Notes under the pieces: model-generated
What the model saw: the letters and a program-made list of their open reading frames with translations, nothing else
Told to the model about the DNA's origin: nothing
The model's database searches: none
Source: a virus
IMG/VR virus record: IMGVR_UViG_3300045141_000278
Span: 1-30,623 of that record
DNA: 30,623 nucleotides
Reading direction: 5' to 3' (one strand)
Position numbers and translations under genes: made by a program
Shown here: piece after piece, positions 1 through 30,623 of the stretch
How the letters are laid out: every line of letters begins with the position of its first letter
Numbering within the stretch: the stretch's first letter is position 1

Positions 1-72
1 GCCGCCGGTGAAGATCGCGCTGACCGTGCCCGGCGCGTAGGGGGCCTGGATGTCCCACGTTGAGGCAGCCAT
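1..72 (-). CDS. Start of a phage structural-region protein, cut by the window edge
   Basis: Only the first 24 codons are present, reading leftward from an ATG at 72. They begin M-A-A-S-T-W-D-I-Q-A-P-Y-A-P-G. A clear ribosome binding site (AGGAG) sits about 8 bases upstream. The gene follows the two small genes downstream of the capsid gene on the same strand, so it is likely a further head-completion or tail-side protein. That is a positional inference. Too little is visible to name a family. Confidence 0.6.
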   Translation of the reverse strand, partial: MAASTWDIQAPYAPGTVSAIFTGG

Positions 73-109
73 CTGACCGGGCTCCTGCGGCGGGGTGTCC
101 GGCATCGTC

Positions 110-376
110 TCAGCCACCGGAGGCCGCCTTCCCCTTCGCCACTGGCCGGGCTGCCGCCTTCACCGGCTCCGCTTCCTTCTCGTCAGGATCCGGGTCGCTT
201 TTGGCAGGCGGCTTCTCGTCCTCGCCCAGGTCCAGGTCCCTGAACAGGGTTCCCGAGCCCTCCAGGTCCCGCTTCACCAGCTCGTGGCGGTCCGGGAGTA
301 CTTCGCCCTTCGTCACGCGGCGGATCGTGCCGTCCTTCAGCTCCGCCACAAACGTGTCCTGCGCCTGCTTCGCCAT
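110..376 (-). CDS. Small acidic phage head-region protein (88 aa)
   Basis: The predicted protein has a compact N-terminal half with alternating hydrophobic residues (roughly 1-50). Its acidic and lysine-rich C-terminal half is low in complexity (D-P-D-P-D-E and K-A-A-A-R-P stretches) and is probably disordered. An AGGAG ribosome binding site lies 6-7 bases before the ATG. The gene sits two genes downstream of the major capsid gene and one gene before the truncated one, the usual place for head-tail connector or decoration proteins. I recognise no family motif, so the structural role rests on position only. Confidence 0.6.
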   Translation of the reverse strand: MAKQAQDTFVAELKDGTIRRVTKGEVLPDRHELVKRDLEGSGTLFRDLDLGEDEKPPAKSDPDPDEKEAEPVKAAARPVAKGKAASGG

Positions 377-385
377 GCCGGGCTC

Positions 386-598
386 CTACGTGTTCGGGTA
401 CGCCGCGAGGTAGGCGGCGGCCTGCGGGCTGATGTTGACGCCCGCCACCAGCGGCGCGGCGCTCCAGTACGACGCCGGGGACTCCAGGAACGCCTGCGAC
501 GTGATCGAGTCACGGGATGCGCCCTGGATGACGGACTCCATCTGGGTGGTCACCGTGTTCAGGAAGCAGAACGGCACCAGCGCGAACCGAGCGGCCAT
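386..598 (-). CDS. Small phage head-region protein (70 aa)
   Basis: This 70-residue protein starts M-A-A-R-F-A-L-V-P-F and has an alanine-rich C-terminal end. There is no signal peptide pattern or cysteine pair. An AAGG/AGG-type ribosome binding site precedes the ATG. The gene lies directly before the 88-residue gene and just after the GIY-YIG insertion, so before that insertion it was probably the first gene after the capsid gene. The function is unknown. A connector or minor head role is inferred only from synteny with tailed-phage head operons. Confidence 0.55.
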   Translation of the reverse strand: MAARFALVPFCFLNTVTTQMESVIQGASRDSITSQAFLESPASYWSAAPLVAGVNISPQAAAYLAAYPNT

Positions 599-613
599 CG
601 TTAACCTGCCTTC

Positions 614-1009
614 TCAGAAGAGACCCGGGCCAGGCTGCCCTGCGCGCCTGGCCAGATACCGCCGCTGACGCTCGCGGCCTGTTTTCTGGTTATTCCTGCG
701 GGTGCGCTCTCGTCCCTTAGGTGACCGGTCGTAGACATGCTGGTGCGCAGCGACGTATGCGCGGCGTTCCTCATCCGTCCGGAACGGGGAATGCTTGTTG
801 TACTTCGGGCGCGCGCCCGACCAGAGTTCCTTTTCCCGCTGACGCGCCGCGTCCTCGGTGCTGAACTCCTCAGGGCAGACGGCAGTTACTTCCGGCCACC
901 ACGGCTTCTGGCGCTCATGCTCGCGAAGCCTGCACTTCAGCCGCCGCGTGTAGCCGACGTACAGCAGTTCGGTGTCGCTGCGAAGCTGATAAACGTGCCA
1001 CGTTTCCAT
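614..1009 (-). CDS. Free-standing GIY-YIG nuclease-like protein (131 aa)
   Basis: A complete GIY-YIG fold signature is visible. V-Y-Q at residues 6-8 stands for GIY, and L-Y-V-G-Y at 16-20 stands for YIG with the usual spacing. The arginine-rich R-R-L-K-C-R-L-R-E-H helix follows (22-31), then a glutamate in the R-Q-R-E-K-E-L-W helix (59 or 61) and an asparagine at 71 (K-Y-N). The basic tail (about 99-123) looks DNA-binding. These nucleases cut DNA through a single metal site, and free-standing phage copies often act as homing endonucleases. The start at 1009 is chosen for the GGGAGG upstream; an in-frame ATG at 1072 lacks one. The gene sits between the capsid gene and the next head gene. Confidence 0.8.
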   Translation of the reverse strand: METWHVYQLRSDTELLYVGYTRRLKCRLREHERQKPWWPEVTAVCPEEFSTEDAARQREKELWSGARPKYNKHSPFRTDEERRAYVAAHQHVYDRSPKGRERTRRNNQKTGRERQRRYLARRAGQPGPGLF

Positions 1010-1026
1010 TCTCCGGCCTCCCAATG

Positions 1027-1066
1027 ACCGGGGACGGCACGCATTGGGATACGCGCCGCCCCCGGT
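1027..1066 (-). terminator. Stem-loop between capsid gene and GIY-YIG gene
   Basis: Positions 1027-1038 pair with 1055-1066 as a GC-rich 12-base stem with one mismatch and a 16-base loop. On the minus transcript it follows the capsid stop (1117) and ends 17 bases before the GIY-YIG start. It could end the highly expressed capsid message, protect its 3' end or limit translation of the nuclease. There is no U tract. Confidence 0.5.
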
Positions 1067-1116
1067 GGCCATTGAATTCTACCGCTATTCACCTTCCGGA
1101 GATTGCGGGTTCTCTC

Positions 1117-2535
1117 TTACTTGCCCTTCATCACACGGAATGCATTCGGGGTGCTGATCTGCGAGCCGAAGCGCCAGAACATCGCCCACGCGGCCTGCCC
1201 GGTCGGGCGGCCGGTGGCCGTGTCTTTCACGAGGGGCTCATAGATCATGGAGACACCGACCCGATCACAAATTATGAATTGCCCGAAATCGCCGTATATG
1301 GCCTCTAGTGCACCAATTGCGACGGTTGCGTCCATTGTGGTGGATTCGTAGATCGGGGCGCCAAGAAGGCTCGCAGGCTGGCCCTTGCCCAGGTTCGTCC
1401 AGAAGCTGGAGCCGCCCGCAGTATCGAGCTGGCGGAACCGGTTGATCTGGGCCACGTTGGCCACCCAGGCCGCGCCTGGGGCGTTGCGGAACCGGGCCGG
1501 GAGCACCTGCTGCGTGGCGTACACGTCCGCGACAGCGACGACCAGGGTGGTCGCCGTGGTCACGACCGTGGTCGCGGCCGGGACGACACCCTGCGTCTGC
1601 GGCGGGGTGCCGGTGCCGGTGGCGAACTGGCTCTCTTCGAGCCTGTCCTTGGCATCGCTCAGGAGAACCGGCAGCTGCTGGCCGAAGTCGGTGTCCTCCA
1701 GCACCTCGTAGGACCCGAAAAGCCACGCATCGGCCTTCTGTGGCGTGATGACGATGTTGCCGACCGTCGGGGTCGCATCGGCGAACACCGCACCTTCACC
1801 GACCATCGAGGCGGTGACGCCCGCCGAGTTGACCCCATTCCACGTATTACTTGTGGTCTGGACGACCCGGGAGATGCGCCGCCACGGGTTGGCGCTGGAG
1901 GCGTTTGTCAAGATCACCGTGGGGTCGAGCACAAACGGTAGGAGGTACCCACCGTTTGCCAGGGTCAGCGACAGCGCGGCACGGGCCACCATGCCCTGCG
2001 GGTTCTCCAGGTAGGCGCGGAACATGTCCTGGTATTCCTCGGACCCGGTGGTCAGGATGTGCTCCGCGATGCCGCGGCCTTCCTTGCCGGTGTTCTCCTG
2101 GAGCATCCGGGTGGCGTTCTCGGCGCGGTCATCAAGCAGGTTCCCGCGCTTCGCCTCGACCTCGATGGCGTCGAACGCCCGGCCGCGAAGCTCCGGGGTC
2201 ATCACCATGTGGTTGCGGACGGCCTCCAGGTCCTCATACGGGGACCGGCCCGACTGCGCCCACAGATCCGGGCCACTGCGCGTGACCGTGGCGTGGGCGC
2301 CATCGTCGGGGCCCTCGCGGTTGGCGGGGTCAGCGGCGGCCCGGGTGATGGCCCGGATCTCCTCCATCCGCTTGATGATCGGCTTGGTCTCCTCATCGAG
2401 CTGGTGCCACCGCTCCACGAGGGTGTCGCGCAGGTCGCCGTCGTTCTCCTCGGTGGTTTCCTCCGAGGTTTCCATCCGCTGGAGCTCGGCCTTGATGCGG
2501 GCCATCTCCTCGGTCTTTTCCTTCAGCGTGGCCAT
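1117..2535 (-). CDS. HK97-fold major capsid protein with N-terminal delta (scaffold) domain
   Basis: This 472-residue protein builds the icosahedral head. Residues 1-75 are charged and helical (repeated K/E/R heptads), matching the delta domain that serves as scaffold in HK97-type capsids and is removed by the prohead protease encoded just upstream. From about 195 the HK97-family body begins with G-G-Y-L-L-P-F, then I-S-R-V-V-Q-T-T-S-N and K-A-D-A-W-L-F-G-S-Y-E-V-L-E-D. The length fits precursors of this family. The ribosome binding site GGAGG lies upstream of the ATG. The order protease-capsid is standard in HK97-like head operons. Confidence 0.93.
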   Translation of the reverse strand: MATLKEKTEEMARIKAELQRMETSEETTEENDGDLRDTLVERWHQLDEETKPIIKRMEEIRAITRAAADPANREGPDDGAHATVTRSGPDLWAQSGRSPYEDLEAVRNHMVMTPELRGRAFDAIEVEAKRGNLLDDRAENATRMLQENTGKEGRGIAEHILTTGSEEYQDMFRAYLENPQGMVARAALSLTLANGGYLLPFVLDPTVILTNASSANPWRRISRVVQTTSNTWNGVNSAGVTASMVGEGAVFADATPTVGNIVITPQKADAWLFGSYEVLEDTDFGQQLPVLLSDAKDRLEESQFATGTGTPPQTQGVVPAATTVVTTATTLVVAVADVYATQQVLPARFRNAPGAAWVANVAQINRFRQLDTAGGSSFWTNLGKGQPASLLGAPIYESTTMDATVAIGALEAIYGDFGQFIICDRVGVSMIYEPLVKDTATGRPTGQAAWAMFWRFGSQISTPNAFRVMKGK

Positions 2536-2559
2536 GTGCCGCGCCTCCGTTCGGTCTGG

Positions 2560-3909
2560 TTACCAGACCAGCCCGTACTTCTTCCGCAGCTCCTCAGAGT
2601 TCATGCGGAACAGCGCGTGCTGGTGATACCGGGCCGAGTGCTCATCGCTTTCAGGCGCGGGCGGCTCACCGGCGGCGGCTTCCTCATCGGGGGGAAGTGC
2701 CTCTGCGGGGTTTTCGTCGTCCGCGGCCCAGGTGCCGGGTGCGGACATGCGGACACCGAGGATCTCGGCGCCGGAGTATGCGGGCCACAGAACCGGGCCG
2801 TATTCGCGCAGGCCCAGTTCGGTGCGGCGCACGGTGCGCAGGCTCCCGGTGCTGTCCGGGCGGTGCCGGTCACCGCGGCGAAGCTGCGGGTCCGAGCGGA
2901 CGATCCGGCCGGTGAACGACTGGCTGGTGATCGACCCGGAGCGGATGTTCTCCAGGATCTCCTCGGCCAGCGGCGTCTCGTTGTACCGGGTGCGGGTCAG
3001 CAGCCCGCGGGCCTCGGCGCGGATGTCCACGGGCACGCCGATGGGCATGCTGAACCGCTCCGAGGGGGTGCCCTGGATGGTCATGCCGTGGTTGTAGAGA
3101 ACCTTCACCGAGCCGGGGAAGCCGCCGCGGGCCCGCGATGCGTCGGCGATGACCTTGTTGAATGCGCTGCGGTCGATCGTCTCGACGTAGTGGCCCTCGT
3201 GGTCGTGGATCTCGGCCGGGTCGTCGAACACCGCGGCGAACGCCTCGACGGTGCGCCCGTCGCCGCCGTCGGCGGAGCGGATGATGCGGATGTCCTCGAT
3301 GGGGTACAGCCGCATGTACTCGGTGCGGGACGGCGCCAGCGGGGCGTCGTCAGACCGATGCGCGCCGCCGCGTGCCTTGGCTGCCAGGCTCATGAACTTC
3401 GCCTTCCCGTATTTCTTCCGCCCGATATGGGCCGCGAGCGCGCCCGGGTCGCGCGCGCCCTTGGCCGCGAGCGATGCCTTGAGGGCCTTGAACCGCGCGC
3501 CGGAGCCGAGCTTGGCCGCGCGGGATGCGGGCGAGGGGTCACCGTCGGCGGCCTCGAAGTGGTGGACCTCCAGGCCGGTCAGGTCCGGCAGGTCTGAGCA
3601 GTCGTCCCAGGAGCCGTCGAGGCCGTCAGCGTCATGCGGTTCGCCCACCTGTGACCTCCCGGCCTTGTGCTCCATCGCTGCGTGGGTGGCTGGCCAGATG
3701 CCCAGCGCGTCGTGGTGAGCCTGAGCGCAATAGCCGTGCGCGTCCTTGACGTACTTCGAGAGGTGCAGCAGGCACCTGTCGTAATCCCCTGGTGCGCCCC
3801 AGCGGATCTTCGCGGCGCCCTCGCCGTGCACCCAGTACTCGTGCAGCCGCTCGGTGCCGCCCGGGTTCGTGACCTGGCCGCCGACACGGGCCGCGCCGCG
3901 CTCATCCAC
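2560..3909 (-). CDS. HK97-family prohead protease with an actinophage N-terminal domain
   Basis: The C-terminal half is a U35-type capsid maturation protease (about residues 200-390, counted from an upstream in-frame GTG at 3948). It includes the A-F-A-A-V-F-D strand, a catalytic-type histidine in L-Y-N-H-G and the serine motif S-G-S-I-T-S-Q-S-F. It would cut the capsid delta domain during head assembly. Ahead of it is a domain with E-Y-W-V-H-G-E-G-A-A-K-I-R-W, cysteines and histidines, then an A-H-I-G-R-K-K-Y-G-K segment; I have seen both in actinophage head proteins but can assign no role. I prefer the GTG at 3909, preceded by GGGAGG (449 aa), which also clears the divergent gene at 3936. 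Confidence 0.88.
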   Translation of the reverse strand: MDERGAARVGGQVTNPGGTERLHEYWVHGEGAAKIRWGAPGDYDRCLLHLSKYVKDAHGYCAQAHHDALGIWPATHAAMEHKAGRSQVGEPHDADGLDGSWDDCSDLPDLTGLEVHHFEAADGDPSPASRAAKLGSGARFKALKASLAAKGARDPGALAAHIGRKKYGKAKFMSLAAKARGGAHRSDDAPLAPSRTEYMRLYPIEDIRIIRSADGGDGRTVEAFAAVFDDPAEIHDHEGHYVETIDRSAFNKVIADASRARGGFPGSVKVLYNHGMTIQGTPSERFSMPIGVPVDIRAEARGLLTRTRYNETPLAEEILENIRSGSITSQSFTGRIVRSDPQLRRGDRHRPDSTGSLRTVRRTELGLREYGPVLWPAYSGAEILGVRMSAPGTWAADDENPAEALPPDEEAAAGEPPAPESDEHSARYHQHALFRMNSEELRKKYGLVW

Positions 3910-3923
3910 GGTGCCTCCCGGCG

Positions 3924-3929
3924 TAGCCT
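3924..3929 (+). promoter_or_regulatory. -10 element of a leaderless promoter for the 64-aa gene
   Basis: TAGCCT fits the actinobacterial TANNNT -10 pattern and ends exactly 6 bases before the ATG at 3936. Transcription would therefore start at or near the start codon. No good -35 sequence is seen at the expected distance. Confidence 0.5.
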
Positions 3930-3935
3930 GCGGAT

Positions 3936-4130
3936 ATGGATGACCCACGCCGCCCGTATGCCGTTGACGTCCAGTGGTGGGACGGCCAGACGGAGACCTT
4001 TGAAGTCCTGGGAATGATCATCGGCAAAGAGGATCTGCAACTGGAGCTGACTGACCGCTCTGGGCGGCGCATCCCGCTGCGGAACGTCCGCTGGTACGAC
4101 GTGAAGGCCGGGCGGCGCGTCCCGGGCTAG
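3936..4130 (+). CDS. Small plus-strand protein inside the head operon (64 aa)
   Basis: The protein looks like a compact beta-rich domain. Aromatic/hydrophobic strands (V-D-V-Q-W-W-D-G, F-E-V-L-G-M-I-I-G, L-Q-L-E-L-T, V-R-W-Y-D-V) alternate with turns, and there are no cysteines. It has no ribosome binding site but carries a TANNNT box 6 bases before the ATG, as do other isolated genes here. It lies between the protease and portal genes, divergent from the former and convergent with the latter. That placement suits an independently expressed prophage gene rather than a head component. Family unknown. Confidence 0.6.
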   Translation: MDDPRRPYAVDVQWWDGQTETFEVLGMIIGKEDLQLELTDRSGRRIPLRNVRWYDVKAGRRVPG

Positions 4131-4143
4131 GTCTCCCGCTCGG

Positions 4144-6162
4144 TCACAGCTTCGCCGCCCTGGCGTCCAGCGCGTCAGCCTGTGCCCGCAGCGCCCCGAT
4201 CCGCTTGCGCAGCGACGCGGCCCGCGCCTTCAGCGAGTGCGCCCGGGTCGTCTTGCGCCGGGTCTTGCGGTGATGCTTCGCCGCCGCGTGATGGGTGACG
4301 TGCTTGCCCGCTCCCGCAGCCTTGGCCGTCGCCGCGGCTTTCACTGCCGCCGTGTGGGCCATGTGCTGCTGGTGCTCGATGACGTGCAGTTCCTTCTCCA
4401 GCTCGCGGGCCTTGGCCCGGTCGGCCGCCGCCTGGGCGTGCAGCGCGGCCTTCTCCCTGGCGTGGTCCCCGTGGCCGCCCGTGGCAGGCGCAGGAGCGGT
4501 CTTGGTGCCCGTCCCCGGCTTGGTGCCGTTCTTCGCCGCGCCGCCGCCGCCACCGCCAGTTGGGGCGAACTGGCCGCCCTTCGCCCCGGCGCCGAAGTGG
4601 CTCGTGTTGAACCGGGCCATCCCGTCCATACCGTCGTCGTCCGGCTCGCCGTCGTCGCCGTCGGGCAGTTCCGCGCCGCACTGGGAGCAGTACAGGGCGT
4701 CCGGGGCGTTCTTCGCCTCGCACGCCGGGCACGTCTGGTCCTCGCCGGGGTCGTCGCCGTCCTCAGCGCGGCGCACCGAGGCGAGCTGCGGCGCGGGCCG
4801 CGTGCTGTTCCCGCCGTCACCGGGGCTGACCGAGCCGACCGGAAGCCGCGCCTGCGTGCCCGCCGGGAGCGGCTCGGCCGTAGCGCCCGGCTGGCCCTGG
4901 GGCAGCATGTGCTGCACCGGCTGCTGCCCGGGAGGCACCGCCGCCGGGTCGGGGATCAGCTTCGTGATGTCGCCCGAGGTGACCGCCACGGGGATCGACT
5001 CGCGGGAGTAACCCGCCTGCCGCGCCGTCAGCACCGCCTGCATGTTCACCAGCGCCGTCTGGCCACGCTGCAAAGCGCCGTCCTGCAAAGCCGCGATGTC
5101 CGCGGTGTCGAACCACAGCCGGTTCCCCGCCGGGACCGTGATCAGCTGGCCCAGCGCCCCGCACACCGACCGCCACTGCGGCCTGGCCCAAAGATCGGCC
5201 AGCTTGTGCATGCTTTCCTGGTAGCCCTTGCCCGCGCCGCGCAAAGGCTCCAGGCCGACCAGGACGCCGGGGACCATCGACGCGGCCAGGATCCGGTCCG
5301 TGCCCGCCGTGGCCACGTTGGAGAAGTCCATCTGGGCCAGGGAGTTGCCGATCACAGTTACATCGGCACCTTGATCCAAAACCAAAGTCTTGAACGCGTT
5401 GTCGACGCCGCCGTGCCGGGCCACCATCCGCTCGCGGATCTTGTCCACGGTCGCGTCCTGCAGCTTCGACGCGTACTTGATCAGCAGGTTCGGGCTGGCA
5501 CTGTTCTGCAGGTACCTGATTTTGTACTGGGTCAGGCCGTCGTCCCCGGCCACGTCCCGCACGATCGGGGTAAGCCACGACATGCCCCGGAAGTCCGCCG
5601 CCGGGTCCGGGATCGGCGCCCAGTGGCACACCTCGTCGGCGGGCACCAGATGGCCCGTGCCCTGCCCGGTGACGCCCTTCGGCGGCTCGAACCAGTACCC
5701 GCGCTTGCGGCGGTAGACCCCGCCGCCGTCCACGGGCACCAGCTCGGAGATGATCGTCATCCAGTCCGGGCGCAGCCGCACCAGGCGGCCCTCACCCGGA
5801 GGCGCCCAGATGTAGGCGTTGCCGGTCAGGCCCGCGTCCTGCTCCATGCGGGCCAGCAGGCTCCCCGACGTGCTGTCCGGGCCCCACGGGTGCTCCAGCA
5901 GGCCCAGGCCGGTGTTGCCGAACAGGTGCTTGTCGTCGAGGGCCTGGAAGCAGAACCGGGCCTCGGAGAACAGCATCATGCGCAGCAGGAACGCGGCGAA
6001 CACCGGCGCGTTGGACGCGTGGGCCTTCTGCGCCCAGGCGGTGAACTGGGGCAGGACCGCCTCACGGTCGGGGGAGCCGTAGGAGGTGGTCATCACGGCA
6101 GCGCCGCTGGCCAGCCCTTCCCAGTACCCGTCGCGGCGTATCAGCCGGTCCCAGAGCCTCAC
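4144..6162 (-). CDS. Phage portal protein with C-terminal zinc ribbon and basic helical tail
   Basis: Residues 1 to about 430 resemble HK97-type portals: an N-terminal R-L-I-R-R-D-G-Y, the A-F-L-L-R-M-M-L-F-S-E-A-R-F region, G-N-A-Y-I-W, H-W-A-P-I-P-D-P, and a late T-A-R-Q-A-G-Y-S-R-E-S segment. The portal forms the dodecameric ring through which terminase pumps DNA. The remaining 240 residues are unusual: a four-cysteine zinc ribbon (C-P-A-C ... C-S-Q-C-G), a G-G-Q-F-A-P linker followed by poly-glycine, then a long alanine/lysine/arginine helix ending in coiled-coil heptads. The GTG start overlaps the stop of the preceding membrane gene (GTGA). Confidence 0.9.
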   Translation of the reverse strand: MRLWDRLIRRDGYWEGLASGAAVMTTSYGSPDREAVLPQFTAWAQKAHASNAPVFAAFLLRMMLFSEARFCFQALDDKHLFGNTGLGLLEHPWGPDSTSGSLLARMEQDAGLTGNAYIWAPPGEGRLVRLRPDWMTIISELVPVDGGGVYRRKRGYWFEPPKGVTGQGTGHLVPADEVCHWAPIPDPAADFRGMSWLTPIVRDVAGDDGLTQYKIRYLQNSASPNLLIKYASKLQDATVDKIRERMVARHGGVDNAFKTLVLDQGADVTVIGNSLAQMDFSNVATAGTDRILAASMVPGVLVGLEPLRGAGKGYQESMHKLADLWARPQWRSVCGALGQLITVPAGNRLWFDTADIAALQDGALQRGQTALVNMQAVLTARQAGYSRESIPVAVTSGDITKLIPDPAAVPPGQQPVQHMLPQGQPGATAEPLPAGTQARLPVGSVSPGDGGNSTRPAPQLASVRRAEDGDDPGEDQTCPACEAKNAPDALYCSQCGAELPDGDDGEPDDDGMDGMARFNTSHFGAGAKGGQFAPTGGGGGGAAKNGTKPGTGTKTAPAPATGGHGDHAREKAALHAQAAADRAKARELEKELHVIEHQQHMAHTAAVKAAATAKAAGAGKHVTHHAAAKHHRKTRRKTTRAHSLKARAASLRKRIGALRAQADALDARAAKL

Positions 6163-6380
6163 GAGGCCGCCCGGGCGCGCTCCAGGATGCTGGCGACACT
6201 GCCCTGAACCGCGCGCACCGCAGGCTGCACGGGAACGCCATCGTCACGCCGCAGCGCATACACGCCCAGCGCCACGCTGTCCGCGATGACCGCCACGCCC
6301 AGCGCCCACCGGCCGATCAGCGCCGCGCCGCCCAGGATCCCGGCCAGGGAGACCAGCAGCAGCAGCACGGATGAGCGCAC
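6159..6380 (-). CDS. Small membrane protein between terminase and portal (73 aa)
   Basis: Two hydrophobic segments (about residues 4-21 and 25-42) are joined by G-R-W and followed by a charged cytoplasmic-looking tail with an amphipathic helix (Q-G-S-V-A-S-I-L-E-R-A-R). The start is a GTG with GGAG upstream, 12 bases after the terminase nuclease stop. Its own stop overlaps the portal start (GTGA), so the three are co-translated. A membrane gene in this slot is unusual in HK97-type operons. A lysis or host-membrane role is possible, but nothing in the sequence proves it. Confidence 0.65.
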   Translation of the reverse strand: MRSSVLLLLVSLAGILGGAALIGRWALGVAVIADSVALGVYALRRDDGVPVQPAVRAVQGSVASILERARAAS

Positions 6381-6392
6381 GTCGTCTCCCTC

Positions 6393-6899
6393 TCACAGGT
6401 CCCAGGTGCCGGGCCCGGAGACGACCTCCCAGCCCGTAAACGCCCACACGGCCTCCGTGGCCGCCACCAGCGGGGACTGGTCGACCGTCACTTTGCGCTC
6501 CCACGCCGCCGCGCCCGCCAGCGGGCGCTGCATCGCAGCGCGGACCGCAGCCGTCAGCGGCGGCTGGCCCAGGTGGATCAGGCCGCCGCCGTTAACCAGG
6601 TCCATGAAGTCGCCGTGCGCCACCGCCACCTCGCGCGGGGTGGGCTGCGTCACCAGGATGCCGATATCAGCCAGCGGGCGGATCAGCGTCGCCGCCTGCG
6701 ACATCGGGTCCACAACGACGGCGACCGGGTCATGCTTGGCGTACAGCTCACCCAGCCTGTCCACCGCACCGCGCGGATGGTCATACCAGACCAGGTCCAC
6801 CAGCATCCGGGAACCGCCAGCCTCGCGGCCTGCAGCGATGATCGCGCAGACCTTGCGGTCCAGGCTGATCTCCGCCCCGAACGCAACCTCGCCGCTCAC
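6393..6899 (-). CDS. Terminase large subunit, separate nuclease-domain gene
   Basis: This 168-residue protein matches only the C-terminal RNase H-like nuclease half of phage TerL. It shows F-G-A-E-I-S-L-D-R-K (first acidic strand, with Glu where Asp is usual), V-V-V-D-P (second strand), a D-F-M-D-L-V-N-G-G-G-L-I-H segment and the D-Q-S-P-L-V-A-A-T-E-A-V-W ending. The nuclease cuts concatemeric DNA to start and end packaging. Its GTG start overlaps the stop of the ATPase gene by four bases (GTGA), and the join falls exactly at the inter-domain linker. It could be a real two-polypeptide terminase or the result of a one-base indel. Confidence 0.85.
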   Translation of the reverse strand: MSGEVAFGAEISLDRKVCAIIAAGREAGGSRMLVDLVWYDHPRGAVDRLGELYAKHDPVAVVVDPMSQAATLIRPLADIGILVTQPTPREVAVAHGDFMDLVNGGGLIHLGQPPLTAAVRAAMQRPLAGAAAWERKVTVDQSPLVAATEAVWAFTGWEVVSGPGTWDL

Positions 6900-7831
6900 A
6901 TCCGCGCACCCGGGTCAGCGGCAGCGGACCAGGCGTCCTCGGGGATGACCTGCCACGAACCGCCATCCACCGGGTAATCGCCTACGGACAGGCGCTCACG
7001 GGCGAACTCCCCCGGCGACAGCGCCGCACGTTCCTTGGCGATGTACTCCGCCGTGATCCTGATCCCCATGCCCGGATTAGCCAGCGCCCACTCCGCCGGG
7101 TCCGCCGGATCATAGGCGTCCGGGTCCACCGACCACTCGAAGAACGCCAGCGCCGGGTCCGCGCCCGTCAGGCCCCGCTCGCGCACCCGGCCCAGTTGCG
7201 TCGAGGTCGGCAGGCCAGCGGTTGACGTGTACCAGACTTGCGGGTTCGGCCGGGCCGACAGCGTGGGCAGCAGCGCCGCCATCTCGTCATCACCCAGCGC
7301 GTACGCCTCGTCCAGGATCACCAGATCCGCCGAGAAGCCACGGCCCGAGCCGCTGGTCCGGGCGATGAACCGCAGCCGCTTGCCGTTCTTCAGCTCGATC
7401 GACTCGGCGCCCCGCTGGAGGTACACCTGACGCACCCGGCGGCGGAACGAGGGGTTCCGCTCGATCCGCCCCTGGATGCGCCGGAACGCCTCCGACGCCG
7501 TCTTGAACTCATGCGCGCTGTGCAGGATCAGCTCGGCGCCGAAGTCATCAAGGAACAGCGCCGCGAGCTCCAGGGCCTCCAGGACGGCCCCCTTGCCGTT
7601 CTGGCGGGCCACGATCAGGGCCACCTCGAACGCGGACCACCGCTCATCGCCCGTGCGGCCCAGGCCCTGCTCCAGAACCCAGCGCTCCCAGTCGTCCAGG
7701 TGCAGGCCAGCGGCGCGGGCAAGTTCGGCTGTCCGCTCACCTTCCGACCACGCCGCGGGCGGCGCCGACGCTATGCGCGGGCGCTGGCTACCCAGCAGCA
7801 GCGCGCCTGGCGCGTCGAGCGTTGAGGTCAT
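6896..7831 (-). CDS. Terminase large subunit, separate ATPase-domain gene
   Basis: This is the packaging motor ATPase. Residues 74-81 form the variant Walker A common in actinophage terminases (V-A-R-Q-N-G-K-G). Residues 170-176 form Walker B with the catalytic glutamate (L-V-I-L-D-E-A), and the coupling motif Y-T-S-T-A-G follows near 200. The protein stops at 311 residues, right after the typical linker W-S-A-A-A-D-P-G-A-R-M. Full-length TerL proteins of this type continue straight into the nuclease domain, which here is the next gene. The ATG at 7831 has AGGA upstream and overlaps the end of the small-subunit gene by 44 bases. Confidence 0.9.
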   Translation of the reverse strand: MTSTLDAPGALLLGSQRPRIASAPPAAWSEGERTAELARAAGLHLDDWERWVLEQGLGRTGDERWSAFEVALIVARQNGKGAVLEALELAALFLDDFGAELILHSAHEFKTASEAFRRIQGRIERNPSFRRRVRQVYLQRGAESIELKNGKRLRFIARTSGSGRGFSADLVILDEAYALGDDEMAALLPTLSARPNPQVWYTSTAGLPTSTQLGRVRERGLTGADPALAFFEWSVDPDAYDPADPAEWALANPGMGIRITAEYIAKERAALSPGEFARERLSVGDYPVDGGSWQVIPEDAWSAAADPGARM

Positions 7832-8060
7832 CGATTACGTCCTGTTCAGGCGCCTCGGCGCCCTCGCGCAGGTCAATGAGCAGGATCCGCAGCTGCCCTG
7901 CCGCAGCGGCAGCGGCGACCGCGCCGCGCGCCGTGTCGATCTGGCAGGCCAGGCTCACCGCCAGCGCTGCCGAGCCGTCCTGCTGGACACTGACGCCCAG
8001 CGACCGCAGCTCGGACCTGACCGCCTTCTCGACATTGCCCTGAGGCTTGCGCGCAGTCAT
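7788..8060 (-). CDS. Terminase small-subunit candidate (90 aa)
   Basis: Starting at the ATG at 8060, which has AAGGCGG upstream, the protein is helical: K-A-V-R-S-E-L-R-S-L-G-V then a long alanine-rich helix with Q-I-D-T-A-R and a C-terminal L-R-I-L-L-I-D-L-R-E. Short helical proteins of this kind sit between HNH and TerL genes in many actinophages and are taken as small terminase or adaptor proteins. The overlap with the ATPase gene and the position support this. The assignment is mainly by context, since no DNA-binding motif is clear. Confidence 0.6.
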   Translation of the reverse strand: MTARKPQGNVEKAVRSELRSLGVSVQQDGSAALAVSLACQIDTARGAVAAAAAAGQLRILLIDLREGAEAPEQDVIDDLNARRARRAAAG

Positions 8061-8385
8061 CCGGGCCGCCTTAGGTGACTGTGAGTTACGAAGCCCTAGT
8101 TTAAAATCGGACACACACACGTAGGCTGTGGAGTCCTCAGACCAAGATCATTCTGCGTCCGCGATTCATCGTCGCAGGTCAGAGCCACAATCCGAACACC
8201 CGCACACTCACGCCGGATGGTCGCCAGCTCTGGGCCCTCCGACCACCGTCACTGCCTGTCACCATCCGGGGGTGGTGTGGGTGGTGGCTGCCGCCCGGTC
8301 ACCCTCCCGATCGCAGCGCACAGGCAGGGGGGTAGGCCGTACAGGTGACCATCCGTCAGGCGTACGTACGGATGTCCTGGTGAAC
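8061..8385. other. Intergenic region upstream of the terminase genes
   Basis: No convincing gene is seen on either strand. The stretch includes a local A/T-rich patch at 8099-8108 (TTTAAAA core), which on the minus strand gives a TAAACT box that could be the -10 of a late promoter driving terminase. An inverted repeat ATCCGT (8351-8356) / ACGGAT (8368-8373) flanks the palindrome CGTACGTACG and may be an operator. Both readings are tentative. Confidence 0.4.
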
Positions 8386-8565
8386 CTATGCGCACCCGCT
8401 CATCAGCCTCAGCCACGCCGATGCGCTCATCAGTGCGGCGGAGGGCCCGCGCTTCCTGCGCCCGCGGGCGTAGCACGCCTCGGGTTCGGTGCACACCCAC
8501 CTGTCCCAGTCGCGCGTCAGCTCAGCGTCCGCCTCGTTCCCGCACCACCAGCAGCAGCGGGTCAC
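8386..8565 (-). CDS. Zinc-ribbon micro-protein (59 aa)
   Basis: A GTG start at 8565 overlaps the stop of the preceding gene (GTGA). The product begins M-T-R-C-C-W-W-C-G-N-E and carries a second cysteine pair (V-C-T-E-P-E-A-C) before a basic G-R-R-K-R-G segment, a plausible four-cysteine zinc-binding fold of about 30 residues. Such micro-proteins are common in actinophage operons. The zinc site and basic patch suggest nucleic-acid or protein binding, but the function is unknown. Confidence 0.6.
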   Translation of the reverse strand: MTRCCWWCGNEADAELTRDWDRWVCTEPEACYARGRRKRGPSAALMSASAWLRLMSGCA

Positions 8566-8807
8566 GGATGCTGGCGGACCAGGCAGACATGGCCGCCGCG
8601 GTAGACGACGGACGCACCGGCGAGCTGGTCAAGCGGGATGCCGCGCTGCTTGCCCTTCTTCCAGCCGAACTCAACGGGGGTGAGCTGCTGCTGGGCTATG
8701 AGATGGGCAAGGGCTTCACGGTCAATGCGGAGATGGTCCATGACCGCACCGAAACGGCACAGCCCGCGATCGGCGTATGCCTGGTCAATCGGCTTCAGGT
8801 CCGCCAT
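8562..8807 (-). CDS. Small helical DNA-binding-like protein (81 aa)
   Basis: The protein has several amphipathic helices (A-V-M-D-H-L-R-I-D-R-E-A-L-A-H-L-I-A) followed by T-P-V-E-F-G-W-K-K-G-K-Q-R-G-I-P-L-D-Q-L. The latter resembles the recognition-wing part of small excisionase or MerR-like helix-turn-helix proteins. The ATG lies two bases after the stop of the 47-residue gene, and its own stop overlaps the next start. A regulatory or accessory recombination role is possible. No family was recognised with certainty. Confidence 0.6.
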   Translation of the reverse strand: MADLKPIDQAYADRGLCRFGAVMDHLRIDREALAHLIAQQQLTPVEFGWKKGKQRGIPLDQLAGASVVYRGGHVCLVRQHP

Positions 8808-8809
8808 GG

Positions 8810-8953
8810 TCAGTGCCCTGGCCGCCGTGCACGGCTGTGCCTGCGGACGGGGACCATGCGGGCTGGCGGCACACGCCGCTGGTCCTTCCGCGTGATGACC
8901 TGGCCCTTGGTGCGCTTGCCTTTCGGCTCAGGCTGTGACCATGGCTGGCCCAT
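8810..8953 (-). CDS. Basic micro-protein (47 aa)
   Basis: Preceded by a strong purine-rich site (GGTGGGG) four bases from the ATG at 8953. The product is highly basic: K-G-K-R-T-K-G-Q-V-I-T-R-K-D-Q-R-R-V-P-P in the middle and an arginine-rich end. It overlaps the previous gene by 26 bases and ends two bases before the next ATG. It may bind nucleic acid. Nothing more can be said from sequence. Confidence 0.5.
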   Translation of the reverse strand: MGQPWSQPEPKGKRTKGQVITRKDQRRVPPARMVPVRRHSRARRPGH

Positions 8954-9068
8954 TGCCCCACCTGTCGTCCTGCGCCTGGCCGAGCAGCACGCCGGTGATG
9001 GTCAGCGGCGGGCCGCCATGGCCGCCGTTGTGGGCGGAGCCGTTGGCGAAGCTGTTTCCTCGGTCCAT
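8928..9068 (-). CDS. Glycine/asparagine-rich micro-protein (46 aa)
   Basis: An AGGAG ribosome binding site is well placed before the ATG at 9068. The product opens with a Gly/Asn/His-rich segment (residues 4-19) followed by a short hydrophobic strand (L-T-I-T-G-V-L-L-G). It lies 42 bases after the HNH nuclease stop, in the same operon. Unknown function. The translation signal and tight packing are the main support. Confidence 0.5.
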   Translation of the reverse strand: MDRGNSFANGSAHNGGHGGPPLTITGVLLGQAQDDRWGNGPAMVTA

Positions 9069-9110
9069 GGTGTGTCTCCTGTGCGGGGTTCAGGTACCAG
9101 CACGGTAGCC

Positions 9111-9446
9111 CTACCATCGCCGCGACGTGGCCCATTGCCAGGCCTGGCCTCCGCCGCGCCTGGCCCTCAGGATGGCGGCGGTCATGGCCTGGCCCGCGCG
9201 GCGGCTGCAGGACTGATGCTCGAGCCCCTGGTATGCCGTCTTGCCCGAGCCGTCCACATGGCCGAGGTCGACGGCGGAGACGGTCCGCCCGCGCCGGTCA
9301 ACCATGGTCAGGCTGGTGATGGGCTGGCCGCACCGTGCGCATGGCTGCCCCGGCCGCCATGCGGCCCTGGCTGCCTTGACGCGCTTCTGGTGCGGTGGCC
9401 CGTAGCCGCGGGCTGCGGCGCTCAGGCGAGGACGGCTTCTGGTCAT
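9111..9446 (-). CDS. HNH endonuclease (terminase-associated)
   Basis: The 111-residue protein has the actinophage HNH layout: G-Y-G-P-P-H-Q-K-R at the N-terminus, a zinc knuckle C-A-R-C-G-Q-P-I, the catalytic D-L-G-H-V-D-G stretch and the C-S-R-R-A-G end that supplies the second cysteine position. HNH enzymes next to terminase genes are known to assist cutting and packaging of concatemeric DNA in HK97-like phages. The start at 9446 (M-T-R-S-R) has GGGG upstream; an in-frame ATG at 9485 would overlap the divergent promoter. It heads the packaging operon. Confidence 0.85.
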   Translation of the reverse strand: MTRSRPRLSAAARGYGPPHQKRVKAARAAWRPGQPCARCGQPITSLTMVDRRGRTVSAVDLGHVDGSGKTAYQGLEHQSCSRRAGQAMTAAILRARRGGGQAWQWATSRRW

Positions 9447-9456
9447 CAGAGCCCCA

Positions 9457-9485
9457 TTGCTGTAGCGAGCGCTGCACTGTAGCAT
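9457..9485 (+). promoter_or_regulatory. Leaderless promoter of the plus-strand HTH gene
   Basis: TTGCTG at 9457-9462 and TAGCAT at 9480-9485 are spaced by 17 bases. The -10 ends 7 bases before the ATG at 9493, so the message probably begins at the start codon. The promoter occupies the space shared with the divergent HNH gene, so the two may influence each other. Confidence 0.6.
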
Positions 9486-9492
9486 GAGCTAC

Positions 9493-9888
9493 ATGACACC
9501 GGAGGAAAGGCTAGCCAAGACACAGCGGGAAACCTCTGAGTTCTCGCTCACATGGTGGGCCGAGCGACAGCGTGAACTGAATGAAACGCGGAACGGCCTC
9601 GTTCGCCAGGCACTGGACTGGGGGCTGAGCAAGCACCGCATACACCAACTCAGCGGGATCGCGCGGACCACCATCGACCGGATCATCCGGGGCTGCGGCG
9701 CGGAACGGTGGGAACTTGTCACCCATGGCTTTACGGGAGAGCAACTCCTGGAGCGCACCTTCCGCTGCGATCGGGGAGCAGATCATGGCGGGGCGCACAG
9801 CTATGAAGATGTCGAGTTCGAGCCAGCCGCCAAGGAAGGGCGCGTATATCGTGGTGAGCGGGTTGCAGCCGCCAGGTCCATGAGGTGA
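9493..9888 (+). CDS. Helix-turn-helix protein, isolated plus-strand gene (131 aa)
   Basis: The central part contains a helix-turn-helix pattern (A-L-D-W-G-L-S-K-H-R-I-H-Q-L-S-G-I-A-R-T then T-I-D-R-I-I-R-G) typical of XRE- or Hin-like recognition helices that choose operator DNA. An N-terminal charged helix precedes it, and the C-terminal 45 residues are acidic then basic. The start is set at the second ATG (9493), which lies 7 bases after a TANNNT box; a first ATG at 9484 falls inside that box. It is flanked by minus-strand operons on both sides, so it may be a regulator expressed independently of the lytic genes. Confidence 0.7.
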   Translation: MTPEERLAKTQRETSEFSLTWWAERQRELNETRNGLVRQALDWGLSKHRIHQLSGIARTTIDRIIRGCGAERWELVTHGFTGEQLLERTFRCDRGADHGGAHSYEDVEFEPAAKEGRVYRGERVAAARSMR

Positions 9889-9940
9889 GAACGGGAACTA
9901 CGGGTACGCATGGAACTCCCGCCCGTCGCCGCTGCAACCG

Positions 9941-10087
9941 TCAGGAGTCTGAGCGACCGACAATCGGGGTGTACCCGGCCTTGATCCCGGCCAGCCGCTG
10001 GAGCGACGACCGCCATGTCACCCGGCATTCCCAGCAGCGCAGCTCATGGCGCGCGGCGCGCAGACGCAAACCCCATCGCACGCTCAC
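9941..10087 (-). CDS. Basic micro-protein with one CxxC (48 aa)
   Basis: A GTG start overlaps the stop of the 52-residue gene (GTGA). The product is arginine-rich at the N-terminus and contains L-R-C-W-E-C-R-V-T-W, a single cysteine pair that could share a metal ion with a partner or a second chain. It is the last gene of the long early minus-strand operon, convergent with the HTH gene at 9493. Function unknown. Confidence 0.5.
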   Translation of the reverse strand: MSVRWGLRLRAARHELRCWECRVTWRSSLQRLAGIKAGYTPIVGRSDS

Positions 10088-10242
10088 GACTCGTCCTCCC
10101 GCGGGTCGTGCATGAAGTGCCGCATGCCCTCGTACCGCCCGGTCGCCGCCTCGGTGTCGCTGACGCGCCGCCAGCCGTCCATGGTGCGCAGGTACCACCC
10201 GGCACTGGGGCCACCATGGCGGAACGCGGGGTCGGACGTCAC
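10084..10242 (-). CDS. Unknown micro-protein (52 aa)
   Basis: The GTG start at 10242 overlaps the previous stop (GTGA), and the stop overlaps the next GTG in the same way. The sequence has an aromatic core (G-W-Y-L-R-T-M-D-G-W-R-R-V) and an acidic end (P-R-E-D-E-S). Double coupling makes translation likely. No family is recognised. Confidence 0.5.
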   Translation of the reverse strand: MTSDPAFRHGGPSAGWYLRTMDGWRRVSDTEAATGRYEGMRHFMHDPREDES

Positions 10243-10547
10243 CAGACGTCCTTAGCCTCGTCAGCCTCGGTGGCGGGACGTGTGGGAACGCGCTTCAGCT
10301 CAGCGTCGTCGTCGTCAAGGTCGAAGGCGACCTCGCGGAGCATTGACGCTGGCCGCTGATCGGGCACCGGGCCCGGTATGCGGATATCGGCGATCACCGT
10401 GCCGTCCGCACCATGGCGCAGCTCGGCGACCGCACCATCGGCGAAGTCCGGGACGGTGATGGCAGCGAAAACGATCTCCTCGACGCGCTCAGATACGTCG
10501 GTGCTGTCCGACCGGATGGAGCCGAACCATGGCGGCGGCCACGTCAC
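10239..10547 (-). CDS. Unknown acidic protein of the early operon (102 aa)
   Basis: The GTG at 10547 is preferred because it overlaps the preceding stop as GTGA, like its neighbours; an ATG five codons upstream is the alternative. The predicted protein has beta-strand-like alternation (I-V-F-A-A-I-T-V, A-V-A-E-L-R, T-V-I-A-D-I-R-I-P-G) and a strongly acidic C-terminal half (F-D-L-D-D-D-D-A-E-L). It is probably a small soluble fold. No motif gives a function. Confidence 0.55.
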   Translation of the reverse strand: MTWPPPWFGSIRSDSTDVSERVEEIVFAAITVPDFADGAVAELRHGADGTVIADIRIPGPVPDQRPASMLREVAFDLDDDDAELKRVPTRPATEADEAKDVW

Positions 10548-10945
10548 GGCTGGCTCATCCACTGGCCCGGCCCGTCACCCTGCGGCACGCCGGTCGCCCA
10601 GTAGAAGTCGCTGCCGTCCAGGCTCACCTTCAGGTTGAGCCGCCCCGACTCAGGGTCAGGGATGGCACACACCCGCGCTGGCCGCACGTCGCCCGCACGG
10701 ACGGGTGACCCGACGTGGGCGATGTGGCCGCTCGAGCCGGGCACGCCGGGACGGTGCGGGTGCTTGTGGCCGGACATGCCCCCGTTGAACGCGGCGAAGT
10801 TCTCCCGCCACGCGGTGATCTTCTCCGCGTCGGCCTCGTCGAGCGTGTAGCTCACGAGATCGTCCAGGCCGGGCAGGCCGTAGCGCTCCTGGATGTACTC
10901 CATGGCCCAACGGATCTGGGCAGCGGGTCCGCTGGTGGTCTCCAT
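10544..10945 (-). CDS. Unknown early-operon protein (133 aa)
   Basis: Start at the ATG at 10945, two bases after the stop of the membrane gene. Residues 1-50 look helical and acidic (I-R-W-A-M-E-Y-I-Q-E-R-Y, D-E-A-D-A-E-K-I-T-A-W-R). A Gly/His/Pro-rich linker follows. The last 45 residues form beta-like strands (V-C-A-I-P-D-P, L-N-L-K-V-S-L-D-G-S-D-F-Y-W-A-T-G). A two-domain soluble protein is suggested. No family recognised. Confidence 0.55.
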   Translation of the reverse strand: METTSGPAAQIRWAMEYIQERYGLPGLDDLVSYTLDEADAEKITAWRENFAAFNGGMSGHKHPHRPGVPGSSGHIAHVGSPVRAGDVRPARVCAIPDPESGRLNLKVSLDGSDFYWATGVPQGDGPGQWMSQP

Positions 10946-10947
10946 GG

Positions 10948-11133
10948 TCACGCCGCGCCGCCGCGATGGCTCCGCCACCAGACGACGTCGTAGACCACCC
11001 AGCACAGCAGGCCGATGAGCAGGAACGTCGGCCATGTCAGGATGACCCCGGCGTGGATGTGGCCCTGCGCCAGCCGCAGCAGCAGCGAGATGGCCAGGGC
11101 GACGATCGCGGCGATGCCGAGGATCACGGGCAT
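10948..11133 (-). CDS. Small two-helix membrane protein (61 aa)
   Basis: Two transmembrane helices are predicted by eye (about residues 3-21 and 30-50), joined by a short loop with Q-G-H-I-H-A-G. A basic R-S-H-R tail should remain in the cytoplasm. GGGGAG sits well placed before the ATG. Small two-helix proteins in phage operons are often holin-like, and an amidase endolysin gene lies upstream in the same operon (13383-14213). A holin role is therefore possible but unproven. Confidence 0.6.
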   Translation of the reverse strand: MPVILGIAAIVALAISLLLRLAQGHIHAGVILTWPTFLLIGLLCWVVYDVVWWRSHRGGAA

Positions 11134-11188
11134 GGTCTCTCCCCGCTCGCGCAGTTCCGGGCCTCGCGCAGGTTGCGGCGCTCCATGG

Positions 11189-11488
11189 TCAGGCCGTGGC
11201 CAGGCCGCCGACGCCCTGCCCGGCGGTGCCGATGTCAGCGACGGCCTGCTTCAGCGACGCGAGGACGGATGGGTCAACGGGCTGCCCGGCGGCGACCTGG
11301 CCCTCCAGCTGCTTGATCAGCGCCAGCGCTGCGGTCACGCCATCATTGATCTTGCCAACCTGGGTCTCCAGGTCGGCGACGTCCTGCTGGATCTCAGCGT
11401 CTTGCTCAGACAAGTCATTCACCCGTTTCAGGATCATGTGGACGGTCTTCTGGATGTCACGCGCCATCCTGAAGTTAAACCAGGGCAT
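11189..11488 (-). CDS. Coiled-coil phage protein (99 aa)
   Basis: Residues 10-70 show clear heptads (I-L-K-R-V-N-D-L-S-E-Q-D-A-E-I ... L-I-K-Q-L-E-G-Q-V), then a proline and a short glycine-rich end. The ATG at 11488 has GGAAGG upstream. Small coiled-coil proteins with L-E-x-Q-V heptads are widespread in actinophages, and some accompany lysis or tail functions. Here the gene lies between the methyltransferase/HTH pair and the membrane protein. It is probably an oligomeric structural or adaptor protein. Confidence 0.6.
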   Translation of the reverse strand: MPWFNFRMARDIQKTVHMILKRVNDLSEQDAEIQQDVADLETQVGKINDGVTAALALIKQLEGQVAAGQPVDPSVLASLKQAVADIGTAGQGVGGLATA

Positions 11489-11556
11489 GGGCGCCGCCTT
11501 CCGGCAGGCAGCAAAATGGCGGCGGCCCCGTCTGAGGGCACACCACCGGATGCGGG

Positions 11557-11802
11557 TTACGTTACTTCATCCCCGCCACCAGCGGTAGCAGGCGCGTCGA
11601 GGTACGGCAGCAAGGCGGCGTGGAGCCGCTGGATGCGTGCCATGTCCCAGGTGGAGTGGGGGTGGCCGCCGCGGCCGGTGTAGCGGTGCCCGGCGGGTTT
11701 CCAGCCGAGCGCGCGGATGATCATGCGGAGCTGTTTCTCGGTGACCGGCGGGTCGAGCACTTCGGCGGCTTCGCCGAGCGTGAACGCCACCGATACGGCC
11801 AT
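11557..11802 (-). CDS. Small helix-turn-helix protein (81 aa)
   Basis: A winged-helix-like layout is visible. F-T-L-G-E-A-A-E-V-L and K-Q-L-R-M-I-I-R-A-L-G are the two DNA-binding helices. G-H-R-Y-T-G-R-G-G-H-P may be the wing, and a further helix M-A-R-I-Q-R-L-H-A-A-L-L-P-Y-L closes the domain. Phage proteins of this size act as excisionases or small regulators. The ATG at 11802 has only a weak ribosome binding site and lies 29 bases after the methyltransferase stop. Confidence 0.6.
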   Translation of the reverse strand: MAVSVAFTLGEAAEVLDPPVTEKQLRMIIRALGWKPAGHRYTGRGGHPHSTWDMARIQRLHAALLPYLDAPATAGGGDEVT

Positions 11803-11831
11803 CCGTAAATGGTGCCAGGAGATGACCGTAA

Positions 11832-12500
11832 TCAGGCCGCATTGGCCAGCGCGTCCATGAGCATCCGGCCGATGTGCTCGGTGTAGGCGGGCGGAATGGC
11901 CTGGGCCAGCTCCAGGACTTCCATCCAGTCGATGCCCATGGCGGCCCGCCAGCGGTTCAGGCGCCCGGACAGGCGCCCGCTGCTGGGCCGGACGCCGCCG
12001 TACCCGTAGACGCCGACAGCCCTGGCCGCGTGGTGGCACGGCGGCCGGAGATCGAACGCCCGCCAGCTGGTCTCGAACCAGCGCTCGCGCTGGACGGCGA
12101 GCCCGAACATGCACCCGCAGAGCTTGAGATCAGGGCGCATGGGTGCACCGGGGACGTTCTCGATGATCCAGGGCAGGCCGGATCTGAGCAGCAGCTCGCG
12201 GGTCGGTGCCAGCAGGTCGGGGTGAGCACCCGGGTCGCCGCGGGTGGCCGTGATGGAGCTGAACGCCTGGCAGGGCGGGCTGGCGTGGATGGCCGCGAAG
12301 TCCTCCAGCGCCCATCCGTCGTAGCAGCCAAGTCCGGTGATGATCCCCAGCAGCGCTACCGCGTCCTCCTGGATGAACCCGAACGGGTAGCGCGGCTGCG
12401 GCCTGATGTCCACGCCAACGACGTCGAACCCGGCGCGGTGGTAGCCCATGGCTGCGCCGCCAGCCCCGCAGAACAGGTCGAGCAGACGCGGCCGCGTCAC
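11832..12500 (-). CDS. DNA (cytosine-5) methyltransferase
   Basis: This enzyme would transfer a methyl group from SAM to carbon 5 of cytosine in DNA. Motif I (D-L-F-C-G-A-G-G) is at residues 8-15, the catalytic P-P-C-Q with Cys77 at 75-78, E-N-V-P (motif VI) at 114-117 and Q-R-E-R (motif VIII-like) at 137-140. The C-terminal A-I-P-P-A-Y-T-E-H-I-G is typical of motif X. At 222 residues it is short, with a very small target-recognition region, as in phage enzymes. The GTG start overlaps the preceding stop (GTGA). No restriction enzyme partner lies beside it, so protection of phage DNA or gene regulation is likely. Confidence 0.88.
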   Translation of the reverse strand: MTRPRLLDLFCGAGGAAMGYHRAGFDVVGVDIRPQPRYPFGFIQEDAVALLGIITGLGCYDGWALEDFAAIHASPPCQAFSSITATRGDPGAHPDLLAPTRELLLRSGLPWIIENVPGAPMRPDLKLCGCMFGLAVQRERWFETSWRAFDLRPPCHHAARAVGVYGYGGVRPSSGRLSGRLNRWRAAMGIDWMEVLELAQAIPPAYTEHIGRMLMDALANAA

Positions 12501-13099
12501 GGTGCCACCGCCCACACGGTGCCGTCAGGACCGACCACCATCGGCGTCCCGGACACCGCGCCGAGCATCATCGACGCCACCGGCCGGTTCCCGTCCAGGT
12601 CCGTGCAGTCCACCGTCACGCACGCCACCAGCCCCGCCCGCACCGCCACCCGCAGGTTCGGCGCCGCGCAGAACGGGCACGCGGGCCGCTGCCCCAGCGC
12701 GTTGACCCGTAGCCGCTCCCACTTCTCGGCCTCGTCGACCGCGGGCAGGGTGCGGATCGCCTGGACGTGGCGGCACAGCTCGCGGGCCGCGTCCCGGGCA
12801 CGGTCCTGCGCCACGGCGTGGGACAGGCTGGCGATGGCGTCCAGTGCCGCGCCCGTCGCCGACGCGGGACGGCGCCGCCCTGACCGGCCGGTGACGATGA
12901 GCCGCAGCAGCGCCTCGGTGTCGGCGATGGCCGCGAGCGCGTCGAGCAGCGCCATGGCGGCCTGCGGGTTCCACGGCGGCCGGGAGCCGGGTTTGCCGCT
13001 GGCGCGGGTGCGGGCGGCGGTGTCGGGTTCGGCGGTGAGCGCGGCGGCGCGGGGCAGCCATATGGCCAGATCGCTACACGCCTCTGTAAGCCCGCTCAT
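12497..13099 (-). CDS. Helical protein with C-terminal zinc finger (200 aa)
   Basis: The first 130 residues are alanine-rich helices (A-M-A-L-L-D-A-L-A-A-I-A-D-T-E-A). Then follow C-P-F-C-A-A-P-N-L-R-V and a further cysteine in T-V-D-C-T-D, forming a possible zinc finger. The end is strand-like (P-M-V-V-G-P-D-G-T-V-W-A-V-A-P). The ATG start at 13099 overlaps the previous stop (ATGA). Proteins with this C-P-F-C finger occur near replication genes in actinobacterial mobile elements. I infer a nucleic-acid-related role but cannot name it. Confidence 0.6.
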   Translation of the reverse strand: MSGLTEACSDLAIWLPRAAALTAEPDTAARTRASGKPGSRPPWNPQAAMALLDALAAIADTEALLRLIVTGRSGRRRPASATGAALDAIASLSHAVAQDRARDAARELCRHVQAIRTLPAVDEAEKWERLRVNALGQRPACPFCAAPNLRVAVRAGLVACVTVDCTDLDGNRPVASMMLGAVSGTPMVVGPDGTVWAVAP

Positions 13100-13386
13100 G
13101 GCCGGGGGGTACCTGAGGTATGGGCCGGGGCCTGTTCGGCCGTCTGTGGCGAACCCGTGCGGCTTCCAGGGGCATCCTCGCCGGGCGAGGCCGCGGCCAT
13201 CCACGGCGCGGCGGCTTCGAGCATGTCCCGCACCGTCCCGCCGCGCAGGAACACCGCCGTGGCGGCGTCCACCGCCTCAGGCGGCACGGCGCTCACCGGC
13301 TGCCGTTGATCGAGGCCGCACGTGGGGCAGGGCAACTCCGGCATGTGCGTCTCCGGGCACATCGTGAAGCGATCGGGACGGCTCAC
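13096..13386 (-). CDS. Small protein with cysteine-pair motif (96 aa)
   Basis: The GTG start overlaps the amidase stop (GTGA); an ATG at residue 9 is the alternative. There are cysteines at C-P-E-T-H and C-P-T-C-G-L near the N-terminus, a helical middle (A-A-T-A-V-F-L-R-G-G-T-V-R-D-M-L-E-A-A) and a disordered Ser/Thr/Pro-rich end. The metal-binding appearance and coupled position put it with the early-operon zinc proteins. No function can be assigned. Confidence 0.55.
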   Translation of the reverse strand: MSRPDRFTMCPETHMPELPCPTCGLDQRQPVSAVPPEAVDAATAVFLRGGTVRDMLEAAAPWMAAASPGEDAPGSRTGSPQTAEQAPAHTSGTPRP

Positions 13387-14213
13387 GGTGCCACCGGCAC
13401 CCGCAGGTGCATGCCCGCGGGCATCGGCGCCGCCGGGTCGCCATCACCGGACAGCACCGCGTTGCCCCATTCGGCCACCTCAGGCGGGAACCCGCCGAAG
13501 GGATCGCACGTCAGGTGCAGGATGTGCATCGGCTTGGTGCCGAACTTGGCGGCGAGTTCGGCGAGGGACAGGCGCCCGGCGGTGACATACGTCCTGGACG
13601 TGTGCACGGGCGCCTTCAACGGTGGCGGCTTCGGCGGCGGCGGACCGCTCACCGCCGCGCGGATCACCTTCGCCAGCTCGACGATCACGTGCCGCTGGGC
13701 AGCACGCGGCCCCGGTCCCGGGCAGGTGTGACCGCCCCACGCCGCGCCGCCCATGACGTGCGTGCCGTAGCCGCGCCCGTGGATGTCGTCGGTCACCTGG
13801 AGCGGGAACCCGGCGAACCGGGACAGCAGCTCGACCACCTGCGCCGACGCGGTGATCTGCGCATCGGTGAGCGGGTTGTGCTGGTCCTTGTGGTCGGCGT
13901 GCTCGATGCCGTACCAGGTGAGGTTCGCGGCCTTGGCGTGCCAGGCCTCGAAGCCCTTGCCGAGCGGGCCGAACTGGTGTATGCGCCCGTCCTGGGCGAT
14001 GCCGAAATGGGCGCTGGCCTGCACGGCCGGGTCGTTGAACAGGCGGATGCATTCGTCTAGGTCGCAGACCATCGTGTGCATCAGCACGCCCTGCGTGGCG
14101 CCGGTGACGCCGAGCCTGCCGTTGACGCACGGGAAGGGCTGGTTGTGGGTGATGACGGCGGGACCGGTGATGCGGCCGCCCGTGCCGATGGAGAGCCTGC
14201 CTGGCGTGGTCAT
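13383..14213 (-). CDS. N-acetylmuramoyl-L-alanine amidase endolysin with C-terminal LysM-like domain
   Basis: The enzyme would cut the bond between N-acetylmuramic acid and the peptide stem during lysis. The amidase_2/PGRP-type domain (about 15-185) shows the first zinc histidine in V-L-M-H-T-M (46), A-H-F-G-I with D-G-R-I-H-Q, the Y-G-I-E-H-A-D strand and the zinc end G-H-T-C-P-G-P-G (162-168). After a proline-rich linker the tail T-Y-V-T-A-G-R-L-S-L-A-E-L-A-A-K-F-G resembles LysM and should bind peptidoglycan. There is no signal peptide, so export needs a holin. It is coupled to the HTH gene before it (ATGA). Confidence 0.87.
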   Translation of the reverse strand: MTTPGRLSIGTGGRITGPAVITHNQPFPCVNGRLGVTGATQGVLMHTMVCDLDECIRLFNDPAVQASAHFGIAQDGRIHQFGPLGKGFEAWHAKAANLTWYGIEHADHKDQHNPLTDAQITASAQVVELLSRFAGFPLQVTDDIHGRGYGTHVMGGAAWGGHTCPGPGPRAAQRHVIVELAKVIRAAVSGPPPPKPPPLKAPVHTSRTYVTAGRLSLAELAAKFGTKPMHILHLTCDPFGGFPPEVAEWGNAVLSGDGDPAAPMPAGMHLRVPVAP

Positions 14214-14434
14214 GCGGTGCCTCCTGGGGTCTGGCTGGCGAGCCCGCGCAGGAACGCGCGGTAGCGGTGGATGGTCCGCTCGGTGACACCGAGCCGGGCG
14301 GCGGCCTGCGCGGCGGTCAGGTACGGGCCGTTGATGTTCAGGTACGCCTCGACCGTGCCGAGCATCTTGCGGTGGAGACCTCGGCTGCAGGGCTTGGCTG
14401 GCCAGGGTGCGGCGTGCAGCTGATTGCGGGTCAT
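14210..14434 (-). CDS. Small helix-turn-helix protein (74 aa)
   Basis: Starting at the ATG at 14434 (ATGA overlap with the primase stop), the protein ends in a clear HTH: Y-L-T-A-A-Q-A-A-A-R-L-G then V-T-E-R-T-I-H-R-Y-R-A-F-L as recognition helix. It is preceded by a basic N-terminal arm. Its stop overlaps the amidase start. This could be a small regulator or a sigma/transposase-type HTH adaptor acting within the operon. The fold is well supported, the target unknown. Confidence 0.7.
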   Translation of the reverse strand: MTRNQLHAAPWPAKPCSRGLHRKMLGTVEAYLNINGPYLTAAQAAARLGVTERTIHRYRAFLRGLASQTPGGTA

Positions 14435-16518
14435 GGCGTGCCTCCTGGGCTTGCCGCGGCGCCGAGCGTTCCCGGCGGCCAGCAGTTCGGGTGGATGGTG
14501 TCCCCGGCGGCGGCCAGCACCGGATCCAGTGACTGTCCGCAACTGGCGCACGGGACCGGCGTAGCGGATGTAGCGGATGTAGCGGATCCCTTACCAGGGG
14601 TATCTAGAGCGTCGTCGGATGCCTGAGCCCTATCTAGATCACTTCCCATAAATGCCCCATCAGAGGACAATGCGGGCAAATACCTGGCCCACGGGTCGTG
14701 CAGGTCGGTGCGCTGGTAGCCCTTCGGCACCGAATCACCGATCCTCACGTTCTGTGACCGGACCCCGTACTGCCGCAGCCGGGAAGCCAGGCCGCGGGCG
14801 TCGAGCGGCTTGCCCTTCAGGTCCGCCCAGGGCGCCTCCTCCATGCCGCGCAGCCCGGCGAGGATGGCCTCGGTGGACATCGCGGCCTCGTCGCCGAACA
14901 CCTCGCGCAGGTCCGCCAGCAGCCGGACGCCGAGGCTAGGTGGGGCTGCACGAGCAGCCGCTACAAGCGCTACAGCCGCTACACGGGCGCGGTCGGGCCA
15001 CTCCCCCCCGGCGGCGTCCGCGACGGCCAGCAGGGCCTCCCAGACGTCGGCGTTGCGGTCCGCTATCCCGTCCGGCATGGCGGGCCAGCTGCCGCTCAGC
15101 GCGCTCACCATGGCCGCCCCCCACGCAGCCAGCTGGTCCCGCAGCGCGTTCCCGTCGTGCTTGTGGACGCGGCGGCGGAACGGCTCAACCTGCTCATCAG
15201 GTGACCGGCGCCGCATGCGCACCACCACAGCGCGCGAAAGAAGCGTCTCGGGCAGGTCACCGAGCCCGGCCAGGGCCACGGCGCAGTAGGCGGGCAGCTC
15301 CTCGGTCTCGATGTTCTTGCCCTTGATGACGCACCGCCCGGCCACGGCGCCGCGGCGGTGCCCGGCGTTGAGCAGCCCGCGGATCTCCTCGTTGTCCTTC
15401 GCCGTGCGCGGCCCGAACACAGTGTCGATCTCGTCGTAAAGGATGGTCGGGAGGCCGTCCGGGTCGGCCACCTTGCGGAACAGGTAGGCGGGCGTGGTGT
15501 TGATGGCCTCCACGGCGCGGGGGACCAGCAGCTCGCTGACCTCCAGGGCACGCGTCTTGCCCGACCCCGGCTCGGGTGACAGGAACGCGATGCGCGGCGT
15601 GGATTCCCAGGCGTCCATGAGGTGGGCATGGGCTATCCACAGGGTGTGCGCGACGCGGGCCGCCTCGGACGGGTAGGCCACGAACCGGCCCAGGAACGCG
15701 TAGACATCATCGAGCAGGGCGCGGCCATCCACAGTCCGCCGGGGCGGCCCGGACCCGTTGCTGCCGGGGATGAGCGCGGCCAGGCTGTGACCGGCGGCCA
15801 GGTGGTCCGATGCGTCCTTGCCCGCGGCGACCGCGCCGATGACGACGGACTTGGCCACGGCCCGCAGGAGGCCAGCGACCGCGGCGGCGTGCTTGCGGCC
15901 GGGCTCATCGTCGTCGGGGATGATGACGACGTCGGCCCCCGCGAAATGGCGGCTGTATTCGTCCCGCCATTTCCCCGCGCCGCCTGGGCTGGTCGTGGCA
16001 ATGGCCCCGGCGCGCTCCAGGGAATGGACGTCCTTTTCGCCCTCGGCAATCCAGACCGTTCTCCCCTCAGCCACCGCGCGGATGACGGCGGGCAGCCGGT
16101 AGGGGACGCGGCGGACCCCGGCGAGATTCCAGCGCCACCCGGATTTCGTGCCAGGGTCCGGGTGGCGCTGGGGGAACTGCTTGTCCGCGGTCCGCAGCAC
16201 CTGGAACAGCAGGGTGCCGTCCTCGGCGGTGTAGTCGTAGACGGTGATGGCGGGGCCGCGGGGCGTCCATTCACCCTGGCCGGGCTGCTCACTGCGCGGC
16301 GCGCTGACGTCGGCGAGGGACAGGCCCAGGGCGTCCAGGATGGCGTCCCGCGTGCACCCGGCGTGGCACTTGAATACCACGGGCTGATCTGTCCCGCGGG
16401 TGACTGAGAGGCTGGCTTCCCTGTCCTCGTGGGCGGGGCACCGGGCCATCCAGTAGCCGCCTTGCTGGCGGACCCCGTCAAGCTTGCCGAGTACCAGGCC
16501 CAGTGCGTCATCATCCAC
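14431..16518 (-). CDS. Primase-helicase: CHC2 zinc finger, TOPRIM and DUF3631 ATPase
   Basis: This is the element's replication protein. Residues 27-55 form a CHC2 primase zinc finger (C-P-A-H-E-D, then K-C-H-A-G-C). A TOPRIM domain follows, with I-A-E-G-E-K-D (157-163) and P-D-D-D-E-P-G (201-207) for metal binding. A P-loop ATPase comes next, with E-P-G-S-G-K-T (316-322) and Walker B Y-D-E-I-D (361-365). The region at about 450-640 matches the DUF3631 helicase-associated domain, and a C-terminal C-A-S-C-G zinc knuckle lies after a Ser-Ala-Thr repeat. The GTG start at 16518 overlaps the nuclease gene by 8 bases. The 695-residue length fits phage and AICE proteins of this type. Confidence 0.87.
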   Translation of the reverse strand: MDDDALGLVLGKLDGVRQQGGYWMARCPAHEDREASLSVTRGTDQPVVFKCHAGCTRDAILDALGLSLADVSAPRSEQPGQGEWTPRGPAITVYDYTAEDGTLLFQVLRTADKQFPQRHPDPGTKSGWRWNLAGVRRVPYRLPAVIRAVAEGRTVWIAEGEKDVHSLERAGAIATTSPGGAGKWRDEYSRHFAGADVVIIPDDDEPGRKHAAAVAGLLRAVAKSVVIGAVAAGKDASDHLAAGHSLAALIPGSNGSGPPRRTVDGRALLDDVYAFLGRFVAYPSEAARVAHTLWIAHAHLMDAWESTPRIAFLSPEPGSGKTRALEVSELLVPRAVEAINTTPAYLFRKVADPDGLPTILYDEIDTVFGPRTAKDNEEIRGLLNAGHRRGAVAGRCVIKGKNIETEELPAYCAVALAGLGDLPETLLSRAVVVRMRRRSPDEQVEPFRRRVHKHDGNALRDQLAAWGAAMVSALSGSWPAMPDGIADRNADVWEALLAVADAAGGEWPDRARVAAVALVAAARAAPPSLGVRLLADLREVFGDEAAMSTEAILAGLRGMEEAPWADLKGKPLDARGLASRLRQYGVRSQNVRIGDSVPKGYQRTDLHDPWARYLPALSSDGAFMGSDLDRAQASDDALDTPGKGSATSATSATPVPCASCGQSLDPVLAAAGDTIHPNCWPPGTLGAAASPGGTP
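14561..14587. repeat. Three tandem copies of a 9-base repeat inside the primase gene
   Basis: GTAGCGGAT is repeated three times head to tail. It encodes Ser-Ala-Thr repeats in a linker before the last zinc knuckle of the primase-helicase. Slippage can change the copy number in frame. Confidence 0.85.
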
Positions 16519-17059
16519 CGCTCACCCGCTGGTCAAATCGGGCCGACCGGGCGGCGTCGAACGCGGGGCCGAAAAGCCTGCGCTGTGAATGCCAGATGCT
16601 GCGGGGACCGCAGTCCGGGCACCCTGTCCCGTAGCCGGGGACCACGCCAAAATGGTGATCATCCCCGCAGGCAGCCCAGAACCCCCTGCCCTCCCAGTAG
16701 TCGCCGCCCGGCTGCGGCCCGATGAGCAGGTACTCGTCATCTTCCGCGTCCGGCCCGATGTCCGTCAGGACAACGCCGCGGTCACCCCGGGCGGCGATGA
16801 AGGACCGGAACCGGCTGACCCCATCGGGGTCCGCGTCGATGGCGGGCTTGACCTCGGCCCACAGCATCTTCCCCAGCAGCAGGCAGAAGTCGGGGAGGTA
16901 GGGCCGTCCGTCCACATCAAACCCCTGCGGCTCGTACAGCCACTTGATCCCGAGCGTGTCGAAGAACACGGCCCAGCGGGCCTCCAGCCGGGACCGGAAC
17001 AGGAACCCGCCGTACCGCGTGGCGATGGGCCTGATGCGGCGGTGCTGATCGGTTGCCAT
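16511..17059 (-). CDS. PD-(D/E)XK nuclease-like protein with zinc knuckle (182 aa)
   Basis: The N-terminal half matches a compact restriction-endonuclease-like fold: an early glutamate in F-R-S-R-L-E-A-R-W-A, the aspartate in R-P-Y-L-P-D-F, and A-E-V-K-P as the (D/E)-x-K strand. Such proteins are metal-dependent DNA nucleases. A later cysteine/histidine cluster (A-A-C-G-D-D-H-H ... G-C-P-D-C) suggests a zinc site. The ATG at 17059 has AGGA upstream. It sits just before the primase gene in an operon that also has a RecT-like gene, so a repair, recombination or host-DNA attack role is plausible. The exact function is unproven. Confidence 0.7.
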   Translation of the reverse strand: MATDQHRRIRPIATRYGGFLFRSRLEARWAVFFDTLGIKWLYEPQGFDVDGRPYLPDFCLLLGKMLWAEVKPAIDADPDGVSRFRSFIAARGDRGVVLTDIGPDAEDDEYLLIGPQPGGDYWEGRGFWAACGDDHHFGVVPGYGTGCPDCGPRSIWHSQRRLFGPAFDAARSARFDQRVSGG

Positions 17060-17102
17060 GCAACGGCGTCCTGTCTCCTCATGCGGGGGCGGATGGGAAA
17101 GG

Positions 17103-17149
17103 GGCCACCCGCAGGCCCGGTGGTGGGGGGCCATGGCCTGCGGGTGGCC
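17103..17149. terminator. Perfect 15-bp stem-loop upstream of the nuclease-like gene
   Basis: Positions 17103-17117 are the exact reverse complement of 17135-17149, with a 17-base loop. It lies between the 36-residue gene and the nuclease-like gene in the one sizeable gap of the early operon (17060-17210). Without a U tract it could be a terminator, an attenuator or an RNA-processing site. Confidence 0.6.
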
Positions 17150-17210
17150 GTTGTGCGGGCGGGCAGCGCGGCGTCGGGAAAGGCCAGCGCTGCAACCGGC
17201 GCCCGCACGC

Positions 17211-17321
17211 CTAGGGCGGGTGCTCCTCGGCCCGCGGCGGCTTGATGGGGCCGTACTGCTCGATGCACAGACGGCAGCTGCGGGTGGGCCCGTGGGCCAT
17301 GCGCACGGCGGGGCTAGGCAT
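17211..17321 (-). CDS. Micro-protein with C-R-L-C-I motif (36 aa)
   Basis: The ATG at 17321 overlaps the preceding stop by eight bases. The product carries T-R-S-C-R-L-C-I-E-Q-Y-G-P-I-K-P-P, a cysteine pair followed by a conserved-looking proline segment. The same coding segment occurs again about 350 bases upstream in transcript order (17593-17642), nearly identical at DNA level but without a start in that frame. That supports the C-R-L-C-I frame as the ancestral coding frame. Probably a metal-binding peptide; function unknown. Confidence 0.45.
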   Translation of the reverse strand: MPSPAVRMAHGPTRSCRLCIEQYGPIKPPRAEEHPP

Positions 17322-17642
17322 CGGCTTCGCCGTCCTGTCCACGTCGCCTGATGATGCGCATACGCCAGTTGTCGTCGTCCTCGCGGACCCAGCGCACCGG
17401 CCGACCGCCAGCATGCGTGCGCTTGGCGTACTCCTTCACGTCCCGGAGCCGACCGGGGTGCTCCAGGTCGGTCATGTCCCAGTCGCCATCGGTGTACCAG
17501 CAAGCCCAGACCTCACGGTCGAGTTTGCTGCGGACGACCACGACATCCGGCTCGTCATCACGCAGCATCAGTCGTCCTCCTCCGTTCCGGCGGCGGCGGC
17601 TTGATGGGGCCGATGCACAGACGGCAGGTGCAGGTGGGCCCG
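17234..17642. repeat. Imperfect 50-bp direct duplication (17234-17292 and 17593-17642)
   Basis: The two copies differ by two substitutions in 50 aligned bases, plus a 9-base (three-codon) insertion in the left copy at 17253-17261. Both encode C-R-L-C-I and G-P-I-K-P-P on the minus strand. The in-frame indel suggests selection on that reading frame after duplication. Confidence 0.8.
17314..17568 (-). CDS. Unknown early-operon protein (84 aa)
   Basis: The ATG at 17568 overlaps the upstream stop as TGATG. The protein is aromatic and charged: D-V-V-V-V-R-S-K-L-D-R-E-V-W-A-C-W-Y-T-D-G-D-W at the front, then D-V-K-E-Y-A-K-R-T-H-A and R-W-V-R-E-D-D-D-N-W-R-M-R-I-I-R. It is probably a small alpha/beta domain. 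No known family was recognised, but codon use and coupling to neighbours make it a real gene. Confidence 0.6.
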   Translation of the reverse strand: MLRDDEPDVVVVRSKLDREVWACWYTDGDWDMTDLEHPGRLRDVKEYAKRTHAGGRPVRWVREDDDNWRMRIIRRRGQDGEADA

Positions 17643-17657
17643 GCGCCGCTCAGCCAT
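17568..17657 (-). CDS. Possible 29-residue peptide over a decayed duplicate
   Basis: An ATG at 17657 overlaps the preceding stop by eight bases, and the TGA at 17568 overlaps the next ATG, so ribosomes could pass through this frame. The resulting peptide (M-A-E-R-R-R-A-H-L ...) is a different reading of the duplicated C-R-L-C-I segment. The matching C-R-L-C-I frame has no ATG, GTG or TTG start here. It may be a relic, or a coupling frame with no functional product. Confidence 0.3.
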   Translation of the reverse strand: MAERRRAHLHLPSVHRPHQAAAAGTEEDD

Positions 17658-17877
17658 CGCCGGTCCTGGTCCCCCGCCAGCCGCGCGCTAGGCGTGCCTG
17701 GCGGTCGGCCTCATGGCAGGCGGCTATCCACGCCTGGGCGAAGGCTTCGCGCTCGGCGAAGGCGAAGGCGAAGATCTGCGAATCCCCGCCTTCGAGGTAG
17801 ACGATCCCGTTTTCGGCGGTGATCTCCATCTCGTCCCCGTCGCGGTCCTTGACGATGACCGTGAACTCGTCAGCCAT
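17650..17877 (-). CDS. Small paralogous protein B (75 aa)
   Basis: Start at the ATG at 17877, overlapping the previous stop by eight bases. The sequence M-A-D-E-F-T-V-I-V-K-D-R-D-G-D-E then I-V-Y-L-E-G-G-D-S and E-A-F-A-Q-A-W-I-A-A-C-H-E-A lines up with the protein of the adjacent 68-residue gene: two strands, a G-x-V-Y turn and an R-E-x-F helix at the same spacing. The two genes appear to be an ancient tandem duplication. Function unknown. Confidence 0.6.
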   Translation of the reverse strand: MADEFTVIVKDRDGDEMEITAENGIVYLEGGDSQIFAFAFAEREAFAQAWIAACHEADRQARLARGWRGTRTGDG

Positions 17878-18076
17878 CGCGCACCCGCCCCTCAACCGCC
17901 CAGGACGCGGCGTCATAGGCCCGGCCGAACTCCTCACGCTGGGCGGCGCTCAGCAGCACACCGGCGCTGCTGGTGCCGATGTAGACGCGGCCCGTGGCGG
18001 GCAGCGTGTCGACCTCAACGAAGTCGCCCTCGGGGGTCCGGATGGTCACCGGCCAGGCGTCAGGCACCCTCATCAC
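17870..18076 (-). CDS. Small paralogous protein A (68 aa)
   Basis: The core V-T-I-R-T-P-E-G-D-F-V-E-V-D, G-R-V-Y-I-G-T and A-A-Q-R-E-E-F-G-R-A-Y-D-A-A-S-W matches the pattern of its downstream neighbour. Possible starts are ATG at 18076 or 18073, or the GTG at 18067 that overlaps the recombinase stop; the RNA order supports coupling to that gene. It is likely a small beta-then-helix fold, with no known function. Confidence 0.6.
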   Translation of the reverse strand: MMRVPDAWPVTIRTPEGDFVEVDTLPATGRVYIGTSSAGVLLSAAQREEFGRAYDAASWAVEGRVRDG

Positions 18077-19097
18077 CGGCCTGCGGGTTCATCCGCTTGT
18101 ACTGCGCCCAGATCTCCGCCGCGGCCTTGTCCGTGTCGCCCCCGGCGGTCTCCAGCGCGTCGGTGAGCAGCGTGGTCACGTTGCGCGCATCGGCAACGGT
18201 GATGACGGCGCCCGACGGCTGGCCGGTGATCCACCGGATAAGCGCCTCGATGTCCTCGTCCGGCCCGAGCCCGATCTGGCTGATGAGGTCGCCCATCCGC
18301 TTCAGCGCGGCCTCGCTGGCAGGCTTGGGCGGCCTGGGCTCAGCGGCCTTCTGCGGGCCGCCAGCGGGCGGCTCAGGGCGCACCCACGGGTCATCCGGGT
18401 CCGGGCCGTCCAGCACCTCGACGGCCCCGGCAGGCGGCTCGCCCATGCGCCGCAGCGCGTCGTGCTCGACCCGCTGCGCGCGGGTCATCAGCCCGGCCGC
18501 GTCCTTCTCGCCCTCGGTCATCTGCGACGGGTCGATGATGCCGTCGCGCGTGGGCCAGCCGTCGTGGATGACCTCGCCGCCGTCATCGCCGCCGCCGAGC
18601 TCGTCCGGGGTGTAGGCGATGCCGAGCATGACCTCCTGGCAGGCGTCGCGGGCAACCTCGGAGACAGCGCGGGCCTTGAGCATCGGCGCCGGGTAGCGCT
18701 GCCAGTTGGTCTTGCCCAGCAGCCCGGCCTGCTTGGCGCGGTCCATCGTCCAGACGCTCTTGTAGGTGAACCCCGGGTCATCGGAGCGGGTGATCTCGGC
18801 CTGGGCCTGGTGCTCATCGCCGATGACCCGCAGCCGGTGACCGGCCCGGCGCACCAGCGCGGAGATGAGCCCGGCGGAGATGGACGGGCGCCCGTCGATG
18901 ACGTGGATGCCGGTGATGGCGGCCATGGCGGGCAGGCCCAGCAGCTCGCCGTACTCGGTGGCGAACAGGATGTTGGCGGGCTGCTTGCGGTAGGAGACGG
19001 GCAGGAGCCCGGACTCGGCCAGGAAGCGGGCGTACTCGATCTTGGCGGTGAGCGCGGGGGCCGTGCCGTCGCGGGTTGCTATCTCGGTGCTGGTCAT
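18060..19097 (-). CDS. RecT-like single-strand annealing recombinase
   Basis: The 345-residue protein belongs by pattern to the RecT-type annealing proteins of actinophages. It shows A-R-F-L-A-E-S-G-L-L-P, K-Q-P-A-N-I-L-F-A-T-E-Y-G-E-L-L-G, I-H-V-I-D-G-R-P-S-I-S-A, then W-T-M-D-R-A-K-Q-A-G and A-R-A-V-S-E-V-A-R-D-A-C. Such proteins coat single-stranded DNA and pair it with complements during recombination-dependent replication. An acidic, proline-rich linker leads to a small C-terminal helical domain (A-L-K-R-M-G-D-L-I-S-Q-I). The ATG at 19097 has AGAAGG upstream and overlaps the previous stop (TGATG). No RecE-type exonuclease is obvious beside it. Confidence 0.85.
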   Translation of the reverse strand: MTSTEIATRDGTAPALTAKIEYARFLAESGLLPVSYRKQPANILFATEYGELLGLPAMAAITGIHVIDGRPSISAGLISALVRRAGHRLRVIGDEHQAQAEITRSDDPGFTYKSVWTMDRAKQAGLLGKTNWQRYPAPMLKARAVSEVARDACQEVMLGIAYTPDELGGGDDGGEVIHDGWPTRDGIIDPSQMTEGEKDAAGLMTRAQRVEHDALRRMGEPPAGAVEVLDGPDPDDPWVRPEPPAGGPQKAAEPRPPKPASEAALKRMGDLISQIGLGPDEDIEALIRWITGQPSGAVITVADARNVTTLLTDALETAGGDTDKAAAEIWAQYKRMNPQAGDEGA

Positions 19098-19252
19098 CAG
19101 AATCCTTCTCCGCTCTCGGGGTCGGCGGCGGCCAGTGCGGCTTCGCTGAACCCCGTCTCGCAGGTGACGCACCACCAGCCAGCCACGCTGTCCTGCAGCC
19201 GCGACTCGCAGCAGGGGCAGTACCACCAGGCCGCCCCGGTCCAGGGCTTCAC
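19097..19252 (-). CDS. Zinc-ribbon micro-protein (51 aa)
   Basis: A GTG at 19252 overlaps the previous stop (GTGA), and the TGA overlaps the RecT-like start. The product holds Y-C-P-C-C-E-S-R-L-Q and, 11 residues later, W-W-C-V-T-C-E-T-G, a compact four-cysteine zinc ribbon, then an acidic tail. It is clearly co-translated with the recombinase and may assist it. That link is inferred from position. Confidence 0.65.
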   Translation of the reverse strand: MKPWTGAAWWYCPCCESRLQDSVAGWWCVTCETGFSEAALAAADPESGEGF

Positions 19253-19515
19253 GCCTCACCGTCCGGGGTGCAGATGAACGCGTGCGCCTCGCAGGTGTAC
19301 AGCCGGAAGTGGCCGCCGGGCAGGTAGTGCCAGAAGCACCCGCACTCGCCCCCGCCGCGCGGCAGGTCCAGGTCGTCAAGCTCGGACTCAGCCCGGTCGT
19401 GGTCCTCCAGCAGCCGCTCCAGGCGCACGGCGCGGCACAGGCCGGTGAGGGCGGCGGTCACCAGGACGGCGGCGGCGATGCCCACGAGGACCAGGCACAC
19501 GCCCGTCGTCGTCAT
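19249..19515 (-). CDS. Membrane-anchored small protein with cysteine/histidine tail (88 aa)
   Basis: One N-terminal transmembrane helix (about residues 5-27, V-C-L-V-L-V-G-I-A-A-A-V-L-V) precedes a charged helix (L-E-R-L-L-E-D-H-D-R-A-E-S-E-L-D-D-L-D). A tail with E-C-G-C-F-W-H-Y, L-Y-T-C-E-A-H-A-F-I-C follows, a possible metal site. The start overlaps the previous stop (ATGA). It is probably a membrane-anchored cytoplasmic protein. The role is unknown. Confidence 0.6.
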   Translation of the reverse strand: MTTTGVCLVLVGIAAAVLVTAALTGLCRAVRLERLLEDHDRAESELDDLDLPRGGGECGCFWHYLPGGHFRLYTCEAHAFICTPDGEA

Positions 19516-20066
19516 GACTCACCGGCCAGCAGCTCGCGCACCTGCCGCACGTGGCCCTTGTTGAAGATCGACGCGACGCTGTGCCACTCGGCGCACATCG
19601 ACTCCACGGCGTCGCCGGTGCTGGCGTGCCCCAGCAGCTCAGCGACGGGCGGCAGCAGCTCCACGCGCACGGTCCGCGCCTGCCCCGTCGCGCGGTTGTA
19701 CGTCCCGGCGGCGAGCCAGTACGCGTCGGGCTCGGGCTCGGGCGGCCCGTGGGTGACGGCGGCGGGCTCGATGACGGGCGCGGCCTGGAATGCGGGTTCC
19801 CACGGCGGCGCGTGCTCGGTCGGCGCGCGGGGGACGATGGCCGGGAGGGGGATGAGCCGTTCGTCGGCCTCGGCCCACCCGCGCGGGGCGGCGTGCTGGC
19901 CCTTGCCGGGCATCGCCAGCCAGGTGATGCCGCCGCCGATGGCCACGGCCAGCACGCACGCCAGGACGGTGCCCGCCATCACGCTGACGGCCATGACCTT
20001 CGCCACCAGCAGGGCCAGCATGACGACGGCGGCGGCGGTGAGGGCAGCGGTGGCGCGGGCGGTCAT
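19512..20066 (-). CDS. Membrane protein with proline-rich linker and C-terminal domain (184 aa)
   Basis: Two transmembrane helices near the N-terminus (about 8-25 and 29-51) are followed by a proline/alanine-rich disordered region. A C-terminal domain of about 60 residues (T-V-R-V-E-L-L-P-P-V-A-E-L-L-G, F-N-K-G-H-V-R-Q-V-R-E-L-L-A) may form a helical bundle. The start overlaps the preceding stop and the end overlaps the next gene, both as ATGA. A membrane-tethered host-interaction protein is one possibility. No family is recognised. Confidence 0.6.
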   Translation of the reverse strand: MTARATAALTAAAVVMLALLVAKVMAVSVMAGTVLACVLAVAIGGGITWLAMPGKGQHAAPRGWAEADERLIPLPAIVPRAPTEHAPPWEPAFQAAPVIEPAAVTHGPPEPEPDAYWLAAGTYNRATGQARTVRVELLPPVAELLGHASTGDAVESMCAEWHSVASIFNKGHVRQVRELLAGES

Positions 20067-20473
20067 GACGCACCGCCATCGGGAACCTCGACGGTGATGA
20101 TCTCCGCATGCGGGGCCATCTTGCGCAGCTCCGTGAACGGGTCCATCCGGGTGTGATCGGCCGGGTCCAGCGGCGTGACCTCGCGGGTCTCCCCGTAGAC
20201 GGCGACGTGCTCAGCCAGCCACGCGTAAACGGCGGCCTTGACATCCTCCCGGCTGCCGCCGAAGTCCGGCACGGCGATCGCGGCGAGGTCGGGATGCTGG
20301 GCCAGCAGCGGCCCCTGGCATTCGTCGGCGGCGCGCGGGAGCTGGTGGGTGAACAGGTTGTCACCCGTCATCCAGTTCAGGATGTCGTAGACGCCGTCCA
20401 TGTGGCGCGGTGAGACCAGCGCCCCCGTGGTGATGGTGAGGATGTCGCCGAGGTGGAACGTGCGGGTGGTCAT
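20063..20473 (-). CDS. Phage early protein, DUF7736-like (136 aa)
   Basis: From the ATG at 20473 the protein reads F-H-L-G-D-I-L-T-I-T-T-G, S-P-R-H-M-D-G-V-Y-D-I-L-N-W-M-T-G and T-H-Q-L-P-R-A-A-D-E-C. I remember this pattern from a phage family often labelled DUF7736, found in early operons of many actinophages and enterophages. The family label is from memory and should be treated as likely, not certain. The start overlaps the preceding stop (ATGA). Molecular function unknown. Confidence 0.65.
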   Translation of the reverse strand: MTTRTFHLGDILTITTGALVSPRHMDGVYDILNWMTGDNLFTHQLPRAADECQGPLLAQHPDLAAIAVPDFGGSREDVKAAVYAWLAEHVAVYGETREVTPLDPADHTRMDPFTELRKMAPHAEIITVEVPDGGAS

Positions 20474-20763
20474 GGCATGCACCTCGCCGTCAGGAGGTCC
20501 CGCATCTGCTCGGGCGTCGCGGCGTACACGGTCTCCCCGCCGCCGTCGCCGCCTGCCGGGCTGGAGACGGGCGATCCGGCGTACCAGCCGCCCTGGTCGC
20601 CGATCCACACGCGCCACGGCGGGAACGCCTCGGTCAGGCACCGTGCGGCTTTGCCCCAGTCCACGTAGGCGTAGAGGCTGGCGCTGACGATTTCAGCGAA
20701 CCGGCGGAGCCACTCATCCCGGTCGGGGATGGGGTCCGGCGGCGATGCCGGTGTAGCGGTCAT
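20470..20763 (-). CDS. Unknown early-operon protein (97 aa)
   Basis: The ATG at 20763 overlaps the preceding stop (ATGA). The front is proline-rich, then comes an amphipathic helix (D-E-W-L-R-R-F-A-E-I-V), aromatic motifs (Y-A-Y-V-D-W-G, W-R-V-W-I-G-D-Q-G-G-W-Y-A) and a glycine-rich loop before a C-terminal helix (P-E-Q-M-R-D-L-L). It is probably a small soluble protein. No motif identifies a function. Confidence 0.55.
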   Translation of the reverse strand: MTATPASPPDPIPDRDEWLRRFAEIVSASLYAYVDWGKAARCLTEAFPPWRVWIGDQGGWYAGSPVSSPAGGDGGGETVYAATPEQMRDLLTARCMP

Positions 20764-21158
20764 GACGAGACCTCCGCCACCTCGGCGAGCGGGAAGGCGG
20801 CCATCGTCCTGCCGTTGGGGAGGTCGATCGTCCACGGGCCTCTGATCAGCCCGTAGGCGACCCAGTCACAGCCCCGCTCAGCGCGGGAGCGGCCACGATC
20901 GCGGTTGGGGCCACCCCGAAGCGCACCCAGAAGGCGGCCTATGCATTCCTGGCCGAGCAGCTGAGATGCGGTCAGCGGGTCGCCGTCCCGCTTGAGGGGA
21001 TGCGCCTTCAGTGCTTCGCGGAAGTCGGACCCGGAGGCGACATCACCGCAGGATGGGCACTGAAACGCCCAGTTCATCGGGTCAGGCCCGAACCGGTATT
21101 CCGCCTCGGAAAGGAGTTCGGCCTGTGTCAGTGTTCGGGCCGATGGTATGGCGTTCAT
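20760..21158 (-). CDS. Actinophage early protein with zinc motif (132 aa)
   Basis: First gene of the early minus-strand operon. The sequence has W-A-F-Q-C-P-S-C-G-D-V-A-S-G-S-D-F, G-Q-E-C-I-G-R-L-L-G-A-L, then R-G-C-D-W-V-A-Y-G-L-I-R-G-P-W. I recognise this arrangement from actinophage genomes as a conserved hypothetical protein with no assigned role. C-P-S-C plus two later cysteines may bind zinc. The ATG at 21158 is preceded by AGGAG. The upstream gap holds two inverted repeats, so early-operon expression probably begins or is controlled there. Confidence 0.7.
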   Translation of the reverse strand: MNAIPSARTLTQAELLSEAEYRFGPDPMNWAFQCPSCGDVASGSDFREALKAHPLKRDGDPLTASQLLGQECIGRLLGALRGGPNRDRGRSRAERGCDWVAYGLIRGPWTIDLPNGRTMAAFPLAEVAEVSS

Positions 21159-21180
21159 GCGTCGGTGCTCCTATCGTGTT

Positions 21181-21207
21181 CGGGACGGCGCTTGGTGCTC
21201 CGTCCCG
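21181..21207. promoter_or_regulatory. Inverted repeat upstream of the early operon
   Basis: CGGGACGG (21181-21188) is mirrored by CCGTCCCG (21200-21207) around an 11-base centre. It ends 23 bases before the first early gene (start 21158), in the likely promoter/leader zone. It could be a repressor operator or a leader hairpin. It differs from the GCGTTGG-type arms at the divergent switch. Confidence 0.4.
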
Positions 21208-21254
21208 GGCGGTCCGCGGTGCAGGCGGGCCGCCCACTTACATCTGCTGGTGGC

Positions 21255-21295
21255 CCCCCGGCCCGTACCGCACAGGGGACGGCGCGGGCCGGGGG
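21255..21295 (-). terminator. GC-rich terminator hairpin after the secreted-protein gene
   Basis: CCCCCGGCCCG (21255-21265) pairs perfectly with CGGGCCGGGGG (21285-21295) around a 19-base loop. It follows the stop at 21312 on the minus strand. It would separate the lysogeny transcript (repressor plus secreted protein) from the early operon. No U tract is present, which is common in high-GC actinobacteria. Confidence 0.6.
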
Positions 21296-21311
21296 ACGAA
21301 CTGGGGTTGTG

Positions 21312-21809
21312 CTAGGGCGTGACGATCACCAGGTCGGTGCACGCGGCGGTGCTGGCGGCGGGGACCGTGGTAACGGATCCGGTCACCCCGAAGGCGGGGC
21401 CAGCGCACAGGATCCGGCCGGTCGACAGATCCTTGAGCTTGCCGCCGGAGAAGCTCCACAGATCCGGGGCGGAGAAGAACTCAACGCCGCCGCGGAAGTC
21501 GCTCGCGAGGTACTTCGAGTGCACGTCCGGGCGGCCGGTCCACAGGATCGTGTAGACGCCGGGGGTGACCTCGGTGAGCGCGAACGAGGTGCTGCTCTCG
21601 GAGCCGGTCTGCTGCGTGAACTTCGTGAAGTCAGACGAGGCCGGGTGCTCGGCGGGCCTGGGACCGAAGGCCGAGAGGAATGCGTCCCCGGCGACGGTGC
21701 CGAACGTGCCCTCGGGGACGCTGGCCGCGCCCGCGGGCGCAGCGGCGGCGAGGGCCAGGGCCAAGCACGCGAAGCCAGCGGCTCCCAGCGTGGGAATGCG
21801 CTTAAACAT
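21312..21809 (-). CDS. Secreted protein downstream of the repressor (165 aa)
   Basis: A classical signal peptide occupies residues 1-29: basic M-F-K-R, hydrophobic core, A-G-A-A-S cleavage region. The mature part of about 135 residues is rich in Ser/Thr and beta-strand patterns (G-V-Y-T-I-L-W-T-G-R-P, G-G-V-E-F-F-S-A-P-D-L-W-S-F) with two cysteines (I-L-C-A-G, A-A-C-T-D) that may form a disulphide. It starts 53 bases after the repressor stop and ends before a hairpin, so it should be made in the lysogen. This is the typical position of a lysogenic-conversion gene. Its activity is unknown. Confidence 0.7.
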   Translation of the reverse strand: MFKRIPTLGAAGFACLALALAAAAPAGAASVPEGTFGTVAGDAFLSAFGPRPAEHPASSDFTKFTQQTGSESSTSFALTEVTPGVYTILWTGRPDVHSKYLASDFRGGVEFFSAPDLWSFSGGKLKDLSTGRILCAGPAFGVTGSVTTVPAASTAACTDLVIVTP

Positions 21810-21862
21810 GAGTTCCCGCTCTCTGTTGGTTAGTGATTGCTAGGCGGCAGCCGCGCTGCGCT

Positions 21863-22135
21863 CTACGACGCCTCGGCCGTGGCGTCCGATCCGATCAGCC
21901 AGCCGTACGACACCCCGGTCCGCAGAGCCCACAGACGCAGCGTCCGGGTGTCCGGCTCGATGCGCCCGCTGGTCCAGTTGGAGACAGAGGCGCGGCTGAC
22001 GTCGAGGTACTCAGCCATGTCCGCGGAGCCGATCCCCGCGTCCCGCATGGCCTTGCGCATGCGGTCAGCCAGGTCGAACTCGGGCGTGGTGCCGCCCTCG
22101 CCGAAAACCGCCGGGGCGGGAAATTGACTTTCCAT
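21863..22135 (-). CDS. XRE-family repressor, leftward member of a paralogous pair (90 aa)
   Basis: A five-helix XRE DNA-binding domain is visible: D-L-A-D-R-M-R-K-A-M-R-D-A-G, then M-A-E-Y-L-D-V-S-R-A-S-V-S-N-W as the HTH, and the conserved G-R-I-E-P-D-T-R-T-L-R-L-W-A-L. It has no C-terminal LexA-type peptidase, so it is unlikely to respond to DNA damage by self-cleavage. The ATG at 22135 lies 6 bases from a -10-like CACAAT, so the message may be leaderless; an in-frame ATG further upstream would run through the operator. It is followed by the secreted-protein gene. It is the best candidate for the lysogenic repressor, although its divergent paralog could also fill that role. Confidence 0.85.
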   Translation of the reverse strand: MESQFPAPAVFGEGGTTPEFDLADRMRKAMRDAGIGSADMAEYLDVSRASVSNWTSGRIEPDTRTLRLWALRTGVSYGWLIGSDATAEAS

Positions 22136-22141
22136 TCGCAA

Positions 22142-22217
22142 ATTGTGACACGCACGCAAGGGCGTTGGCAAGCCCTGTGGGCCAGGGTCTTGCCAACGCT
22201 TAACCAACGTGTAACAG
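22142..22217. promoter_or_regulatory. Divergent leaderless promoters with a shared inverted-repeat operator
   Basis: GCGTTGGCAAG (22162-22172) and CTTGCCAACGC (22189-22199) form a perfect inverted repeat, extended inward by CCCTG/CAGGG with one bulged base. Each arm contains a -35 box TTGCCA: rightward at 22190-22195 with -10 TAACAG at 22212-22217 (spacer 16), leftward at 22171-22166 with -10-like CACAAT at 22147-22142 (spacer 18). Both -10 boxes end 6-7 bases before an ATG. A further CCAACG half-site lies at 22204-22209. A repressor bound here would block both polymerases. Confidence 0.8.
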
Positions 22218-22224
22218 TTTGCTT

Positions 22225-22545
22225 ATGACAGAGCAGCCAGCCCCCCCGCAGGCGCTCCCCCAGTGGGACGTCGCTGACCGTCTCCGCAAAGCCCTCCGCC
22301 ACGCCGGTGTCGGCCCTACCGAGATGGCCGACTACCTCGGCGTCTCGCGCCAGAGCGTCGGCAACTGGATGACCGGGCGCATCGAGCCATCACTGCAGAC
22401 GCTCCGGCTGTGGGCGCTGCGGTGCGGCGTGAGCTACGAATGGCTCGTGGGTGACCGCGATTTTAGAAGGCGGGGGGCGCCATTCAGAAGAGCACGTTCT
22501 TTGACCTCAAGAATCCGGGCAATTCACCGTACATTGGCCGCATGA
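22225..22545 (+). CDS. XRE-family repressor, rightward member of the paralogous pair (106 aa)
   Basis: The domain D-V-A-D-R-L-R-K-A-L-R-H-A-G ... M-A-D-Y-L-G-V-S-R-Q-S-V-G-N-W ... G-R-I-E-P is about 64% identical by hand alignment over 66 residues to the leftward protein. A basic C-terminal extension (R-D-F-R-R-R-G-A-P-F-R-R-A-R) is unique to this copy. The ATG at 22225 lies 7 bases after TAACAG, indicating a leaderless message; a TTG six bases earlier is less likely. It precedes the integrase on the same strand. The arrangement suggests a Cro-like or integration-linked regulator that competes for the same operator. Confidence 0.85.
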   Translation: MTEQPAPPQALPQWDVADRLRKALRHAGVGPTEMADYLGVSRQSVGNWMTGRIEPSLQTLRLWALRCGVSYEWLVGDRDFRRRGAPFRRARSLTSRIRAIHRTLAA

Positions 22546-22615
22546 GTGACAAGCGCAGACGTTTGCATTACTCTCACTTTGCACCCCGCGCTGCACACAG
22601 GAAACATCAGGGCCG

Positions 22616-23461
22616 ATGCCTACTGAGAAGCACCTGGAATACCTGCGCCTGTCCGGTCACACGGCCACGTCGGTCTACGCGCGAAAACGCGCGCTGGCCC
22701 GCATGGCCGCCGTCCTTGCCGTCCCTCTGCTGTCGGCCACCGCGGCCGACCTTGCCGCCTGGCGCGCGTCGCTGACCACCGGCGACGCGGCCACCGTCGC
22801 CTACGTCAGCCACGCGCGCAGCTTCTACGCCTGGGCGGTTGACCAGGGGCTCATCGAGTCGAACCCGGCCGCGAACCTGCCCGTGCCCCGGCTGGGCCGC
22901 CGCATCCCCCGCCCCATCGCCGAGGACGACCTGATGTACGCCCTCGCCGCCGCGCCCCGCCGTGTCCGCGCCTGGCTGGTGCTGGCCGCCTGGTGCGGTT
23001 TACGGGCACGGGAGATCGCGCTGCTGCGGCGGGAGAACATACTGGAGACCGCCTCGCCGCCTGTCCTGATCGTGGCCGCCGATGCCACTAAGGGCCACAG
23101 TGAGCGGGTTATCCCGCTGTCGGCGTTCGTCCTTTCCGAGCTGGCCGCCGCGCGGCTGCCCACTAGCGGGTACGCGTTCCGGCGGATGGACGGGCGGCCG
23201 GGGCCGAATGAGGCGTGGCTGGTAAGTCACCTGGCCAATAGGCACCTGCACAATTGCGGTATTACGGCCACGCTCCACCAGCTGCGGCACCGTTTCGGGA
23301 CGGCCGCGTATCACGCCAGCCGGGACCTGCGCGCGGTGCAGGAGCTACTCGGGCACCAGAACGTATCCACAACCGCTGGGTACGCGGCGTGGGACCGGGC
23401 CGCGGCGGCCGCGGCGGTGGAGGCGATTCCGGCGCCCGCCCGGCTGAGAGTGGCACAGTAG
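22616..23461 (+). CDS. Tyrosine integrase with core-binding domain (281 aa)
   Basis: This is a complete phage-integrase-family recombinase. The N-terminal SAM-like core-binding domain covers about residues 1-90. The catalytic set is intact: R130 in C-G-L-R-A-R-E, K159 in T-K-G-H, H221-x-x-R224 in L-H-Q-L-R-H-R-F, H247 in L-L-G-H-Q-N, and the nucleophile Y256 in T-A-G-Y-A-A-W. It lacks an arm-type DNA-binding N-terminal domain and is XerC/D-sized, so it may need only a simple attachment core. It likely catalyses integration of the element. It lies downstream of the rightward repressor, about 70 bases away. Confidence 0.9.
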   Translation: MPTEKHLEYLRLSGHTATSVYARKRALARMAAVLAVPLLSATAADLAAWRASLTTGDAATVAYVSHARSFYAWAVDQGLIESNPAANLPVPRLGRRIPRPIAEDDLMYALAAAPRRVRAWLVLAAWCGLRAREIALLRRENILETASPPVLIVAADATKGHSERVIPLSAFVLSELAAARLPTSGYAFRRMDGRPGPNEAWLVSHLANRHLHNCGITATLHQLRHRFGTAAYHASRDLRAVQELLGHQNVSTTAGYAAWDRAAAAAAVEAIPAPARLRVAQ

Positions 23462-23465
23462 GGCT

Positions 23466-23645
23466 ATGAGCGAACGGCGCGACCTGATCAGGGTCATGCA
23501 CCACACGCTGGCAGTGCACGACGGCTACGGCTATTCCAGGTGCGAGCATCCGGGACGGCGGCTCAACGTGACCACGGACCTGGCCAGGGTGACCTGCAAG
23601 AAATGCCTGAAGATCCTCGGCCCCGCAAAGGAGAACGACCGATGA
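23466..23645 (+). CDS. Zinc-ribbon micro-protein after the integrase (59 aa)
   Basis: The ATG is four bases after the integrase stop. The protein has a charged helix (R-R-D-L-I-R-V-M-H-H-T-L-A), then S-R-C-E-H-P-G and V-T-C-K-K-C-L-K-I, four metal ligands (C, H, C, C) spaced like a small zinc ribbon. Its stop overlaps the next start (ATGA), so the three genes form an operon with the integrase. It could be an accessory such as a directionality factor, but that is a guess from position. Confidence 0.65.
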   Translation: MSERRDLIRVMHHTLAVHDGYGYSRCEHPGRRLNVTTDLARVTCKKCLKILGPAKENDR

Positions 23646-23791
23646 GACATCCACAGTTCAGCATCGCGCCAGTGCTTCCCTGCGGCCACCCGAGTGGCCT
23701 GTCCTACGTGGCTGCAGACGGCCTCAGCGCCTGGTGCATGGTCTGTGAGACCGATGTGGAACTGGGCGAACCCGAAACCGCGGTCAGTTAG
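23642..23791 (+). CDS. Second zinc-ribbon micro-protein after the integrase (49 aa)
   Basis: Starts by ATGA overlap with the previous gene. L-P-C-G-H-P-S-G and, about 20 residues later, W-C-M-V-C-E-T-D-V provide a C/H...C/C metal site, the same plan as its upstream neighbour; an acidic tail follows. The two adjacent micro-proteins may be distant paralogs. The gene meets the minus-strand membrane gene tail to tail with a four-base overlap. Confidence 0.65.
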   Translation: MRHPQFSIAPVLPCGHPSGLSYVAADGLSAWCMVCETDVELGEPETAVS

Positions 23792-23976
23792 CCCGCGCCC
23801 CACAGCGCGCGGGCGGCCAGCACCAGCAGCCACGCCCACACGCACAGGGTCGCCATCCACAGCGCCAGCGTCACCCGCACGCACAGCCGCAGCCACCCGG
23901 CGGGCACAACCACCGGGGGCGGCGGCGGGCTGGCGGGGACAGGCGGCAGCCAGTCCGTCACCGGGTCGGGGGGCAT
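23788..23976 (-). CDS. Small proline-rich membrane protein (62 aa)
   Basis: Starting at the ATG at 23976, the product has a proline-rich cytoplasmic segment (P-A-S-P-P-P-P-P-V-V-V-P) and one long transmembrane helix (about residues 32-58, V-T-L-A-L-W-M-A-T-L-C-V-W-A-W-L-L). GATAAT lies exactly 6 bases before the ATG, so this is another likely leaderless gene. It stands alone on the minus strand between two recombinase transcripts. Superinfection or conjugation interference is one conceivable role, but the sequence does not show it. Confidence 0.55.
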   Translation of the reverse strand: MPPDPVTDWLPPVPASPPPPPVVVPAGWLRLCVRVTLALWMATLCVWAWLLVLAARALWGAG

Positions 23977-24001
23977 GGGCCCATTATCGGGCTGAGGACG
24001 C

Positions 24002-24037
24002 GGCCCTGGCGTTCCGGCGAACCGGACCCGCAGGGCC
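24002..24037. promoter_or_regulatory. Interrupted palindrome between the two recombinase genes
   Basis: GGCCCTG and TCCGG on the left (24002-24008, 24013-24017) pair with CCGGA and CAGGGCC on the right (24022-24026, 24031-24037) around a CGAA loop, with a 4+4 internal mismatch. It lies upstream of both the membrane gene and the second recombinase. It could be a hairpin or a recombination/operator site. Confidence 0.4.
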
Positions 24038-24148
24038 CCGCCCCCGAAGGAGTGCCTTTGTACCGCATCTGCGGCGGGGGAGGCCGCGCCCTCAGCACTG
24101 TGCAGCCTACCGTCCAGAGGGTCCCAGATCAGTAGCGGTTCTGGCCGA

Positions 24149-24205
24149 TGAGTATCCTTTTTCACTTCCCATGATCATCTTATGGCTATAGAGTATTGGA
24201 TACCT
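24149..24205. other. A/T-rich island upstream of the second recombinase
   Basis: In DNA that is otherwise strongly GC-rich, this stretch is mostly A and T. It contains GAGTAT twice (24149-24154 and 24191-24196, one of them continuing as GTATCC), GGATAC at 24198-24203 as the inverted partner, and the palindrome ATGATCAT. Such islands occur at attachment cores, replication or transfer origins and strong promoters. None of these can be fixed from sequence alone. Confidence 0.4.
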
Positions 24206-24230
24206 TGAGATCCGCCACGGAAGGGCTCCT

Positions 24231-24842
24231 ATGGCCCGCTTGACGACCAAAGGCGAGACCTTCCCCATCGAGCCGCTGACCAGCGCCGAAGTGGGGCTGC
24301 TGCTGCGCCAGTGCTCGACCACCGCACCCACCGGGATACGGAACCGGGCATTGATTACCGTCATGTACCGGGCGGGCCTGCGGGTAGACGAGGCGATCAA
24401 GATCCGGGCGCCGGACATCAACCCCGAGCGGGGCACCGTCCGGGTGCTGCACGGCAAGGGGAACAGGGCCCGGACGATCAGCATCGACGACGGGGCGGTA
24501 GCCCTGATCCAGCGGTGGATGGACCGCCGCGCCCAGCTCGGCCACCGGCAGGGCCCGCTGTTCTGCACCCTGGCAGGCACGCCGCTGTCCGCGGTGTACA
24601 TCCGGAACATGCTGCACCGCATCGGCGCCAAGGCGGGCATCGAGAAGCGCGTTCACCCGCACGGACTGCGCCATACCTACGCGATGGACCTGGCGGCCGA
24701 AGGCACGCCGGTCAACGTCATCCAGAAGCTGCTCGGCCACTCGCACCTGTCGACCACCGACGCGTACCTGCGCCATGTGGGTGACCCGGCAGTGCTGGCC
24801 GTTGGCCGTAACCGTCCGCACTGGGACCCGGAGGAGATATGA
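24231..24842 (+). CDS. Minimal tyrosine recombinase lacking a core-binding domain (203 aa)
   Basis: The catalytic domain is complete: R51 in A-G-L-R-V-D-E, K76 in G-K-G-N-R-A-R, H144-x-x-R147 in H-G-L-R-H-T-Y, H170 in L-L-G-H-S-H, and Y179 in T-T-D-A-Y-L. Only about 15 residues precede the domain, so the usual SAM-like N-terminal half is absent. An ATG with GGAAGGG upstream supports the annotated start. It is closer to XerC/D-type sequences than to the neighbouring integrase. It may act on a short site, work with a host partner, or be a derived excisionase-like or resolvase-like enzyme. Confidence 0.85.
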   Translation: MARLTTKGETFPIEPLTSAEVGLLLRQCSTTAPTGIRNRALITVMYRAGLRVDEAIKIRAPDINPERGTVRVLHGKGNRARTISIDDGAVALIQRWMDRRAQLGHRQGPLFCTLAGTPLSAVYIRNMLHRIGAKAGIEKRVHPHGLRHTYAMDLAAEGTPVNVIQKLLGHSHLSTTDAYLRHVGDPAVLAVGRNRPHWDPEEI

Positions 24843-25030
24843 AGATCCAGGTAATGCGTGGCAACCGTGCTTTCACCTACTCGATCGACGCGGAGGTGAA
24901 GGTCGGCGATGAGGTGATGGTGCCGCCGCCGTTCTGGGACCCGTCCGGTGCGCCGCACAAGGTGGCCGTCATTGAGATCGGCTCGGACTACGACGGGCCG
25001 CTCACGCGAGCCTGGCTGCCACCAAGGTGA
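24839..25030 (+). CDS. Small beta-rich protein (63 aa)
   Basis: Coupled to the recombinase by ATGA. The sequence M-K-I-Q-V-M-R-G-N-R-A-F-T-Y-S-I-D, V-K-V-G-D-E-V-M-V-P-P-P-F-W and V-A-V-I-E-I-G-S-D-Y-D-G-P suggests a small beta barrel like those in KOW/SH3-type domains. I have seen similar short proteins in actinobacterial mobile elements, where they carry no assigned function. The stop overlaps the next GTG. Confidence 0.6.
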   Translation: MKIQVMRGNRAFTYSIDAEVKVGDEVMVPPPFWDPSGAPHKVAVIEIGSDYDGPLTRAWLPPR

Positions 25031-25185
25031 TGATGGGCTTCGTGACCTTCCTGTTCGCCGGGTGCACCGCGTTCTCCGCCTGGGCGATGACGGCTGGCAA
25101 CCCGACCGCGATCAACGGCGTGATCGGTGCGGGCATCTGCACGGTGGTCTCGGCGGCGTGCTGGTGGCTGGATCACGGCATGTGA
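25027..25185 (+). CDS. Two-helix membrane micro-protein (52 aa)
   Basis: The GTG at 25027 overlaps the stop of the preceding gene (GTGA); ATG codons at 25030 and 25033 are alternatives. Two hydrophobic segments are seen (V-T-F-L-F-A-G-C-T-A-F-S-A-W-A-M and I-G-A-G-I-C-T-V-V-S-A-A-C-W-W) with a short polar loop, and it ends W-L-D-H-G-M. Coupling to the upstream pair supports expression. Function unknown. Confidence 0.55.
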   Translation: MMMGFVTFLFAGCTAFSAWAMTAGNPTAINGVIGAGICTVVSAACWWLDHGM

Positions 25186-25207
25186 GCGCCCCCGCTACGC
25201 TTTCCCC

Positions 25208-25375
25208 ATGATCCTCTGGGCTCTCGTCGCCGCCGGGGCCGCGCAGGACGGCGCCGAAGGTGACCTGCGCCGTCACCTGGCCGACGTGCTCGCTGACCCC
25301 CGCTACGGCACGGGCCTGCACCTGCTGTCGGCGGGCGCTGCCGGGCCGGTGCCAGTCCTGGCCGAGACGGGCTAG
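25208..25375 (+). CDS. Small protein with leaderless start (55 aa)
   Basis: TACGCT at 25196-25201 lies exactly 6 bases before the ATG, matching the leaderless pattern of other isolated genes here. The product begins M-I-L-W-A-L-V-A-A-G-A and continues with a charged helix (E-G-D-L-R-R-H-L-A-D-V-L-A-D). It is the last plus-strand gene before the large terminator. Unknown function. Confidence 0.5.
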   Translation: MILWALVAAGAAQDGAEGDLRRHLADVLADPRYGTGLHLLSAGAAGPVPVLAETG

Positions 25376-25403
25376 GCTGGGCTGGCCTGTCTCAAGGGGC
25401 ACG

Positions 25404-25446
25404 GAAGGGCCCCGGCCGCGGGGGGTATCCCGCGCCGGGGCCCTTC
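25404..25446. terminator. Strong bidirectional terminator between convergent genes
   Basis: GAAGGGCCCCGG (25404-25415) pairs perfectly with CCGGGGCCCTTC (25435-25446), and CGCGGG/CCCGCG (25417-25422, 25429-25434) extends the stem inward. It separates the plus-strand genes ending at 25375 from the minus-strand gene ending at 25459. It marks a natural border between the integration region and the transfer region. Confidence 0.85.
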
Positions 25447-25458
25447 TGCTGTCACCAG

Positions 25459-25827
25459 TCAGGCGGAGTCGCGTTCGGCGACAATCTGGGCGATCAGCGT
25501 CCGGGCCTCGTCCTCCACGATCCCCAGGCGCAGTACGTCGTCGTAGCTGGCGAAGGTGCTGGTGGCCGAGTCGCACTGGCAGCCGTGGCCGGTGTAGTCC
25601 TCGCTGTCCGCCAGCAGCCCGTACCGCCCGTCGCTCAGCCTGACCACGGTGTACGCCTGGCTTTCGGTGGCCTGCTTCTCGCCGCGCTGCCAGCCGCCGC
25701 TCTCGTCGCCTTCCCAGACCACGGCCAGGACTTCGGCCACGTCGTCAGGTGACCATTGCGGATCATGCAGGCAGCATTCAGTGAGCGACGCAAAGGTGCT
25801 GCGCAGCTCATCCACGGTGATGGTCAT
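25459..25827 (-). CDS. Unknown soluble protein of the KorA-like operon (122 aa)
   Basis: From the ATG at 25827 (after a GGAGGAGG run) the protein reads V-D-E-L-R-S-T-F-A-S-L, V-A-E-V-L-A-V-V-W-E-G-D, then T-V-V-R-L-S-D-G-R-Y-G-L-L-A-D-S-E-D-Y-T-G-H-G-C-Q-C. The pattern helix, strand-turn-strand, C-x-C and a C-terminal helix suggests a small alpha/beta protein. I recall similar hypothetical proteins in actinobacteria. It is the last gene of the GntR-led operon and ends at the bidirectional terminator. Confidence 0.65.
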   Translation of the reverse strand: MTITVDELRSTFASLTECCLHDPQWSPDDVAEVLAVVWEGDESGGWQRGEKQATESQAYTVVRLSDGRYGLLADSEDYTGHGCQCDSATSTFASYDDVLRLGIVEDEARTLIAQIVAERDSA

Positions 25828-26119
25828 TTGCTCCTCCTCCTCCTTGACGCAGCCCAGCGCCGAACCGCATCGCCTCGTCAGCGGTGATCAGCTCGGCCAT
25901 CAGCCGGTCCGCCCGCGCCGCCGGTTCGATCGGCTCCGGGTCCGGGCCGGTGTCCCGCGGGTCCATCGCCGCCACCATCACCGAGTCGTCGTCCTTCATC
26001 CGCCACACGGTCGCCAGCACGCCGGACCAGACGGGGTGATCGCAGGAGAGCAGCAGCACCCCCCGGCGACCGCCGATGGTCACCAGGTCGCCGGGCAGCA
26101 GGTCCTTTACCGTGGTCAC
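25808..26119 (-). CDS. Small beta-barrel-like protein (103 aa)
   Basis: A GTG start overlaps the preceding stop (GTGA). The first 60 residues (V-K-D-L-L-P-G-D-L-V-T-I-G-G-R-R-G-V-L-L-L-S, V-L-A-T-V-W-R-M-K-D-D-D-S-V-M-V-A-A) look like an SH3-type or Hint-like barrel. A linker and one helix (A-D-R-L-M-A-E-L-I-T) follow, then a glycine-rich end. Unknown function within the regulator operon. Confidence 0.6.
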   Translation of the reverse strand: MTTVKDLLPGDLVTIGGRRGVLLLSCDHPVWSGVLATVWRMKDDDSVMVAAMDPRDTGPDPEPIEPAARADRLMAELITADEAMRFGAGLRQGGGGANDHHRG

Positions 26120-26322
26120 GTCTCAGCCTTTTCGCGCCCGGCTTCTATCTCATCCAGGGCCCGGAGCATAACCAGGCAGTCATCCCTGGTGACGTTTGAC
26201 CCGGTGGCGACCATCCGCCAGTACAGGAAGATCGCCTGCGTCTCCAAGGGCAAGCCACGGACTAGATGCCGGACGGCAGCCAGGGCACGCTCCCGCTCCT
26301 GCTCGGTCATGCGCTCAGCCAT
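26116..26322 (-). CDS. Helical protein coupled to the GntR regulator (68 aa)
   Basis: Three amphipathic helices are predicted (E-R-E-R-A-L-A-A-V-R-H-L-V, T-Q-A-I-F-L-Y-W-R-M-V, C-L-V-M-L-R-A-L-D-E-I-E-A). It overlaps the end of the regulator gene by eight bases. It may be a partner or small co-regulator of the GntR-type protein. No family recognised. Confidence 0.6.
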   Translation of the reverse strand: MAERMTEQERERALAAVRHLVRGLPLETQAIFLYWRMVATGSNVTRDDCLVMLRALDEIEAGREKAET

Positions 26323-26548
26323 TGCCTTTCCCCTTCACGAACGTTCCGCGGCCCGGGACGGTGAACACCACCCCCTCGTCCCGCAGGATGTCCAGGGCCC
26401 GCTGCACCGTCCTCGGCGCCACGCCCAGCTGCTCGGCCAGGTCCACGTGCGAGGGCAGCTTTGGCCCCAGCTCCCCGGCTGCGATCTGCCCGCGGATGCG
26501 GGCGGCCACCTGCACGCGCGGCCAGTCCGGCGACTGCGGGTCGATCAT
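26315..26548 (-). CDS. GntR-family winged-helix regulator, KorA-like (77 aa)
   Basis: The whole protein is a GntR-type DNA-binding domain: R-V-Q-V-A-A-R-I-R-G-Q-I-A-A-G-E-L, the HTH D-L-A-E-Q-L-G-V-A-P-R-T-V-Q-R-A-L-D-I-L, and the wing G-V-V-F-T-V-P-G-R-G-T-F-V. There is no effector domain. GntR/KorA-type proteins repress tra genes in Streptomyces conjugative plasmids and AICEs because unregulated transfer is harmful. It diverges from the DUF2637/TraB operon, the usual site of such control. TACGGT lies exactly 6 bases before its ATG, so its message is probably leaderless. Confidence 0.87.
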   Translation of the reverse strand: MIDPQSPDWPRVQVAARIRGQIAAGELGPKLPSHVDLAEQLGVAPRTVQRALDILRDEGVVFTVPGRGTFVKGKGNG

Positions 26549-26554
26549 GCGCCA

Positions 26555-26612
26555 ACCGTAACCACCTAACCTACGTTCCGGCTAGGCAACGCACTGCACA
26601 GCAACGTACAGT
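26555..26612. promoter_or_regulatory. Divergent leaderless promoters of the transfer region
   Basis: The leftward -10 is TACGGT (26560-26555), 6 bases before the GntR start. The rightward -10 is TACAGT (26607-26612), 6 bases before the DUF2637 start at 26619. The space between holds repeated TAACC/TACG motifs that could be the regulator's binding sites. No clear -35 boxes are seen. Confidence 0.65.
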
Positions 26613-26618
26613 CAGAAC

Positions 26619-27269
26619 ATGCGTTTGTCACCCAACCGGCTCGTTTTCGTCGTCGCCGCGCTCGCTGTCGTCGCCGTCGCCGGGTTCGCGGCGGTGGTTT
26701 CCTACAGCCACTTCTTCAGCCTGGGCCGCATGCACGGCCAGGACGGCACCAGCGCGCGGCTGACGCCCCTTTCCGTTGACCTGCTGATCCTCGCCGCGTC
26801 GCTGGTCCTGCTGTGGGCCGCGCGTAACAACGTGGACGCGCCGTGGCCGATCCGCGCGGTCCTGGTCGCCTCGGTGCTGGCGACGGTTGCCGGGAACGTG
26901 GCGGACGGGCTGGCGGACGGGTGGATGGCCGCGCTGCTCAACGGCTGGCCCGGCGCTGCCTTCGTCGCCGCGATCGAGATCCTGATGTGGCTGGTCAGGG
27001 CCGCCCGCGCCGTCGCTCTCGGCGAAGCCGCCGGGCACAGTCCCGGCGTGGCGCCGGAACCGGACGGCCTGGCCGCCGCCATCGCGGCGTACGCGGCGAC
27101 GGCGGCGGCGGGCAACCCGCTGTCCCGCAACCAGCTGCAGGAGCGTTTCCGGCTGACCCGCGCGGAGGCGGCGAAGGTGTGTACCCCAGAACCCCCGGCC
27201 GGGACGGCTCTCCCCTCCCCGGAAGTGACCGTCCCGGCCGGGCTGAACGGAAGCGGCGGCCATGACTGA
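26619..27269 (+). CDS. DUF2637 membrane protein (Spd-like)
   Basis: Four transmembrane segments are visible in the N-terminal 130 residues: near 8-28, 50-66, 78-98 and 105-127. They are separated by F-S-L-G-R-M-H-G-Q-D-G and W-A-A-R-N-N. This matches the DUF2637 family, which in actinobacterial plasmids and AICEs is linked to plasmid spread between hyphae. The C-terminal 85 residues are cytoplasmic and include a small helical segment (N-P-L-S-R-N-Q-L-Q-E-R-F-R-L-T-R-A-E-A-A-K-V), HTH-like in appearance. It is leaderless and overlaps the translocase start by eight bases. Confidence 0.85.
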   Translation: MRLSPNRLVFVVAALAVVAVAGFAAVVSYSHFFSLGRMHGQDGTSARLTPLSVDLLILAASLVLLWAARNNVDAPWPIRAVLVASVLATVAGNVADGLADGWMAALLNGWPGAAFVAAIEILMWLVRAARAVALGEAAGHSPGVAPEPDGLAAAIAAYAATAAAGNPLSRNQLQERFRLTRAEAAKVCTPEPPAGTALPSPEVTVPAGLNGSGGHD

Positions 27270-29316
27270 CCGGCTGCCAGCCGTCCCCGACGATGACCTG
27301 ATCGTTGAGGGCGAGATCGTCGATGACGAGCCGCCCGCGCCGCAGCGGGCCGCCGGGACGGCGCTGGCGATCGTCGGTGACCGCCGTACGCAGTTCGCTG
27401 CCCGCCATGCCGCCTATGTCGGGCTTGGCGTCGGCGTGTTCTTCCGGCGGCTGTGGGAGTCGCGCTCGGCCACCCGCTTTGACCGATGGCTGCGCGGCGC
27501 CGAGGCCGCGGGCGACCGTGAGGGGCTGCTGGCGATCGAGGACCGGCGGGCCCGGTTCGTCAAGGACCGGCACGACCGGCGGATGGACTGGCTGGAGGTG
27601 CCGGGCAAGATCGCACGCGAGGCGATCTGGATCCTGGCCGCCGCGCTCGGCGTCCTGACCGTGATCGGCCTGGCGCTGGCGTGGCACAGTCACAGCTGGG
27701 CGGCGACGGTCGACCCGTTCGTGACGTTCGCAACGATCGTCGCCTGGCTGGTGGCCGCCGTGTCGGCCGGGTGGTTCCCGTTCCTGGTGACCGCGGCAGT
27801 CGTCTCGCTGGCGCTGCTGTGGACACTGGGCCGCCGTCACGCCCGCGGCATGACCTCGGGCTGGCTGGCGCCGAACCAGGAGGAGATCGGCGTCGTGGTC
27901 ACCGCGGACGGGATCGTGGTGGCCCTGCAGTACCTGCCGGTGGCCGAGATGCGGCGGGCGTTCAAGGACAACTGGGTGCCGACGTTCCACCAGACCCCGG
28001 TGCTGGACGGCCAGGGCTACTCGGCGGTGTTCTCCCTGCCGTACGGGGTGACGCCGCAGATGATCGCCGACCAGCGGGCGGTGCTCGCCCGCAACCTGCA
28101 CCGCGCCGAGGTCGAGGTCTGGCCGGGCGACGCGGAGAAGGGCGGCGTTGGCCCGGCCGGGTTCGTCTCAATGTGGGTGGCCAACAAGGGTGCCCTGTCC
28201 CGCCCGGCGCCGGAGTATCCCCTGCTGCACGAGGGCAAGGCGGACGTGTTCGAGGGCGTCCCGGCCGGGGTCAGCCCCCGCGGCGATGTGATCACGCTGC
28301 CCGTGGTCAGCAATAACTTCGTGGTCGGCGGCCAGATGGGCCAGGGCAAGTCGAACGCCTGCCGCGTCGTCCTGCTCGGCGCCGCGCTGGACCCGCTGGC
28401 CGAGCTGTGGGTGCACGTCCTGGCGTACAACGGCGACTTCGACGCCTACGCCCCGCGGCTGGCCCGGTACGTCAAGGGTGCCGAGGACGAGCACGTAGAG
28501 GCCGCGGTGGCCAGCCTCGATGAGCTGTATTCCGAGGTGGCCCGCCGGGAAGCACGGCTGGCTGAGCTGGGCGCGAAGAAGGTAACCCGCGGCCTGGCTC
28601 AGCAGAACGCTGACCTGCGGCCCCGGCTGGCCCTGTTCTCCGAGTGCCATGAGATGTTCGGGCACCCGAAGCTGGGCACCGAGGCCGCCGACCTGGCCGC
28701 GTCGGTGCTTCGCCGGGCGCGCAAGGCGGCGGTATGGCTGGGCTTCGACACGCAGTCCAGCCGCAAGGACGCCATTCCGCCGAAGGTCGTCGAGCTGGTC
28801 AGCGTGAACGCCTGCTTCTACGTGAAGTCGTGGCGCTCGAACGACGGCTTCCTGGGTGACGGCTCGTTCGCCGCGGGCATCCGGGCGACGGAGCTGCGGC
28901 CGGGCCGGGACCGCGGCACGTCGCTCATCACGGGCGTGTCCGATGCCCAGTTCGAGCTGCTGAAGTGGCACTTCATCGAGGTCAACGACGACACGGGCTA
29001 CGACGCCGCGGCCGAGGTGATCGAGCGCGCGGTGGCGAAGGCGAAGCCGGGCGTGCTGTCCGGCTCTGCACCGGCGCCCGCTGAGGCCCGGGATCTGATG
29101 GCCGACCTGATCGAGGTGGCCGGGCACGAGCGCGTCCGGCTGGCTGACCTGCCTGCGCGGCTGCGCGAGCTGGCCCCGGGTTGCCGCGAGTACCGGACGC
29201 TGACCGGCGCGGCGCTGCGCGACCTGCTCGAGGACCGCGGCGTGCGCGTGACCAACACCGGCAACGTGCCGAGGCTGAACCCGGACGACCTGCACCGGGC
29301 GCTCGCCAGTGAGTGA
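27262..29316 (+). CDS. FtsK/SpoIIIE-type DNA translocase, TraB/TraSA-like
   Basis: This 684-residue protein is the conjugative transfer pump of the AICE type, which moves double-stranded DNA between mycelia without relaxase or type IV secretion. Two to three transmembrane helices (about 121-141, 153-190) anchor the ring. The FtsK domain has Walker A G-Q-M-G-Q-G-K-S (K363) and the Walker B region L-A-L-F-S-E-C-H-E (E461). The C-terminal region (about 600-684) resembles a winged-helix DNA-recognition domain (R-L-A-D-L-P-A-R-L-R-E-L, A-L-R-D-L-L-E-D-R-G-V-R-V). The start overlaps DUF2637, giving a tra-spd operon. Identification as TraB-like is strong; the DNA target is unknown. Confidence 0.9.
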   Translation: MTDRLPAVPDDDLIVEGEIVDDEPPAPQRAAGTALAIVGDRRTQFAARHAAYVGLGVGVFFRRLWESRSATRFDRWLRGAEAAGDREGLLAIEDRRARFVKDRHDRRMDWLEVPGKIAREAIWILAAALGVLTVIGLALAWHSHSWAATVDPFVTFATIVAWLVAAVSAGWFPFLVTAAVVSLALLWTLGRRHARGMTSGWLAPNQEEIGVVVTADGIVVALQYLPVAEMRRAFKDNWVPTFHQTPVLDGQGYSAVFSLPYGVTPQMIADQRAVLARNLHRAEVEVWPGDAEKGGVGPAGFVSMWVANKGALSRPAPEYPLLHEGKADVFEGVPAGVSPRGDVITLPVVSNNFVVGGQMGQGKSNACRVVLLGAALDPLAELWVHVLAYNGDFDAYAPRLARYVKGAEDEHVEAAVASLDELYSEVARREARLAELGAKKVTRGLAQQNADLRPRLALFSECHEMFGHPKLGTEAADLAASVLRRARKAAVWLGFDTQSSRKDAIPPKVVELVSVNACFYVKSWRSNDGFLGDGSFAAGIRATELRPGRDRGTSLITGVSDAQFELLKWHFIEVNDDTGYDAAAEVIERAVAKAKPGVLSGSAPAPAEARDLMADLIEVAGHERVRLADLPARLRELAPGCREYRTLTGAALRDLLEDRGVRVTNTGNVPRLNPDDLHRALASE

Positions 29317-29494
29317 GATGAGCGCGAACCCCCTGAACCCCCCTCCTGGCGGCCCCGGATGCGGGCGTCCTAACCCCGGCCAGCGGGCTAACTTCGCTAA
29401 CTTCCCGCAGGTCAGCGCCGCAGTGAGCCGCGCCACGGTGGCCGGTGAGAAAACTAACCCTCTCACTGGCCAGCTAACCGGCGGCCAGCCGTGA
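29309..29494 (+). CDS. Short disordered protein after TraB (61 aa)
   Basis: A GTG at 29309 overlaps the translocase end (an ATG at 29318 is the alternative), and its TGA overlaps the next GTG (GTGA). The sequence is rich in Pro, Gly and Asn (N-P-L-N-P-P-P-G-G-P-G, N-P-G-Q-R-A-N-F-A-N-F) with no folded core. Such short genes follow tra genes in several Streptomyces elements. Function unknown. Confidence 0.5.
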   Translation: MSEMSANPLNPPPGGPGCGRPNPGQRANFANFPQVSAAVSRATVAGEKTNPLTGQLTGGQP

Positions 29495-29724
29495 GCCCGG
29501 GCGCCGCGGTGATCACCGTGGCCATCGCCTCACCGGTGCTGCTGTTCCTCGGGCGGGCCATCTTCCGGCCGATGTCGCCCTGCCGCTGGTGCCGCGGCAG
29601 GAGGCGGGCGGGCAACAGCAGGCAATGGCGTGACCTCACCTGCTCGCACTGCGGCGACACGGGGAAGCGGATGAGGTGGGGCGCCCGGGTGGTACGCGGC
29701 CAGGGCGCGGGCTGGGGCAAATGA
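29491..29724 (+). CDS. Membrane protein with DnaJ-type zinc finger (77 aa)
   Basis: One transmembrane helix (about residues 5-22) precedes C-R-W-C-R-G-R-R-R and C-S-H-C-G-D-T-G-K-R. The C-x-x-C-x-G ... C-x-x-C-G-x-T-G spacing resembles half of a DnaJ cysteine-rich zinc domain. Similar short proteins occur in AICE and plasmid transfer regions. The GTG start is coupled to the previous stop. Confidence 0.65.
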   Translation: MSPGAAVITVAIASPVLLFLGRAIFRPMSPCRWCRGRRRAGNSRQWRDLTCSHCGDTGKRMRWGARVVRGQGAGWGK

Positions 29725-29772
29725 CTTCCCGTGGCGCAACCCGGCGCCGCGGCGAACAGGAAGGGGCCAGTG

Positions 29773-29940
29773 ATGGCGAAGGACAAGAAGCAGCACGTAC
29801 CGGCGCCAGCCCGTGACCCGCGTCCGAAGGGCGCGGCGAAGGGCGTCGTCATGCGGGACGGCCAGTGGAGCGGTCCCACCGCCAGGAACACCCGTACGCC
29901 GTGGCTGTTCAGCGGCAAGCCGAAGGGGGGTCAGCGATGA
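29773..29940 (+). CDS. Small basic protein (55 aa)
   Basis: The ATG at 29773 has GGAAGGGG upstream; an upstream in-frame GTG at 29731 is less favoured. The sequence is basic and polar (A-K-D-K-K-Q-H-V-P-A-P-A-R-D-P-R-P-K-G) with a short R-D-G-Q-W-S-G core. It may bind nucleic acid. No family. Confidence 0.5.
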   Translation: MAKDKKQHVPAPARDPRPKGAAKGVVMRDGQWSGPTARNTRTPWLFSGKPKGGQR

Positions 29941-29988
29941 CTCGGGACAGGGACTTGGCCGTCACCGTGGCGGCCGGGAGAGGAAAAC

Positions 29989-30510
29989 ATGGGAAGCAGG
30001 ATCATAAGAGCGGTGCTGGTGGCTGCGGCCATCGCCGCCGCAGGAGGCGGGACACTGGCCCGCCCGCAGGCCGCCCACGCGGGCGGGCTCCAGCTTGGCC
30101 TGTCCTCGGCCGCTGGCTGGCTGCGTGACTCCAATAACGGGGGCAGCGGCTCACCGGTCGTTCTGGGCGGCACGGACATCGACGGCCCGGCGGAGGACGT
30201 GGCCGTCAACCCGACCGGCACCGGCAGTAACGTCAAGATCGCGTTCACTGGCCACTCCGGTCAGTGCGTGGGCCTGAACCCGTCCGATACGTCCAGTTTC
30301 CAGCTCGTGGACTGCGGGACCGGGATCGGCACCGTGTTCCGGCTGTACACGATCAACGGCGGCCAGGTGTTCGACGACAACTACGCCGATGCCCACCGCG
30401 GCGGGGAATGGGATCTGACCTCGACCGGCGGGACCGGCGCTCAGCTGATCATCGGCACGCGCGGGTCGTTCTTCCAGAGGTGGCGGAACTGCTCGGGCGG
30501 TTGCCTCTGA
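29989..30510 (+). CDS. Secreted beta-rich protein at the end of the tra operon (173 aa)
   Basis: A signal peptide covers about residues 1-33 (basic R-R-type start, alanine-rich core, A-A-H-A-G-G cleavage site). The mature 140 residues have repeated strand-turn patterns (N-V-K-I-A-F-T-G-H-S-G-Q-C-V-G-L, F-Q-L-V-D-C-G-T-G, F-R-L-Y-T-I-N-G-G). These suggest a beta-trefoil or lectin-like fold with disulphide-forming cysteines. GAGAGG sits before the ATG. A secreted protein here could modify the cell surface or affect recipient interactions. That is an inference from position. Confidence 0.7.
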   Translation: MGSRIIRAVLVAAAIAAAGGGTLARPQAAHAGGLQLGLSSAAGWLRDSNNGGSGSPVVLGGTDIDGPAEDVAVNPTGTGSNVKIAFTGHSGQCVGLNPSDTSSFQLVDCGTGIGTVFRLYTINGGQVFDDNYADAHRGGEWDLTSTGGTGAQLIIGTRGSFFQRWRNCSGGCL

Positions 30511-30530
30511 ACTGGCCCGCAACGCAGGGA

Positions 30531-30565
30531 ACGGCCCGTGCCCAGGTCTAGTGGGCACGGGCCGT
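30531..30565 (+). terminator. Terminator after the secreted-protein gene
   Basis: ACGGCCCGTGCCCA (30531-30544) pairs perfectly with TGGGCACGGGCCGT (30552-30565) around a 7-base loop, 20 bases after the stop codon. GTTTG follows. It is a strong intrinsic terminator closing the plus-strand transfer operon. Confidence 0.85.
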
Positions 30566-30623
30566 CCGCGTTTGATCCTAGGCATGCCGGAAGCTCCCCT
30601 CCTGCCAGGCCGTGGCCCAGCAG

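What the first reader, a model, noticed from the sequence alone, without database searches (positions are those of the whole stretch)
1..29316. Phage head/packaging genes and an AICE-type conjugative translocase in one 30-kb window
Seen: terminase, portal, protease and HK97 capsid genes at the left. At the right are a GntR/KorA-like regulator, a DUF2637 protein and a TraB-like FtsK pump, with two tyrosine recombinases between the two sets. Known: AICEs spread by TraB-driven DNA transfer and normally carry no capsid genes, while prophages package DNA and normally carry no TraB. Inference: either a composite element able to move both by particles and by conjugation, or two elements integrated side by side with a border near 24-25.4 kb. 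No tail genes, relaxase or AICE replication initiator are visible in the window.
Basis: partly seen in the sequence, partly recalled or inferred. Interest (0 to 1): 0.75.

Follow-up and report, generated by a model that had tools for sequence, protein, structure and literature searches.

The report
Actinophage carrying a conjugation pump
This piece of a soil bacterial virus carries, inside its own genome, the DNA pump (and probably the pump's docking site) that mobile elements of filamentous bacteria use to pass from cell to cell without virus particles, so one element may have two ways to spread.

Summary
The gene content is real, and the evidence favours one element, not two neighbours. The window is a linear, truncated IMG/VR phage record; tail genes fall beyond its left end. 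Four related records with 127-bp terminal repeats, two circular Pseudonocardia plasmids, and a more distant prophage bounded by a 14-bp att repeat, with an empty site in a congener, all carry capsid and TraB-like FtsK genes together. The FtsK (27262-29316) groups with AICE, plasmid and phage TraB-like proteins, apart from chromosomal FtsK-type proteins. New here: 54-158 bp after its stop lie five CTAAC repeats, with similar spacing after TraB genes of AICEs, plasmid pCM32 and other phages. A scan of 2.9 million viral contigs for this spacing returned 30; in 18 a TraB gene ends within about 90 bp upstream on the same strand. This is probably a clt, TraB's docking site. Best reading: a temperate actinophage that could spread as virions and, by inference, as double-stranded DNA through TraB. 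Transfer is untested. The plasmid-phage pZL12 is a precedent, so this is a new variant of a known kind.

The parts
1117..2535 (-). HK97-type major capsid protein
   Evidence: PF05065 2.2e-33; relatives in 76 viral loci, best segments 54-79%
2560..3948 (-). prohead protease (S78)
   Evidence: PF04586 2.6e-10; phrog_80
4144..6162 (-). portal protein with a zinc-ribbon stretch
   Evidence: PF04860 2.3e-28
6393..6899 (-). terminase large subunit, nuclease part (separate ORF)
   Evidence: phrog_9 positions 548-663; also separate in relatives
6896..7831 (-). terminase large subunit, ATPase part
   Evidence: PF03354 4.7e-8; phrog_9 8e-59
11832..12515 (-). C5 cytosine DNA methyltransferase
   Evidence: phrog_363 1.9e-39
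13383..14213 (-). endolysin (amidase)
   Evidence: PF01510 3.8e-16
14431..16518 (-). primase/helicase with DUF3631 (RepAM-type) domain
   Evidence: PF12307 8e-63; 68% to phage G038; 56% over 359 aa to plasmid of Streptomyces NBC_00859
16511..17503 (-). nuclease-like protein (weak Holliday-junction resolvase match)
   Evidence: phrog_9019 6e-4
18060..19379 (-). RecT-like annealing protein
   Evidence: phrog_561 1.8e-41
21863..22545 (.). divergent related genes (21863-22207 minus, 22219-22545 plus), probable lysogeny switch
   Evidence: 131-nt inverted similarity at 71%; HTH reading of 22219-22545 is by eye from the translation, no profile search was made
22616..23461 (+). tyrosine integrase 1 (phage integrase)
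   Evidence: PF00589 8.1e-16; 57% to G016_055; matches the pPaSha2 integrase region in two frames
24231..24842 (+). tyrosine recombinase 2, catalytic domain only (203 aa)
   Evidence: PF00589 1.5e-41
26315..26548 (-). small GntR-type winged-helix regulator, divergent from DUF2637-FtsK
   Evidence: PF00392 2.9e-14; 54% to G016_054, same place in that phage
26619..27269 (+). DUF2637 protein, four hydrophobic segments, possible spread protein
   Evidence: PF10935 1.2e-9; hydropathy
27262..29316 (+). TraB-like FtsK DNA translocase
   Evidence: PF01580 4.1e-6; TraB group in trees; Foldseek TcpA/FtsK motors
29370..29478 (+). putative clt: CTAAC repeats at 29370, 29388, 29397, 29454, 29474
   Evidence: 5 of the 8 CTAAC in the window; similar spacing after TraB in AICEs, pCM32 and phages; cluster scan; pattern scans

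Best explanation
The window is part of the genome of a temperate tailed phage of high-GC actinomycetes. [quoted passage not shown] Proposed working: the GntR protein holds the module down; when the phage DNA is free as a circle, TraB hexamers bind the CTAAC repeats by the C-terminal winged helix and drive double-stranded phage DNA through septa or into a touching hypha, helped by DUF2637. The element then re-integrates by its integrase, so it can spread as virions after lysis and, without killing the donor, as naked double-stranded DNA. Shown: gene content, one-element architecture in relatives, TraB kinship, a conserved repeat array after traB confined to some branches of the TraB tree. Inferred: host group, repeat binding, regulation by GntR, the role of DUF2637, and DNA transfer itself.
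For: One element: four related records with 127-bp terminal repeats (G015, G038, G016, G013) hold capsid, tail-region and TraB genes; pPaSha2 is a 41,938-bp circular plasmid with MCP, protease, portal, terminase, Bet, integrase, DUF2637, FtsK, holin and a tape-measure gene; P. broussonetiae plasmid unnamed3 has terminase, capsid, protease, integrase, DUF2637 and FtsK; in G645 FtsK and DUF2637 lie inside a 14-bp att repeat (503404/531396) with serine integrase, capsid and tape measure, and the empty site exists in congener G803. TraB identity: tree sets it with TraB-like proteins of phages, AICEs and plasmids, apart from three chromosomal FtsK-type proteins (96/90); AICE relatives bounded by 66- and 70-bp tRNA repeats. 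clt: five CTAAC 54-158 bp after the stop; in 990,502 bases all 9 places with 4 or more CTAAC in 200 bp of one strand adjoin a TraB 3' end; 12 of 36 TraBs have the array, clustered on the tree (5 changes, shuffled mean 10.1, 0 of 500 shuffles as low); 18 of 30 pattern hits follow a TraB gene on the same strand; 11 of 18 records searched from those hits carry portal or capsid. Known clt of pWTY27 is 16 bp within traA and the adjacent 159 bp, with four short direct repeats bound by TraA (PMC3583192, passages).
Against: No experiment shows transfer. The window is a fragment, so unity is shown in relatives, not in it; G645 and pPaSha2 have only distant head genes (pPaSha2 capsid 24%; the G645 capsid had no BLAST match to this family). 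Window FtsK is only 19-38% identical to FtsKs of the eight phages with the same capsid, against 49-54% to G041 and G001, so the module was swapped in. Of 17 genomes with a relative of the capsid, 7 have a TraB match, none near the capsid; where both are on one contig (G264) they are about 276 kb apart. The Walker B aspartate position is serine in window, G001 and G041; the first P-loop glycine is A or S in 7 other TraB-like proteins. Phage TraBs of G016, G013, G022, G002, G038, G028, the phage G031 (one copy) and pPaSha2 show no CTAAC array. 11 of 30 pattern hits have no TraB in the fetched stretch. The array threshold was set after seeing the counts. Two known Spd proteins do not match DUF2637, and DUF2637 also occurs in phages without this TraB.
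Confidence: 0.65

Rival explanations
1. The translocase serves the prophage inside its own mycelium: it moves or rescues prophage DNA across septa (segregation into spores, curing losses, multimer handling), with little or no transfer to other cells.
For: TraB proteins are FtsK/SpoIIIE kin, and plasmid spreading can be viewed as a stability function (PMC4170104, passages). Records such as pPaSha2 are extrachromosomal circles. The array evidence fits intramycelial spread as well as mating.
Against: The same kind of module and array are found in AICEs, whose defining trait is transfer (PMC3218068 passages). The G645 prophage with it is integrated, where segregation help is not needed.
Confidence: 0.22
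2. Two elements side by side: a prophage fragment next to an AICE, with a border near 24-25.4 kb.
For: Two tyrosine recombinases are present; TraB loci without a capsid nearby are common in such genomes; the window FtsK resembles AICE TraB more than those of phages with the same capsid; about 3 kb between integrase 1 and GntR has no counterpart in G016; no TraB was near the capsid in 17 genomes.
Against: Same gene order and strands as closed phage G016; one-element cases in plasmids and inside att repeats; no tRNA in the window.
Confidence: 0.06
3. The module is cargo used for something else, such as excluding rival elements or a decayed remnant.
For: Walker B aspartate changed to serine; the array is reduced to one copy in G031; PHROGs file phage FtsK-like proteins under 'moron' genes.
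Against: Long intact ORF, GK[S/T] of the P-loop present in all 17 TraB-like proteins aligned, and repeat spacing kept between window and G015 to within 1 bp, all signs of selection.
Confidence: 0.06
4. Metagenome assembly chimera.
For: The record is a linear contig of unknown coverage.
Against: Even GC (0.65-0.74); junction order matches an independent closed genome (G016).
Confidence: 0.01

Closest known systems
Streptomyces plasmid-phage pZL12 / phiZL12 (and pSLE1)
   Same: One actinomycete element with phage particle genes and a transfer locus; [quoted passage not shown] title of the pZL12 paper seen).
   Different: pZL12 is a large plasmid (recalled); the window family is phage-like with integrases and, in part, a traB-adjacent repeat array shared with AICEs. 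The pZL12 paper is not held and I did not compare sequences with it.
AICEs (actinomycete integrative and conjugative elements, e.g. the G550 and G041 elements here)
   Same: TraB-type FtsK, tyrosine integrase, DUF3631 replication domain, repeat array after traB.
   Different: The two delimited here span about 12 and 19 kb between tRNA repeats and neither overlaps a PF05065 capsid match; the window has a packaging and head module. The GntR gene near the G550 element lies outside its repeats.
pSVH1 / pIJ101 / pWTY27 TraB-clt transfer systems
   Same: Single FtsK-like translocase with a C-terminal winged helix; short direct repeats at the clt (PMC3583192 and PMC4170104, passages); pSVH1 also has a GntR regulator upstream.
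   Different: Repeat is CTAAC-based rather than the pWTY27 or pIJ101 repeats quoted there, and pSVH1 lacks it; carried by a phage.
Pseudonocardia alni plasmid pPaSha2 (CP052773)
   Same: Similar layout: packaging genes, Bet, integrase, DUF2637, FtsK on a circle.
   Different: Found as an extrachromosomal circle; FtsK 33-35% over the aligned part, capsid 24%; no CTAAC array.

Membership tests
AICE | site-specific integrase | tested here: met
   PF00589 twice
AICE | FtsK/SpoIIIE-type Tra (PF01580) | tested here: met
   4.1e-6, over cut-off; TraB group in trees
AICE | Rep module: RepSA, RepAM (PF12307) or Prim-Pol | tested here: inconclusive
   PF12307 8e-63 present, but inside a 695-aa phage-type primase; PHROGs call it DNA primase
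AICE | no virion genes | tested here: not met
   capsid, portal, protease, terminase present; hence not filed as an AICE
AICE | cis-acting transfer locus recognised by Tra | tested here: inconclusive
   conserved repeat array after traB; binding untested
Temperate tailed phage (Caudoviricetes) | HK97 capsid, portal, terminase, protease | tested here: met
Temperate tailed phage (Caudoviricetes) | tail genes | tested here: inconclusive
   no tail match among the ORFs scanned in the truncated window; long genes at that place in relatives, tape measure confirmed by PHROGs in pPaSha2 and G645
Temperate tailed phage (Caudoviricetes) | integrase and lysogeny regulators | tested here: met
   integrase and GntR by profile; divergent HTH pair by eye
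Temperate tailed phage (Caudoviricetes) | infectious particles | not testable with these tools
   needs induction and plaque assay
Phage-plasmid | autonomous plasmid replication and partition genes | tested here: inconclusive
   no ParA/ParB or plasmid Rep match among the 27 window ORFs scanned with Pfam, but the window is incomplete; relative pPaSha2 is a circular plasmid record
TraB translocase family | membrane N-terminus, P-loop motor, C-terminal winged helix | tested here: met
   hydrophobic segments 121-181 (the same simple measure found none in pSVH1 TraB), Walker A, predicted helices then two strands at 612-683 with block pLDDT 69-86, Foldseek TcpA/FtsK motors
TraB translocase family | canonical Walker B aspartate | tested here: not met
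   FSE in window, G001 and AICE G041, where other TraBs have DE or EE; shared with an AICE, so not decisive
TraB translocase family | moves double-stranded DNA between cells | not testable with these tools
   mating experiment needed

The most novel reading that the evidence does not exclude
A widespread set of temperate actinophages has taken over the complete AICE transfer unit, pump plus docking site, more than once, and uses it to move its genome from cell to cell as double-stranded DNA without lysis, so that in mycelial bacteria 'phage' and 'conjugative element' are interchangeable states of one lineage; the CTAAC array is a new, portable clt class shared by phages, AICEs and plasmids.
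Probability: 0.45. Interest if true: 0.82.

Novelty: new variant of a known kind. Interest (0 to 1): 0.62.

Why it matters
Phages and conjugative elements are usually treated as separate vehicles. Here the same kind of pump and the same cis-acting array appear in phages, integrative elements and plasmids, in one case inside proven prophage borders. If transfer is real, phages of actinomycetes could enter neighbouring hyphae without surface receptors, bypassing receptor-based resistance, and could carry chromosomal DNA along. The CTAAC array also gives a simple DNA signature for finding such elements.

Tried and rejected
Side-by-side elements: rejected for the family because FtsK lies inside att repeats in G645 and on closed molecules elsewhere. 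Chromosomal FtsK or EccC identity: not supported by the tree (the EccC label of two rows is mine, from their length). Search for exact tRNA att repeats around the G645 prophage gave only a 14-base inverted match; the att is in an ssb-like gene (named by eye) instead. Exact 8-mer counting after traB showed no repeat array; the array appeared on reading the sequence and counting 5-mers. My first cluster scan printed only the best place per sequence strand and left out L180; it was repeated over 52 sequences listing every place. Near-DNA search of the first 24 kb against phages: no match. Window FtsK against phage records: no match at 1e-5. Treating DUF2637 as the known SpdB: not supported, since SpdB2 of pSVH1 and SpdB of NBC_00859 do not match PF10935. 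PHROG_733's label 'excisionase' for DUF2637: not adopted; the protein has four hydrophobic segments. Weak G036 match (74 positions, 8.4e-7) not counted as TraB. L252 (pattern hit at a locus edge) counted as no TraB. In the BLAST cluster map, genes of G016 and G013 labelled DUF2637 do not match PF10935. Searches scored at most 4 and 2 candidates a genome, so their counts are lower bounds. Confidence in the best explanation was lowered by 0.01 and the side-by-side rival raised by 0.01 on re-check, because the 17 genomes were first left out.


Full report
WHAT IS THERE. The window is a complete IMG/VR virus record of 30,623 bases, linear, with no flanking DNA. On the minus strand from the left: GIY-YIG endonuclease, HK97 capsid, prohead protease, portal, terminase in two ORFs, then methyltransferase, endolysin, a primase with DUF3631, RecT and small early genes. 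Around 22.2 kb two related genes diverge, HTH-like by eye. On the plus strand follow integrase 1, a short second recombinase, DUF2637 and the FtsK-like pump, with a divergent GntR-type regulator before DUF2637.

THE PHAGE FAMILY. The capsid protein has relatives in 76 viral loci. I fetched 10 virus records, nine of this family and G001, and mapped genes. Terminase, portal, protease, capsid, tail region and amidase follow one another. The FtsK sits in one of two places: between the lysis end and the integrase-early region (G013, G015, G016, G022; also after the amidase in G002, whose record ends there), or between the early region and the terminase end, with the integrase elsewhere (G031, G038, G028); G030 has DUF2637 but no TraB match. 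The window fits the first arrangement and stops just after the capsid, which explains the missing tail genes. Testing perfect terminal repeats of 10 to 200 bases in 12 sequences (the 10 records, the window, a 60-kb stretch of G041) found 127-base repeats in G015, G038, G016 and G013, and 12 bases in G022; 127 is a common assembly k-mer (recalled), so I take these four as closed molecules. All four carry capsid and FtsK. G016 has integrase 1 (57%), GntR (54%), a gene in DUF2637 position and FtsK (23%) in the same order and strands as the window.

PREVALENCE. With the window protein as query, 8 of 39 capsid-family records, plus the unrelated phage G001 and the genome G041, had a match (10 of 41 in all). 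With a 12-row profile, 9 of 50 capsid-family records matched; I count 8, since G036 matched over 74 positions only, and these 8 also supplied rows of the profile. The 50 are those I chose of 76, mostly the longer ones. Of the 16 of those records at or above 45 kb, 7 have it. G001, with other terminase, portal and tail families, carries a 54% FtsK and a DUF2637 protein. Against this, in 394 genomes of the class, 17 have a capsid relative (29-44% identity); 7 of these 17 have a TraB match somewhere, none near the capsid: six on other contigs and one (G264) about 276 kb away. Four of those prophages that I mapped show no FtsK (G324, G162, G281, G170). So TraB is an optional part of such phages.

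ONE ELEMENT OR TWO. Besides the four closed records, three cases show capsid and TraB on one element; their head genes are only distantly related to the window's. (1) pPaSha2, a 41,938-bp circular plasmid of Pseudonocardia alni, has terminase (42% to the window ATPase part), portal, protease, capsid (24%), tape measure, Bet, integrase, DUF2637, FtsK and holin. (2) P. broussonetiae plasmid unnamed3, 27,393 bp circular, has terminase, capsid, protease, head-tail genes, integrase, DUF2637 and FtsK. (3) In genome G645 a serine integrase, terminase, capsid, tape measure, FtsK (528424-530550) and DUF2637 (530553-531311) lie between two copies of a 14-base repeat at 503404 and 531396 that splits a gene read by eye as ssb-like; the joined flanks give an open frame and align across the junction to the congener G803 (78% over 546 columns, 26 of them gaps). 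By contrast, of 37 FtsK places found in 29 of 397 genomes of the order at E <= 1e-60 (at most 2 candidates scored a genome), only this one had a Phage_capsid match within 15 kb; 13 of the 29 genomes had such a match anywhere. Two of the others are delimited AICE-like elements: G550 (70-base repeat at 5596442 and 5608256) and G041, Actinophytocola xinjiangensis (66-base repeat at 11885 and 31206), each beside a tRNA-Ser.

THE PUMP. In a 21-row tree the protein groups with TraB-like proteins of phages, AICEs and plasmids, apart from three chromosomal FtsK/SpoIIIE-domain proteins of G041 (96/90; one FtsK-like, two longer ones I take for EccC), and with G001 and G041 at 100/100; the divergent G030 protein falls outside. 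Pairwise identity is 54% to G001, 49% to G041, 38% to G031, 33% to G015 and 19-32% to the other phages of the family; genome searches give 48-53% to six loci. GK[S/T] of the P-loop is in all 17 TraB-like rows, but the first glycine of the motif is A or S in 7 of them; the Walker B aspartate position is serine in window, G001 and G041. The predicted model is modest (mean pLDDT 62) but has long N-terminal helices, a RecA-like core and C-terminal helices followed by two strands, as in a winged helix; Foldseek finds the conjugation coupling protein TcpA and FtsK motors at 1.5e-9 and 3.6e-9.

THE PUTATIVE CLT. CTAAC occurs 8 times in the window on both strands; 5 are on one strand at 29370-29474, starting 54 bases after the FtsK stop. 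The offsets after the stop are 54, 72, 81, 138, 158 in the window and 51, 69, 78, 134, 154 in phage G015; AICEs G041 and G550, prophage G645 and plasmid pCM32 have two or three copies 8-9 bases apart, then 54-56 bases, then copies 19 and 12 bases apart. An alignment of 13 rows shows further shared bases in most, such as a CAGGTCA-like box and a GTTAG-AAA-CTAAC inverted repeat, imperfect in the window. In 52 sequences (990,502 bases, both strands) there are 9 places with 4 or more CTAAC within 200 bases of one strand, and all 9 adjoin the 3' end of a TraB gene: window, G015, G645, G041, G550, G684, G748, pCM32, and G001 on the opposite strand. Of 36 TraB genes, gathered without regard to the motif, 12 have the array (3 or more copies on one strand within 600 bases, a threshold set after seeing the counts, and L159 with two copies in a cut-off 330 bases): the nine above, L159, L164 and L165. 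The label needs 5 changes on the tree against a shuffled mean of 10.1, and 0 of 500 shuffles reached it. Twenty-four lack it, among them phages G016, G013, G022, G002, G038, G028, G031 (one copy only), pPaSha2 and pSVH1, and AICE-like G533. Phage genes and genes from loci without a capsid are mixed within the array-bearing groups, which suggests at least two exchanges.

PATTERN TEST. Two four-repeat patterns with this spacing were run over 2.9 million viral contigs and gave 30 contigs. In 18 of 30 a TraB profile match ends 0-90 bases (to within a few bases) upstream on the same strand, and in one more (G001) it lies beside the array on the opposite strand; 11 have no TraB in the fetched stretch, 10 of them with GC below 0.66 and one (L252) at a locus edge. 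Three of the 19 were already known here (G001, G015, and L229, which is identical to the G645 prophage). Of 18 of these records searched (17 with TraB, and L252), 7 have a Phage_capsid match and 10 a portal match; 11, all with TraB, have one or both. Borders of these virus records are predictions, so neighbours joined in one record are not excluded there.

LITERATURE. Passages only: TraB recognises 8-bp repeats at clt and moves double-stranded plasmid (PMC4170104); pWTY27 clt is 16 bp within traA plus the adjacent 159 bp, with four 7-bp direct repeats bound by TraA; pIJ101 clt has three 5-bp repeats; pZL12 transfer needs a tra gene and two neighbours (PMC3583192); AICE definition (PMC3218068); pSLE1 resembles pZL12 (PMC4487206); phiNon1 of Nonomuraea, circular and integrated, is likened to pZL12 (PMC5431353); phage-plasmids can carry conjugation functions (PMC11652158); PMC4616171 and PMC12169178 gave nothing of this kind. 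The listed titles and abstract starts (a part of the papers counted in the larger searches; one search found none) showed no report of this phage family, of a CTAAC-type clt, or of a clt in a phage. The library is partial and the pZL12 paper is not held, so this is weak evidence of novelty.

CONCLUSION. The window is most likely a fragment of a temperate actinophage with an AICE-type transfer module built in, not a chance neighbourhood. That the module is part of the phage is close to certain for several relatives and very likely for the window. That the array is a clt is likely. That it moves phage DNA between cells is the best reading of the anatomy but remains to be tested.

Noticed in passing
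window 6393-7831: Terminase large subunit is encoded as two overlapping ORFs (ATPase, nuclease); two separate ORFs are also called in the related records mapped, while pPaSha2 has one annotated terminase gene.
   Followed up: partly
L073 10315-10574; L072 10605-10864: Group I intron (RF00028, 62 bits) lies inside the capsid match in two related phage records; several other capsid matches are longer than normal; 4 of those (L034, L072, L073, L075) were searched.
   Followed up: partly
window 614-1072: GIY-YIG endonuclease beside the capsid gene, matched in only 2 of 78 loci (L016, L021).
   Followed up: no
window 4144-6162: Portal protein has a zinc-ribbon-like stretch at residues 478-499, below Pfam's cut-off.
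   Followed up: no
G008, G009, G010, G020, G030, G034 (records of L013, L014, L016, L029, L047, L068): DUF2637 genes (below cut-off in G008 and G009) occur in phages of this family without a TraB match, so DUF2637 may have a role apart from TraB; in G030 a 715-aa protein with a P-loop-like stretch and no family over cut-off sits near it.
   Followed up: partly
L189 (G533:C156): A locus with a close TraB (52%) lacks the CTAAC array, an exception worth a look.
   Followed up: no
window 24231-24842: A 203-aa tyrosine recombinase with catalytic domain only, second to the phage integrase; role unknown.
   Followed up: no

Follow-up and report, generated by a model that had tools for sequence, protein, structure and literature searches.

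The divergent genes P0001 and P0002 probably form the integration-dependent immunity switch of a temperate phage of actinobacteria, in which a repressor homologue in the Cro position competes for one symmetric operator. The window analysed was the whole 30,623-nt stretch of virus record IMGVR_UViG_3300045141_000278, which may be a fragment. This reading is based on the two proteins, the palindrome, a family-wide promoter spacing, the repressor-integrase order, and the C-terminal tag with its strong association, in relatives, with an adjacent integrase. Degradation, the position of attP, binding by both proteins and toggle behaviour are proposed, the steps from degradation onwards by analogy with the family. 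The features are listed in Table 1.

Table 1. Features of the P0001-P0002 region and neighbouring genes in the window.
Feature	Positions	Strand	Description	Basis
Primase/helicase-like gene	14431-16518	-	DUF3631; same strand as P0001	
RecT-like annealing protein	18060-19379	-	downstream of P0001, same strand	
P0001	21863-22135	-	XRE protein of 90 aa; Cro/Xis position	phrog_2328 match, sequence comparison
P0001 promoter (predicted)	22142-22171	-	TTGCCA 22171-22166, 18 nt, CACAAT 22147-22142, 6 nt, ATG	
Putative shared operator	22162-22199	no strand	perfect 11-bp inverted repeat	sequence
P0002 promoter (predicted)	22190-22218	+	TTGCCA 22190-22195, 17 nt, AACAGT 22213-22218, 6 nt, ATG	
P0002	22225-22545	+	106-aa XRE repressor with C-terminal tail	phrog_2328 match, AlphaFold model
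P0002 tail	22459-22542	+	follows the HTH; GC3 43% vs 86% in HTH, GC 54%	
-TLAA codons	22531-22542	+	ssrA-like tag (predicted)	sequence; tag/integrase association in relatives
Tyrosine integrase	22616-23461	+	281 aa	PF00589, phrog_1

Pairwise protein alignment of P0001 and P0002 gave 43/65 identical residues (66%) and 83% similarity, in agreement with the paralogy claimed in an earlier sequence-only reading of this DNA (about 64% over 66 residues). Both proteins matched the phage repressor family phrog_2328 over the HTH (E 8e-18 for P0001, 2e-20 for P0002), and the annotated immunity repressors matched were those of Phayonce, Hibiscus, BigNuz and Purky. Immunity repressors of cluster P mycobacteriophages and of Gordonia phages, adjacent to tyrosine integrases, are among the annotated relatives in phrog_2328. 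P0002 was placed in a family of actinophage repressors of integration-dependent immunity (mycobacteriophage clusters G/I/N/P and some Gordonia phages). In a domain search both scored HTH_3 as single-domain proteins with HTH matches only. The S24 peptidase (LexA/CI self-cleavage) domain was absent from P0001 (90 aa) and P0002 (106 aa), as that reading had also stated. The AlphaFold model of P0002 had high confidence in the HTH helices and low confidence in the tail; its closest solved folds were HTH domains of phage, ICE and related repressors, including Cro. P0001 ends ...GSDATAEAS, without tail and without tag.

The ATGs of the two genes are 89 bases apart, a distance put earlier at 80 bases. 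Between them lie the arms GCGTTGGCAAG (22162-22172) and CTTGCCAACGC (22189-22199), perfect and separated by a 16-nt spacer. The inner symmetry described earlier was confirmed as CCCTG/CAGGG, one base out of register. This repeat was found once in the 30,623-base record. Other exact 11-bp inverted repeats within 40 nt occurred at about seven places in the 70% GC window, so the repeat is by itself unremarkable and weak evidence. What is remarkable is its position, exactly over the two mirrored promoters. TTGCCA lies in both arms, and the operator-like symmetric site spans both -35 boxes, as had been proposed. The P0001 promoter on the minus strand was the sole sigma-70-like match in 21800-22700, where 0.1 was expected. 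The likeness of the two mirrored half-regions reaches beyond the repeat to the -10 boxes and ATGs (shuffle p = 0.0034). A search for further operator copies dispersed in the window gave none above chance.

Given the palindrome and the partly kept recognition helices, the site may be bound by both P0001 and P0002. The helices read RQSVGNWMT and RASVSNWTS; R, S-V and N are kept and several exposed positions differ, so binding may not be common to one site. From the promoter spacing, leaderless transcripts are plausible for both genes. The compact switch suggested earlier was likewise judged plausible, with mutual repression as its mode.

Promoter layout was compared in 42 repressor-family members besides the window, taken from viral contigs, genomes and phage records. 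A start was scored as leaderless when it read TTG, 16-19 nt, xAxxxT, 5-7 nt, ATG. This pattern stood at the repressor start in 29/42 relatives; over every ATG of that DNA its frequency was 1.3%, which makes the promoter layout strong evidence. Where it was present, the TTG hexamer lay 35-37 nt and the xAxxxT hexamer about 12 nt 5' of the repressor ATG. Both genes had the pattern in 16 of the 27 relatives with a repressor-Xis pair, a generous count in which several ATGs were tried per gene. The geometry of L004 and L014 was near that of the window (ATG gaps of 90 and 92 against 89; 19 and 21 bases between the -35 boxes against 18). Mirrored leaderless promoters are thus a family property, and their uniqueness to the window was rejected. 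The leaderless, symmetric starts of the sequence-only reading stood, each ATG lying 6 nt past a -10-like hexamer, as a pattern not special to this DNA.

GTGCAA/TTGCAC was found near the promoter boxes in 15/29 upstream regions of the relatives (1.1 expected). GACACGC/GCGTGTC occurred in 11/29 regions 5' of their repressors (0.5 expected). Both are candidate family operators (e.g. L004, L007, L028, L112). The window has its own palindrome in place of the relatives' GTGCAA/TTGCAC.

Opposite the repressor, most of the 42 relatives have a divergent Xis/MerR-like HTH gene. A search for the paired architecture in other actinobacterial prophages had been suggested earlier; among the relatives the mirrored promoters were common, but a second repressor-family gene opposite the repressor was found in 0/42. 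No second repressor place was found in 140 phage records with P0001 as query or in 91 with P0002 (one match each), and each of the 17 genomes with a family member gave one match only. The unusual feature of the window is a repressor homologue as partner, in place of the Xis/MerR-like gene. P0001 is Cro-like by position and a stable-type repressor homologue by sequence.

P0001 was also the sole Xis-profile match in the window, at a weak E of 4.6e-5. Phage Cox/Xis proteins that also repress exist, and the gene in this place is Xis/MerR-like in most relatives; P0001 could on these grounds double as excisionase (recombination directionality factor) besides repressing. This was considered highly improbable, P0001 being clearly repressor-like (repressor profile E 6e-37). 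The Xis match is probably just the shared HTH, and an Xis gene could lie elsewhere, in genome sequence that the record lacks.

The repressor of viral contig L002 shares 74% identity with P0001, and P0002 shares 66%. In the tree P0001 was placed with L002 (support 89/86); a P0001+P0002 clade was not rejected (p 0.145). Since another phage's repressor is at least as close to P0001 as P0002 is, in-place duplication is unproven, and the earlier description of the pair as duplicated regulators is not established. A recent in-place inverted duplication was unsupported, with P0001 closer to L002 and synonymous divergence not clearly below that to other phages. In-place duplication, an older duplication and acquisition from another phage are all possible origins. 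The identity and tree values, and the lack of a degradation tag, favour P0001 as an additional repressor, acquired and of separate specificity (e.g. for heteroimmunity against related phages, or as a stable establishment repressor), and not a Cro-like competitor. We hold this to be quite unlikely, because P0001 occupies the Cro/Xis place, leads the early-gene strand and shares the palindrome at its promoter with P0002.

P0001 is the first gene on the strand carrying RecT and primase. The next gene on that strand (21312-21809) encodes a 165-aa protein that looks secreted, its start resembling a signal peptide; no family match was found for it. On the other side, the integrase is co-oriented with P0002 and is the next gene, 70 bases away. 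It ends -RLRVAQ, without an obvious proteolysis tag; in our judgement such a signal in the integrase is an accessory feature of BPs, not needed in every member. Its two viral relatives (L012, L013) sit just behind repressors ending -ISAA and -AVAA. No relatives of it at E 1e-50 were found in 346 class-level genomes.

A second tyrosine recombinase, consisting of the catalytic domain only (203 aa; 24231-24842), lies 0.8 kb beyond the first. At 26315-29316 are a GntR regulator, a DUF2637 (Spd-like) membrane protein and an FtsK/SpoIIIE-like protein, a set similar to the transfer module found in integrative conjugative elements of actinomycetes. The same record carries phage capsid, protease, portal and terminase genes; no tail genes were identified in it. 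With a transfer-like module in the right 4 kb, the integrase gene order may differ from that of a typical phage.

P0002 ends -IHRTLAA, which is ssrA-like. Among the relatives, the repressor ended AA/VA in 8/8 with a downstream integrase (L002, L004, L005, L009, L010, L016, L120, L123) against 1/34 without (Fisher p 1.3e-6 for the uncorrected table, with the sequences' kinship not corrected for). The automatic rule gave 7/7 and missed L004, whose integrase frame overlaps. The integrase of L002 is 1.3 kb off, and the one AA/VA end among the 34 is that of L014. Tagged repressors without a directly adjacent integrase were those at L014:3980-4252 (-LGAAA) and L002:3028-3312 (-GLAA).

In 17 of the 34 integrase-less relatives (L015, L017, L021-L024, L029-L031, L112, L113, L115, L117-L119, L122, L124) the repressor frame enters a host tRNA on the opposite strand (Lys, Arg, Asn or Thr), as expected of a prophage junction. 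These are likely to be prophages with integration-dependent immunity, in many actinobacterial genera, and their frames running into tRNAs would be the shortened prophage form of the repressor. Tag/integrase coupling and repressor-tRNA junctions appear widespread, in Rhodococcus, Promicromonosporaceae, Tessaracoccus, Brevibacterium, Mycobacterium and other actinobacterial prophages. From the tag association, the tRNA junctions and the neighbours of the integrase relatives, the window looks like the viral (unintegrated) arrangement. The sequence-only reading had concluded that induction must differ from the LexA-like route. It was right that a cleavage domain is lacking, but it missed the tagged repressor-integrase cassette; with the integrase as next gene and the -TLAA end, control is likely to be by integration plus proteolysis, a known mechanism.

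In mycobacteriophage BPs and its relatives the repressor gene contains attP. Its product is longer in the viral form and is degraded via an ssrA-like tag, and in the prophage form it is shorter, stable and active (PMC4557955). Integration-dependent immunity was predicted for Gordonia phages, for some of them on the strength of the tag only, no attP being known (PMC5559632), and has been proposed as a simple, ancestral phage genetic switch (PMC9635641). P0002 would be expected to be degraded through its C-terminal tag in the unintegrated genome. Its third-position GC drops past residue 78 (Table 1), and the tail DNA is at 54% GC in a window of 70%. This composition fits a frame reading through DNA that was not shaped as ordinary coding sequence.

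The P0002 tail together with the gap at 22546-22615 is the candidate attP region. No tRNA T-arm was found in the P0002 3' region or in the gap to the integrase, and an Rfam scan there gave nothing credible. No convincing attB for tail and gap was found in about 700 actinobacterial genomes (396 phylum-wide, 347 order-level). The search gave short matches only, of which one 19-mer was common to four orthologous ABC-transporter genes, at about chance level. A lysogen of the window's phage was not found. As neither a T-arm nor a credible attB was recovered, we infer the position of attP. Both results, the -RVAQ end of the integrase, the differences between the two recognition helices, and the tagged L014 and L002 repressors without a directly adjacent integrase are points against the preferred reading.

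A simple lambda/434-like CI-Cro toggle, with both regulators competing for one operator, the integrase acting elsewhere and the -LAA end accidental or for general turnover only, would be in keeping with an attP not found in P0002. It is also consistent with the symmetric operator-like site, the homologous divergent regulators, the HTH_3 scores of both proteins, and the match of the P0002 model to phage repressor and Cro HTH folds. It is nevertheless doubtful: against it stand the tag/integrase association among relatives, the placing of the integrase directly after the repressor, and the shift in base composition within the tail.

Under integration-dependent immunity, both promoters would fire early after infection and give leaderless transcripts. 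Tagged P0002 would be unstable, so that the leftward early operon headed by P0001 would stay on. P0001 would accumulate and, by way of the shared operator, keep the promoter of P0002 and the integrase repressed, leading to lytic growth. In this P0001 would probably be Cro-like, competing for the operator over both -35 boxes. If the adjacent integrase brought about integration within or shortly after the 3' end of P0002, the tail would be lost and the repressor that remained would be stable. Tail-less P0002 would then shut off the P0001 operon. We put forward more tentatively, as possible but short of probable, that degradable and stable versions of one DNA-binding domain face each other across the symmetric operator, that proteolysis and integration, not differing binding specificities, decide the outcome, and that a tagless homologue has replaced the Xis/Cro gene. 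A homologous opposing regulator offers a small testable case of a two-regulator switch from one protein family.

Phage 434 CI and Cro are two homologous HTH_3-type proteins with divergent genes and a common operator. The window likewise has divergent genes for homologous HTH_3-type proteins and a putative shared operator. In 434, CI carries a C-terminal domain that cleaves itself and the operators are three-part, whereas the window shows one 38-bp palindrome and lacks a cleavage domain. With the phrog_2328 immunity repressors of Mycobacterium, Gordonia and Arthrobacter phages (Phayonce gp33, Hibiscus gp33, BlueFeather gp19) the pair forms one sequence family, most members having the same leaderless spacing. 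In Hibiscus and Phayonce a tyrosine integrase is the gene after the immunity repressor. Unlike the window, none of the phrog_2328 relatives examined has a second family member facing the repressor. With BPs (cluster G) and clusters I, N and P (Broussard et al., 2013; PMC4557955) the window shares an adjacent, co-oriented repressor and tyrosine integrase, an ssrA-like repressor end, an HTH repressor without a cleavage domain, a divergent small DNA-binding gene, and a palindromic (here putative) operator between the genes. It differs from them in that attP within the repressor is only a candidate and the divergent gene encodes a close homologue of the repressor, and from BPs in that the integrase has no obvious C-terminal tag. 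The immunity type, in which insertion into the host chromosome stabilises the repressor, is a known one; what sets the window apart is that the repressor is faced by its own close homologue where a different small protein is usual.
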